The notes under the pieces are model-generated. The model made no database searches, was not told where the DNA came from, and worked only from the letters and a program-made list of their open reading frames with translations. This document shows, in pieces, positions 1-57,428 of a DNA stretch of 57,428 nt. How positions within the stretch are numbered: position 1 is the stretch's first letter; every line of letters begins with the position of its first letter. Origin of the DNA: Spirogloea muscicola (taxonomy: Eukaryota; Streptophyta; Zygnematophyceae; Spirogloeales; Spirogloeaceae); assembly GCA_009602725.1 (NCBI GenBank), contig WELB01000037.1, positions 111,279-168,706 on the forward strand. Reading direction: 5' to 3'. Position numbers and translations under genes: made by a program.

Positions 1-932
1 CCGCCGCCGGCGCCGGCGCCGGCGCCGGCTTTCGCGGCAACGGCGCCGGCGGCGACGCCGGTCGCTCCCTATTCTCAGCGCAGGCCTCTCTGCTGCCAAC
101 GCACGAGGAGGAGCCCGAGGAGGAGGCCGGCGGCTCCCCGCCGGCCGCCACGCACTTTGGCAACTGGAGCGACATTGGCGGCGACGCCGACGAAGGCGGG
201 GGCCTGCTGGGCCTGACGGCGCTGGGCGGGCTCGGCGCGCGGCCCAAGAGCCTCGTGGACCTCATCCAGGAGGACTTTCCGCGCACGCCGTCGCCCGTGT
301 ACACGCACTCGCGCGCGCCCAGCCGCGCCAGCGGCGGGCCCGACGACGGCGCCGCCGAGGCCATCGACGCACAGCTCGCGCAGCTGCGCGACGTCATCAG
401 CACCGCGGAGCAGCTCAGCGCGCTCACTGCGGCGCCCTCCTCTCTGGGCTCCGCGGCGGGCTCCCGCTCTGGCACGCCGAGCCTGTCTGCCGGTGCCGGC
501 ATGGTGCGCAGCGGGCTCGGCTTGTCCATCTCTCCAGCTCCACGGGCAGGGTCGCCGCGGCCGCAGACGCCGACGGGCTCGTCCCGCGCGGTCAGCCCGG
601 GCGTCGTGGGCGGCCAGGCTTCGACGGCGGTGGAGTCGCCCTCAGCCCTCAGCCGCAGCATGTCCATCGCCGCCATGGCGGCAGCGGCGGCGGCCTCGGC
701 GGCGGAGCTGAGCACCTCTCTGCAGGTCTTCAGCTTGCAAGAAGGTGGCGGCGGCAGCGGTGGCGGCAGCAACAGCGGCAGTGACGGCGTTGGAAGCGCA
801 GCCAGAGTGGCGACGCTCCAGGAGTTCCAGGACCATCTGGCGGCTGCGGCGCAGCAGCAGCAGAACATGGATGGCGAGGCGGCCGTGGTGGCGGTGGCTG
901 CAGCATCAACGGCACAGCACCAGCACCACCAG

Positions 933-979
<47 letters not shown>

Positions 980-3950
980 CAAGCGGCAGATGGCGGCTGC
1001 CGCCGCGACGGCGCAGCGCTTCCAGCAGCAGCAGCAGCAACAGCAGCAGGTGCCATACTCGGGCGGCTTCTCGGCGATGGACTCGGCCTACCGTGCAATG
1101 CCCAAGTACCAGGGCTCAGCCGGGTCGTCGTCGACGGCGGCGGCGCAGGCAGCGGCGCAGGCAGCGGCGGCTGCTGCTGCGCAGGCGCAGATGCTGCAGG
1201 CAGCGCAGGCGCAGGTGCAGCAGCAGCTGGCGGCGGCGGCGGCAGCGGCTGCCGCCATGTACTCCATGGCAGGCAACCCGTACCTGCAGAGCTCCATGGC
1301 CGCCCTCTACGGTGCTCAGCACTATGGCACCATGGGGCTTGGCCACCCGCCGTCAGTGCCAGCGCCGCCGCCGCACTACTCGTCGATGTACAAGCCCATG
1401 TTGGCCGGCTACGGGGCTGCCCTGCCGCCGCCGCCGCCTCCCCAACTTGGCATGCCCCTCGCCTCGCAGGCGCCAGGGTCTGCCGCGGCCGCTGGCGTGC
1501 AGGGCGTCAGACTGGCAGGCCACCGCGGCAGCCACTACAAGTACGCAGGGGGCTCAGCTGGCAGCGGCAGTGGAGGCAGCGGCGCCGGCAGTGGAGGCGG
1601 CGGCCACTTGGAGGCGGGGGTGCAGCTCACGGACCCGCTGTACGTCAACTACGTGCAGCAGATGGAGGCGCGCGCCGCCGCTGCCGCCGCTGCTGCCGCG
1701 CGAGGGGACGGTGGCAGCGGCGGCTTCGTGCTGGGCCACCATTCTGGGGACCTCTCGCCGGTGTCGGGCTCGCCTGTCAGTAACTCGCTGGCGTATATGC
1801 CACAGCAGCAGCAGCAGGCTGATGCCGCCAAGTCGCTGTACTCGTCACGTGGCAAGCCGGGCGGCGGCAGCGGCAGCGGCTCAGGCAATGGCGGCAGTCT
1901 GTCACCTGTCTACTACGGCAGCCCCCCGCAGATGTCCTCGTACATGGTTGTTGCTCCGCCGCCGCAGCACCAGCACCAAGGTGGCGGCCGCAGCCGTGGT
2001 GGCGGCCTGGGCCGCGGGGAGCGGGGGTCTGCTCCGCAGTCATTATATGCGGGCTGGCAGGCCCTTCCGAGCGATCGCAACAACAGTGTGGCTGCTGAGG
2101 CCGCTGCCGGTGGTGGCGGTGAGGGGCGCGGTTCGTCACTGCTTGAGGATTTCAAGGTCAGCAAGACGCGGCGTTTTGAGCTAGCGGATATCGTGGGGCA
2201 TGTTGTGGAGTTCAGTGCAGACCAGCATGGAAGTCGGTTCATCCAGCAGAAACTCGAGACAGCCGTGGTGGACGAGAAGAACCTGATCTTTGCGGAGGTC
2301 CTGCCGCGTGCCCACACCCTCATGACGGACGTCTTTGGCAACTATGTCATTCAGAAGGTGCGCACCGCCGTCCCTGCTTCGTCTGCTGTGCGGCGTCGCC
2401 TGTAGACGAATTGACATGCCTTGTGCCCGATTGGGCAGGCTCTTACTCCAGCTTGAGCTGGTGTGAAATCTTGGGTGGTGCAGTTCTTTGAGCACGGGAC
2501 AGCTTCTCAGCGCGCCGACCTGGGACGTCAGCTGTCAGGCCACGTTCTTGAGCTGTCGCTGCAGATGTACGGCTGCCGCGTCATTCAGAAGGTGATCGTC
2601 CTATCCTGGCTTGGCCATATATTGTAGCATGTTGTGCTCGAGCCCACAGCATCATGAGTGCGCTAATTACTGCAAGATGGAGGCCATCAATGGTAGAAGA
2701 AGGAACTGGGAAGCCCATCGAGCTCCACTACCTAGAACGTGGCTCAGTGAATGGGGCCACCTATGAGGCGAGTGCAGGCGCTGGAGGTAGTGGACATTGG
2801 GCAGCAGGCAACGCTGGTCGCAGAGCTAGACGGGCACGTGATGCGGTGTGTGCGAGACCAGAATGGCAACCATGTGATCCAGAAGTGCATTGAGTGCGTG
2901 CCCCCGGACAGAATCCACTTCATTATCCAGGCGTTTCACGGCCAGGTCGTGGCCCTCTCCACGCACCCTTACGGCTGCCGCGTCATCCAGGTGAGTGGCT
3001 CCAGCCTGCCAAGGCCATCCTGTGCTGCAGTTTCTTGTCTTGCAGGATGTAGAGGTGCACAATTGGTTCGCCCTATGGCACAGGCGTTCTGCCTCTGACC
3101 AGACCTGTTGTCAACGCTGACAAGGTCTTCATTACTCACCTGTGACGGCCCTTTTGCAGAGGGTGTTGGAACACTGCACTCCTGAGCAGAAAAGTCGGGG
3201 AATTATGGATGAGATCCTGAAAGCAACCTGCACTTTAGCACAGGACCAATATGGGAATTACGTAGTCCAAGTCCGTCCCCTTGCTCTGCTCAAGATCCTC
3301 GCAGTCAATCTGCACCCTGCTCTTGATGCACTCTGTTGACAAGACAAGAGTGAAGCTGCTTAGCAGCTTACAGTTCCTGTGTTATTCTCGTTCATACCTT
3401 CTGGAAATATCCTGATGCAGAATGAAGTCTGTGTGTCCTCTCTGGTGCAGCATGTTCTGGAGCACGGGTCCGCACGCGAGCGCGTGGAGGTGATCACCAA
3501 GCTGGCTGGCCAGATTGTTCAGATGAGCCAGCACAAGTTTGCCAGCAACGTGGTGGAGAAGTGCCTCCAGTTCGGCGGCCCGTTTGAGCGGCAGATTCTA
3601 CTGAATGAGATGCTCGGCCACACTGAGGAAAACGAGCCCCTCCAGGTCAGTTGCTCCGCTAGTGGCAGCATAGATGGTGATTGGAAGGTTAGGAATGTAG
3701 ATACATCCATCTCCATCTCCTTTGGGCTGAAGCACGCCTTCCGACAAGTGTGAGCACGCAGGCGATGATGAAGGATCAGTTTGCCAACTACGTCGTTCAA
3801 AAGGTGCTGGAGACGTGCGACGACAGCCAGCGCGAGATGCTCCTGGGGCGCATCCGCGTGCATCTACATGCACTGAAGAAGTACACCTATGGCAAGCACA
3901 TTGTTGCCCGTGTGGAGAAGCTGGTCGCTGCGGGAGGTGCGATTCCTTGA
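1..3950 (+). CDS. PUM: Pumilio-family (PUF) RNA-binding protein, 5' partial
   Basis: Sequence-specific 3'UTR-binding regulator that represses or destabilises target mRNAs in the cytoplasm. The reading frame is open from the window edge, so the start lies upstream. Exons are about 1-2358, 2484-2591, 2778-2990, 3160-3270, 3451-3645 and 3762-3950; all joins keep frame and use GT-AG. The first exon encodes a long low-complexity N-terminus with the plant Pumilio motif [20 protein letters not shown], polyglutamine tracts (CAG runs near 940-977 and 1024-1047), poly-Ala and Gly/Ser stretches. Eight PUF repeats follow, starting in exon 1 with SRFIQ, then NYVIQ, CRVIQ, NHVIQ, CRVIQ, NYVVQ, SNVVE and NYVVQ. 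All eight base-reading residue pairs are intact. The family assignment is secure; the exact 3' end is less so (see the candidate exon at 4048-4169). Confidence 0.93.
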
Positions 3951-4047
3951 CAAACCTAGCTGCCACAAGTGCTACTGCTTGGCAAGCTCAGCGCTCAGCA
4001 TTGCTCTCTGCACTGCAGCAATCTGATGAGAATTGGGGTGCAAGCAG

Positions 4048-4169
4048 GGCGCATGCAGGCAAGGAGCGAGCACGCAGCGGCGCAGCGGGAGGCTCGAGAG
4101 TTGCGGGAACGGGAAAGACAGAGGAAAGAGGAGGCGGAAAGGGAGATGAAGAACAGCATCATCCAGTGA
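4048..4169 (+). other. Possible alternative last exon of the Pumilio gene
   Basis: The last PUF exon contains a good donor (GGAG before GTGCGA, near 3936) shortly before its stop. Joining it to an acceptor ending at 4047 keeps frame and gives about 40 residues rich in Arg and Glu, including RERERQRKEEAEREMK, ending in a stop at 4167-4169. The coding look and the phase match are seen directly. That the junction is used is inference: plant Pumilio proteins normally end just after the last repeat, as the unspliced reading does. It could equally be chance coding potential in the 3'UTR. Confidence 0.35.
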
Positions 4170-4719
4170 AGATTACAGTAATTTTGCGTCACCCGACCCC
4201 ACAGTCACGTGGGCCGCAGGATGCCTGTTTCCTTCAGCAGGTGGGCGCCCTAGTCCGTAGATGGATGCGGTCAATTAGCTAACACTAATTGCTTGTAGGG
4301 TTGCCAAGCTAAGGCAGGGCACCTTGTCGCAGCAGCTAGTTAGCTCGACACCGCAGGTGGCGCGCAGGACAGGAAAGCCGAGCAGTTGAAAGGAGAGTGT
4401 ATAGAGCCACTTGGGCCACGGATAGGTCCCAGATCGGAGATCGAGATCCCCCTTCGATATACATAGTCACGCTGGTTCGCTATATACAGCGGTCTCTTTG
4501 GCGGCAGGGGCGCACCGGCCGCGTCTCTCTCTTGTGCAGACTCGGTAGAGAGCGGCCCGTACAGATTTAGGGAGGTCGCAGCTCCCAAGGCTCCTCCGCT
4601 TCACACCCCCCCCCCCCCATTCTTGGATATAGCGCGTCAACCGCAGGCAGGGCTGGGTGGCAGCAGCTGCACAGCGCAGCCCCCGCCCTTGTTCAGTGCG
4701 CGGCGCTTGCAGACAGAGC

Positions 4720-4727
4720 TGTATATA
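4720..4727 (+). promoter_or_regulatory. TGTATATA octamer: Pumilio-type element or TATA box
   Basis: This octamer is the RNA site predicted by the residue pairs of the upstream PUF protein (UGUAUAUA). It sits about 770 bases past that protein's stop, so it could be an autoregulatory 3'UTR element. The same bases, followed by AAG, also form a TATATAAA box that might drive an unrecognised downstream transcript. An 8-mer is expected roughly once per strand in a window this long by chance, and another copy occurs at 52058-52065. Confidence 0.35.
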
Positions 4728-5279
4728 AAGCTCGCTCAAATAGGCTGCTACAGCAGCTGATGCACGGTTGATTGAGGCAGCTCCAGGGCTTGGTGGGTAG
4801 CTTCTTCGGAGGAGGATGATGTGGAGAAAGCACTGGCTTCAGGTGAGCGACATTGGTGGTGGTATGTGAAAGGCACAGTAGGAGCACAGCGTGCTCGTGT
4901 TGTGCAGGCCGATTGCAATTCGAGGGTGTGCATACTCTGGCACTCCAAGCCTCCGGCTCCGGCAACTCCGCAGCTCAGCATGTCGGATACAGAGACTCGA
5001 CCGAGTGCCTCGCGTCATCCCAGTACTGCAGATGGCAGGCACAGACCTTTTCAGCAGGCCGAGTTTGACAATTGTCCTGTGTCCAGATGGGCTGATTGCC
5101 CTACTCATCAGCTGCTGACGACCAGAGCACTCCGCCGTATGGGAGCTCCGTGTGGAGGCCAGCGCACGACCTCTGGACTTGAACGAGCCCTTAATTCTGG
5201 ATTCCGAGCCAGGCGGCTGCACCAGTGGCGGTGGACCCTCGGTATCGATCGACCGAGCGTGACACCACTAGGCAAGCGT

Positions 5280-5322
5280 GGCCTCTCCCAGCCACCATAT
5301 GAACTGGTGGCTGGGAGAGGCC
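5280..5322. repeat. Perfect 18-bp inverted repeat of two retroelement tails
   Basis: Arms 5280-5297 and 5305-5322 are exact reverse complements around a 7-base loop. The right arm is the start of a minus-sense tail unit (GGTGGCTGGGA...). The left arm is the same segment in plus sense. The repeat therefore looks like two copies of the 3' hairpin module joined head to head. Confidence 0.85.
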
Positions 5323-5389
5323 AGCCCAAAGGAATGGACAAGGTCTGAGACTAAGACGGACGCTGTTTCCAAAGGGGGCGGGGCTGTGG

Positions 5390-5870
5390 AAAGAGAAAGT
5401 GCTCGCCCATTGAGAATAGGGGCTGGAAAAACCAGCCCGAAAAAGAATGAACAGAGTACGAGAAGGGGGAAGCGCTAAGAAACAGAAGCAAAGCAGCTAC
5501 AAATCACTCAGTAACCTCTGCTAAGCAGCCGCAGGTCGGAGAAGCTAGGCTCGTTGAAGTGGGTCCCCTGGCCAGAGCCAGAGGCAGCAGCGAGGGCTCG
5601 GCCGGCACGAAGGTGCAACGCCCGGGCCATAGACCTCTGCAGCGAGACGGCCAGGCGCATTCGATACACTTGCGCCAGCGACCCGGCTGCAGGGAAGTCG
5701 ACCGGCTCCCCCTGGAAGCGACGGGCGATGGTGTGGCGAGCGAGCTGGGTGAGCAACTCGAGCCACCGAGCGCCCAGCGCCCCATGGGTATCAATGGCCA
5801 ACGGGAAGAACTCGTCTTCCCGCGGATGGTCTGCGCGTCTTTATCTCGGATCTGCATCTCCTGTCTAGAG
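5390..5870 (-). mobile_element. Non-LTR retroelement 3' end (endonuclease-like C-terminus plus hairpin tail)
   Basis: Read on the minus strand, about 97 codons end at a stop near 5508 and contain the family hallmark FPLAIDTHGALGARWLELL followed by SLAQVYRMRLAVSLQRS and an Ala-rich end. The same block recurs at 12.0-12.2, 20.1-20.4, 40.6-40.9 and 55.9-56.2 kb. After the stop comes a roughly 100-base 3'UTR ending in the hairpin GGGCTGG-AAAAA-CCAGCCC (plus-strand reading, 5420-5438) and the terminal string GGGCGAGCACTTTC (minus). No poly(A) is seen. The copy is 5' truncated. Confidence 0.75.
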
Positions 5871-6300
5871 GTTACTGAGCGTCTTAGTCCTAGTCGTTCG
5901 CACTCAGGCTCCCTCAGCCCTTGTCCATTCGTTTGGGCTGGCCTTTCCCAGCCACCAGTCAATCTGGCCGCGCTTTCTTCGTCCATTGAGGATAGGGGCT
6001 GGACAAGCCAGCCCAAAAAAGAATGAACAAAGAACGAGAAGGGGGCCAGAGGAAGCCAGAGGAAGCGCTAAGAAACCAAAGCAGACAAAGAAAGAAAGCA
6101 GCTACAAATCACTCAGTAACCCCTGCTAAGCAGCCGCAAATCAGAGAGGCTAGGGTCCTGGAAGTAGTTTCTTCGTCTTTTCCAGCCACCTATCCTTAAC
6201 GGGCGAGCACTTTCTTCTGAGGCAGCACCTTCCTGGTGGCTGGCCTTTCCCAGCCACCAGTCAATCTGGCCGCGCTTCTTCTTTGATTGGAAGAGCTGAC
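5871..6300. mobile_element. Mosaic of retroelement 3' tail units in both orientations
   Basis: Three or more tail fragments are joined here. A plus-sense unit with the GGCTGG/CCAGCC hairpin (near 5936-5953) is followed by CCAGTCAATCTGG and GGCCGCGCTT. A minus-sense unit of the other tail type covers about 5985-6170. A further plus-sense pair (terminal GGGCGAGCACTTTC near 6200, then another hairpin near 6238-6277) follows. No protein-coding portion remains. Confidence 0.7.
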
Positions 6301-6414
6301 TCTTCGTAACATGAGGTGATGTGCAGTCGGTCGACTTATCCGTCGGGGGGGGCGCGTCGCCGTCCCGTTCTGACGTCGTCCCGAACTCCCCAGGCGGCGG
6401 CGGCGCGCGCCGCC

Positions 6415-8178
6415 ATGGCCGTCGCGGGTGCGAGGCTCCGGCGCGCCGCGGCGGCGGCGGCGGTGGTGCTGGNGGCGCTGCGGCTCAACGGCGGCGCGGA
6501 GAGCCGCAGCTTCGCCGCCTGCCGCTCCTGCTCCTCCGGCGCCCTCAGGGCCTCCTTCCTCGTCAGGCCTCCCTCCTCTCCCTCCCTGCCCTCCGGACCC
6601 CGCCGGCAGCTCTGTGACCCCGCTGCCCCCACCTCGGCTGCCCGCAGTGGACGTACGACAACGAGACGGCGACGCTGGACGGCGCGGTGTGGGCGCCGTC
6701 GTGGGCCGGCTACATCGGCTGGGGCGCCGCGCGCCACATGCGCGGCGCCGACGCGCTCGTTGGCTTCCAGGCCGGCGACCGCGGGCCCTACGTCGCCCAG
6801 TACCACCTGACGTCGTACCTGGCCAAGGACATCCTCCCCCACACTGGCGGCCTCGACGTCGTCCCGGGCAGCCTCTCGGTGGGCCACCGCCGCCGCCGGC
6901 GGTGCTGGCCGGCGCTCGCACGCGGAGGGCGCCGTCCTGACCGCCGCAGTGGCAATGCCGCCGCGCAGCTGCGATCAGAGGGCGGCAGCGTGTACATGCT
7001 CTTCCAGCTGCGCAACTGGGAACCGCCGGCGGGGCCGGGCTGGGTCATCGTTGCCACGGGGTCAGTGCACGCGGCCCTCACCGCAGACCAGAATCATTCT
7101 CGTGATCTAACGCCTGCTATGCCCGAAAAAATGCTTCAGCTTTCTGAGTCTTCGATTGCTCTCGGCATTCTGAGCTGTGCGCGGCTCCTTCATAGCTTTG
7201 AGCGATTGACTCTGGCCATCGTGCAATGAGGACAGGCCTGGCGGCAACACGACCTCCGGCATGCTCCTGCAGCACAACCCCCATCTTGCCGCCGCCTTCA
7301 ACGTCGACTGGCACCTCGGTGCGCTCGCTTGACCGAATGCCGTCAGTTGCCAGTGCTGTTTGCAGCTTCCCAAGGGCTGACCCTTGCAATGCCGCTGCCG
7401 CTGGCGAGTGTTGCCAGGCCTGCCACGAGCTGGCGGTGAAGAGGCAGGCATGGACGACAGCGGCGACGATGACGAGGGGCCGGGGCACGAGCTGGCGGCG
7501 AGCGCGCACGGGCTGGTTAACGTGATCGCGTGGGGCTTGCTCATGCCGCTCGGTGTCGTCGTCGCCAGCCACTTCAAGCACGAGGACCCGCTGTGGTTCC
7601 ACGTGCACCGAGGCGTGCAGTCTGTTGCCTTCGCGCTCGGCGCGCTCGGCCTCGCCTCGGGCCTCCTCCTCACCGCTGACCACGCCGAGTCGGCCTTTCC
7701 CGTGCACCGCCAACTTGGCATCGGCCTCGTCGTCCTCGCCTCACTGCAGGTGCGAGCACCGCGCAGTGGCCTGCCCAGCTGCTGACGGCTTTGACCTCAA
7801 AGAAAGCTCTGCGGTTGGCTCCGGAGGTCGAGCGCTGTGGCTGGTGGCTAGGGATAACCCCTGACCAGATTTGAGTTTCAAACTTGAAGGATTGCGTACT
7901 GGCTGCTCATGAGGCAGGTGCTTGCAATAGTCGCTCGTCCAGACGAGGACGGCAACGTGCGGAGGCTGTTGACCCTGGCGCACATGGGGACTGGGCGCCA
8001 GGTGCTGCTGATGGCGGTCATAAACATCTACCAGGGCCTGGAGGCCATTGGCGCCAGCACGCTGTGGACGGGCGCCTACACTGCCGCGCTGGCAGCCATC
8101 CTCGTCACCAATATGGTGCTGGGACGGTGGCGGCTTCGGGCATGGCTTGCGCATGAGGAACCGCGCAGCCTGCTTTAG
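6415..8178 (+). CDS. DOMON domain plus cytochrome b561 transmembrane electron-transfer protein
   Basis: Probable ascorbate-dependent transmembrane electron carrier (CYB561-DOMON family; plasma membrane in plants), moving electrons to extracellular ferric or radical acceptors. The first exon (6415-6561) encodes an Arg/Ala-rich signal-like N-terminus; one N at 6473 leaves one codon unknown. The exon from 6648 carries the DOMON core (WTYDNETATLDG ... GYIGWGAARHMRGADALVGF), continued by YMLFQL near 6990. The exon at 7236-7318 links to the b561 exons 7448-7749 and 7918-8178. Candidate haem histidines lie in AHGLVN, WFHVHRG, VHRQLGIGL and LAHMGTGR, with hydrophobic helices between. Joins after 7061 keep frame. 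The join between about 6878 and 6950 does not resolve cleanly, so that exon border is uncertain. The gene converges on the SMEK gene. Confidence 0.85.
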
Positions 8179-8559
8179 CTGCGTGCCCCGACCTGGGCGG
8201 CGGCTTGGTGGGGCTACGGCCGCCTTGCGGCGAACGCCTCCACCAGCCACAGCGACAGCGCGGCTGCTGCAGAGCTCAAGTCTCTCAACAGCGGCGCACT
8301 GTCCAGCAGCCTGCCTTAGATCAAGGCCGGCAGCTTCATTACTATTTTGCTGCCATTGCTTGCTGCCACCAGCCGAGGATGCTGAGCGAGCACCCTGTTC
8401 ACTTGCAACAGTGGAGGGGAGGGTCTGGCCATTAGACCCATCTTCATTGCCAAGCCCCGCAAGCGAGGCGGGGGCTCAGGAGGAGGGGGGTTTTGGCGCA
8501 TTGGACGGTCCAGCTTGTGGAGGTGACTATGCATACAGAGCTACTAAGGAGGCCCCGGG

Positions 8560-8603
<44 letters not shown>

Positions 8604-8629
8604 CGTCAGCGGCGGCGGTGCGGTGGCGG
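8179..8629. other. Convergent intergenic region
   Basis: This lies between the stop of the DOMON-b561 gene and the stop of the minus-strand SMEK gene. It must hold both 3'UTRs. The only striking structure is the long G tract at 8563-8603. No gene is seen. Confidence 0.6.
8563..8603. repeat. 41-base G homopolymer
   Basis: An uninterrupted run of G on the plus strand (C on the sense strand of the SMEK gene), about 30 bases past the SMEK stop. It could form G-quadruplexes. Its length is hard to sequence and may be inexact. Confidence 0.9.
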
Positions 8630-11010
8630 CTATCGGACCGTGTACGGCTCCGTCAGGACGGCCGCCATGCCGCCAAGCGGCCCGCTGGCTGCTGCAGCAG
8701 CGCCGCTGCCCACGCCGTCTGGGGACGCCCCTCGCTTGCCGCTGCTTGCTGGGTCAAGCGGCCTTCGCTGCTGCAGCTCCACAGAATCGAGCGGATCCGC
8801 GCTGCCCTCGCCCCCGCCGCCACTGCCAATGTGGCCGTTGTTGTCGTCTTCCTGCCGCCATGGGGGCCGGCGGCCGTGGTCAGCATCCCACTCGCCGGCC
8901 TGCTGCGATCGCCCCTCCACCCCTGTGCCGTGATCTGCGGCCGCCGGCGGCTCCTCCTTCCGGTGGCGCTTGACCTCCAGGCCGCGCTCTTTGGCCTCCT
9001 TGACTGCGGACAGCGAGCTCCGCTTTCGTGGGGATGTGGCACCTGTGGCCGCGGCGGCTGGCGATCTCACTGCCGGCTGCTCACGCAAGGGCGACGAACC
9101 GGCTGCCTCGTCCTCGTCTTCGTCCTCATAGTCCACCAGGCCAAAGCCCTCGCCTGACCTTCCGCTGCCGGGTTACCAATGGAGACACGCATCATCAGTC
9201 AAGGGCCACGGCAGCTTCAATGTGGGGCGAGACAAGAGCTGCCCAAGAAGGCTTACCCATTAAGAAGCACGGCAGGTGGCAGCGGCGGTTGCCGCGGCTT
9301 CATGGGCGCGGGTGCAGACGCCGTATCCTCCTCCTCATCACTGCCATCCAACCAGGCAGCTCGGATGTTGTCAGCCAAAGCCCAAGGCACAGCTCGCCAG
9401 TGGCCAGAAGGCGGCCGAGGCCTGTGGAGCCACAGGCCTTACCTGTCCTCGTTGAAATAGTCCTCCTCGGACTTGTCAGGCGCACGCTCGTCACGTCGTC
9501 GCCAATCGGTCATAAAACCCAGCCGCCCACCACCGCCGCCTGCCGGCGCAGCGCCGTTGCCGGCGTCCCTGCCGCTGGTGCTGGCTCCCCCCTCACCACC
9601 CGGCATGCCAGCTGCTGCAGTGGGGCCGCCTCCTCCTGCACCCCCATCAGCTGTCGCCACGACAGGGACAACACTCCAGTAAGGCATGAGGACACTGGTG
9701 CCTGCAGCGATGGGAAGGACCAGCAACTGCATGGTCAGGATGGCCGATTTCAAGGCACCGCTGAGCCAGCCAGGATGACCAACCTGATCGTACTTCAGCC
9801 TGAGCAGCTGGAACGAGTCCACATAGTCCACCTCAGAAAGCTTGTCGCCGTGTTTCTCAACCAAGTGAATAATCAAGCTCCGTAGATTCTCCTGCACAGG
9901 TGTCATGGACCCTCTTCAATTCAGGCCGGGCATCATGGACACGGTTCAGTGGAGAAAAGGCAGTAGTGTCCTCTATCTGCAAGCCGCATCAATATCGTCT
10001 TGACAGGGAGCATTAGCGCTCATTGCAGCAGAGGGTTCACCTTGCGAAGAAAGTCAACAAGCTTGATGAAGGCAGAATTTAGGAGGTTGTATCGTGAGCC
10101 ATTGCTCAGGAATGCCTTGACGACTGGGTCAAAAAGAGAATGCTGTACAATTTGATTGGCATAGAAGAGATCCTGCACATGCCTCAGCATCGTCACGCTG
10201 TCAGCCAAATCTAGGGCCATCGTTTGACAACCGTCGTCCACCGCGATTGGCATTGCATGTCACCTTGCTGAACTGCATATGGTGATGAACGTGAGCGAGG
10301 GGAAGAAGGCGACCTTCAGTCCAATACATGTGCGCAGGAATCGCAGGGCCGCAACAATAAGGAAGCGCTCACGACGCTTTGTCAGTTGCAGCACCTTCTC
10401 CACTAGATTCTTGCGCAGCACGTGGTTCCTGCAGCAAATCAAGTTTGGTATTGAGTCACCCATGTCCTTGATCGCTTGATAATCTAAGCCAGGGAGCTGG
10501 TTTTCGGCTTGCGCCTAGGGGAAGAGGGAGACAGAGACCCACTTGATGCGGAATGAATGATGTTGCACGCAGAAATTCAGCAGCTCAATGTGTTGCCCAC
10601 AATCTCGGGCACTAGGGGAGGGCTTGTGGGGTTTGTGATCGCATTCAATAAGAGATCCATGTAATTGGTGTAGAACACCTCCAGAAATTCGCTCTTCTCT
10701 GCTTGCTGCTTGCAGCCATGATTAAAAAGAGTAAGAACAAGCCCCAATTCAGGCAAAGGGCTCCTACTTACTTCTGCTGTGCGAGCGATCTGGTAGGCAA
10801 GATGAAGACCTTAACTTGCAAAGAGACTCATAATGCATTGCCGCAACACACGCGACCTATGATTGAGACAGCGAACATGCACAAAGCAAGACCGACGGTG
10901 GGCACGTGCATGTGTAAGTTCTGGGGCTGACCACGTCCATCGTGTCAGAGTCAAGGAGCATGCGCATCATCTCCAGCAGCTGTACTTGAAGGCCGCCCTC
11001 GCTGGACATC
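8630..11010 (-). CDS. PP4R3: Protein phosphatase 4 regulatory subunit 3 (SMEK/PSY2), 5' incomplete
   Basis: Targeting subunit of the PP4 phosphatase complex, acting in DNA-damage response and, in plants, small-RNA biogenesis. Exons recognised on the minus strand, 5' to 3': near 10930-11010 (LLEMMRMLLDSDTM), about 10520-10690 (FLEVFYTNYMDLL ... ELLNFCVQHHSFRIK), 10314-10428 (RERFLIVAALRFLRTCIGLK), 10041-10172 (NGSRYNLLNSAFIKLVDFLRK), 9784-9891 (KLSEVDYVDSFQLLRLKYDQ), an exon ending at 9443 (SEEDYFNED), 9257-9340 and 8630-9164. The last exon holds the acidic LVDYEDEDEDE stretch and a low-complexity tail. The N-terminal PH/EVH1-like part is not found and probably lies in or beyond the assembly gap. 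The exon at about 10520-10690 needs a one-base frame change. The 5' border of the exon ending at 9443 is unresolved. Confidence 0.88.
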
Positions 11011-11367
11011 AGCCTCAGTCACACTGAAGCTGTGCTTTCTGAGCACTGCTATCCGCTATCCGGCAGGCACCTGACCTCAGATAGGCTGGAGGCCACATTA
11101 TGCCTCAAAGTGCCTGCAGAGGAGGAGCAGGAGCAGCTGGTGGTGCCAGTGGTGGCGAGGGAGGTCGGGCGCTCTCACGCAAGGTGAGACGAGGACGACG
11201 TGGACATCGGTGCGCTGCGCGGGGCCTGTGGAGGGCGGGCTCCACTGCAAGCTCCAGGCGGGGGCAGGCGGCTCGGAGCTGGCGGCGGCGCGGGAGCACC
11301 CGCAGGCGGGTGCAGCGTGGGCAGGGGGCGCAGCCGGCGGGCGCGGCGAGGGCGGAGGGAGCAGGGC
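11011..11367. other. GC-rich sequence beside the assembly gap
   Basis: This should contain upstream exon or intron sequence of the minus-strand SMEK gene. Frames are open on both strands because of base composition. No convincing family motif is seen, so no exon is called. Confidence 0.4.
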
Positions 11368-11845
11368 NNNNNNNNNNNNNNNNNNNNNNNNNNNNNNNNN
11401 NNNNNNNNNNNNNNNNNNNNNNNNNNNNNNNNNNNNNNNNNNNNNNNNNNNNNNNNNNNNNNNNNNNNNNNNNNNNNNNNNNNNNNNNNNNNNNNNNNNN
11501 NNNNNNNNNNNNNNNNNNNNNNNNNNNNNNNNNNNNNNNNNNNNNNNNNNNNNNNNNNNNNNNNNNNNNNNNNNNNNNNNNNNNNNNNNNNNNNNNNNNN
11601 NNNNNNNNNNNNNNNNNNNNNNNNNNNNNNNNNNNNNNNNNNNNNNNNNNNNNNNNNNNNNNNNNNNNNNNNNNNNNNNNNNNNNNNNNNNNNNNNNNNN
11701 NNNNNNNNNNNNNNNNNNNNNNNNNNNNNNNNNNNNNNNNNNNNNNNNNNNNNNNNNNNNNNNNNNNNNNNNNNNNNNNNNNNNNNNNNNNNNNNNNNNN
11801 NNNNNNNNNNNNNNNNNNNNNNNNNNNNNNNNNNNNNNNNNNNNN
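11368..11845. other. Assembly gap (478 N)
   Basis: A run of N. It separates the truncated 5' end of the SMEK gene from a retroelement tail. Long repeats at its right edge may explain the break. Open frames that cross it are meaningless. Confidence 0.99.
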
Positions 11846-12290
11846 AGGCTCGCCCATAAAGAAAGAGGGGCTGGCAAAGCCAGCCCAAAAAGAATGGACA
11901 ATGTCCAAAGCCGAAGAATGAGAAGCCGAGGAAGGACTCCTCTACTCTACCAAACACGACAACATACTAGGGAAGCTCAGTACCCGCGAGTGAGCAACAT
12001 CAGGTCCGAGTAGCTCGAGGCAGGGAAGGAGGCACTCCGCCGAGACCCGGAGGCCGCGGCCAGAGCGCGTCCTGCGCGCGTGTGGATAGCGTGGGCAAGG
12101 GATCGCTGGGTGAGCAGCTCGAGCCACCGAGCGCCCAGCGCCCCATGTGTGTCAATGGCCAACGGGAAGAACTCGTCTTCCCGGATGATCTGCGTACTTC
12201 AGCTCTTTGGCCCGAGCTGCGCAGGCGACCGCATACCCAGCCGTGGTGGCACATTTGGAAAGCCAGCGCAGGAGGTGTGTGGCCACAAGG
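11846..12290 (-). mobile_element. Retroelement 3' end, minus sense
   Basis: Read on the minus strand, the coding remnant runs through AVACAARAKELKYADHP and the hallmark FPLAIDTHGALGARWLELLTQ to a stop near 11977. It contains an internal deletion relative to the 5.5-5.8 kb copy: the FQGEPVDF segment is missing. After the stop the sequence reaches the GGGCTGG/CCAGCC hairpin (about 11868-11887) and runs into the gap. The upstream part extends further into the protein than the 5.5 kb copy does. Confidence 0.75.
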
Positions 12291-12373
12291 GCCGTCACAA
12301 GCCCCCCCCCGGAACCCTAAACCCTGGGAACCCCAATTTGGGCCACCCGAGAAGCAAGTGCTCAGGGCCGTCC

Positions 12374-14294
12374 ATGCCCCCCGCGCCGCCACCGCGCCCG
12401 CGCCGCGCCCCGCCGCCGCCGCTGCTGCTGCTGCTGCCCGCCGCGGCGCTCCTGCTGCTGCTCCTGCCGCTCCTCGCGCCCGCCGCCATGGCCGGCCTCC
12501 TGGGCGCGCCCAAGGACGCGCCTGGCGGCGGCGCCAACGACGCGGAGGTGGAGGAGCTCGCCAAGTTCGCGGTGGAGGCGCACAACGCCAAGGAGGGCGC
12601 GGGCCTGGCCTTTGGGCGCGTCCTGTCGGCCAAGCAGCAGGTAGTGGCGGGCACGCTGCACCTCATCACGCTCGAGGCCTCGTCCTCCGGCGATGGCGGC
12701 GGCGCGCGCCAGTACGAGGCCAAGGTGTGGACCAAGCCGTGGGAGAACCACCGCTCGCTCGAGGCCTTCCAGCCGCTCGGCGGCGGCGGCGGCGGCGACG
12801 GCGGCGGCGCCACGCCCGCCGACCTCGGCGCCATGCCCGCTGGTACAGACTGACCGCCATGGGCCCTGCTCCGCCTCGCCTTCGCCCCGGCTTCGGCTAG
12901 CGCCCACTTGGCCAAGAGCCCTGGTGCTCGGGCGCCACTATCGCCAAGCCAGGCGGCAGGCGGGCATGGTGGCGCAAGAGCCCAGCGCCTCCATCAGTGG
13001 TCTAGTCGTTTGATCGTCCGCGCTATACCTCAGATTTCATGCGGTGCACAGCTGCGGGCATTGGTGCTGCCAGCAGTCGAACTGCACTCTGAGGCGAAGC
13101 TATCTGGGTGCCTGTGTGCCCTTATAACATTCTGATGCTATTAGTCGTTGTTCGGCTGAGTTATTATACTGTCGATTGTCTCGTTTGCGGGCAGTGGGCT
13201 GGGCCTGAATGAAATTTGCCATGAAACCAGGGGTGCACCTTGCTAAGCACGCTCTTCCCTGCATATCTGGAACGTAGGCCCACCTTTGGGCGGGTCTTCC
13301 CGTCATCGTAATTGACTGGCAGGCATGGCACTACATAGGCACGCATGGTGGCTGCTGTACATGCTCTCCTTGGCAGGCTTACCATAGAGCCTGCGTTAAG
13401 TAGTTGCCTTGATGGGAGAAGGGTTGACGCTGTTGCAAACCCAGAATTTGGGTAGAATGCCTCCGCTGTCTGGGTACAGGATGGAGGATTGTTCGCTGCT
13501 GCATGCGTAGCGGTTCCCTTGTTGACAAGCTATCTAATCGTCTGCATTGATATCATCACTCACCCCAAACATCTAGTAAGCGCCAAGCTAGTTTGGCAGC
13601 CACTTGAAGAGCAGGCTGGCAGGGCTCTGAGGAGGGGGCCAATGGTTCACCCGACTAGTCATGCTTCTCTTGTGCTAGCTTGCTCCGCAGTGCCTGGCTG
13701 ACAAGGATGTCTGATCATGCGGACCTGTTGGTGCCTGAGCAGCCTCGCAGGACAACGAGGACATGAAGGATGTGCCGTCTGACGACCCAGCAGTGGCAGA
13801 TGCGGTGGAGTTTGCTGTCAAGAAGCTGCAGGAGCAGTCCAACTCTCTGGCTCCCTATGAGCTCCAGGACATTCTCTCCTCCAAGGCGCAGGCGAGTCAG
13901 CAGCACAAGCAAGCATAAGCTGCGAGCTTCCAATCGTTTTCCTGCCATTCATCTGCCACCCCCGATACATTGCCCTCTTGCACCATGCAGTGGGCAAAGT
14001 CAACGCTCTTTCGGTGCTTGCTTGTGACGACAGGTTCTTTGTGCTTTGAATATCCTTCATAACAGCAAAGTCCATGGCAGCCAGCCAACTCAGAAATTCG
14101 CTTTATGGGAAGGCCCGCAGCAGGTCGCTGAGCACTTGTGCTCTTGGCAAATTGCGCAGGTTGGACAAGGGACAACGTTCCACACCACCCTCAAACTCAA
14201 ACGCGGCACTGCTGAGGAGGTCATGAATGTCGAAGTGCACCGCACGCCAGAGGGCAGCTTCACCCTCAAGAAAGCCGCACCGCACAGAGACTAG
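12374..14294 (+). CDS. Phytocystatin with C-terminal legumain-inhibitor-like extension
   Basis: Inhibitor of papain-like cysteine proteases, probably secreted. Exon 1 (from 12374, ending near 12842) encodes a Pro/Arg then Leu-rich signal segment followed by the cystatin domain: plant signature ELAKFAVEAHN, first hairpin loop QVVAG, and second loop PWENH. Exon 2 (about 13750-13891) carries the SNSLAPYEL motif of extended plant cystatins, the legumain-binding site in those proteins. Exon 3 (14160-14294) completes the second cystatin-like domain (LKLKRG, VEVHRTPEGSF). Exons 2 and 3 join in phase through a GC-AG intron. The phase from exon 1 to exon 2 does not fit a simple single intron, so a small exon may be missed. 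The start is the first ATG before the hydrophobic run. The gene converges on the pectinesterase. Confidence 0.85.
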
Positions 14295-15081
14295 ATTGTA
14301 CACACACTTACGCAGATATGAATTGACAAGAATTGCTTCTTGGTACTGCATGCAAGCAGGCAGTTCACTCGACCTGACTCGTCAAGACACAATGCCATGT
14401 CTCTGCACCATGACACTCTAAAATACATTGGACACCCTTGGTGGCAGATTGCTCAGATGACAGTTGGATAAGCAGAGTCCGTCCAGGGGCCTTGCTTAAG
14501 AGGTTGGACTAACAATGTACAAATGCATTGAAGACTAAGGATGACCAGAAGAACCACAGATATGCAACCCAAGCAAGCTGTGAACACTCAGATTGGCTGC
14601 TTAATGGTAAGCCTTGTGTAAAAGAATAATATGAATGAGGTGTCGGTGTCATCCTCGGAATGCCGAGCTCCATGGAACAAAAAAATCGTAGAGACAATAG
14701 TGTAAAAACTGTGCAGCGCACTAAAAGCACAGGACACTCTAAGACACATGATTTGACATGTCTTCAAAAACATTCTGTGCAATAATGCTGCTCCTGCTCC
14801 AAGTAAGAAGGTTGAGTGAGTCACTGTGTTATAATGCTTTGCCAGACATCATTTGCTCTCGTAAGAGCACATCTGATGGCAATGAGTGAGAAAGAGTGAA
14901 CGAGAGTGAATCGGCAGCACTTTGGTAAACCACAGCCATATTGTGGTCCTCGGATGCTGGAAATGGCACTAGGTGGACGTCCCAACGTCCGCCCACCTGA
15001 TCTGATGCTGTGCGCCGATAGGGCTTTATGGACTGGCTGTCCCAACATCCACATGCCTGCCCATGTCGAGTTGGCAGTTGC
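14295..15081. other. Convergent intergenic region, nothing recognised
   Basis: This is AT-richer than the flanking coding sequence and lies between the cystatin and pectinesterase stops. It should hold both 3'UTRs. No open frame, repeat or RNA gene stands out. Confidence 0.6.
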
Positions 15082-18000
15082 TTAGTTCGTAATGCACGTC
15101 CGGAAGCAGTCGCCGAGCTGGGGGTAGTGGCCTGACTTGCAGCAGACGTAGCACCTCCGCAGCTTGGCGACGGCCGTCATTCCGGGATACCGGCAGTCGA
15201 CGAAGGCCGGCGGCGGTGGCAAGGGCGGGGGTGACAGGGAATCTGTGGACGTTGTCTTGGGGGCGGGCGGAGGAGGTGGCGGTGGAGACTGAGGAGGCGG
15301 CGGCGGCGGCGGCGGCGGGAATGGAGGCGGCGGCGGTGACGCCAGCGGCGGTGGGCTGGGCAAGCCCTTTCCATAAGCGTTGGGGATGTCCCACGGCGGC
15401 CGGACGTTCCCCGGCAGTGTGGGCAGCGGGCGCAGCCAGCTCCGGCCATTGATGAAGTCGACGGTGATCCAGGCCTTGATCTGGGCCGGCGTCAAAGTCC
15501 GCTCCCATCCCACGCGGCCCTCCTTGTTGGCGCCAATGCCGTAGTTGTTGTACTCGGCATAGAAGGATGTGAGTTGGCGGGAGTGGATGCCAAAGTCCTG
15601 CCAGCCTGCACAGGCAAGGCAAGCAGAAGAAGGTAAGTAAGTCAGTATCTGCTTAGCTTACTTAGCCCGTGATCCTGCAGTGTGCCCCAGCAAGCAAAGC
15701 CACAAAATCCCAGCTCTCTGCTGAAGTCCATGCAATTCTACTCCACCGGTAAAGCCTTGGATTGGACTCCTGACATATGACGCAACCACTCAGACCTCTG
15801 ATTGACACAGCAGGAGCAAGCATTTGTGAATGACAGCAGCAGGCATTTAATTACCATCTGCCATGACCACGTTGTCCATGTACATGTTTGCAAAGATTGT
15901 GAAGGCGTACTTGCCCCAGGCCCTCCCCAGCCAGCCCTGAGATTTAAGAGTTGCCCGGTCAGTATTAAGCATCTATTGGACAAGGTATACTCTTGATCAG
16001 GCAGGCTACCAGCTGACCCCTTAAGCCCCTTTTGACACAGGTATTGCATACACGAGCGGACGACGTTGTGCATGATACGTCATTATGCCAGATGAGGCAG
16101 ACTGTCTGGGCTTGGGCAGCAAGCTAGCTCACCTGGTTTGTGCCTGTGACAACGCCTCGATTGAAAACGAAGCCGCTGTCTTGGGTGGAATACACCTTGT
16201 GCTGTGCAGTAATGCCTGCAAAGCATCCAGGATGGAGTGTATTCAAGGAAGCACTTAGAGACATGGAGTTTACCATTAACCTTTATGATTTAGGGTTAGG
16301 GTTTAGGGTTTAGGTCAGAGGCTGAAGAAGGTCATGGTAGTGTACTTTAAAATATGGTAGTGCAGTAAAGACATTGTCATGCTCTTGCAGGGGCAGTGCT
16401 CTGGAAGCACCCAATGAGCGGAAGGGTGTGAGCATGCAAACATGCCAAAAAAGTCAGACGTGCTCACCAGCGTAACCAAGTGATGATATATTCATAACAC
16501 AATCCTCAAAGTATGCCTTTGCACCACCAAAGATAAAATCAATGTTGCCCGTGAAGTAGCAATTCTTGAAGTATTGCTGGAAGTTCTGGGCATACAAGCT
16601 ATCCTGCTCAGCAGGCAGGAAGAAGGATAGAAAAGGAGAAGTAAGAGAAGGTTCACATGTGACCTGTGATAGTTGAAAATGTTAATGCATTATCAATGCA
16701 AAACCAGTGCAGAGCGTGCAAATCTCCAATCCAATATTGACAAGTATGCCCTACTATAATAGGCTCCACGAATGCAAATCCCTGCAGAGTAACAGGTCCT
16801 CTTACTAGCATAATTGCAAAAGGAAATAGACAACAATCATATAGTGATATGGCAACAAGCACCTGGAAGGAGATGACACTACAGTTGACCAGCATTGCGC
16901 GAGGGCCGTTCAAGCGCAACGCCACTGACTGCAGCCCAGAATGATTTGACAACAGAAAGATTGAAATCAGTAGGCTGGTGAGGCTGAGCTCATCCAGACT
17001 AACATGGGTTAACCAAGCTGCACTTCACAGTCAGACAAAATACAACAGGAGAGCTACATATCTCTGAGGCAGAGCATCGCAAGCTCCATAAATTCATCTT
17101 CAATTAGACAGGACGAGGCCGGCCCAATCAGACATCACCAGACCCGAGCTCAACATGAGAGGCAAGAAATACAGCAGACCTGCATTGGACCTGAATGCGA
17201 AGGTGCCAGGAACTAGGTGCAAGATTCTGCCTTTCAACATTACCTGGCGGTCATAGGTGTTCGGCGCCGGCCGTTTGGCATCGTTGCGGAAGATGAGGTT
17301 GATTCCTGTGAAGTCATTGCCGAGGACAATGATAGAACCAGAGCCCGACGTAGTGAGGGGATTGCCCATGGCATCGAGGAGAGCTGAGTACTTGTTGAAT
17401 GCTAGAATCGTCTTCCCCGGGTCACCAATGAGCGTAACAAAATTCTGCACACCACAGAAGCACTCAAGCAGACTATGAAGTTGCTGTACTAGAGCTGCTC
17501 CAAGCTAACGAAGCATGACTGATGAGCAACAAGAAGTTGCAATGAGAGGACCAATTGCAGCTGACAAACTTCGTATCACCAAGCAATCACCCCAGCTTAT
17601 AGCGAGTCTACTAACAGTTTACATGGGGAGACAAGAAGCGGCCAAAGAGGAGGATGATAAGCCCCCTTTCCCCCACCTGAGTTTTGTTGAAGATGACCGA
17701 CTCATTGTAGAAGCCTGCTTTTATGTACACAATGGTCGTCTGGGAAATAGACGTGGCTCCAGAACGGATGTGCTGGGCTGCAGCCTGCACAGACCAGACG
17801 TGGGACGCAATCGAGGAGGTGAGGAGCCAGTGGGACAAGGCAGCAGCAGGGCTTTGCACGACGGTGCGACTGGCCTGCAGTAAGCCGGCCAGACCGTGAC
17901 AGTCACCGTGACAGTCACTGTGAATCTCCACTGCCTGCGGAAGCCCTTGGTACTGCCGACATCTTGCCACACGGCGGAAGAGCCGGTCGGAGGCCCTTGC

Positions 18001-18548
18001 AAGATACTGTGCTATGCCACAGAATCTACGTCAAGCAGCCTCCCTGCTGCGTAGCAAGAAGCCAGCGCGCCTCCGCACGGGCTTCCCGGAAGAAGCAACA
18101 CAGCCCTCGACACCCACGCACCGCCTGCTGGTCGAGCGAGAAGATCCTACAAGCCTCACCCTCCGCTTCCAGACACGCACGGGATTCGCCTTGACCAGGC
18201 AAGGCACAGCAGAAGGGCAGGCTGGCTGGGATTCGGTGGAGAAAGGTGTGGTGGGAGGCGCACAGTGAGCGTCTTGAAGTTCCCCGAGCCGTCCTTGGCG
18301 ACGACGATGTCGGCGTGGAAGGTGGAGGGGAAGGAGAACGAGGAGGGCGGCGGCGGCGGCGGCGGGCGCAGCTTCGGCGGCGGGCTCTTGTGGTGCCCGC
18401 CCATGCCGTTCTTAGCCTCCGCGGCGGGCGCCGCCGAGAGCGCCGCGGCGGCGAGCGCCAGCGCCAGCAGCAGCACCGCCGGCGCCGGCGCGGGGCCTTG
18501 CCACAGCGCCACACGGGCCATCCCGACGCCCCGAGCCTCCGGAATCAC
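15082..18548 (-). CDS. Pectin methylesterase with Pro-rich and Cys-rich C-terminal extension
   Basis: Cell-wall enzyme that de-esterifies homogalacturonan. Eight exons fit in phase on the minus strand: 18264-18548, 17677-17784, 17244-17444, 16863-16928, 16468-16603, 16133-16215, 15855-15936 and 15082-15605. Exon 1 gives a signal peptide and [16 protein letters not shown]; there is no inhibitor-like pro-region. Catalytic motifs are intact: GFYNES, QSVALR (across an exon join), SFQDSLYAQ with the first Asp, [10 protein letters not shown] with the second Asp, and LGRAW with the Arg. Past the catalytic fold, exon 8 continues with long proline stretches broken by Ser, then a short tail with six cysteines ending at the stop. 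The N-terminus could start at the internal Met of MARVALWQG. The catalytic assignment is secure; the role of the tail is unknown. Confidence 0.93.
16288..16314 (+). repeat. Interstitial telomere-like tract (TTTAGGG type)
   Basis: About three to four imperfect copies of the plant telomere unit lie inside the intron between pectinesterase exons 5 and 6. Confidence 0.85.
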
Positions 18549-18602
18549 AGCACAGCCGCCGGCGCCGAAGCAAGAGACAACAGCGGCGGCTGCGGCGGTG
18601 GA

Positions 18603-18634
<32 letters not shown>

Positions 18635-19184
18635 GAGCGGGGGATGGCGAGTGGGGGAGTGAGGGGGATCCGAGGGCGGAGGGGGAGCTGATGAGCTGAC
18701 GGCGGCGGGGGGGGGGCCGCGGCCGCCAAGCTGCCGGCTTCCCGCGCGCGGGGCCGCCAGCGGGCCCCGGTCCCGGTCAGCCCGGTCAAACCCAACCCCC
18801 TACGGAGGACCCCCGGGGCCACTCGTGGTGCGCCGCGTGGCGCGCATCGGCACGCCAAGCCCTGATCGGTCCGTCGCGGGGCTGCCGCGTGGTGTCGGCT
18901 CGGCGCGCAGTGCGGGCCAATGGGCGCCCAAGCGGCGAGCTTGGGGCCGCCGCGGCCTTGCCTGCGCCTTTTTTGGCGCGAAGGGCGCCGGCGGCAGACC
19001 TGACCCCTTTTTGGCGGGACGCCCCTGTCGACGTGGCCGGGGGCCCCGCCGAGCTTGGGCCTGCTGCACGCCGAATGTGCCACGTCAGATTGCCGGCGCT
19101 AACTGGTGGTTGTTGAGCACCCATTCGTCCGCAAGCACTTCGCATGCATGCTGCGGCTTGCGCTTTCCGGGTCCCTCCGGAGCT
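18549..19184. other. GC-rich 5' flank of the pectinesterase gene
   Basis: Very GC-rich with G runs, upstream of the minus-strand pectinesterase. It probably carries its promoter and 5'UTR. Open frames on both strands look compositional. No TATA box or known element is evident. Confidence 0.5.
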
Positions 19185-19470
19185 TGACTACTCGTTCTGG
19201 CGGTCCATTGCCCCACGCCTTGCACCTGCGTGCTGTCCGTGCTCTCGCTGCAGCCTCTGGCTTCCCGTCAGAGCAATTGCTTTCCGGCAGCTAGTCTGTC
19301 GGTTTTGAGGCTCCTCACTCGTAGCCACTGTGTGGTTCATCCTACACCAGCTCTGAGATCGCGCTTTTGGCCCCTCCGTAGTCTGGCCCCTTCGAACCTT
19401 GTCAATCCTCTTCGGGCTGGCTTATCACAGCCCTTGCTTGCCCCCGATGGTGGAGCCATTTCTCTTTTCA
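19185..19470 (+). mobile_element. Retroelement 3' end, third tail type
   Basis: The plus-sense reading LPHALHLRAVRALAAASG matches the end of the retroelement protein (compare MARALHLRAGRALAAASG at 5.6 kb, minus). It is followed by a 3'UTR containing GGCCCCT...CGAACCTTGTCAA and the hairpin GGGCTGGCTTATCACAGCCC (near 19420-19440). The same 3'UTR type recurs at 20.4-20.56 kb. Confidence 0.65.
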
Positions 19471-19488
19471 CGGCTGGGGCTGGCATCT

Positions 19489-19887
19489 CTGAGGAGGTCG
19501 TGGGCAGCGGTGCGTTCACCTCCAGTCGCGCAGCGGAGGACATGCGCCGCCAACTGTGCTGGATCTGCCGACCGCTCGCACTGGAGCACGCCCTGGAGAC
19601 AGGACGAGGGGAGTCCCAGCAGGCGATGGATTGCCGTGCGGAAGAGCTCCTCCCCTGGCGCGGCGGCTTGGCTCTCCGCCCTTCCGGTCTACGACGCACT
19701 GAGGACGCCGGATGACCTCTTCCGCACGGCAAATCCAGCGCCTGCTGGATCTTCCCCCGCCCGGTCTCCAGGGCGTGCTGCAGTGCGAGTGCGGGGAGCG
19801 GTCGGCGGATCCAGCAGAGTAGGCGGCGCATGTCCTCCACTGCGCGACTGGAGGTGAACGCACTGCTGCCCACGACCTCCTCAAAGA
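19489..19887. repeat. Long inverted repeat of retroelement knuckle region
   Basis: The left arm (about 19489-19650) and right arm (about 19712-19887) are reverse complements of roughly 165 bases, by eye close to nine bases in ten identical, around a spacer of about 60 bases. Both encode the stretch around the retroelement zinc knuckle. The right arm reads LQCECGERSADPAE in plus sense. The left arm has lost a few bases so that its second knuckle Cys is missing. Confidence 0.8.
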
Positions 19888-20565
19888 AACCATGTTCGGC
19901 AATTTGCTGGAGGCGGAGTACACAGTGGCGATGGCGAATACGTCCGTTATGCCCATCCTGCAGAAGGCAGATGGACTGCACACTCGGCGCGTCGACTTGG
20001 TAGCCTCCACGCCGGGCGGCGGCGTGCGCATCATTGCAGCACCAATGTGGTGGATCGTTCCAATCCGGGGCTTTCTGCCTCGAGGGCTGGCCATGCTGCG
20101 GCGAACGCCGCTCGCGCAAGGCGGCGAAACACGCAGACCACCCGGCTGGGGACGAGTTCGTGCTTCTGGCCGTGGATGTGCACGGGGCTCTTGGATCCCA
20201 GTGGCTCGACCTGTTAGCCAGGCTTGCGCGGCGGGCTGTGTCCCACAGGCGAGGTGAGCAGGCTGACTCCAGCGCCGCTGGCTCGCTAGGTCTATCGCAT
20301 GCGTCTTACCGTCTCCCTTCAGCGGTCCACGGCCCACGCCTTGCACCTGCGTGCTGGCCATGCTCTCGCCTCAGCCTCTGGCTTTCGTCAGGGGGATTGC
20401 TTTCCGGCAGCTAGTCTTTTGGATCTGCGGCTCGTGGCTTGAGGTTGTTTAGTTGGTTCCATCCTACCCCAGACCAGAGACAGTGCTTCTGGCCCCTTCG
20501 AACCTTGTCAAATCTTCTCGGGCTGGCTTTTCTCAGCCCTTGCCCCCATTGGGAGAGCACTACAT
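19712..20565 (+). mobile_element. Retroelement C-terminal remnant with endonuclease-like region and tail
   Basis: In order: FRT...QRLLDLPPPGLQGVLQCECG and the H...C end of the knuckle (interrupted by one TAG); IMPILQKADGLHTRRVDLV, resembling the R-x-D start of a restriction-like endonuclease; after frame changes, DEFVLLAVDVHGALGSQWLDLLARLARR; and the end SAVHGPRLAPACW. The 3'UTR ends in the hairpin GGGCTGGCTTTTCTCAGCCC near 20520-20540. Frameshifts and stops make it a pseudogene. Confidence 0.75.
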
Positions 20566-20900
20566 GTCACAGCCCCCTTTGGGAGCGCCACTTTCTCTCT
20601 TTCCACAACCCCTCACTTTCTCCAGTAAGGGTAGTAGGGCTACTTCTTCTTTTCACATCCATCGCTCCCTTTGTGGAAAAGCTCTCTCAGCAGTGCACTT
20701 CTGGTGCTTTTTCTCTTTCCATTCTACTTTTAGCTGGACTTGAATAGGCCATTGCCCGCTTCTTGGAAAAAGCTTGCATCCGTCTTTCCGGCCCCCTGTA
20801 AATGCTTTTGCGAGCTCGCCCTTCTGCAGGCCTCGCCCCCTTCGCTTATTTCTTTTGGACTGGCCTCTCACAGCTATTGCTATCTAGTCTGAGGAGCTCT
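20566..20900 (+). mobile_element. Degenerate tail-like repeats
   Basis: T- and C-rich sequence with weak copies of the tail pattern, the clearest being TTTGGACTGGCCTCTCACAGC near 20850-20875. It is probably decayed tails of the third type. Assignment is by pattern only. Confidence 0.4.
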
Positions 20901-21199
20901 TTCTGGGGAAAGAAGAGAAGGCGCGCGGTGCGCATGAAATCGAAAGGGAGGCCAATTCTAGCCTTAGAAATGTCCTGTTGCTGGGTAATGAGCTAGCTAA
21001 GGGGGACACTAATTTCCCCAAGTGAGCACATGCACATCTGACAAGCTAAGCTGAGGAGCCAAACCACCACCACGGAAGCCATTAGCCTGGGCTAATGCAC
21101 GCCCAGCACGCTGGTGTATCGCGAGTGCCTGGGAGCGCTGTAGACTCAACGACAGCCGCATTCTATAGCATGCAATATGGCTTGCGGGACGCTAGAATG
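20901..21199. other. Spacer, nothing recognised
   Basis: No gene-like frame or clear repeat is seen between two retroelement remnants. Confidence 0.5.
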
Positions 21200-21720
21200 T
21201 CCTCAGCTACCCGCCTGACTATGTCTGCGGGCATTGACATGCAGAGCCAGGCGATGGAGGAGGGAAGACCACTTTGTTCCGTAGCCGCCGTATATGTCAA
21301 TGGCGCATGGGAAGATGGTCGCCCCGGGGTTGGTCATCGTAGTGCCACTCCTTTCTCTCCGGATGATGTGTCGCCCAACCTGGCACAGATGGTGTGGGTG
21401 CCCCTGGCTGGAAGGCGTCAATGAGAACGACATCAAGGACGAGACGAGGCCCACCGCTTCGGGGGGTCGCAACCACATCCAGACGTCTGATGTAGGGCAC
21501 TGCCGCGCTTCTGGAGTACCGGCATGATGCCCAGCACCTCCATGGCCTCATGGTAACCTGCCTCGTGCACCAAGCCATACATAGCGTCTCTGAGAAGATT
21601 GTGGGAGGCATTAAGTTTACGTCCCTCAACACATCGAAGCATGTGAGCTGCCAAAGAAATCTCATCCTCTGAACGATGGCTACATTCACAATGTCGAATG
21701 CCAGCCAAACAAAGTGGAGG
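21200..21720 (-). mobile_element. Retroelement endonuclease-like region, minus sense, decayed
   Basis: On the minus strand: knuckle HCECSHRSEDEISLAAHMLRC, then LNASHNLLRDAMYGL, LGIMPVLQKRGS, and in shifted frames RRLDVV, VLDVVLIDAFQPG, ERKEWHYDD and AVDIYGGYGTKWSSLLHRLALH. The order matches the 19.7-20.4 kb copy. R-x-D, D and K-x-x-H-Y spacing recalls restriction-like endonucleases of early LINE clades. That link is inference. Confidence 0.7.
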
Positions 21721-21849
21721 GAGGGCCGAGATGGTGGTGGACAGCCGTCCGGAAGAGGTTGTCGGGATGCCGGAGAAATTCGTAGCTCGGCAAAGCGCTG
21801 AGCCACTCCGACGCCCCCGGAGAGCTGATGGAGTGTAGACGAGAAGAGC

Positions 21850-22035
21850 GCTACTTCTTGGGCCTTGTCCATTCTCTCATGGGCTGGCCTTTTACTGCCA
21901 TCGCCCCTTCGAGACAAAACAGTTTGTCTCAAAGGGTATCCTTGAAATATTTCAGTCTGGAGCTCTGGGCCTTGTTCATTCTTCTGTGGGCTGGCCTCTC
22001 CCAGCCACCAGTTAATCTGGCCGCGCTTGTGATTC
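21850..22035 (+). mobile_element. Two tandem retroelement tail units
   Basis: The first unit has CTTGTCCATTC...GGGCTGGCC (near 21865-21895), followed by a second stem GAGACAAA/TTTGTCTC. The second unit (21965-22030) has GGGCTGGCCTCTCCCAGCC, then CCAGTTAATCTGG and GGCCGCGCTT. Confidence 0.7.
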
Positions 22036-22997
22036 TTCGTCCCTTCAAAAGAGCAGAGGTACATTCCATCGACCCAAAGGGACATGGCAAATTCTTTATT
22101 GTCTTTGTATTGTCCAATTGCTTTTCAAGCTGTAGCCTACTGTCTCGTTTCCTTCTGTGTTAGTAAACCCACGAAGCCCGCCACGTAAGGAAGTGCGCGC
22201 CCATAGGCGTAAGCTCTGACTCGTCACCTGTTTATTTGCCTGTCAGCCCTACTAAGTTCCTCACGGCCTAATACATTGGGAGTATTTGGAGCAACCTTTA
22301 AGTGTCCTTATCCTCCTTGACTACAATGTCGAGTTACAATAGGAAACATATGCACCGCTGGGTGGACATCTTCATAAACAATTGATCCAACTCACAAGCA
22401 GACACTGCTGGGAGAAGCCTAGTCTCTTAGTGTAGCTCCAACACCGTCATTCACACACTCAGCAGCATTTAAAAGTGGGAGGTGGAAGTATCTGACTCTT
22501 TCTTCGAGTTGTAAGCTCTAGCAAACCTCTGTCAATGAATCAAAAATTATCCTTGCTGTTCAGGACTTCAATACTATATGGGCATGTCATTGCCGGGTTG
22601 AACAGTGCTCACATCGTCCCGGCCTATTACATGAGTAGGATTGTGTATGAGAAAGTGGTTGTTCTACGGTCAATCATGCCACTTTGATAGACTTCTCAGC
22701 TCAGCATTCATACCCCATCTTGGTAGGCTGAATGAGCCAAATCAAATGCAGGACAGTGCTGGCCTCAGGACCCTCCTGCTTCCTGTCCTCTCCTGTAACA
22801 GCGGCCACACAGTGCCCTTCTCATCTGCAGCAATGTCAAAAGTCAAACCATGTGATGAGAGTGCTGACATGAGCAAGAGAGGCCTTCTGGCTTTCGAAGC
22901 AAAGCTTGACCACCACAGAAGGGACGGCGAGAAATAGCACCTCTTGCCAGTTGCATGGGCAGCGGCGTGCAGGAAGAGCAGTAGCAGTCCAACATCT
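22036..22997. other. 3' flank of RRP40, nothing recognised
   Basis: No convincing coding exon, RNA gene or repeat. It probably includes the 3'UTR of the minus-strand RRP40 gene. Confidence 0.5.
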
Positions 22998-24750
22998 TCA
23001 TTGTGCTGGTCGGAGCAGCTTCTTGACCATGATCTGCTGCTGCGCCGGCGACAGGAACTCTGCATTCATGATTCCGTTGGACACGAGCACCGTAGAAGCT
23101 GGTGATGCTGTGTTGACCTGTAATAGCCAATGCCAAAAGCCATTAATCTCATGAAGCAGAGAAGCTTACAGCAGGGACGCACTTAACACAACCAGATGCT
23201 GCTTGTACAGCCTAGTTGCAAGCAATCAAGAAGGTTCAAATTAAGAAATCATCAGGGACAAGTATCAATCATGCATTAACGCAAGGCTTACCCACACACG
23301 CCCGTTGAGGCCAACTGCCAATTCAAAGGACATATTCTCACCCAGTGCAGCAAGCACTGCACAAGTGGGCCTGCTCAGGAGCCTGCATGGCAAGAATGTA
23401 ATGAGCAACTCGGAGACCCTTGCTTTGCACCAGCCACTGTTGCAGTGCAAGTATGGAGCATGTAAACGGGACTGTCACTCAGTCGGTGCTCACATCCGAG
23501 CTAGGCCGGTGGAGGTGTCAAACAAGTAGCCCCCAACAAGGGGTCCAAATCCGGCCCCCTTCCCACCAGCTGCGCTGCAAGGCATTGCACCAAGTCAGCA
23601 GATAAGACCGCAGTCTGCCGCCTGCTAAGTCTTAAACCCTAAACCCCTAAACCTTATATCCTTTACGTAAACCCCACATCCAAAAATACAAGCCGGAAAC
23701 TATCATCCCTTACCAGGCACGTCTCTGGCATGGCATCACTCTAGAGTAACGCAAAAGTGAGTCAAAGGCCTGCAGGAGAGTCATCGTCTGCTGACCGTCA
23801 GTGCAGGCAAGCTCAGGCTCCATGTCTGGATGCGTCTTCACAACTCTTGCATACACAGCAGCCCCCACCTGCCATCTCAGATTCACTGTGAGCTCAAAAG
23901 GCAAAGCTAGCATGAGCTGGTATGGGCGAAACAGGCACCAACGTCAGTTGACATAAGAGTTGCTTTGTCAATGGTCTGGGGGCACATTGTGGTGCACAAT
24001 CAATGCACAAACAAAGATCAAGGGGTTCCACCAAAAAGGTGATCAGATTGCAAGTGGTAGCAGCACGCACGTCACCTTCAAGTTGGGCTTGTTGCGCCGA
24101 GTAGCCCCCTCGAATGCAAGCACGGGCAACGTTGCTTTGGATGTCCCCCGGATGTCCACCGCAAAATTCTGCCACCAGGCAAGGGAGCTATTCAGGCCTC
24201 TGATGCTCCGCAGGAAAGCTGTGACACATATCCCGTCACTAGGCAAGTCAAGACCGATAACAAACCTGCACGTCTGACTTCCACTAAATCAACTGCAGGC
24301 TAACGGGATCAAAGCTTATTACCTCAACGTGGCGATCAACAATTATGCCAATGACCACATCCTCGACTGCAGCAGTGTACTGATCAGGGAAGGAGATTCG
24401 AAGTATGTTGATCAGGTCTCAGTGAGTCACAGGCGCACTGCACGATATTCTACAGAACTATCCAAAGACCGCAACGAATACGAGCCCAAGACTATCACTC
24501 CCTGAGCTCAGCGAGTCTGCGAGACAAAGCTCACCCGCTTCTGCGAGCTCTGCACCCAGTGCTTGTTCTGCCTGGTCACCCTCAGCGTGCCCACCCTGGT
24601 TGCCCTCACTACATCACCGTCCTGCGCAAGCAGAGGCTCCTGAGATTGATGACGCTGCCGGTGGAGGACAGTGTAAGGCAGCTGGAGATGGGCAGCTTCA
24701 CAAATCCCGTCAAGACGGGCGGAGGTATAGGAGCATCCACTGAGGGACAC
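22998..24750 (-). CDS. RRP40: Exosome complex component RRP40 (EXOSC3)
   Basis: Cap subunit of the RNA exosome, an S1/KH RNA-binding protein that guides RNA into 3'-5' decay and rRNA processing. Seven exons on the minus strand join perfectly in phase: 24535-24750, 24323-24379, 24076-24168, 23796-23868, 23494-23569, 23292-23382 and 22998-23117, giving 241 residues, the family's usual size. Order of motifs: DGDVVRATRVGTLR and WVQSSQKR; VIGIIVDRH; DIRGTSKATLPVLAFEGATR (S1 domain); VGAAVYARVVK and MEPELACTD; GGKGAGFGPLVGGYLFDTST; FELAVGLNGRVWV (the GLNG loop of the KH domain); NAEFLSPAQQQIMVKKLL. The start is the first ATG of a short N-terminal segment and is the least certain point. The exons are so small that single open frames hide the gene. 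Confidence 0.93.
23633..23655 (-). repeat. Interstitial telomere-like tract
   Basis: Three adjacent CCCTAAA-type units lie in the RRP40 intron between exons 4 and 5. Confidence 0.8.
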
Positions 24751-25659
24751 ACTCGAGGCAGGGCAACAAATCCTGAACCCTAAACCCCTACATTGTAAAC
24801 ACTAACCCCTAAACCCAAATGGCAACGTGCCGCTGTATCACGACCCTCAATAGTGCAGGCTTGCAGTGCCGAGCCAGGAGGAGGGGCGCTGCCCAGGCCA
24901 GACGAACACGAGCAGGCATGACTGCACTAAGCGGAAATAGGGACTTGAACCCTCAACCTCAGCCTTGGCAAGCCTATTACTCTGCCGTTAAGCCTCGACG
25001 GAGCTCATCGGAAGAATGGCCTGCATGCAGGGCCCTGTGCTTTTGGGGTTCAGGGCTGACCCTGAAGATCGAATCCTAGACCTAAAGAAGGCCATTTGAC
25101 GTCGCCAGAGCACAGCGTCGTCTCCAGAGGCCCTCCCGAGGACGCCATGGCCGGCCGGCGACCGTGGCTTGCGAAGCTCGCTCATTACCCTAAACCTAAA
25201 CCCCAACCCTACCCCTAAACCCCGAACCCTGCACCCTAACCCTAACCCCGGGGCTATTCAGGGACGGGGATCCGAGCGAGAGTAAGGCGCAAGATTTTCC
25301 CGGGAGAGGACCTGCTGCAGGCCGCTGCCGAGTCGCACCACAGCCGCGCCGGCGCCGCTGAGGTCGAGCACGGCGTCGCCAGGGGTCTGAGCGCCGGCGC
25401 GACAGGAAAGCGTTGGTCACGCGAGGGCGGGCTGACGGACGGCAGCGTCGGCAATGGCCACCATGGCCGCTCCGCGGAGCCTCACCACGACGTGGTCGAC
25501 CAGCGGCGAGGAGGCGCCGGCCTTGGCGGCGACTCCGCGCGGGCCGCCGGCGGCCATGGATGGAACTGGCAGCCGCGAGCCTGAGGGGCTCTGCCCTCTG
25601 CCGCCGCGCTCATTCGTCTCCTGGCTGTCGGCGCCGCGCGGGTCCGGGGCCGAGGCCGC
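24751..25659. promoter_or_regulatory. Shared divergent promoter of RRP40 and SF3B2 with telo-box motifs
   Basis: The two RNA-processing genes are transcribed away from each other from this 0.9-kb stretch. It holds two clusters of AACCCTAAA-like motifs (about 24775-24817 and 25186-25250). In plants, telo-boxes of this form in promoters drive ribosome and translation genes in dividing cells. That they act here is inference. No TATA box is obvious. A tRNA-like fragment lies between the clusters. Confidence 0.55.
24931..25004 (-). pseudogene. Mitochondrial-type tRNA-Gly (GCC) fragment
   Basis: On the minus strand this reads a D-arm segment (GCTTAACGGCAGAG), an anticodon arm with TTGCCAA (anticodon GCC), a variable region, a T-arm with GGG-TTCAAGT-CCC and the 3' acceptor half TTTCCGC. 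The body matches the plant and algal mitochondrial tRNA-Gly pattern. The 5' acceptor half (GCTCCGT) cannot pair with the 3' half, so it is likely a nuclear insertion of organelle DNA or a decayed gene, not a working tRNA. Confidence 0.7.
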
Positions 25660-28600
25660 ATGGCGCCTTCAGGCCCATGGCGGCGCCGCCGCGCCGGTGT
25701 CCCCGGGCGAGGGACGACGCGGGCGGCGGAGAACCGGCAAGGCCGCAACGGCGGCGGCGGCCACGGCCGCGGCGACAACGGCGGCGTGACGCCCGGCGCG
25801 TTTCGCGGCGGGAAGCGCGGCGACCACCGCGGGTGAGGGGGGCGTGGCGACGAGCCCGAGGCCGCGCCGCACGTCGACGCGGCGGCGGCGGCGGAGGCTG
25901 TCGCGGACGGCCTGGTCAACGGCCACGATCCGGCGGCGCTGGCGGCCACCGAAGACGGGGCTGTTGGAGTTGCCCCCGAGAAGCCGCCGTCCAAGGAGGC
26001 CGAGAAGCGCCGGCGGCGGCGGAAGCAGAAGAAGAAGCGCGCGGCGGCGGGGGGCGCCGCCCGCGCGGCGGAGGGCGCCAACGACGAGCAGGCGGCCGCA
26101 GATGGCGATGCCGGCGATGGCGACGCTGTCACGGTAAGGTCTGCTCTGCTCGTGCGCGCCTGCGAAGCGGAACATCCGAAGTCCTCCGCGAGCGGGAGCG
26201 CATGCAAGATCACGGCTTCTATGAGACCGCTGCTCGTCACGGTTGCTGCCATCGCATGTCGTCTGCCACGATGATATATCGCGTGCATTGGTCATGCCAG
26301 GCGCCCTATTTGTTCTTCGCCTTGGGGTCACACGTCAGTGGATTCACTGCGATATTGAAGGCGGCTAAAGTGGATAGTTCTTTGCAGTAGGCTCCAGTTG
26401 CTCCTGCAAAAGTCGCTGAGCTGCTAGACTGGGATTCTCGGCCTTAACCTCAATGAAGCCAAATTCATTGACTCTGGGACAGTGTCACCTTACCAATTAT
26501 TCATTTGTAGTGCAAGGCCGCCTAATTTTTTGTTACATTGTGTTGCTTTCGTGTCATCAGCCTGAAGAGACTGTTGTGGTTGAGTACGTGACTGAGCAAC
26601 CGGAGCTTGGGGACGGGTTCAGCGAGGACTTCTTAAGAGTCTTCGAGAAGTTTGCCAGTATCGGTGAAGCTGCTACTGTACCCACGGTGAATATATAGTC
26701 ACTGCCATCTCTTCGAAGACATGTTCCCCTGACCCTGACAAATATCTCTACCACCATAGAGTAGGTCACTGCACTAGCCCTTTGTGGGGCTATCTTGCAT
26801 CAGTTCACAGTCTGATGACTGGCCGGACTTTGTAAGTGTTGTAGCTTCGTGTCACTTGCTCGCCTGCACGACTGATGTGAATGTGATGGCGTGGTCTACA
26901 GGAGGAGGTGAAGGTGGAGGAAGGAGCGGCAGCAAACACAAGCAAGAAGGATAGTGACGATGAAGATAATGATGATGAGGACGGCGATGGTGATCCCAAG
27001 GAGAAGGGCATGTCAAACAAAGAGAAGAAGGTCAATATCTGTCTATGCAGCTGTACCGGATTATGTGTGTACGAGGAGAAACTAAGTACTTTGGTTTGCA
27101 GGTTTGTGGGGATAGTTGTTTCCTATATTGTGATGGAAGGCAAGATCATAGCTTTTCTTTGTCCAAACTTTGTGCAGGCTCGACGAAGGATGAAAATTGC
27201 TGAGCTCAAGCAGTCGTGTGCAAAGCCTGATGTGGTTGAGGTAAGTGGCAGATTCATGATCCTGGCACGCCTCATCTGCTGACAACATATGAGGGCTTTC
27301 TATTGGCAGCGAGACAGAGATAGGACCTAGCCTACTGCTGGCGGTATTCCACCAGGTAGTTGACCTTTCTGGGCATCTGTTTGCGCGTGCATTCATCACT
27401 TGCATCAGGTTTGGGATGCCACGGCTGCGGACCCCAAGTTGCTTGTGTACCTCAAGTCCTACCGCAACAGTGTTCCTGTACCACGACATTGGTGCCAGAA
27501 GCGGAAGTTCCTCCAGGTCTGCTCCTGTTTGGTCTTAGCCTCCTCCTAATCCTCTCCACTCCTCTTTTCCCTTCAGAAAGAGATCTGAGGAGGTCGAACT
27601 CTAGGGCGAGCTTTCCAGGGGCACAGTTCGGTGAGGAGGGTCTATTGTCTTATGCTTCCACGTGGCTATTGCAGGCTCTGGCGCCAACTGTGCAGTTTGA
27701 CTTGGATTGCTGGTATGTCAGCTGCGTGATTGGTAACTAGCAATAACATCTGATACATGTTGCATCAGAGACTGAGGCTTGTGAACTTCCATAAAGAAAG
27801 TGATAAAGATACGACATCAACCCCTATATAGAGGGGCCTAGAGCACACTCTGGGTGGTTACTTGGGAGCTCCTAAATAGGCCGTCCAAGTCCTCATTCAT
27901 AAGATGTCAAAGATGTCAGCTTTGCCTTCTGACTTTGTTGTCATCCTGTCACTGCAGCCTGCAGTGCAGAGCAACACGGCATGATGACGTCTAACAATTC
28001 AAAGCAATTATGAAATGTCAGAGGCTAGAGGGTGTTGCTCTTTTAATTGGGTACTTGAAGCCAACATGAGCACCACCTCTTTCTGAGCAGCATGTATAAG
28101 GAAAACAGTGATGTTCTTCTGCAGACATGGAAAGTGCCTAAGCTTGTGTTCTGGATTACTTGTGCGCAGGGTAAGAGAGGTATTGAGAAGCTGCCATTCC
28201 AACTTCCGGATTTCATTGCAGCTACGGGCATCGAGAAAATTAGACAGGTACTTGTCAGCGGCAACATATAATGCACCCAAGCTTAGTAGCACTTTTGAAT
28301 GTCGGTTAGGGCTTATGAAAGACATGAGCTGGGCCAAGAGGTGTCACATGGCACGTAGAGGCAGTGGCTGATGTTGACTATTGCAAGGGCATATCTTGGT
28401 GGATGCGAACGCTCTGCTGATCAAGATGACTAATGCTGTCTGGATGTTGCAGGCATACATTGAGAAGGAAGACAGTAAGAAGCTGAAGCAAAAGCAGCGA
28501 GAGAAGATGCAGCCCAAAATGGGAAAGATGGACATTGATTATCAGGTAGGTCTGCCAGTGCCAGTCTGGGCAGCTGTAAGCTGCCTGATGTAGGACTTAG

Positions 28601-31600
28601 CTTGTTGCTAAATAAACATAAAAAGGGCTGCAGCTAGTGCAAGGAGCTGAAAGCACGCAGGATCTGGTGGAGCTAGTAATACTCTCTTCTCCTTGCTGGC
28701 AGGTCCTGCATGATGCTTTCTTCAAGTACCAAACAAAGCCAAAGCTGAGCCATCATGGTGACATATACCATGAAGGCAAGGAGTTTGAGGTATGAAGGCA
28801 TGTGTGCAAATTTTCGATAAACTTAGTTCCCGCGTCAGCCTCGTCTGTAAGAGTGGCTAGTCGTATCCTCTCCTTGTACTTTTGTGGGGAATGAAGTTGC
28901 ATCCTTCGCTGCCTGATGGATCATGACCTTGCTAGTGTAGGTCAAGTTGAGGGAGTTCAAGCCAGGCCAGCTGTCCGAAGAGCTAAGGGCTGCCCTTGGC
29001 ATGCCTGACGGTTTTCCACCAGTTTGGTTGATCAATATGCAGGTCAGCCTTTTGCATACTGGAGACTTGTGCAGTCTGTGCCTTGACACTGATGTGTACC
29101 TCTCACATACCCGTGATGATTGTGTACATCGTAGTGCTTGTAAGGTGGAGGCCTGTTGTGATTGTAGTCGTGGCTCACTTGTTAGCATTGGCTGCCACTC
29201 GTTGACTACGGTGGTACTTGCTTCTTGCAGCGCTATGGGCCCCCTCCGTCGTACCCACATCTCAAGATTCCTGGCCTGAATGCTCCTATCCCCGAAGGAG
29301 CTACTTTTGGGTACCATCCAGGAGGCTGGGGCAAGCCGCCGGTTGATGAGGTATTTTACTGGCCTCTGTAGGCAGTTTATACATAAGTGCTGCTTGATTG
29401 TGGGGTCCTGCATCCTGACAGTGAGGAGTTATAGGAGTTCTTTTGCCGTCTGGGAAACCTGGAATCATATGCATGCGCATTGCTTGATGAACGATGCCTG
29501 ATTGATTGTGCAGTATGGTAGGCCGCTATATGGAGACGTCTTTGGACCTCAACAACCAGTCCAGGAGTATGTGGAGGTCAGTTGGGCTAGACAGGCTCCT
29601 TAAGCAGATCCATAAGAATGGTCCTTGACAGGTGGAAACAAAACTTCTTTGGACAAGGACTCCAGTGGCTTTACTTTATAGAATAAGGCGTGCGATTGTC
29701 CGAATTGCTCCATAGATCTGCTCGACGATACTAGTGTGAGCCAAGCATGGGGTCAGCAGGGGTTTGACACATGCTACTACATCAATTTCTTGGTCAGCAG
29801 GAGGAGCCCGTTGACAAAGGCAAACGATGGGGTGACATGGAGGAGGAAGAGGAGGAGGAGGAGGAGGAGGAGGAGGAGGAGGAGGAAGTTGAAGACCTTG
29901 AGGAAGAGGACCTGAATGCCGGCGTTGCTTCTGTAGATACCATTTCTACGTACGTATAACATTCCCCTGAGAAAATGGTCTCCAAGCTTCACCACATTGT
30001 GCTGTCGCATGCTTGATGCAATGACGGCCATGTAATTTGCCTATCCAGCTTTATATGCTGGAATCAGTTTTGCCCTTCATGAAAATTGTGTTTGTACTGT
30101 ACTATTCTGCAGCACCCCGACAGGCGTCGAGACACCGGACGTCATTGACTTGCGAAAGGCACAAAGGAAAGAGCCAGACAGGCCTCTTTATCAGGTACTA
30201 AGAAGCACCATGCTGACCTCAATCTTCTTGTCAATTCATAAAACCCTAAAGCCTAACCTGCCAGAGTACCAAAGGTAGACCCATAATTCACCTCTTTTGG
30301 CCGAGTGTGTGGGCTCTCGTTCTGTGCGCTGCTCTACACTCGTGACAAGTGACAATGGGTGCACTTGCTAGGAGGCTGAAGCATTGCGTCATAGATAGAG
30401 CATCTGCTTCTTACATACTTGTACACTTAGTGATTGCATCTGAGTACCTGGTTCCTGTCCCTGTCAGTTGTTTAGGGGGCAGCTAGCCTTGCATGATGCC
30501 ATAGGAAGATTGCCCACTTTGGATCGCTCTCATTGACGAAGCCTCCATGTGGTGTTTGCAGGTCATTGAGGACAAAGAGGAGCATGTTGCTGCTGGCAGC
30601 ATAATGGGGGCCAGCCATGGGTAAGATTCACACTCCTCGTGTGAAATTGCTTGAGTGATAATACCACTGGTTGGGCAGACTTGTGGTACCTTGCCACTCA
30701 AGCATTTCCAGAAATTAGCAAGAATTGGCAAGCTGAGCTTATTGTAGACAGGAGTCCGTGCTTATCAAGGACAAGTTGCTGAATTGCTCTGACCTCTACG
30801 TCCTTTCCTCATCACAGGTATGTCCTGCCAGCAGCAGGCAATGCTCCTGCTGTGACAACAACTGGCAAGAAGGTGAGTGAGGAGCTGGATGCCCTTATAC
30901 TGCATCTGACAAACTACTCAATAGGCTCACATGCCTCTGATTTGCCACTGTACTGCTCGGCAGTGCCTTTCAGGGGCTGCAGATTGTAACTCTGCCATGC
31001 ATGGCCAGTGCCCTACCTTCTTGTGTGGCCTGTGTGGGGTTACTCCCACTTCGGCTAAATGCTGTGCTCATCGACGTACTGCAGGTTGACCTCATCAGAG
31101 GCCAGAAGGCTGATAAGATTGACATCACGCTGCGACCTGAAGAGTTGGAGGGTCTTGACGACGCTGCACTTGCTGCCAAGTACATATTGACCATGCACTC
31201 CATGGACCATAATCTGGTTCTAGTGTGGGTTGTAGCTGCTTGTGGACATGACCAGCTGATTCATTAAGTTGACATGAATGTATGGATTGACAGGCCAATG
31301 AGCACATGATGTCTCTGACTGTGACTGTCAGGTATGACAAGGCAAGAGAGGAAGAGAAGTTGCGAATATCAGCCCAGAAGGAAGACTTCAGTGACATGGT
31401 TGCAGAGGTATGAGTATTTCTGTGTCCCTGTCAAGGCAATGGTACTTCCACCATTGCCTTGATCGTCGCATGGCACTTCCAGCTAAATGAACCAGTTAGG
31501 ACTTAAAAATGTTGGGGAGATAGTTTGACCACACTACTACAATCACTGTCACTGCCACAATCACGTTCAGACATGCACAATCATGATGTGTTCAGACATG

Positions 31601-31794
31601 CACAATCATGATGGGCTTAGGTGAACAATGGTATGGACGGTCATGGTCTCCTCTGTATGCTTAGCCGGTTAATCTTTGGACCCAAATTTTCTCACTATGT
31701 TGGTCCTGCTTTGTTGCTTCAGGCTGAAAAGAAGAGGAAGCGTAAAGCGCAGGAGAAGGAAGGCAAGACAAAGAAGAAGGACTTCAAGTTTTGA
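25660..31794 (+). CDS. SF3B2: Splicing factor 3B subunit 2 (SF3B2/SAP145/Cus1)
   Basis: U2 snRNP subunit that holds the branch-point complex on pre-mRNA. About 17 exons are recognised. They run from a basic, Lys/Arg-rich N-terminal exon (ends 26133) through EEVVVEYVTEQPE-like and acidic exons, then AELKQSCAKPDVVE (27178-27240), DPKLLVYLKSYRNSVPVPRHW (27409-27516), GKRGIEKLPFQLPDFI (28170-28247), KMGKMDIDYQ (28453-28545), LHDAFFKYQTKPKL (28703-28789), the PSP-domain exons with RYGPPPSYPHLKIPG and YHPGGWGKPPVDE (29231-29350), YGRPLYGDVFG (29514-29576), a poly-Glu exon (29801-29949), TPTGVETPDVIDLRK (30113-30194), and a Lys-rich end KKKDFKF. The only in-frame ATG for the first exon is 25660, but a TGA follows in the same frame at 25834-25836 within an Arg/Gly-rich stretch. 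The 5' end is therefore uncertain. Confidence 0.93.
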
Positions 31795-32130
31795 TCCCAC
31801 CAAGCAGCTCTTAAGTCATGATTTCCTGAAGATATGCACTCTTAAGGAGGAGCTGCCTACCTCGAAGTACCACGATATGTCCTGCCTCTGCATGACATAC
31901 CATGAGCATGGGCAAGCTCATTCTAGTTCACCCAAGACATTGAGATGTACGAGGGCACATGCTTTTCACTGCTGCTGTTTTCAGCCAAGAAAGTTGAGGT
32001 AAATGAGGGCAATTGCTAGTGATTTCTGCATTCCTTGGTCTCAGCTCCAAGATACCAGGACACATCCGCAAGAGGGAACATACTATTGCAGTGATGCACA
32101 GTACCCTTGCACCCTTGCACCCCTGTACCC

Positions 32131-32159
32131 TTGCACCAGACCATGCTGGTCTGGTGCAA
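32131..32159. repeat. Perfect 13-bp hairpin between convergent genes
   Basis: Arms 32131-32143 and 32147-32159 (TTGCACCAGACCA and its complement) leave a 3-base loop. It sits in the 400-base gap where SF3B2 (+) and the ZCCHC17-like gene (-) converge, next to short direct repeats of CCCTTGCACC. A transcript-end or RNA 3'-end role is possible but unproven. Confidence 0.8.
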
Positions 32160-32193
32160 AGCGAGGCGGGTGCTGTCAAGACTCGTGTGTGCT

Positions 32194-33524
32194 CTATGCC
32201 GTCCTCTCACTGCGGCTCCGCTTTTTGCTATGCCTGTCTTCTTTCAAGCCGTCGAGACCAGAGTCAGAAGAGGACGAACCATCACTGCCAGCGCCGGTCC
32301 TCCCCTTTCTCTCCTTCCGGCGCCGCACCTTCTGCTGCTGCTCCTCCTCCCTCCTCCGCTTCTTCCTCTCCTTGCGCCGCTTCTCCTCCTCCAACTTTGC
32401 AATCACGGCCAGTGCCTCCTCCACGGTTGACACCTTGTCGGGAAGATCTACGGCGTGCCTCTCACGCCTCTTGTGCTTCTTCTTGCTGCCTCTTGCTGTC
32501 GCTTTTCCCCCGCCATCACCGCAATCCCCGCCCTCGGAGGCGTGGCCAATGGGAGGCCGCTCCCCGCCAATGCCAACGCCGTGCTTCATCCACGCCGGCT
32601 GCACCATTCCCATGCCTCGACCCCGTGGAACTCCCAGTGGCACTGCCAAGCCAGCCGATATGATCTCCTTGACGTGTGCGCCATTCTCTACACGTTCAGC
32701 GGCAGGCTGGGCGGACCGCATCAGCTGGGCATCATCCTCGTCTGGGAGCAGATCGTATGTCTTTGCGCCGAGCTGCACGTAGCACTCGGTCTTGAGGTGG
32801 CCGTGCCCGCCGCACCGCGTGCATGACACGTTCAGCACCGCACCCAGCTCCATCTGCACCCGCCAACTTGTGACGTCTCTTCAAAACTTGGGCTTCAAGA
32901 ACTGCATTAAGGTCAGACCCTAGACCCCAAATCCTAAACCATAACCGTAAACTCAGGAAAGTATGGGCTGTGAGTCACTCGCCGATGGCGGCCGCGCACC
33001 TTGGGCCGGTCCTGCCACGGCGGGCGGGCCTGCTGCTGCTCCAGCTCCACGTTGTTGGCGTCGAGGTCGGCGCCGTCCTTCTGCGACACGTACTTGATGC
33101 TGCACGACAGCTTGGCGCCGGCGTCGTCGTGCTTGATGGCAATGACCTTGACCCAGACCTGGTCGCCCTCACCGGTGACGGCGGCCAGCGCCTCCACCTT
33201 GGCTGCGTCCGGGTCGTTGCGCCGCGTCACCTCGTGGGCGCTCACTTGCGAGACGTGTACAAGGCCGTGCCGCCGGAACCCCACCAGCTCCACGAACACG
33301 CCGAACGGGCGCACCGAGCGCACGCGCGCCTGGTGGATGGAGTACAGCTCCGGCAGCGCCTCCGCTGCGCCGCCGCCGCCGCCGCCGCGCCCGCCATTGC
33401 CATCGCCATTGCCGCCGCCGCCGCCGCCGCCGCCAAGCCGGGAGGGGTTTTGGCAGCGGGAGGAGGCCCTATCCAAACGCAATCCCGCCTGAATGGGAGC
33501 CAACCCCGGTGTGGAGCGCGGCAT
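32194..33524 (-). CDS. S1 and CCHC zinc-knuckle nucleolar protein (ZCCHC17/pNO40-like)
   Basis: Two exons on the minus strand (33000-33524 and 32194-32853) join in phase to give about 394 residues. After a Gly-rich N-terminus comes an S1 RNA-binding domain: LYSIHQARVRSVRPFGVFVEL, HGLVHVSQVSAHEV, GDQVWVKVIAI, KLSCSIKYV. The second exon opens with a C-x2-C-x4-H-x4-C knuckle (CTRCGGHGHLKTEC) and ends in a Lys/Arg/Glu-rich coiled, nuclear-localising tail with a Ser-rich stop region. In animals the family acts in ribosome biogenesis and splicing control. A similar role here is inferred. Telomere-like motifs occur in the intron (near 32921-32955). Confidence 0.88.
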
Positions 33525-33734
33525 TTACCCACCGACTTGATTTGGCCCCTCTCCGGCAGCCCTGGTCACGGATCCCGGGCAGCCCTCTGAACTATGACCG
33601 GCAGGACAATCAACCGTGTCTCAGCGCAGCAAGTCTGCGCCATGCAGCCGGCAGGGAAACCCTTCTCCGACACTACAAGCACGCGGACTCATCTTTGTGG
33701 CTAGCTCCTCCACTCCCACCTTCAGCACACTGTA

Positions 33735-33810
33735 CACTCCTCTTGTTTATTCGTTCTGGGCTGGCTTTTCATAGCCCTCGCTCGCTTCTGGAGGAGCTTA
33801 CTCTGTCAGA
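33735..33810 (+). mobile_element. Isolated retroelement tail hairpin
   Basis: TTGTTTATTCGTTCTGGGCTGG followed by CTTTTCATAGCCC and CTGGAGGAGC matches the third tail type in order and spacing. No coding portion is attached. Confidence 0.55.
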
Positions 33811-34526
33811 GTAGTCCCACTAGTCTGCTGACATTGAACTCAAACTTGTGCTCAAGTCAGATTGGCGAGCTTTGATAAGGAGGTTGACTTGTCCACTGCT
33901 CGTAGTGGGCCAATGCTAACCAGCTCTGCAGTAAGGTGCCCACACAAGCAGTGGAAGATAGTGAGAACTTGTGGTAAGTGCCAGATTGTGTGCAACCTCT
34001 ATGAAATCCAAAGCACCTAAGCCACATTGGTGTTGACGTGGCTTAGATGCTGACCTGCAATCCTCCTCTTGGTGATGATGAAGATCTTAATGTTGACCTG
34101 TGCCCCTAGACCTTGCTAAGTATGGCCCAGCATAGGCACCATGTTATGAAGAACTAACTGCCTTAACTAGCCACTTAGAAGAACATCAAAAAAGCAGCGA
34201 CGTTGGCAATCACAGTGCAATAAGACATACTCGGAGGACTTCCAGCAGTACATGGCAGGGAGGAAAAGGCAATGTTGCAATTGGTTGATTACAAGAGCTA
34301 TGAAGTCCAAATACCCCAAATCTCAGCAGATAGTTTCCCAGCTTGCAGCAAGGCGGGAGATGTATTTCAGTTTGCTGCAAGTAACGAACAGTACCACAGT
34401 CTCCTCAAAGAACACTGTGCTCTGATGGTGCTTCCAACTTATGCCTGGCTGTCTGGCTCTGAAGTTGTCTCAAATGCTCATCTTCATGCAACCCGCAGCC
34501 GAACATCAGGCCAAGCCTGGTGGTCC
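33811..34526. other. Spacer, nothing recognised
   Basis: AT-richer sequence with only short frames. It probably includes the 3' flank of the Q/P-rich minus-strand gene. Confidence 0.5.
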
Positions 34527-35240
34527 TCAATCGACGTCCTCATGCCGGCTGTCCGGACGCCATCTTCCATCCCAAGGCTGCCGAGGAGCGGATGCTGACG
34601 TACCAGCATCGCCGTCAACCTGCGACGAGTGGGCCCGCCGGCGCACAGTGCCAAGGTACATAGGTGGCCGGCCCGCTGACCCTGATCCTGCGGCTGGCCC
34701 GGATCCTGCAGGGGGCATGTTCATTTGCCCCCACTGCTGCCACCTCTGCACGTGATACGGCAGAGCCCCGCTGCTGCCACTGCTTTGGCTGCTGCCGTTG
34801 CCGCTGCCGCTGCTTTGGCTGCCCTGTGGCGCTAAGCGCTGGCTCAAGTCCACCTGCCCATGATGCAGTGGCTGGTGGTACATCTGAGCTGCCAGGAAGC
34901 TGGACGGGTCAGACCCCTCCTGGTGGTAAGGATGCAGCTCCGCACGGGGAATTCCATCGTTGTGCGGCTGAGAGAGCTGCTGCTGTTGCTGGGACGCCAA
35001 CAACTGGTTGGCTTGGTGGAAGGGTTGCTGTGATGGTGGTGGCGGTGGTGGCGGCAAAGGCGGCGGCGGTGGTGCTGCTGGCCGCGGCGATGATCGGAAC
35101 CAACTGAAAGGGAAGCCTCGGCTGTTGGATGGTGGTGCTGCTCCAGCGCCTGCGGCTGCCAGCCCCTCCATGCTTTCCCTGCCCACCTCGCGGATGGAAC
35201 CTTGGCTGCTGCCGTTGTTGCCGTCGTCAGGACCCTGACC

Positions 35241-35285
<45 letters not shown>

Positions 35286-35398
35286 CGGCATCTGCCAGGC
35301 ACCGAACCACGCCTGCCTAGGGCGCCCATCGCCACCCTGCCCGGACCGGGTGCCAGCACCATCACCGCTGCGTGTGCGCTCATAATCGGGATCATCTG
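34527..35398 (-). CDS. Gln/Pro/Ser-rich protein of unknown function, 5' partial
   Basis: One long minus-strand frame of about 290 residues that begins at the single N (35399) and ends at a stop at 34527. It contains a polyglutamine tract encoded by (CTG)n on the plus strand (about 35241-35282), polyproline, Ser/Gly runs, and more ordered islands such as QAWFGAWQMPW and LPYHVQRWQQWGQMNMPP. No domain is recognised. Codon composition and continuous length favour a real last exon. It might belong to a transcription or RNA regulator, but nothing proves this. It is divergent from ABCF3 and both genes break at the same N. Confidence 0.55.
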
Positions 35399-35399
35399 N
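35399..35399. other. Single N joining two truncated genes
   Basis: One undetermined base. A minus-strand frame and a plus-strand ABCF gene both lose their 5' ends exactly here, which suggests a collapsed gap of unknown true size rather than one ambiguous base. Confidence 0.7.
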
Positions 35400-35401
35400 C
35401 A

Positions 35402-38400
35402 CGGCGCGGCGGCGGCGGCGGCGAGGTGCGCAAGCTCACGGCGGCGCTCAAGATGGGCGAGGGCATGCCCGACGAGGCGTACATCGGGCCGCGGCCGGAC
35501 GCGCCGCTCAACGACGCACCCGTCATCTCCGAGCGCGACCAGCTCAAGCTCGAGCGCCGCCGCCGCAAGGAGGACCGCCAGCGCCAGGTGCCCCGGCGAG
35601 AGCAGATCGCTTCACTCAAAGCGAAAGCCAACTCAGCATAACCAAACGACTGTCCAGGCAATGATGGGCCTCCTCTTGGACTGAAGCAAAACCCAAATTA
35701 GCATGGCCGAAGAAGTGTTTAGCTAATTGTTGGGTTTCTTGCTGTGAGATGTATAAGTTGCTGCGACGGTACACTGCAGCTCGCAGAGTACGACGAGCCT
35801 CATTGCCATTGACTGCCCTGGAGCTCAGTACTGACACCCACTGAGGCCTTCTCTGTGGCGGTAGATCGAGTACGAGGCTCACCTGGCGGAGGTGGCGGCG
35901 GTCACAGCGCGGCTGCCGCCGATCATGGTGAGCCACGGGGGCGACGGCCTCGCCGGCACTGCCAAGGACATCCACATGGAGAGCATCACCATTGCTGTGG
36001 CTGGCAAGGAGCTCGTCAGCGATGCCACTGTCACGCTCGCCTTCGGCCGCCGATACGGTACAAGCTCACACTCAGTTGACTGCCTCGTGCACCCCACTCG
36101 TCCAGGTTCCTGATGGCTGGACCCCTGACTTTCGATTCTATACTCGATCATACTAGATAATATACCCTACTGCATCCAGAATCTCAGCACGTATACATAG
36201 GTTGCGAGCAAACTAAATATGTGTTACTAGATTCTGTACTAAACTAAAAGATGTGGGGGCGCCTTGTTGTATCACTGTCCTTGGGCAGGCCTGGTGGGAC
36301 GCAACGGGACAGGCAAGACGACGTTCCTGCGCCACATGGCAATGCACGAGCTGAGCGGCATCCCACGGAGCTGCAACATCTTGCACGTCGAGCAGGAGGT
36401 GGCGGGCGACAGCACCACCGTCCTCCAGTGCGTGCTCAACTCCGACGTCGAGCGCACCGCCCTTCTGGACGAGGAGAAGGAGCTGTCCTCTGCCAACAAG
36501 GTATTATCATATTATCATGTTGCTGGCATTGCTAGCAGTTCCATAATGCTTCTGGGTTGACTGAGAGCTCTTTGCATCTGCATACTCTCATTGCAAAACT
36601 GCAGGGCTATCTCAACCCCGCATAGTCGCAGGGAATGCCTGTACATGGGGCAATGTGATTAATAGAGGAGCTTCTGCAATCACATTCGTACCTTTACTTC
36701 CAAAAGCCCCCAATTTAGCACCTCACAGCGCCCTTGTTTCTACAGAAAATTGCAGGAGCCCTTGCCACAACAACTGGCAAGGAGGCCAACGGGGCGGCCC
36801 CTGCGCCAACCGACAAGGCCGCTCAGCGCCTTGCAGACATCTACAAGCGGCTGGAAGCCATTGATGCGTATTCTGCAGAAGCGAGGGCAGCTTCAATTCT
36901 AGCGGTTTTTGCTCACCTCTACACCCCCATGCCTGCTCTGTGTCTTGTTCTGACTCTTGGTTCACAATCTTGAAGGTGGTGAGCCCCCTTGACTCGGAAA
37001 GAGAGGACAAAGATTCCTTGTCTTCAGTGGATGGGCAGTCTGCCAATCAGCAAGACATGACCAAGAGGTCCTATATCTTTCATGCGCAGGGCCTGAGCTT
37101 CACATCAGATATGCAGCTCAAGGCTACAAAGACGTTCTCGGGAGGCTGGCGGATGCGTGTGGCACTGGCAAGGGCGCTATTTGTGGAGCCTGACCTTCTC
37201 CTTCTTGATGAGCCCACTGTAAGTGACAGGTTGCTTCGTCCCAGAGAAGGCATGTTGTTCGTTCTTACGGAGTATTGGTGGCAGCTTTGGGGAGCGTAGG
37301 CAATGCTCGTTGCATGTGCACGTGTACATTTCATGCTTCATGGCTGAAAGGTGTTTAGGGTCTGTTGGTTGCACTAAATGCGATGCTACATGCCCACCTT
37401 TTTCACAATGCTAGGACTTGTGTCCCTGTGTGGCCTCTCAGTCAGAGTTGGGAATAAGCATTATTGGTATTTATTGTAAATGCAGAACCATCTAGACCTG
37501 CACGCTGTGCTGTGGCTGGAGGACTACCTCGTCCGATGGCCCAAGACCCTGATTGTTGTCTCCCATGCTCGCGAGTTCCTGAATGCGGTTGCCACGGACA
37601 TCCTCTACTTGCGAGACCAGAAAATAACGACTTACAAGGTGCCCAGTTGTTGCTGCTCAGCTACTGGCTTTGATCTTGATAGTGTGTATTTTGTCCATGA
37701 ATAGCATGGTGGCTGCTCCAATGCTCAGAGAAGGCTGTAAGTCATCCTTCAGGTGTCTCTCATCAATCTTTCCTCCTTCTACAGGGCGACTATGACACCT
37801 TTGAAAAGACGAGGAACGAGCGCCTGCGGAACCAGGCCAAAGCCAAGGAAGCGAATGAGAGGACAAGGGCTCACATGCAGGTGGGGCAGCAAGCCAGGGA
37901 GCTATAAGCACTTGTCACTATTTGTCTTTGCAAGCAACAATGGGAAGCAGTAGAAGAATATTGCTCTGGATTGGTTGGCTAACGTGCTGATCGGGTGCCT
38001 GTTTGCTGTTCTCATAGGCGTTCATCGACAAATTTCGCTACAATGCAAAGAGGGCCTCTCTTGTGCAGTCACGCATCAAGGTATGCCTGGCTTGTGGCAT
38101 AGTAAGCATTGCTGGGGAATTGCTGCAACCATTATGAGCCTGGAGATTGAGCACCACATGCTGAAGAGCAGGCACTGGCACATACTCATATACTCTACAA
38201 GTGCTAAGATGGTATATGTGCTTGGTGGGGCAGGCCTTGGAGCGTGTCGGCGTCGTTGACGATATTGTCAATGACCCAGAGTAAGACGCCGCAGCGCAAG
38301 GTCGTTGTGCACATAGCAAGACACGCTGGAAGGCTAGGACCCTCTCCGTGTGCTGAGCTGCGGTCCATGCATGCACCAAGCCGCTGCTCATGCACAAGAC

Positions 38401-40203
38401 TGCAAGTTTCCACTCTTGATGCAAAAGATGGGTAGCTGCTTGCACTGTGCAGCTACAAATTTGAGTTCCCCACTCCAGAGGACAGGCCCATGCCTCCCAT
38501 AGTGAGCTTCATGTGCGGCCCCTTTAAATGGCAGCCCCTTACAAACCTTCATGCATCTTGCAAGGCTTCTCCTGATCACCATGTTCCTTATGGGAACCAG
38601 TAGCCCACATTGATCCATCAGTGGCATACTGCAGAGATGCTTCGTTTGCTTACCCCGGGGGGCAAGAGCTGTTTAGGAACCTCAACTTCGGCATCGATCT
38701 TGACAGCCGCCTTGCAAGTGAGTTGTCAAGTCAAAACGACTTTGGTCATAGGTACGCTCACTGTATCTTATTGTCAATGTTGTCAGCATTCATGACCGTG
38801 ATTCTGTGCATTGCCTCTGCCAGTGGTTGGCCCCAATGGCATTGGTAAGTCCACGCTTTTGAAGCTCATCTCTGGCGAGCTGCAGCCAACCTCGGGCACA
38901 GTGTTCAGGTCCGCTAAAGTGAGCATCAGCAACGTTGATTGGCATTGCTAGATCCCATCCTGTTTGCTGTTTTCGAAGTAGTCTTTTCCTGTTTTTGCTC
39001 TTTCATTTCGAGGCACATTTTGTTCAATCAATCCAAGGCTGACAGCTGACCCTTTGAAGCGGCACCGATGTGCAGCTCACGCTTGCCTGCCTTGTTGACA
39101 GGTGCGGATGGCTGTCTTCAGTCAGCACCACGTTGACGGACTTGACCTTTCCATGTCACCCCTCCTCGACATGAGTGTCTCATTTCCAGTAAGATAATGA
39201 TGTCTTCAGAAAGTCTTGGAGAAAAGATGGTAGTCCCTTAGTCTTAAGAAATGTGTATTGTCACTAGCTGCTAAGGCACTTCTTGAGATGTACCCTGATT
39301 TGGTTGTATGGCCAGGGCGTAACGGAGCAAAAGCTAAGATCTCATCTGGGATCCTTTGGTGTTGGAGGCAATCTTGCTCTGCAGCCCATGTTTACACTGT
39401 CAGGTGCGCCCCTTTAATGGTCACTTCAGCATGAACTGCCTTCACCACTGGTAACCGGAGCATGTGCACTTCATACTTCATGCATTGGCAGCTGCTGACC
39501 ATGTTTTCCAATGTTTGTTGCTCACCTGGACGCCACCTTGTGCAATCTATTTCTTCCAGGCGGTCAGAAGAGCCGGGTTGCATTTGCAAAGATCACCTTC
39601 AAGAAGCCTCACATACTCTTGCTGGACGAGCCTTCAAATCATCTGGTTTGATCCTATCCAGCTGCCTACATGGAACTGATAGGAATACTATACAACTGCC
39701 ATTCTGATGAAATAGCAGCCACTGTCGAGCAGGAGAAGCAGCCAGTGTTGGGCTGGCTAGTCATGCTCATGCCCTTGTTTACTTGCCCTACAGGACTTGG
39801 ACGCTGTTGAAGCCCTTATACAGGGCCTTGCAATGTATCAAGGGGGAGTCTTGGTGGTGAGCATGTTGCCTTCAAAACTATAGTCTGGTATAAGAGTGAG
39901 CTCTTACCGGTTGTTCAGAGCAGGCTGTGCTCCTGGATGGGCAGCTTGCTGACTGTCAGCATGACTGCCAGTAGATATCTGATAAATTCATACAATAGTG
40001 CAGTTTTGTCAAAAGCTTCCTGCATTGCAGGTGATTTGCATCTCTCATCATGGGTTACTTGGGTGCTTGCTGTGTTGCAGGTTAGTCACGATGAGCATCT
40101 TATCACGGGTAGCGTTGATGAGTTATGGGTGATATCTGCTGGGAAAGCCACCCCCTTCAATGGGTCCTTCAAGGAATATCGACAAACATTAAGAGCATCT
40201 TGA
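35402..40203 (+). CDS. ABCF3: ABC-F protein, GCN20/ABCF3 type, 5' partial
   Basis: Soluble twin-ATPase that works with GCN1 on ribosomes in the GCN2 stress pathway. It has no membrane domain. After a short N-terminal exon ([20 protein letters not shown], basic [12 protein letters not shown]) comes [20 protein letters not shown]. First ATPase: Walker [10 protein letters not shown] near 36300, signature FSGGWRM near 37138, Walker B LLLLDEPT then NHLDLHAV across an intron, and the linker helices [22 protein letters not shown]. Second ATPase: GPNGIGKST near 38830, [42 protein letters not shown] and [17 protein letters not shown]. All catalytic motifs are intact. The first 80-100 residues of the family are missing, at the N. 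Confidence 0.93.
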
Positions 40204-40439
40204 TGAACACCTTAGTGATGCCTTAGTAACACTTCAGTAACAGCCAAGAGGTCAATGGTCTCCAACATAAGCTCCTCATTCTTGGCTTTCTTTTTCTGTC
40301 GGGCTCCAAATGTATGTGAAATTGACTGTGCCTCTGAGCTTGGCTTTCCAGTACGCTCTTGTGCAGCGAATGGAGTCATCCCATTGCCAGCCTGTCCCAA
40401 CTGCATCGAACCTGCAGCCACCACTTACTATCTCCTGTG

Positions 40440-41570
40440 CTTATTTAGATCCTGCCTGCTGCCTCTATCAGAGACTGAAGGAGCAGCTGTGAAACCCCCA
40501 GCCCAAATGAATGGACGAGATTTAGATGGAACGACCAACATTGAAAGCTGCTGTTGATGGGAAGCCTCTCAAGAACCCCCAATACTTTCTGCAGGTCGGA
40601 ATAGTAGCAGGAACGAATTGTCCCTGTGAAGCATGGAAGGGAGATCTTCAGAATGGGGGCGATGGCTGTGACATAGCCAGTAGGAAAGGCGTTGCCAGGC
40701 TGGTTCTGTAGCGACAGCCAAGACATGGCCAACATCCAGATGCAAGGACCTCATTTTGACACAGCGGAGAGGCGTTTGCCAAACACCTGAGCCAGCGATC
40801 GGACAGCATTGATGTTCGTTGCTCCCCCTGCTGGCCCATGTTGTCGGGCTATGCCTTGTCGTGTAATGGGCTGGAGGAGGTTGAGCCACCGAGGCTTGGA
40901 CGCCCTAAGACCTATACTGCCAATTACACAATTACAATCTTGAACAAGTAATCTTGTATTTCAAGTCCTGCATATGTGCCGCTTTGGCACGACTAAGTGA
41001 TGACCCGCCATCATGACCGATGGGACCCGGTCGGTGAATTCGAAAGTGTCCAATGTCACAATATGAGCGATGACAAGATGGCCACCGCCAAACATGATGT
41101 TGACAAGGTCGACGCGCCTTGTGTGGGGACTGTCGGCCTTGTACGTGACAAGAGATGATGAGCGTATCTTCCAGGGTCCTTTGGAGGAAAGGTTTGTCAT
41201 TATTGGTGAGGGGTCGATTATCAAGAAGGGCCAACCTAAGAATGTAACGAAAGGTCGATTGAAGAAGCCCAACATGAGTTGATGTTTACTCAGTAATTTC
41301 GTCACAAGGGATGGCCAAAACAAATAGCCCCCACGGTCAACAACTTGTGAGCGCGGCAAGTTGCGGAGGTGGCAGCTGCAGGAGAGAAGCCCGTATCGAG
41401 CACCGAAGTGCCAAAGTAACGAACGTCTTCCGCAAGTGGGAGGGTTTCACAGTGTGAAAGGAGCCCCTTGAAGCCATAAGATTGTGCTGTGGAGTCTGGG
41501 CCGGGGTCTTCGGCCCAGGATAAGAAACAGGATAGAATGCGGCCGCACTTAAGACACCCCAGCGACATGA
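40440..41570 (-). mobile_element. Decayed retroelement C-terminal region, minus sense
   Basis: On the minus strand, in element order: ADSPHTRRVDLV near 41.1 kb (compare ADGLHTRRVDLV at 19.9 kb), then PRWLNLLQPITRQGIARQ and SLAQVFGKRLSAVSK near 40.7-40.9 kb (compare ARWLELLTQLARHTIARR and SLAQVYRMRLAVSLQ at 5.6 kb). Stops and shifts are many. It lies just past the ABCF3 stop. Confidence 0.65.
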
Positions 41571-41639
41571 TTGCAAATAGCCCACACTCCGGCCTCAGAT
41601 CAGAATGTTGCTGAATGCCGTGCTTCCGTCAGGGCGACG

Positions 41640-42970
41640 TCTTACCGCCTGCTAGCTGTTCAGTCTTGCATCTTTTGACTAGAGGTTACTGAGAGTCTCC
41701 TTGCTTGAATTCTAGTCCTTAGCACTCCGGCTCCTTCAGACCTTGTCCATTCCTTTGGGCTGGCCTCTCCCGGCCACCAGTTAATCTGGCCGCGCTTGCT
41801 CCTTGCATTGGGTCCGGGCCTACAAACCGACGTGGACGTCATCAAGCGTCGCACAGGAGGATGGGTTCCCAGCAGGTCTGGATGGGGCTTGGAACTCAGG
41901 AGAGAAGCTTCTTTCGCATGGGGCAGTGTCTGTAAAGGGCCAGCCAAAGAAAGAAATAGCTTTCCAATGTATGGCTGTGAGAAGAAAGGCTGGCTTTGCC
42001 AGCCCCTCTTCTCTATGGGCGAGCACTTTCTTCTGTGAGAGGCCAGACCAAAGGAATGAACAAGGTTTGAAAGGGCCGGAAGGCGCACAGAAGGATGGAC
42101 AAGGCCAGACAGAATAGCTCCTCCAGTGTAAGAAAAAGAAAGCGCGGCCAGATTGACTGGTGGCTGGGAAAGGCCAGCCCGAAGGGATGGACAGAGTCTG
42201 AAGGAGCCGGAGTGCGAAGGACTAGGACTAAGACATCAGCCAGGGAACGCTCATTAACCTCTAGTCAGGAGTCCAGTGTAAGGCAGTGGCTGTGAAAGGC
42301 CAGCCCAAAGCGATGTCCAAGATACTAGTCTGCAAGACGTCAGCAGAAGGCGCATGATAGAAGAACAGCTCTTCCATATGTCTCGTAGCAGCTTTGTTTC
42401 TGTTACTTAGCGCTTCCCCTGGCCCCCTTCTCGTACTCTGTTCATTCTTTTTCGGGCTGGTTGTTCCAGCCCCTATTCTCAATGGGCGAGCACTTTCTTC
42501 CATATTAAGGCAGTGGTTGTGAAAGGCCAGCGCCAAAAGCCTCTGGTCAGCAAGTGCCAAATCAGAACAACCAGATGGAAGTGGGAAAGCGCAAAGCACA
42601 AAGGAACCGAAGAAAGTGCTCGCGCCCGAGAATAGGGGCTGGAAAAGCCAGCCCAAAAAAGAATGAACAGAGTACGAGAAGGGGGCCAGGGGAAGCGCTA
42701 AGAAAAAGAATGAGCTCGCCCATAGAAGAAAGTGCTCGCCCATTGAGAATAGGGGCTGGAACAACCAGCCCGAAAAAGAACGAACAAAGTACGAGAAGGG
42801 GGCCAGGGGAAGTAGAAGAGAGGGGCTGGCAGAAGCCAGCCAAAAAAGAATGGACAAAATCCAAAGAGCTACAGGAGAATCACTCAGTAACCTCTGCTAA
42901 GCAGCCGCAGGTCGGAGATGCTAGGCTCGTTGAAGTGGGTCCCCTGGCCAGAGCCAGGGGCAGCAGCGAG
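41640..42970. mobile_element. Dense mosaic of retroelement tails in both orientations
   Basis: At least eight tail units: plus sense near 41680-41800, 41985-42030 and 42420-42500; minus sense near 42125-42250, 42285-42310, 42600-42700, 42725-42800 and 42820-42960. Tail types alternate and share endpoints GGGCGAGCACTTTC or GGCCGCGCTT. The last minus unit keeps the first bases of the coding end. No complete protein region is present. Confidence 0.75.
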
Positions 42971-44217
42971 GGCGAGAAAAACAACACACAGAGAAACAAA
43001 GCAGCTACGGATCACTCACCGAAGCTGTCAGGTCTCGAGCACCCGGGCCAGAGCCCGGGACCCCCGCCTCGCGGCGAAGAATCTGGAGCCAGGCCAGATT
43101 CTCGGCACCACCGCCCGCTCTCTTGGCGGCATGCGGGGGGCCCTGACGCCACCGCCCCCGGCGTGTCTGGCGCCCGCCGTCCGGCAGCCCGGGCGGGGGG
43201 CCCGTTAAATTGAAATCAATTGTCCCTGGAATGAGCTCGGTGGACCTCCCGCTCCGGGAAGCCGTGACCGGGACCAAAATCACCGGGGGGAAACGGTGAC
43301 GAATGCTGCCCCGCCGGTTAGAGGCCCAGATTGACCTGTCAGGCCCGTGATGGAAATCGGTGATGCACCCCCCTCCTCACCCTCCCTCCCCCCACCCTCT
43401 CTCCCCGCGCTCCCCTCCGGGCGCCCAGCGTGGGCCCTCCCCGCGGAGGAGGGGGGGGGGGGAGGGAGGNTTTCGCTCGCGCCGGGCCGGCGGCGCGCCA
43501 TCCGCCCTCTGGCCAGAAGGTCGCGCGACGGCCGGGCGTGCCGCTCGTCGCCCCCCCCCTGCGCTGCTGGGAGGTCGCGCGACGGCCTGAGGGCGTGGCG
43601 GCGAGCGGCACGTCGCTATCGCTCGACCAGAGCCGTGGATTGTCGACGGGACCAGTGGGCCTGGACGATGGGACCGCTGTGACCGAGGGGGCTTTCGACG
43701 TGCTGGCCCTGAGTACTGCAATTGGGAACGAGCGAGAAGTCAGGTGCGGAACAGCTTGCCACGCTGACGAAGGCTCACTCCTCGTACGTCAGGACGTGCT
43801 CTTACTATCAGTCTGATGGAATTGGCATTTTTAGGTTTGGCCGTCCAAGGAATGGCTTGCATACGGCCATTAGCTAGTGTGGATATCTTACTTGAAGCAC
43901 GACACGGTGAAGCTTGGCTGGGTCCTGCGGTGCTGTGCTTCGACCTAGCAGGGTCCAAGCCGGATTAGCATGTTCCGGTACCTCTTGCAAGCCCAAGTAT
44001 AGGTGTCACTAGTCTATGCATGACTTCAGCAGATGTGAGATAGAAGCATTATCTGAGCGGCTGGGCTCTCCATTCCACCCTCACTGATTTGAAATGCAGG
44101 TGGTCTTTGCAGATGGGGCTCGCTAGGTGACTGTATTCTCGACCCCGAGCCCCTTGGGAGGCCCTGGGATGTCAGGACACTGGAAGGGCAAGCAGGGCTC
44201 CGCAGGGGCCACTTGAG
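42971..44217. other. GC-rich 5' flank of the PRAF gene
   Basis: A GC-rich block (about 43020-43650) with G and C runs and one N (43470), then AT-richer sequence up to the PRAF start. It probably holds a promoter and 5'UTR. Open frames on both strands are compositional and match nothing. Confidence 0.45.
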
Positions 44218-47200
44218 ATGGCAAAGCAGGGGCAGAAGCTGCCTCCTACCAAAGCTGCCGAGCAGGTGTTCCCGCGTGGAGGTCCTGCAGAGCGAGACAT
44301 TGAGCAGGTACGACTGATGAAGTAGTTCATGACAGTCTGATAGTCTCCTAGGTTGTTAGTCAGATGACAAAGGGAGCAGTATCTCATGAGGGAGAGCTTT
44401 GCCGCTGTATGCTATGGAGCTCATTGGGGACAAGGCAAGGCTTGGAACTGCAGAATACTTGAGATTCAGTCTTACTGGGGTGCCAGAGTGGTATATATGG
44501 TTGCCGGATGCATGGGCGATTCAGAAGAAAAGCAACACCTGCTGAACATTTTGAGTACTATCATGATTGCTTGTGCAGGCCATCACTGCTCTTAAGAAGG
44601 GCGCAAATCTCACGAAATATGGGCGAAGGGGCAAGCCGAAGTTTTGTTCCTTCAAGCTATCAGGAGTAAGTGATCCTCGCGACAAAGACCGCAGGACAAC
44701 GAGGAATGGGCAAGCTCTACTTGCAGCACCTTACATGGTTATGGTCCTCATCTCTCACACCCCAAGGGAGACGTCTGTAATGCAGGACGAAACAGACTTG
44801 GTCTACTACTCAGGAGCGTCACAGAAGACCCTTACCTTAAGTACTGTGTCTTCAATATATCCTGGGCAGCGAACAGTAAGCAGAGAAGAACTTTGGCATG
44901 CTTCAGCATGTAATTGCAGAGGATGTACTGATCAATTTGGACTCATGCTGTGTAGATCTTCTGACCTGCTGTTTCACTGCGGCAATCAGAGATTACTATC
45001 TAGGAATGTCGAGCACTTTTTAATCACAGTTTGAATGACCACGAGTCTTACTTTCAGACTTCTAATTGAGGTTGTTAATCTGTCTCTGGCAGCCGGTTTT
45101 TAAGCGTTACCCACGACCAGACAAAGAGTACCAGTCATTCTCCTTGATCTATCAGAATGGGGAGCGGTCACTCGATCTTGTGAGTATAGCTTGACCCTCT
45201 GGATATGGGTCGTGAGATGAAAATCCTGCAGTCATGTGTTGCCAATCACTTTTGTCTGTTTGAATCTGAGCTCTTGTGAAAGTTGAAAGGACTGTTACTG
45301 CACAGTGACACGTCCTTTTTGCACAACGTGCTCACTGCAGATTTGCAAGGACAAGGACGAGGCAGAGATATGGTTTATGGGATTGAAGGCCCTCATCACA
45401 AATGTTCGGAAGCCCAAATTCGAAAGTCGAGGCTTGGGTGGATCAAGGTCAAAGGTTTCATCGTCTCAGGAGTTTGACAACAGTCCAAGGAGTAGCCTAC
45501 TTGACATGGCAAATTACGGCAGCCAAGACGAGTTGCAGGTAGCCCCCCATTCCGAACCTCCTGTCTTACTCAGTCCTGTCTTCCTCGGGACCTTGTGTCT
45601 TGCTAATGATCAGCAGTGTCTCAATGGCACTGAAGGGCGTCCAGGCAAGTCCCGCCATTGCCTCGGCTCTCATCCTTCTCGTCAGCCCTTGCCACCATGT
45701 TGCATACGCGTCCTTTTGATTGGTATTCGCTGCAGAACAGCGCCAGCACAAGCTGATGTTGATTCGTGTGCAACCCTCTGTGTTGGCAGAGGGCTGTTAC
45801 CGGTGGTTCTTCTCAGGGGGGTACCTCACAAAGGTCATCTACTCCAGGTTCCCCCAGCAGGGAAAACTCTGAGTTGCCCTCCCCTCAGGAAGGTGAAGGA
45901 AGTGGGAATCTGGACCCATCAGGCCCACACCACGTGTCCAGGGGCTCCGATGATTTCGCTCAGCTGCTAGCCGAGATGAGGCAATCAGGGGAGATCTCGT
46001 TTGATGCTGGCCCAGCCAGTTGGTCAGGCCGCAGGTCACCGGGGTCGTCTCTCATGGGTTTTGAGCTGCCAGAGAGGCGGGGAAGAGTATCTCCAGGTCT
46101 GGTGGGTGGCGAGAAAAGCAATGGCACAGCCCTGCTTCCGGTGTCCGGCAGATCGCCTCCTCCTTTTGGGAGCTTCATGTCGTTGGTTTCGGAAGACTCT
46201 TTTACGCACACGACTAAGAGTGCAACTTTTGGCGAGTGGAAATACAGTGGAAAGATAGACATGCGGCAAAGTCGGGAGCTGTCAACAACGAGTAGCCAAG
46301 GCTCAGGAGCTGAGGGCGAAGATGAAGTGCTGGGAGACGTGCATGCCTGGGGGGAAGACTTGGCAGGGGGAGTCCTTGGAGAGGGGGTGAGAAAGGGAAG
46401 CCTGGCAGCAATGGGATCTGGAGTGGCTGAAAGCATCAGTGCAACCTCTGATGCCCTCCTGCCCCGAGCATTGGAGTCATCAGTGGTGCTGGACGTCATC
46501 AACATTGCTTGCGGTGGACGACATGCTGCTCTGGTCAACAGAAGAGGGGAGGTCAGCCATGCTACTGACTTATACTCTATCTGTAGTTGGAGAACTGGGT
46601 CGCAGCCTATCTCATTCACAGAAATTTGCTTGTGCTTTTGCTATGTTTAGTACTTGCTCCATGCACTCCACTTTGACTATATCTCAGTATGCACAAAGCA
46701 GGTCTTCTGCTGGGGTGAGGAATCAGGCGGTCGTCTGGGCCATGGCACTGATTGTGATGTTCCCCATCCTCAGCTAGTTGAAGCTCTTGCGAGCACCAAT
46801 ACTGTGCAGGTAGCAAGCCCATCTTGTTTGTCAAAGAAGAGACCAGGACTTCTTGCTATGAAACCAAGCACGCATCACTACATGCACCACAGGTTATCAT
46901 TTCATTTGAAGTATTTCATGTATGCACTCCTCACAACTCGTGGACAGTATTGAAGAGTGGATGGTACTTACAAAGCACTTGAGTGCTTGTTGTGCCAGGT
47001 GGCGTGTGGCGAGTTTCACACATGTGCGGTGACTCAGGGAGGGGAGGTTTACAGCTGGGGAGACGGGACACACTGTTCAGGGCTGCTCGGGCATGGGAAT
47101 GACGTCAGCCACTGGATACCGCGTAAGATCAGTGGACCCCTGGACGGGCTGGTTGTCAGACAAGTGTCTTGTGGCCCATGGCACAGTGCTGTCATCACTG

Positions 47201-50200
47201 AGGCAGGCCAGCTCTTCACCTTTGGAGACGGCACGTTTGGTGCTCTGGGCCATGGCGATTACAAGTGAGTCTTTTGCCAGCAGGGTCGTGTACAACCTCT
47301 TTGTCTGATTTCACAGTACATCTCAGACTCCGTACTATGAACTGGAAAATACCTCGAGTTCTGCTGGCAATTAATAGCAATTTGTAACTTCGCTTTAGGC
47401 ATGATAGCACCTGAGCATGTCACTCTGACAACCTGCCAAGCAGGAGTTATTCAACTCCGAAGGAAGTGGATTCTTTCAAAGACATGTATGTATCAACAGC
47501 AGCCTGTGGAGTGTGGCACATGGCAGCAATTGTTGAGAGACGTTCAGTCCTCTTACCAGGCGATGTAGCAGGGGCTCTCGAACCTGCAGACGGGTTCTTT
47601 CCTCCACCTGGTTGGTACCCACCACAAGCAATGTGGCACAGCAACCTCTTGTATATGGAAGCATGTCAGATAATATTGCTATACCGGCTAACTGTGGGCT
47701 ACTGTCAGTGACTTGCCCTACTTCCCGTTTCGACTGTCGATAGTGTGGAAATGGAACAGCCCCTGTCAGACCTGAAGTGAATGCACAAACATGTCAATGC
47801 TGCAGGTGACCTTTATACCTGGGGCGATGGGGACAAAGGTCGGCTGGGGTTCAAGCCTGAGAGCAGTTCTGCTGTTTCAGTGCCGATGTTTGTTAAGTCC
47901 CTGCAAGGACACAGTTTCAGTCAGGTGGCCTGCGGTCACTGCATTACTGTAGCGCTGACCTCCCTGGGACAGGTTTACACAATGGGAAGCAGTGCTTATG
48001 GCCAACTCGGTGTACCAGGAGCTTCTGGTCGAGATCCAGGTACAAGCCTACCATGATAAGTAGGCAGATGCAAGGACTTCCCTTAGTTGCTGCCTAATAA
48101 GCCTGACAACCAGCTTCGTAATGCTTGTCGTTACGTCAGCGCAGCACTCAAGCTTACACCTGGCAAGATGCAGTCTTTGGCAGATGGGCTAATGCGAATC
48201 TTGGATTGTCATCATGCAGTTCTTGTGGAGGGTAAGTTGAAGGGAGCTCCTGTCGAGCAGATTGCATGTGGTGCTTTCCATGTTGCAGCCTTGTCCACTA
48301 CTGCCGAACTGTTCACTTGGGGCAATGGCGCAAGTGGAAGGCTTGGCCACGGTGACAGCAAAGATCGAGAGTTACCTACTCTTGTGACAGCGTTGAAAGA
48401 CAAACGCGTCACGCATGTGAGGAGCCTGACCGAAAGATGTCAATCATGTGTAGTCAGATATCTCTGTGTGAGAACTGAGTTATTCTGGAAATTGAACAGT
48501 TGAGGTGTGAACAAGTGATTCCTGACATACTGAACAGTGAGTTTACTTATTTCTTGTCGAAATTAGAGCAGCCTGTGTCCATGAAGCTTTCAGAGGATCT
48601 CGTTCACGCCATTGCTGTCATGTGACTTTCAACACACTGAAAATGCGCTATTTGGCAGGTGGCTTGTGGGGTTAGTTACACTGTGGTCATCAGCCAGCAC
48701 AAGTTTGTGACTGGAGCAGACCATAGCATGTGCACTCAATGCAAGCAGCAGTTTGGCTTCACCCGCCATCGTCACAACTGCTATCAGTGTGGTCACGTAT
48801 TTTGCAGCTCGTGCTCCTCCAAGCGGGCCTTGCGGTATCATACATTCTCTCGTCTCTGTAGGAGCTCGTAATTGCTTTGTGTGGTGTTTTGAAATGGTCA
48901 TGTGAAGGCCAGTTGTTTTGGTTCAACGACGGCACCTTGTCAGGGGTGTCTGACAGCTCAACTTGCTCAACATGCTCAATAATTCTCTCCATAGTCTCCC
49001 AGGTTGAGCACATATTGTCATGCTTTGGCAGGGCTGCAATGGCCCCAGACCCCAACAAGGCCTACAGAGTTTGTGACTCCTGCTTCCTGAAAATCTCTAA
49101 TCTTGGTGAGAGTGGCGAGCTTGTTACAAGCTCCATGCGATCCATACCTGGGACAAAGTGGAAGGCTGCAAGAGGAAAGCTGGAGACAAATAGAGCTTCT
49201 GGTGCGTATTGCCTTCAGTAGTGGTGAATTTGTTGGGCGCTTTGTGTCTGGCCAAGAACCTTCTCAGGTTGCCTTGAGGATCGCTAGCAGGCCAGATTTG
49301 TGATCAGCCTCCGTCAAGTCTCAGCAGATCAGTGGAACAGTAGGTTCGCTGCTGTCATTGCGAGCCCAGTTTGCATGACAAAGCCTGCACATGGTCTCCT
49401 CCTCAGCTGTAGCTTAGCTTGTGTGATATGCTTGCAACGCCTCGTGGACCCCAGCTGCTGTCAGAAGTGGGACTGACAAGCCATAGAGCTCTGTCACCTG
49501 TGCCACGCACACTTGCTGTAGCAGGAGGCCCCACACTTCTGCCCTCTGTGTCGAAGAGCTATCCTCCTCCCGCTCCAGGTGCCGGAGCGCCAGGCAGCAA
49601 CCCTGGCCCCGGTAGCCAGAGAGCAAAGGGCACCAGGTGGTCGGGCGAGAAGTCCGACCGCATCCATCCGGCCCCGCAGTGGGGTATTGTGAACGCTCCC
49701 CCATCCTTTCCAAGGCCTGCACAGCAACAGGTGACTGGAGCTGCGGTGAATGCGGCACAGCCAACTTCGTTGGGCCAGTCTGCACCACGACCTAGCGACT
49801 TGCCTCCACTTATTGGAGTGAGCGGCGGGCTTGACAGAGTGAGGGACAGTCAGTCAAAAGCACTGGCACAAGTGGTTCCCAGGGAAATGATAGCTTTGAA
49901 TGCACCGAGACCCTCAACAGCGCCGAGTGGCTCAAAAGGAAGTGCAAGCTCCTCTGCGTCGTCTGCTGTGGTAGATGATCTCAAGCGCACAAATGATGCC
50001 CTGTCCTTGGAAACCGTCACGTTGAGGAGACAGGTGCGTGCAGAGTGGATACTCCTCAGCCTAGGCTGCAAGCGTCACCAAGAATCAAGTGTCGGGGACA
50101 GGCCATTTGCTTCTTTAGGAGCAAGCATTGTGGCTCACTACTCTGTGGCTTTGTGAACGTCAGGCCACTTCACATAGAGTTTTCTCTCAGCTCAGTGCAA

Positions 50201-52532
50201 GCCGTGACTGCCGTTCTATAACACTCTTTCTTCATGCTCAGTTTGTCATGTGACTTGTCTGCAGATTGAGGAGCTGCAAGCCAGGTGCTTGGCTCAGGAG
50301 AGGGAGCTAGCCCAGTCTCGAGCAGAGGCAGGCAGGCAGGTGCAGCAGGCAGTTACCGTTGCTGGGGAGGAGTTTGCCAAGGCAGCTGCAGCGAAGGAGG
50401 TCATCAAGTCCCTCTCTCTGCAGGTCGGCACTCTTTTGCAGCCCTCTTTCTTGGATGGGCTTCTGCAGTTTATGGTCATCCAGAAGCAATACATTAGCAG
50501 AGACCTCAGCTCCTTTGCTTCTGACATCAACTTGGAATGCAATTTAGTTGAAAGTCTCCAAGTTACACCCTTACTTCTACACAAGTATGTCTGCTTGCCT
50601 TCTGGACTCAGGCAGTCAAGCAGTCTTGTCAAACAGCACAAGTCGTATTTATTCATTCATCTGCAGTGTTAGTATTTCCTTAAGCAGGCTCATCACCTTT
50701 GACTTCAATGTCTGCTGATATGTCTTCGTGTTGGACGTTTGACAAAGGGCTCAAGATTGACACAAGCTCTTCCTGTACTGCAGCTGAAGGAGGTAATGGA
50801 GAGGCTGCCAGAGGGAGCTCTGCGTGGCATGAAGATGTTACCGAGTGGCTCCCTCAATGGCACGGTCCCTTACCCCGTGGAAGATTCCATTCCCAGCCCA
50901 AAGCCTCCTTCAGAGGACGCCAACATGAGTGTGAGAGCAGGTCACGACTCTGTTGTCTGGGGCGCTGATGACAGAACGACGGCTGGCACTGAAGCCCTGG
51001 AGGACTCCCTCCTGACTGCCTCCATGGCTGAGGCTACTCGCACGACACAGGCCAGGAAGGTGCAAGTGGCAGCAGACCCGGGGCCGGCAGCACCTCCGTT
51101 TTGGCCGGGCATGCAAATGTCGATGGATACAGCGGTAGCTCGACCACCCAGTATGATCATGTCAGCATTTGACGCCAGTGATGTCGATGTTCCCAGCACG
51201 TCAGGAAGTTTCTTAGGTAAGCCCGTGCATTAGATAGGATACAGAAGTGGAGAAAAAGGGAGATAGAGACTTGGGCGAGTGAACGAGGGTAGTGTGCAGA
51301 ACTCGAAGCTCTGCGTGAGAATGAAACACTCACGTCCCGTACTCTTGGCACTCAAACTCAGTGCTAACGAACTCAGTCATGTGGGGGTCTCTTTGCTTAG
51401 CATGGATGACGCAGTGGACAGACTGTGGTCACTTGACAGTGTGGTCGGATGTACCTGATGTCCAACAGCAACAGGTCTGACTGCAACAAAACGTTGATGT
51501 ATCATGACTTTGTTCGCAGGCCTTCCTTCTCAAGGAAGGAGTCGTCCTAGACCAAGTCTTCCACCATCGCTGATTCGGCCTGCAGTGGATAGGTGAGATA
51601 CATGCAATGAGAGAGCGTCGTTTTCCCTGCATGGAGCAGCACACCTTGCTCAGCTGCCTCGGTGCCAAGTCTTTATAATGCATAATACTCAGTCATCCTT
51701 TGATGAGGGAGTGTTGTGCCACAGCTACAGTAATGGCTTCTCTGTGAGAGAGGGAGACGAGGGCCTGCCTGAGAATGTAGGCGAGCCAAGTGTGAAGCGA
51801 AGTGGGAGGGCAGAGCGAGAGGTGAAGGCAGGAGCCGAGGGGGAGTGGGTCGAGCAGGTTGAGCAGGGCGTCTTCATCACGCTCCAGTCGCTGCCCTTAC
51901 AACAAGGCACGGAACTGCGAAGGGTTCGCTTCAGGTGAGATGTCAGGCCTTCTGGCCAATGCAGGTGCTGTCTGCTTAGTGTGATAGATTCTGACCTGCG
52001 TTGTTAAGGCGCACAGGAAGCAAAATCACGTAAGCAGACACAAGATGCAGATGATGATGTATATAGTGTCATTGCAACTTCCATTTGCGGAAAGATCGTT
52101 AATTGCTCACAGCTCACAGCAGGTAAGTGAACCCCACTCAAGTGTCAGAGCTGATGCCGTAGTCGTGGGACACAAGACGAGTGAATGTTCACCGTGTGCC
52201 TGCTGACCAGTCGGAAGCTCTTCAGCGAGCGTCAGGCTGAGGCCTGGTGGACGGAGAACCGGCTCAGGGTGCACGAGCTCTACTGCATCCGGTCTGCGGG
52301 CTCGACCTCGTCGCAGACATCGGACCTCTCACAAGGGAGCACTTTCCGGCCTCAGTCCAGCCTCAGGCCACTCGCTGGGGAGCTCCCGTCCCCCTCTACC
52401 TCTGTACTTCCTCCTATGGCCTCCTCTGGTAACATTATAACCCGTGCAATATTCTCTCTTCCTTCGCCTTCGGCTGGACAGGCCAGTGAAAGACGAGCCG
52501 CTTTCGCTCCAGACATGGACAAGGCTAGATAA
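44218..52532 (+). CDS. PRAF: PH, RCC1-repeat, FYVE and BRX domain protein (PRAF/RLD family)
   Basis: Membrane-associated scaffold; in land plants the RLD branch binds LAZY-type proteins through its BRX domain and guides polar trafficking. Early exons in phase: 44218-44307 (ending AERDIEQ), 44579-44665 ([20 protein letters not shown]), 44786-44875, 45093-45179 ([20 protein letters not shown]), 45341-45538 ([18 protein letters not shown]), which together form the PH domain. Exon 45790-46551 is a Ser-rich linker leading into about seven RCC1 blades ([54 protein letters not shown]). The FYVE finger follows ([18 protein letters not shown] ... [14 protein letters not shown], then YRVCDSC), a coiled coil (about 49.97-50.42 kb), a disordered stretch and the C-terminal BRX domain ([38 protein letters not shown]). 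The exon near 47.45-47.55 kb has unclear borders. Confidence 0.93.
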
Positions 52533-53984
52533 CCTTCTGACGACTAGTGATTCTTCCCAAGCTCTCCCTGTGCCCCACCTGTACTGCTTCAGTACTCCTT
52601 TAGGCCCCTATCGTCTGCAACACATTCTTCAAGGGCGCGACTTACCGTGCTCAAGGTTGTGCCGTGCCCTTCACCCTGGCTTTATCATCCTAGACTCACC
52701 AGGCTGTGAAGCAGTAGCCCTGATCGTTTTGCCACTACCAGGTTACTGGTACAAAACACTTGGTACTTAATTCCGGGATCAGTTTATATCTAGTCCTCAA
52801 TTCACGTCAAAATTATTGCAATCATTGCCAGATGTGTTTGACGGAGACAATACAACTTATTGGAGATGCTGTTTTTATGTATGGCGTGCTATGGTGCTTG
52901 GTTATGTCAGGCATGGTTTAAGCCTCAAGTGCTCAAGAGGTGGGAGACTCAGTGCTTGTTTCTGGACTCCCAAGGCCGGGATCAAAGAATGGCAATTGAG
53001 CATGAAAGGCCGAGTTGCACGTTGAGCTTGTCTCCCAACAGCTTGTACAATGTCACAGTTGTTGCTACCTGAGAATGGTTGATGGGTAGATAGTGAGGCG
53101 TCATATACCTGGATGTCAACTTCTCGGCGAGATGAGTGAATTGGTGAGTCTCTGGAATTCATGTAGGAGCCCAAGATTTGGGATGGCAGTCCAATGCAGC
53201 TTGGAGCAGTTCCGGCAAAGCTCTTCACCAGCTCGGCTGCTGGCTGTGATGTGGTGCTGTCGCTTAACCCGCTGCTATTGCGGCCGATAGTGATTTGCCA
53301 ATGGAAGATAATTGCCGACAGACATGTCAGACGTCTGCAGTGCTACCATCACGAGACACGGAGGCTATCCCGTGCAACTTCTGTGACAGCACACCAAGAT
53401 GGCCGCACGGCCTTGCTAATGCAGCTGAGCATCGAGTGCCACTGTCATCCTGCAAGCCCAAACTCGTTCGAGAGTGGTGTATGTGGGCTGGCCCAACATG
53501 CAGCAACCTGCGTCCGATTAGCCAGTCACAGCTCCACCTCTCGGCTGAGTCACCAGTCTTGCTCCACCATTCGGCAAAGTAACAAGTGAGAGCTTCGGCC
53601 AAGAGGGCCACGGCCGGGTCAAGAGGGTCACGGCTGGGAATGGCCAGCGCGGGCTGAGTGCAAAGATGGGGCGGGACGGAGCCAGCAGAGAAGGCCGGCG
53701 CAGCTTTACAAACAGGCTGCAGCGGACGTATACACCACCTGAGAGATTGCGAGACAAGGGTTGTGCCTGACTGGGGACCGGACGGGCCGGTGCAGGAGGA
53801 CAAGCTCTTTGGGGCGAGAGCCTGAGGCGGCAGCCGCCGCCCGACGAGCTGCAAAGGTATGTGGGAATGGAGGCGAGTGGGCGACGAGACGGCCGGAGAC
53901 GCAGATCGAGGAGCTGGGTGCTCGCCCGCTCGCCGGGCCTGCCGCCGCGGCGGGCAGGCGCGGCGAGTGCTGAGAAGCTCCCTG
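52533..53984. other. PRAF 3' flank, nothing recognised
   Basis: Only short frames without family features. The stretch 53.6-53.98 kb becomes GC-rich and leads into retroelement tails. Confidence 0.5.
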
Positions 53985-55959
53985 CCGCCAAAGCTTGCTC
54001 TGAAGAAAGTGCTCGCCCATTGAGAATAGGGGCTGGAACAACCAGCCCGAAAAAGAATGAACAGAGTACGAGAAGGGGGCCAGGGGAAGCGCTAAGTAAC
54101 AGAAACAAAGCTGCTACGAGACACTCAGTAACCCCTGCTAAGCAGCCGCAGATCAGAGATGCTGGGCTGAAGCTTGCTCTCACAGCCACTGCTCTCAATC
54201 CATTCTTTTGGGCTGGCCTTTCCCAGCCACCAGTCAATCTGAAGAAAGTGCTCGCCCATTGATTGATCTGGCCGCGCTTCCTCTCAATCGGTTACTAGAG
54301 GTTACTAGGACTAGAGGTTACTGAGCGTTTCCTGGCTGATGTCTTAGTCCAAGTCCTTCGCACTCCGGCTCCTTCTGACTTTGTCCCATTTTTTGGGCTG
54401 GCCTTTCCCAGCCACCAGTCAATAGTGCCGCGCTTTCTTTCCGGGCTGGCTTATTTCAGTTGACCTTAGCACTCCGGCTTCTTCAGACCTTGTGCATTCC
54501 TTTCGGCTGGCCTGTCCCAGCCACCAATTAATGTGGCCGCGCTTGCTTCTCAATTTGGACGCGCTGTTTCTCTCAGTGTCGCTGACCTGCGGCTGCTCAC
54601 TTGGGGAACTATTCGTGTATTTGAAACAAACGAAGGCCAAATGGCTCAAGTACAAAGGCAAGCACAGATAAAGACCTACATAACCTACAGCAGATAAAGA
54701 CCGCTCAGTAACCACGGGTCAAAACATAAAGGTCACTAATCGATGCCTGAATACTAGATGTCAGATACTAAACTCTTCTGCCACCAATTAGAGCTTGCTC
54801 AGCTTTCTAGTACAAGGCATTCGCCTGAGCACGCTGCAAACAGGCCGAAACTCGTCGCCGCAAGAACGACAGATAAGCAGCTGGCAAGCCCATCTCAGCC
54901 GGAAACACATCTGCACGACGTTGATATTGAACACCCGTGGCCAATCGAGTCGCTGTGTGCCATAGCGCTTCTCTGTGTTTTCTTCTTCTTCTCTTTTCTT
55001 CAGCTTGTGGCTCCCTCATGAACACCTGAATGCTATTTGGCTGGCCCTTTACAGCGTCTCACTTAATCTCAGCAGCCGCATTCTGTTGCCTGGCCTTTTC
55101 GAAGTGTGTGGCCATCCACAGCCATCGCTCTCTGATAGAAGACTCTTCCGGAGTAGAAGACTCTTTCTTTCTCTTTCAGTCTCCCTCTCCGAATGAGCGG
55201 AAGAAGGGCTCCCCTATGGAGGATGGATGCTGGAAAAAGCCAGCCCAAAAAAAGAATCAACTAAGGACGAGAAGGGGGCCAGGGGAAGCACTAAGAAAAA
55301 CAAGCACAAAAAGAAAATAAGCAGCTACGAAGCACTCAGTAACCTCTGCTAAGCAGCCTCAAGTTAGAGAGACTGGGTTCCTGGAGCTGGTCCCCTGGCC
55401 AGAGCCAGAGCAGCAGCGAGGGCTCTGCCGGCACACAGGTGCAGCGCGCGGGCCACAGAAGAAAGTGCTCGCCCATTGAGAATAGGGGCTGGAAAAGCCA
55501 GCCCAAAAAAGAATGAACAGAGTACGAGAAGGGGGCCAGGGGAAGCGCTAAGAAAAACAAGCACACAGAGAACCAAAGCAGCTACGAATCACTCAGTAAC
55601 CTCTGCTAAGCAGCCGCAGGTCGGAGATGCTAGGCTCGTGGAAGTGGGTCCCCTGGCCAGAGCCATAGACCTCTGCAGCGAGACTGCCAAGCGGCGCATG
55701 TGGTACACCTGCGCTAGCGACCCGGCTGCATGGAAGCAAGCGCGGCCACTTTAACTGGTGGCTGGGAGAGGCCAGCCCAAAGAAGAAAGGGCTCGCCCAT
55801 TGAGGATAGGGGCTGGACAAGCCAGCCCAAAAAAGAATGAACAAAGAACGAGAAGGGGGCCAGAGGAAGCCAGAGGAAGCGCTAAGAAACCAAAGCACAC
55901 AAAGAAAGAAAGCAGCTACAAATTACTCAGTAACCCCTGCTAAGCAGCCGCAAATCAGA
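53985..55959. mobile_element. Retroelement tail mosaic with nested and deleted copies
   Basis: Minus-sense units start near 53998, 55215, 55462 and 55783, each beginning GAAAGTGCTCGCCC or close to it. Plus-sense units with GGCTGG hairpins lie near 54200-54275, 54385-54470, 54495-54540 and 55035. Short coding ends of the element (compare 5.5-5.7 kb) survive near 55370-55460 and 55590-55740. The latter carries an internal deletion. Between 54.56 and 54.98 kb lies a stretch with no assignable content. Confidence 0.7.
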
Positions 55960-56262
55960 GAGGCTAGGGTCCTGGAAGTGGGTCCCCTGGACAGAGCCAG
56001 AGGCAGCAGCGAGGGCTCTCCCGGCCCAGCCCAAAGGAATGCACAAGGTCTGAAGGAGATGGAAGTCCACCGGCTCCCCATGGAAGCGGGCGGACAATGA
56101 CGTCACGTGAGAGCTGGTTGAGCAACATCAAGCCACCGAGCGCCCCTCGCCCCGTGCGTATCAATGGCGAGCGGGAAGAACTCGTCTTCCCGCGGGTGAT
56201 CTGCATATCTGAGCTCCTTGACCCGAGCGGCGCAGGCTACCGCACACCCAGCCTTGGCGGCT
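55960..56262 (-). mobile_element. Retroelement endonuclease-like end, 5' truncated, minus sense
   Basis: The minus reading CAVACAARVKELRYADHPREDEF then FPLAIDTHGARGARWLD matches the 12.0-12.3 kb copy, followed by degenerate sequence to the usual coding end. Its truncated 5' end abuts the plus-sense reverse transcriptase fragment at about 56262. Confidence 0.75.
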
Positions 56263-57428
56263 CTTCTGGCACACGCCAGGGGGATCCCCTTAGCCCAATC
56301 CTGTTTGCGTTGGCACATTGCCGGGCTATTCGGCGCACCCAGAGCCAACACCCGTACCTCCTCTTCCCTTCCTACGCGGATGACACACATCATTGGACCT
56401 CCAGCTGAAGTCATGGCGGCTTACCCCTTGCTCGTTCGCGAATTGGACCTGATGGGCCTGCGGGTTTGCCCGTCCAAGAGCGTGGCCTGGTCCCCACGCG
56501 GTCTCCCTGCCAACCTTCAGCTCCCCCACGGCTGTCAGACCCCTCCCAATGGGCTGGCCATCCTCAAGGTCCCCTTCGGTACACCAGCTCACGTGGCGGT
56601 GGACTTGCGGGAACGCCTTCAAAAACACCTCGCCCCCCCTTCCCTTCCCCTCCTTGGGGACACGCAGCTGGCGTTGGCCATCCTCACCCGCTGCATCGGC
56701 CAACGGGCTTGCTATCTGCAACGGACAGTCGCCCCATTGGGCATGGTGGCGGAGCTCTACAAGGAATATGATGACTCCCTTCAGCAGTCCCTGGCAGCCC
56801 TACTACATACTTCATCTTTCCCCTCAGCTTCAGCTTCCCTCCAGGCCTCCCTCCCTACTCGCATGAGCGGCCTTGGCTGCCGGTCGTTGGAGCAGACGGC
56901 GCAAGCAGCCTTCCTGGGCTGCTGGCACCAGATCGCCTCCCTGCTCCCCATGCGCTTCCCTTGCCTCCACGACCCTGTACGCAATGGGGAGGAAGGCTCC
57001 TTCCCCTTCCAAGCGGATCTGAGGAGCATCCGCAACTCAGCCATCAGCTCTTTCCCCTCTCTCCAACCCCTACTCACGCCATTCTCCACCCTCGCCCAAG
57101 CTTCTGATAGAGGGGCACAATCCAGACTGGTTACGGCAGTGGAAGACGAACGCCGCAGAAGGTTGAGGAGGCTGCCAGAGATTCAGAAAATTCCGAGGAG
57201 CTTGGCAAGACTCACTTCTCTGGCCACACCTGGTGCCACTGACTGGATTACCTCTCCCCCCGTCGCCAACGCCTTCAGCATCAGCTCCGAGGCCTTTCGG
57301 ACATCGCTTCAACTCTTCCTCGGCCTCCCACCTAATTGCCTGATTGGGGTGCGCCAGTGCGAGTGCGGCTTCCGTGCAGAGGGTGCTGTGCTCGCCACTC
57401 ACATGCTGAGATGCCCCACTGGACCAGA
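56263..57428 (+). mobile_element. Non-LTR reverse transcriptase fragment running off the window
   Basis: The copy starts just before reverse transcriptase motif 4 (GTRQGDPLSPILFALA) and contains the catalytic YADD box near 56380, then a thumb and linker region that stays open for about 1 kb to the window end. The knuckle start QCECGFRAEG...HMLRC lies at 57356-57412. One base appears to be missing directly after YADDTH, shifting the frame. Otherwise the copy looks young. Fingers and motifs 1-3 are absent, so it is 5' truncated or rearranged. The FRT...LGLP...QCECG stretch matches the 19.7 kb remnant, tying the window's tails to this family. Confidence 0.88.

Follow-up and report, generated by a model that had tools for sequence, protein, structure and literature searches.

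How LINEs whose copies end without poly(A) present the 3′ end of their RNA for reverse transcription is the question raised by a 57,428-nucleotide stretch of DNA from the alga Spirogloea muscicola (the window), in which a short conserved tail recurs in both orientations. The tail spans about 54 nt and is made up of an upstream box, a hairpin (P1) and a terminus. As the initial annotation stated, no poly(A) end was seen at the copy ends examined.

Tails in the window and the families that own them

Per-type profile models, trained on 65 rows of which 7 came from the window, find 33 tails in the window at E<1e-3 (38 at the looser E<1e-2) and none in the reversed window at E<1e-3, so that the roughly 30 copies first claimed are real. 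The hairpin GGCTGG..CCAGCC occurs exactly 20 times where 0.19 are expected, and CTTGTCCATTC, with at most one mismatch, 15 times (4 of them exact) where 0.87 are expected. A genome-wide count of exact cores for four tail types gives 5,514 in 153 Mb; because only exact patterns of chosen cores are counted, decayed copies are missed. Rfam at its gathering threshold gave no matches in loci L024 and L029 or in the window. The features of the window are as follows.

5295-5341, minus: tail type A, match stops before the terminus (profile match)
5401-5453, minus: tail type B behind a LINE-B coding end (profile match, E 1.3e-17)
5511-5840, minus: LINE-B C-terminal coding end (endonuclease end), 95% identity with the L029 copy
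5921-5973, plus: tail type A with GGCTGG/CCAGCC hairpin and CCAG/CTGG stem (profile match, predicted fold)
5979-6030, minus: tail type B′, facing the type A tail at 5921-5973 (profile match)
6230-6275, plus: tail type A, match begins within the model (profile match)
11368-11845: assembly gap (N), adjoining the type E tail at 11848
11848-11900, minus: tail type E, adjoining the assembly gap (profile match)
11980-12177, minus: C-terminal coding end, best match LINE-E (55%, gapped match)
12182-12259, minus: LINE-B-like piece just upstream of the 12.0-kb coding end
19399-19450, plus: tail type F (profile match)
19682-20436, plus: LINE-F coding end, in four pieces
20505-20558, plus: tail type F behind LINE-F (profile match)
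21972-22026, plus: tail type A (profile match)
41624-41689, plus: short LINE-A coding end
41743-41795, plus: tail type A behind the short LINE-A coding end (profile match)
41988-42024, plus: type E tail-only copy, about 42 nt long and starting at the hairpin base, with 8-nt shared flank word CTGTGAGA
42142-42193, minus: tail type A, 132-nt copy with 11-nt duplication CTTACACTGGA
42439-42491, plus: tail type B, 117-nt copy with 10-nt duplication TCTTCCATAT
42622-42669, minus: tail type B (profile match)
42734-42786, minus: tail type B (profile match)
42813-42856, minus: E-like tail, match stops before the terminus (profile match)
42887-42973, minus: LINE-B coding end
54011-54063, minus: tail type B, 162-nt copy with 11-nt duplication AGAGCAAGCTT
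54199-54241, plus: tail type A, interrupted by about 20 nt from the end of a type B tail
54383-54433, plus: tail type A (profile match)
54490-54542, plus: tail type A (profile match)
55208-55261, minus: tail type B, decayed (profile match)
55467-55519, minus: tail type B (profile match)
55740-55782, minus: tail type A, match begins within the model, directly downstream of the B′ tail
55791-55844, minus: tail type B′ (profile match)
55930-56100, minus: LINE-B coding end
56341-57426, plus: LINE-C, reverse transcriptase to linker part

The attachments of tails to coding ends that had been reported at 5.5, 12.0 and 20.4 kb all exist, but they do not belong to one element: their best matches are LINE-B, LINE-E and LINE-F, which rules out the single family originally proposed. 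LINE-A, LINE-B, LINE-E and LINE-F each have the tail shortly 3′ of the stop codon; at least four related families thus carry it. The reverse transcriptase ORF in the window, which is LINE-C, was considered as the owner of the tail and rejected, because LINE-C relatives end in a different tail (TTGTAC-TTGGCC..GGCC-..-ACACG in 7/7 fetched copies, out of nine with a 1,267-codon frame). The expectation that every intact element would carry the tail structure thus fails for intact copies of this related family.

The protein of the tail-bearing LINEs

The elements consist of one ORF of approximately 1,300 codons followed by the stop codon, 3′ UTR, tail and a pyrimidine run, with the ORF holding, in order, zinc finger motifs, a reverse transcriptase, a Cys/His knuckle and a restriction-like-endonuclease (RLE)-like signature. 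Long frames are found in 15 LINE-B copies (1,243-1,403 codons) and nine LINE-C copies. In nine LINE-B copies selected because their frame is long, the box and P1 lie behind the stop codon in all nine and the whole terminus in eight; in eight representatives, the 3′ UTR between stop codon and tail measures 53-86 nt and is poorly conserved.

The profile of the reverse transcriptase matches R2 structures best among solved structures (8e-12, versus 2e-4 for human L1 ORF2p). Two CxxC..H..C zinc finger motifs were read in L029 and one weak Pfam finger in L010, while domain scans of these two whole ORFs at E up to 0.01 returned RVT_1 alone for L029, RVT_1 and the weak zinc finger for L010, and an APE endonuclease in neither. 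Across 13 C-termini, R, D, DVV and K are invariant and Y is present in 12; K-x2-K-Y occurs in 8 of the 13, with KX2KH in L046 and KX2HY or KX2YY in four LINE-C rows. In RLE LINEs the first lysine of K-x2-K-Y is catalytic (PMC5678591). The two aspartates of the RLE-like domain are 15 residues apart, versus 13 in R2Bm (D996, D1009), and the knuckle spacing (CxC, 11-12, H, 3, C) differs from the published CX2-3CX7-8HX4C; a profile search with the RLE-like domain gave no match to any solved structure. From these sequence features, the tail-bearing LINEs look like the RLE type and their enzyme looks like a relative of R2 enzymes.

Predicted folds of the tail

The initial annotation described two side-by-side hairpins in every tail, P1 followed by a second stem (P2) of CCAG/CTGG or CCC/GGG that keeps pairing while its bases change. 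We folded 18 representatives; 16 of them, all but those from L025 and L026, were checked for an upstream LINE frame, which is broken in L054 and L066. The pairs of P1 form in 102/108 cells, and since P1 is almost invariant, covariation cannot test it. Some tails give P1 a low predicted probability (0.00 in L066 and L054, 0.19 in L046, 0.46 in L039). The consensus fold of the 18 pooled representatives reaches a z-score of -5.5 against column shuffles and favours a helix that encloses P1, and that of the 10 B/E representatives reaches -6.0. The A and F sets yield weak consensus folds (z -1.5 to -2.5), with part of P1 replaced in the A fold, and single A and F tails are hardly stabler than dinucleotide shuffles (z -0.1 to -1.5).

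How the second helix is arranged is predicted to depend on the family. In B/E families, the upstream box is predicted to pair with the terminus and so enclose P1, leaving CCC/GGG as a weak alternative: the box:terminus helix has a probability of 0.78-0.99 in 10/10 representatives, and the local P2 stem 0.00. A box/terminus pseudoknot across the first hairpin was also considered and rejected, since the pairing is in fact nested. For the A families, the predictions plausibly favour a local CCAG/CTGG stem beside P1, while F tails have no clear second helix in the predicted folds. Folding the full 3′ UTR gives E1 another box hairpin and pairs the A boxes with other sequence. The predictions for B/E, A and F thus share P1 and differ in the second helix.

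That both hairpins stand side by side in every type, selected as structure, is unlikely, although part of the proposal holds. P1 is shared, and the two-hairpin arrangement is the minimum-energy fold of 6/15 type A tails (two with a small extra box hairpin). In aligned register, P2 is paired in 60/72 cells of the 18 representatives, a count that 0/500 shuffles reach (shuffle mean 54.5). In one P2 pair both bases differ (U-A replaced by G-C or G-U), but in the four A tails alone, so that this may be one event. R2Tg, moreover, tolerates P2 changes that preserve pairing (PMC12222951). Against this, the B/E representatives favour the box:terminus helix over the local stem, as does the pooled consensus the enclosing helix; P2 pairing within B/E is no better than in shuffles, LINE-C2 folds without a local P2 stem, and the homologous P2 has a probability of 0.00 in four F representatives. 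A covariation test proposed with the initial annotation was run with our own script after the R-scape idea on 64 distinct tail rows (one of 66 tails was left out of the tail set); it has little power with few tail types and gave no significant column pair against a tree-based null (best E 2.1), an outcome that the initial annotation had named as counting against its reading, and covariation was rejected as proof of structure.

A more speculative reading, which we hold to be distinctly improbable, is that the handle has two states: the terminal UGG would pair either with the box or with bases next to P1, exclusively, one fold serving binding and the other release of the 3′ end into the reverse transcriptase, with the families having diverged in the state they favour.

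Copy ends and the probable function of the tail

The terminus, first taken as the fixed end of the element, is followed by a short T/C run, with a mean of 7.3 nt in 34 B copies versus 1.5 nt when the start is set 20 nt further on (in these classes B and E overlap, and class A is one row). In three copies the duplicated flank begins only beyond this run. Shared flank words of at least 10 nt are found in 8/68 usable copies versus 1.3% of mismatched flanks, with 4 of the 8 being tail sequence or low-complexity; the 68 were drawn from 122 copies, the rest lacking flanks or containing N, with L001-L008 left out. An earlier search at fixed word positions showed no clear gain (38/231 sites versus 27/205 in the control). 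The flank words vary among copies, and the 68 flanks behind the T/C run are diverse, which does not fit insertion at the R2 site of 28S rDNA. Copies truncated at the 5′ end retain the tail, down to about 42-52 nt.

We propose, with a probability of about 0.73, that these RLE-like LINEs use the tail as a 3′ terminal handle, recognised for target-primed reverse transcription. This is the best-supported function given the position of the tail at the 3′ end of long-frame LINEs, its conservation, its retention in truncated copies and its likeness to R2 handles. The initial annotation, which gave a handle gripped by the reverse transcriptase as an example, is partly supported; the second-stem argument offered for it is weak. 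On this model the LINE protein would bind the element RNA at P1 and the adjoining sequence, the terminus with the pyrimidine run would lead into the reverse transcriptase, and copying would start at the tail end on the nicked target strand, with early stops yielding 5′-truncated copies, down to the tail alone.

The tail could instead act as a transcript signal for 3′-end processing, stability or export, not read specifically by the reverse transcriptase. A conserved structure at the transcript end would look alike in genomic copies, and the data show conservation, not the partner. However, the conserved block extends to a few bases short of the integration junction and persists in copies cut down to about 42-52 nt, and R2Bm, R2Tg and zebrafish L2 LINEs use the same place for recognition by the reverse transcriptase, which makes a pure transcript signal quite improbable. 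That the tails are alike only through recent common descent or swapping of 3′ ends among the families, without selection, is very unlikely. Exchange is conceivable, given that the families are related and inserted within one another, but between types the tails are 66-85% identical while third codon positions (36-45%) are nearly saturated and the adjoining UTR is at 46-63% (shuffled 43-52%). Tail types also track the protein groups (amino-acid identity 0.81-0.88 within, 0.59-0.72 between). Among eight representatives, mean identity is 0.77 for the tail, 0.56 for the UTR and 0.45 for third codon positions, with the tail above both in 28/28 pairs. Least credible of all is that the solo tails represent non-autonomous elements, SINEs or others, which borrow a LINE tail, since of 75/209 tails (185 kb, L001-L008 left out; loci chosen for LINE matches and so not a random sample) without same-direction LINE coding or UTR sequence within 250 nt upstream, 60 have in that stretch LINE or tail sequence belonging to another copy, in either orientation, and the remaining 15 share no common body beyond one 38-nt match, no SINE sharing the tail being recognised around the 209 tails of this LINE-biased sequence.

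The proposed recognition handle finds its closest parallel in R2. R2Bm and R2Tg likewise combine, in the same order, an N-terminal zinc finger, reverse transcriptase, Cys/His knuckle and RLE-like C-terminus in one ORF (PMC10499050), and lack poly(A), carrying near the RNA 3′ end a compact two-stem element that is a demonstrated initiation handle (PMC10499050, PMC12222951). A 43-nt two-stem tag suffices for initiation in R2Bm (PMC10499050 section 8), as do the last 65-67 nt, also two stems, in R2Tg (PMC12222951). In contrast, R2 inserts at one 28S rDNA site and the algal elements in many places. The R2 stems are successive, with a linker kinked by an A-A pair (stem 1 of R2Tg being a pseudoknot), whereas in B/E one helix is predicted to enclose the other; the core strands of R2Bm are spread over a 248-nt UTR, while about 54 contiguous nt are conserved in the alga; and the knuckle spacing is not the same. 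On our best reading, the algal handle is like the two-stem handle of R2, arranged differently.

UnaL2, ZfL2-1 and ZfL2-2 are L2-clade LINEs with an APE endonuclease. As in these stringent-type LINEs, the algal tail, in which no covariation is significant, is a conserved 3′ structure at the template end, followed by a short terminal run; theirs, however, is one stem-loop, whose recognition by the cognate protein was shown for ZfL2 (PMC4176376, PMC3747384). Conserved 3′ ends are also known in green-lineage LINEs, namely the maize and sorghum L1s with their SINEs and the Chlamydomonas L1-1_CR, RandI/Dualen and SINEX pairs, with a 3′ hairpin bearing compensatory changes in maize and sorghum (PMC3747384). 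Unlike the Chlamydomonas and grass pairs, the algal tails have no SINE partner that we found. A poly(A) end is found in the majority of plant L1 families (PMC3747384), and Dualen holds APE and RLE together (PMC4640811); with no APE match in two ORFs and no poly(A) at the copy ends, the algal elements resemble neither the L1 clade nor Dualen/RandI in these respects. In a partial literature library, some searches for RLE-type LINEs in green algae found no paper, while one on looser terms gave matches.

R2-type enzymes are under development for RNA-templated gene insertion, and their recognition of a 3′ handle is a matter of current interest. The algal genome contains several related RLE-like LINE families. 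Many long open frames are present in at least two of them, and four carry compact handles, each about 54 nt long, that together number in the thousands. They form a natural series of enzymes and handles in which P1 is fixed and the second helix varies, so that experiments could address directly what the enzymes read in the handle and whether neighbouring families discriminate against one another's RNA. If the two-state handle were true, each enzyme would copy mainly its own RNA.

Make-up and abundance of the tail

Each tail runs to about 54 nt and, in the alignment, keeps one order: a box near TTGTCCATTC, a T-rich spacer, a GGGCTGG..CCAGCC hairpin (P1), 9-10 nt and a terminus near UGGnnGnGC. 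The repetition described in the initial annotation holds for the hairpin, whose exact sequence occurs 20 times in the window against 0.19 expected, while the box is looser than was claimed, with 4 exact occurrences and 15 with at most one mismatch. Profile models for each tail type (65 training rows, 7 taken from the window) detected 33 window tails at E<1e-3 and 0 in the reversed window. In the 153-Mb assembly of 471 contigs, where the window is contig C37, 111279-168706, exact core patterns numbered 1,518 for type B, 582 for E, 2,159 for A and 1,255 for F (5,514 in sum), and the reversed control of each core pattern gave 0 matches genome-wide. Tails cluster in the window at 5.3-6.3, 41.7-42.9 and 54-56.1 kb, facing one another or directly consecutive, as if insertion had favoured the T/C-rich ends that older copies provide. 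At 54199-54241, a stretch of some 20 nt identical to the extreme end of tail B, reversed, splits a type A tail and is possibly an extremely truncated insertion. Two other frames in the window were also recognized:

15,082-15,657, minus strand: pectinesterase-like frame (PF01095, 9e-6, just short of the curated cut-off), which may point to a host of the plant lineage
32934-33524, minus strand: S1 RNA-binding domain frame (PF00575, 7e-8)

The families that carry the tail

The long reverse transcriptase (RT) frame at the window's right-hand end, which belongs to the sister family LINE-C, was rejected as the owner of the tail, as its fetched relatives end in another hairpin tail; nine relatives have a 1,267-codon frame, and 7/7 fetched copies with this frame end in TTGTAC-TTGGCC..GGCC-..-ACACG. 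One LINE-C subgroup has an extra predicted hairpin, UUCGU..ACGAA, and another is without it (loci L009-L028, L069-L088). The tail-bearing families were traced via their coding ends, LINE-B from the 5.5-kb frame and LINE-A, -E and -F from two further queries. The LINE-B search scored 150 matches among 18,756 candidates, 15 of the 150 with frames of 1,243-1,403 codons. LINE-B copies fetched for a long frame have the box and P1 in 9/9 cases and the whole terminus in 8/9; in the LINE-B copy L034, the tail stops short of the terminus. In eight representatives, a stop codon is followed by 53-86 nt of UTR and then the tail, an order that further copies share, and some fetched copies have an end broken by another insertion (e.g. 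L057, L061, L067). The three coding attachments reported in the window are present, but not as parts of the same element, their best matches being LINE-B, LINE-E and LINE-F.

On contigs C1-C6, the core match lists show LINE families seemingly partitioned by block. On C2, 13/13 B and 18/18 A2 cores lie below 1.5 Mb, with 11/11 A1 and 13/15 F cores above, and C5 has 36 F cores and no B. The overlap of B and F in 250-kb bins across C1-C6 was 20 versus 32 by permutation (p 0.019, fewer than permuted), and their rank correlation across these bins was not significant (-0.22, p 0.13). Such a partition is at most a lead towards the subgenomes of a hybrid or polyploid. At about 1000-1350 of locus L024, tails adjoin sequence that we take to be an 18S rRNA 3′ end; L024 had no Rfam match at the gathering threshold.

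Near its N-terminus, the LINE-B protein (1,350 codons in L029) has two CxxC..H..C motifs; a reverse transcriptase (Pfam RVT_1, 8e-16) comes next and, past it, CxC..H..C, R..D..DVV and K-E-L-K-Y in that order. A Pfam scan of two whole ORFs gave no APE endonuclease. Against solved structures, the family profile matched R2 proteins best (8e-12), and human L1 ORF2p far more weakly (2e-4). For LINEs with a restriction-like endonuclease (RLE), the catalytic lysine is described as the first K of KX2KY past the knuckle (PMC5678591). The R, D, DVV and first K are invariant across 13 C-termini here, with KX2KY in 8/13, KX2KH in L046 and KX2HY or KX2YY in four LINE-C rows. Two observations speak against an RLE: the knuckle here is spaced CxC, 11-12, H, 3, C where CX2-3CX7-8HX4C has been published, and among solved structures no endonuclease was hit with the C-terminal profile. 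The tail-bearing families are thus likely, though not proven, RLE LINEs.

Conservation and predicted folding

The comparison covered eight representatives whose C-terminal frame spans 250 codons or more (B, A1-A3, E1-E3, F1). Identity between tail types is 36-45% at third codon positions, 46-63% in the stop-to-box UTR (43-52% when shuffled, with B-A pairs highest unshuffled) and 66-85% in the tails; means over 28 pairs are 0.45, 0.56 and 0.77, respectively. The tail exceeds both the UTR and third positions in 28/28 pairs, which are non-independent but uniform in direction. Tail types track protein groups.

P1 is paired in 102/108 cells of 18 representatives and is nearly invariant, so covariation is uninformative on it; its predicted probability is 0.99-1.00 in B/E but drops in certain A and F tails (L066 and L054 0.00, L046 0.19, L039 0.46). 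Two models of the second helix were compared on a structure-anchored alignment: a box:terminus helix enclosing P1, and a local P2, where bases 3′ of P1 pair with the terminus in one register (CCAG/CUGG in A, CUAU/AUGG in B). The box:terminus helix is the minimum-energy fold in most B/E tails, is paired in 183/189 cells of the B/E set, and reaches a probability of 0.78-0.99 in 10/10 B/E representatives, with local P2 at 0.00. RNAalifold likewise returns it as the consensus, both for the 18 pooled representatives (z -5.5) and for the B/E ones alone (z -6.0). When whole 3′ UTRs are folded, it is kept in B, B′, E2 and E3 but not in the E1, A and F examples, the box of E1 folding back onto GGAC. 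In type E tails (L047, L048; window 11848-11900, minus strand), GGACATT precedes the box, and the modelled folds indicate that a third hairpin, GGAC-AUU-GUCC, can form in competition with box:terminus, as seen for L047.

Local P2 has probabilities of 0.95, 0.53, 0.04 and 0.99 in the four A representatives. Across types, it is paired in 60/72 cells versus a shuffle mean of 54.5 (reached by 0/500 shuffles), and only one pair is altered on both sides: its U-A is replaced by G-C in three A tails and by G-U in the fourth, and in these four tails alone. The covariation check suggested in the initial annotation, run on every pair of columns with a null that preserves the tree, found none significant (best E 2.1). 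The A-set consensus fold is weak (z -1.5) and gives up part of P1 for box pairing, and fold probabilities in F representatives support neither model of the second helix. Compared with shuffles, A and F tails are not clearly stabler (z -0.1 to -1.5), whereas B/E tails are (z -2.6 to -4.6).

Integration junctions and a candidate priming handle

A pyrimidine run follows the terminus, averaging 7.3 nt in 34 B copies against 1.5 nt in a control 20 nt further on. Three copies have 9-11-nt flank duplications (AGAGCAAGCTT, CTTACACTGGA, TAAGACATC), with TCTTC, TCTTTTT or TCTTTT between terminus and duplication; the run is missing ahead of the 5′ duplicate, and thus belongs to the element there. In the TCTTCCATAT copy, the run lies inside the duplication. 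Flanks share words of at least 10 nt in 8/68 usable copies (1.3% of mismatched flanks) and of at least 8 nt in 16/68 (5.9%); half of the eight long words are tail or low-complexity sequence and the other four ordinary. Among copies listed with a shared word of at least 7 nt, five measure 42-52 nt, with little beyond P1 and terminus, and each is weak evidence on its own because L012 (50 nt) is the sole one among them with an ordinary 10-nt duplication.

The tail lies near the integration junction and is conserved beyond neutral sites, in families whose RT and protein architecture are R2-like; its hairpin, and the enclosing helix in B/E, are predicted. In the mechanism we envisage, an element protein would bind P1, the single-stranded RNA end would pass into the RT, and synthesis would begin there on the nicked target. 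By analogy, R2 supports P1 binding and initiation at the tail. For R2Bm, two stems and their linker, the 43-nt ‘R2 tag’, are described as matching the whole UTR in efficiency, and the compensatory change as rescuing a disrupted pair of stem 1 (PMC10499050); for R2Tg, two contiguous stems within the last 67 nt are stated to suffice, with stem 2 changeable provided pairing stays (PMC12222951). As in R2, the first hairpin here is fixed and the second helix variable, whereas the R2 stems stand side by side and the predicted B/E topology is nested. Cognate stem-loop recognition is reported for zebrafish L2 LINEs (PMC4176376), and in maize and sorghum, L1 elements and SINEs are reported to share conserved hairpins at the 3′ end that bear compensatory changes (PMC3747384). 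Since 3′ handles that are structured and lack poly(A) have been described before, this is no new kind; as far as can be told from a partial literature search, what is new is a natural 54-nt handle with a family-specific second helix, in several co-resident RLE-like LINE families of a probably green organism.
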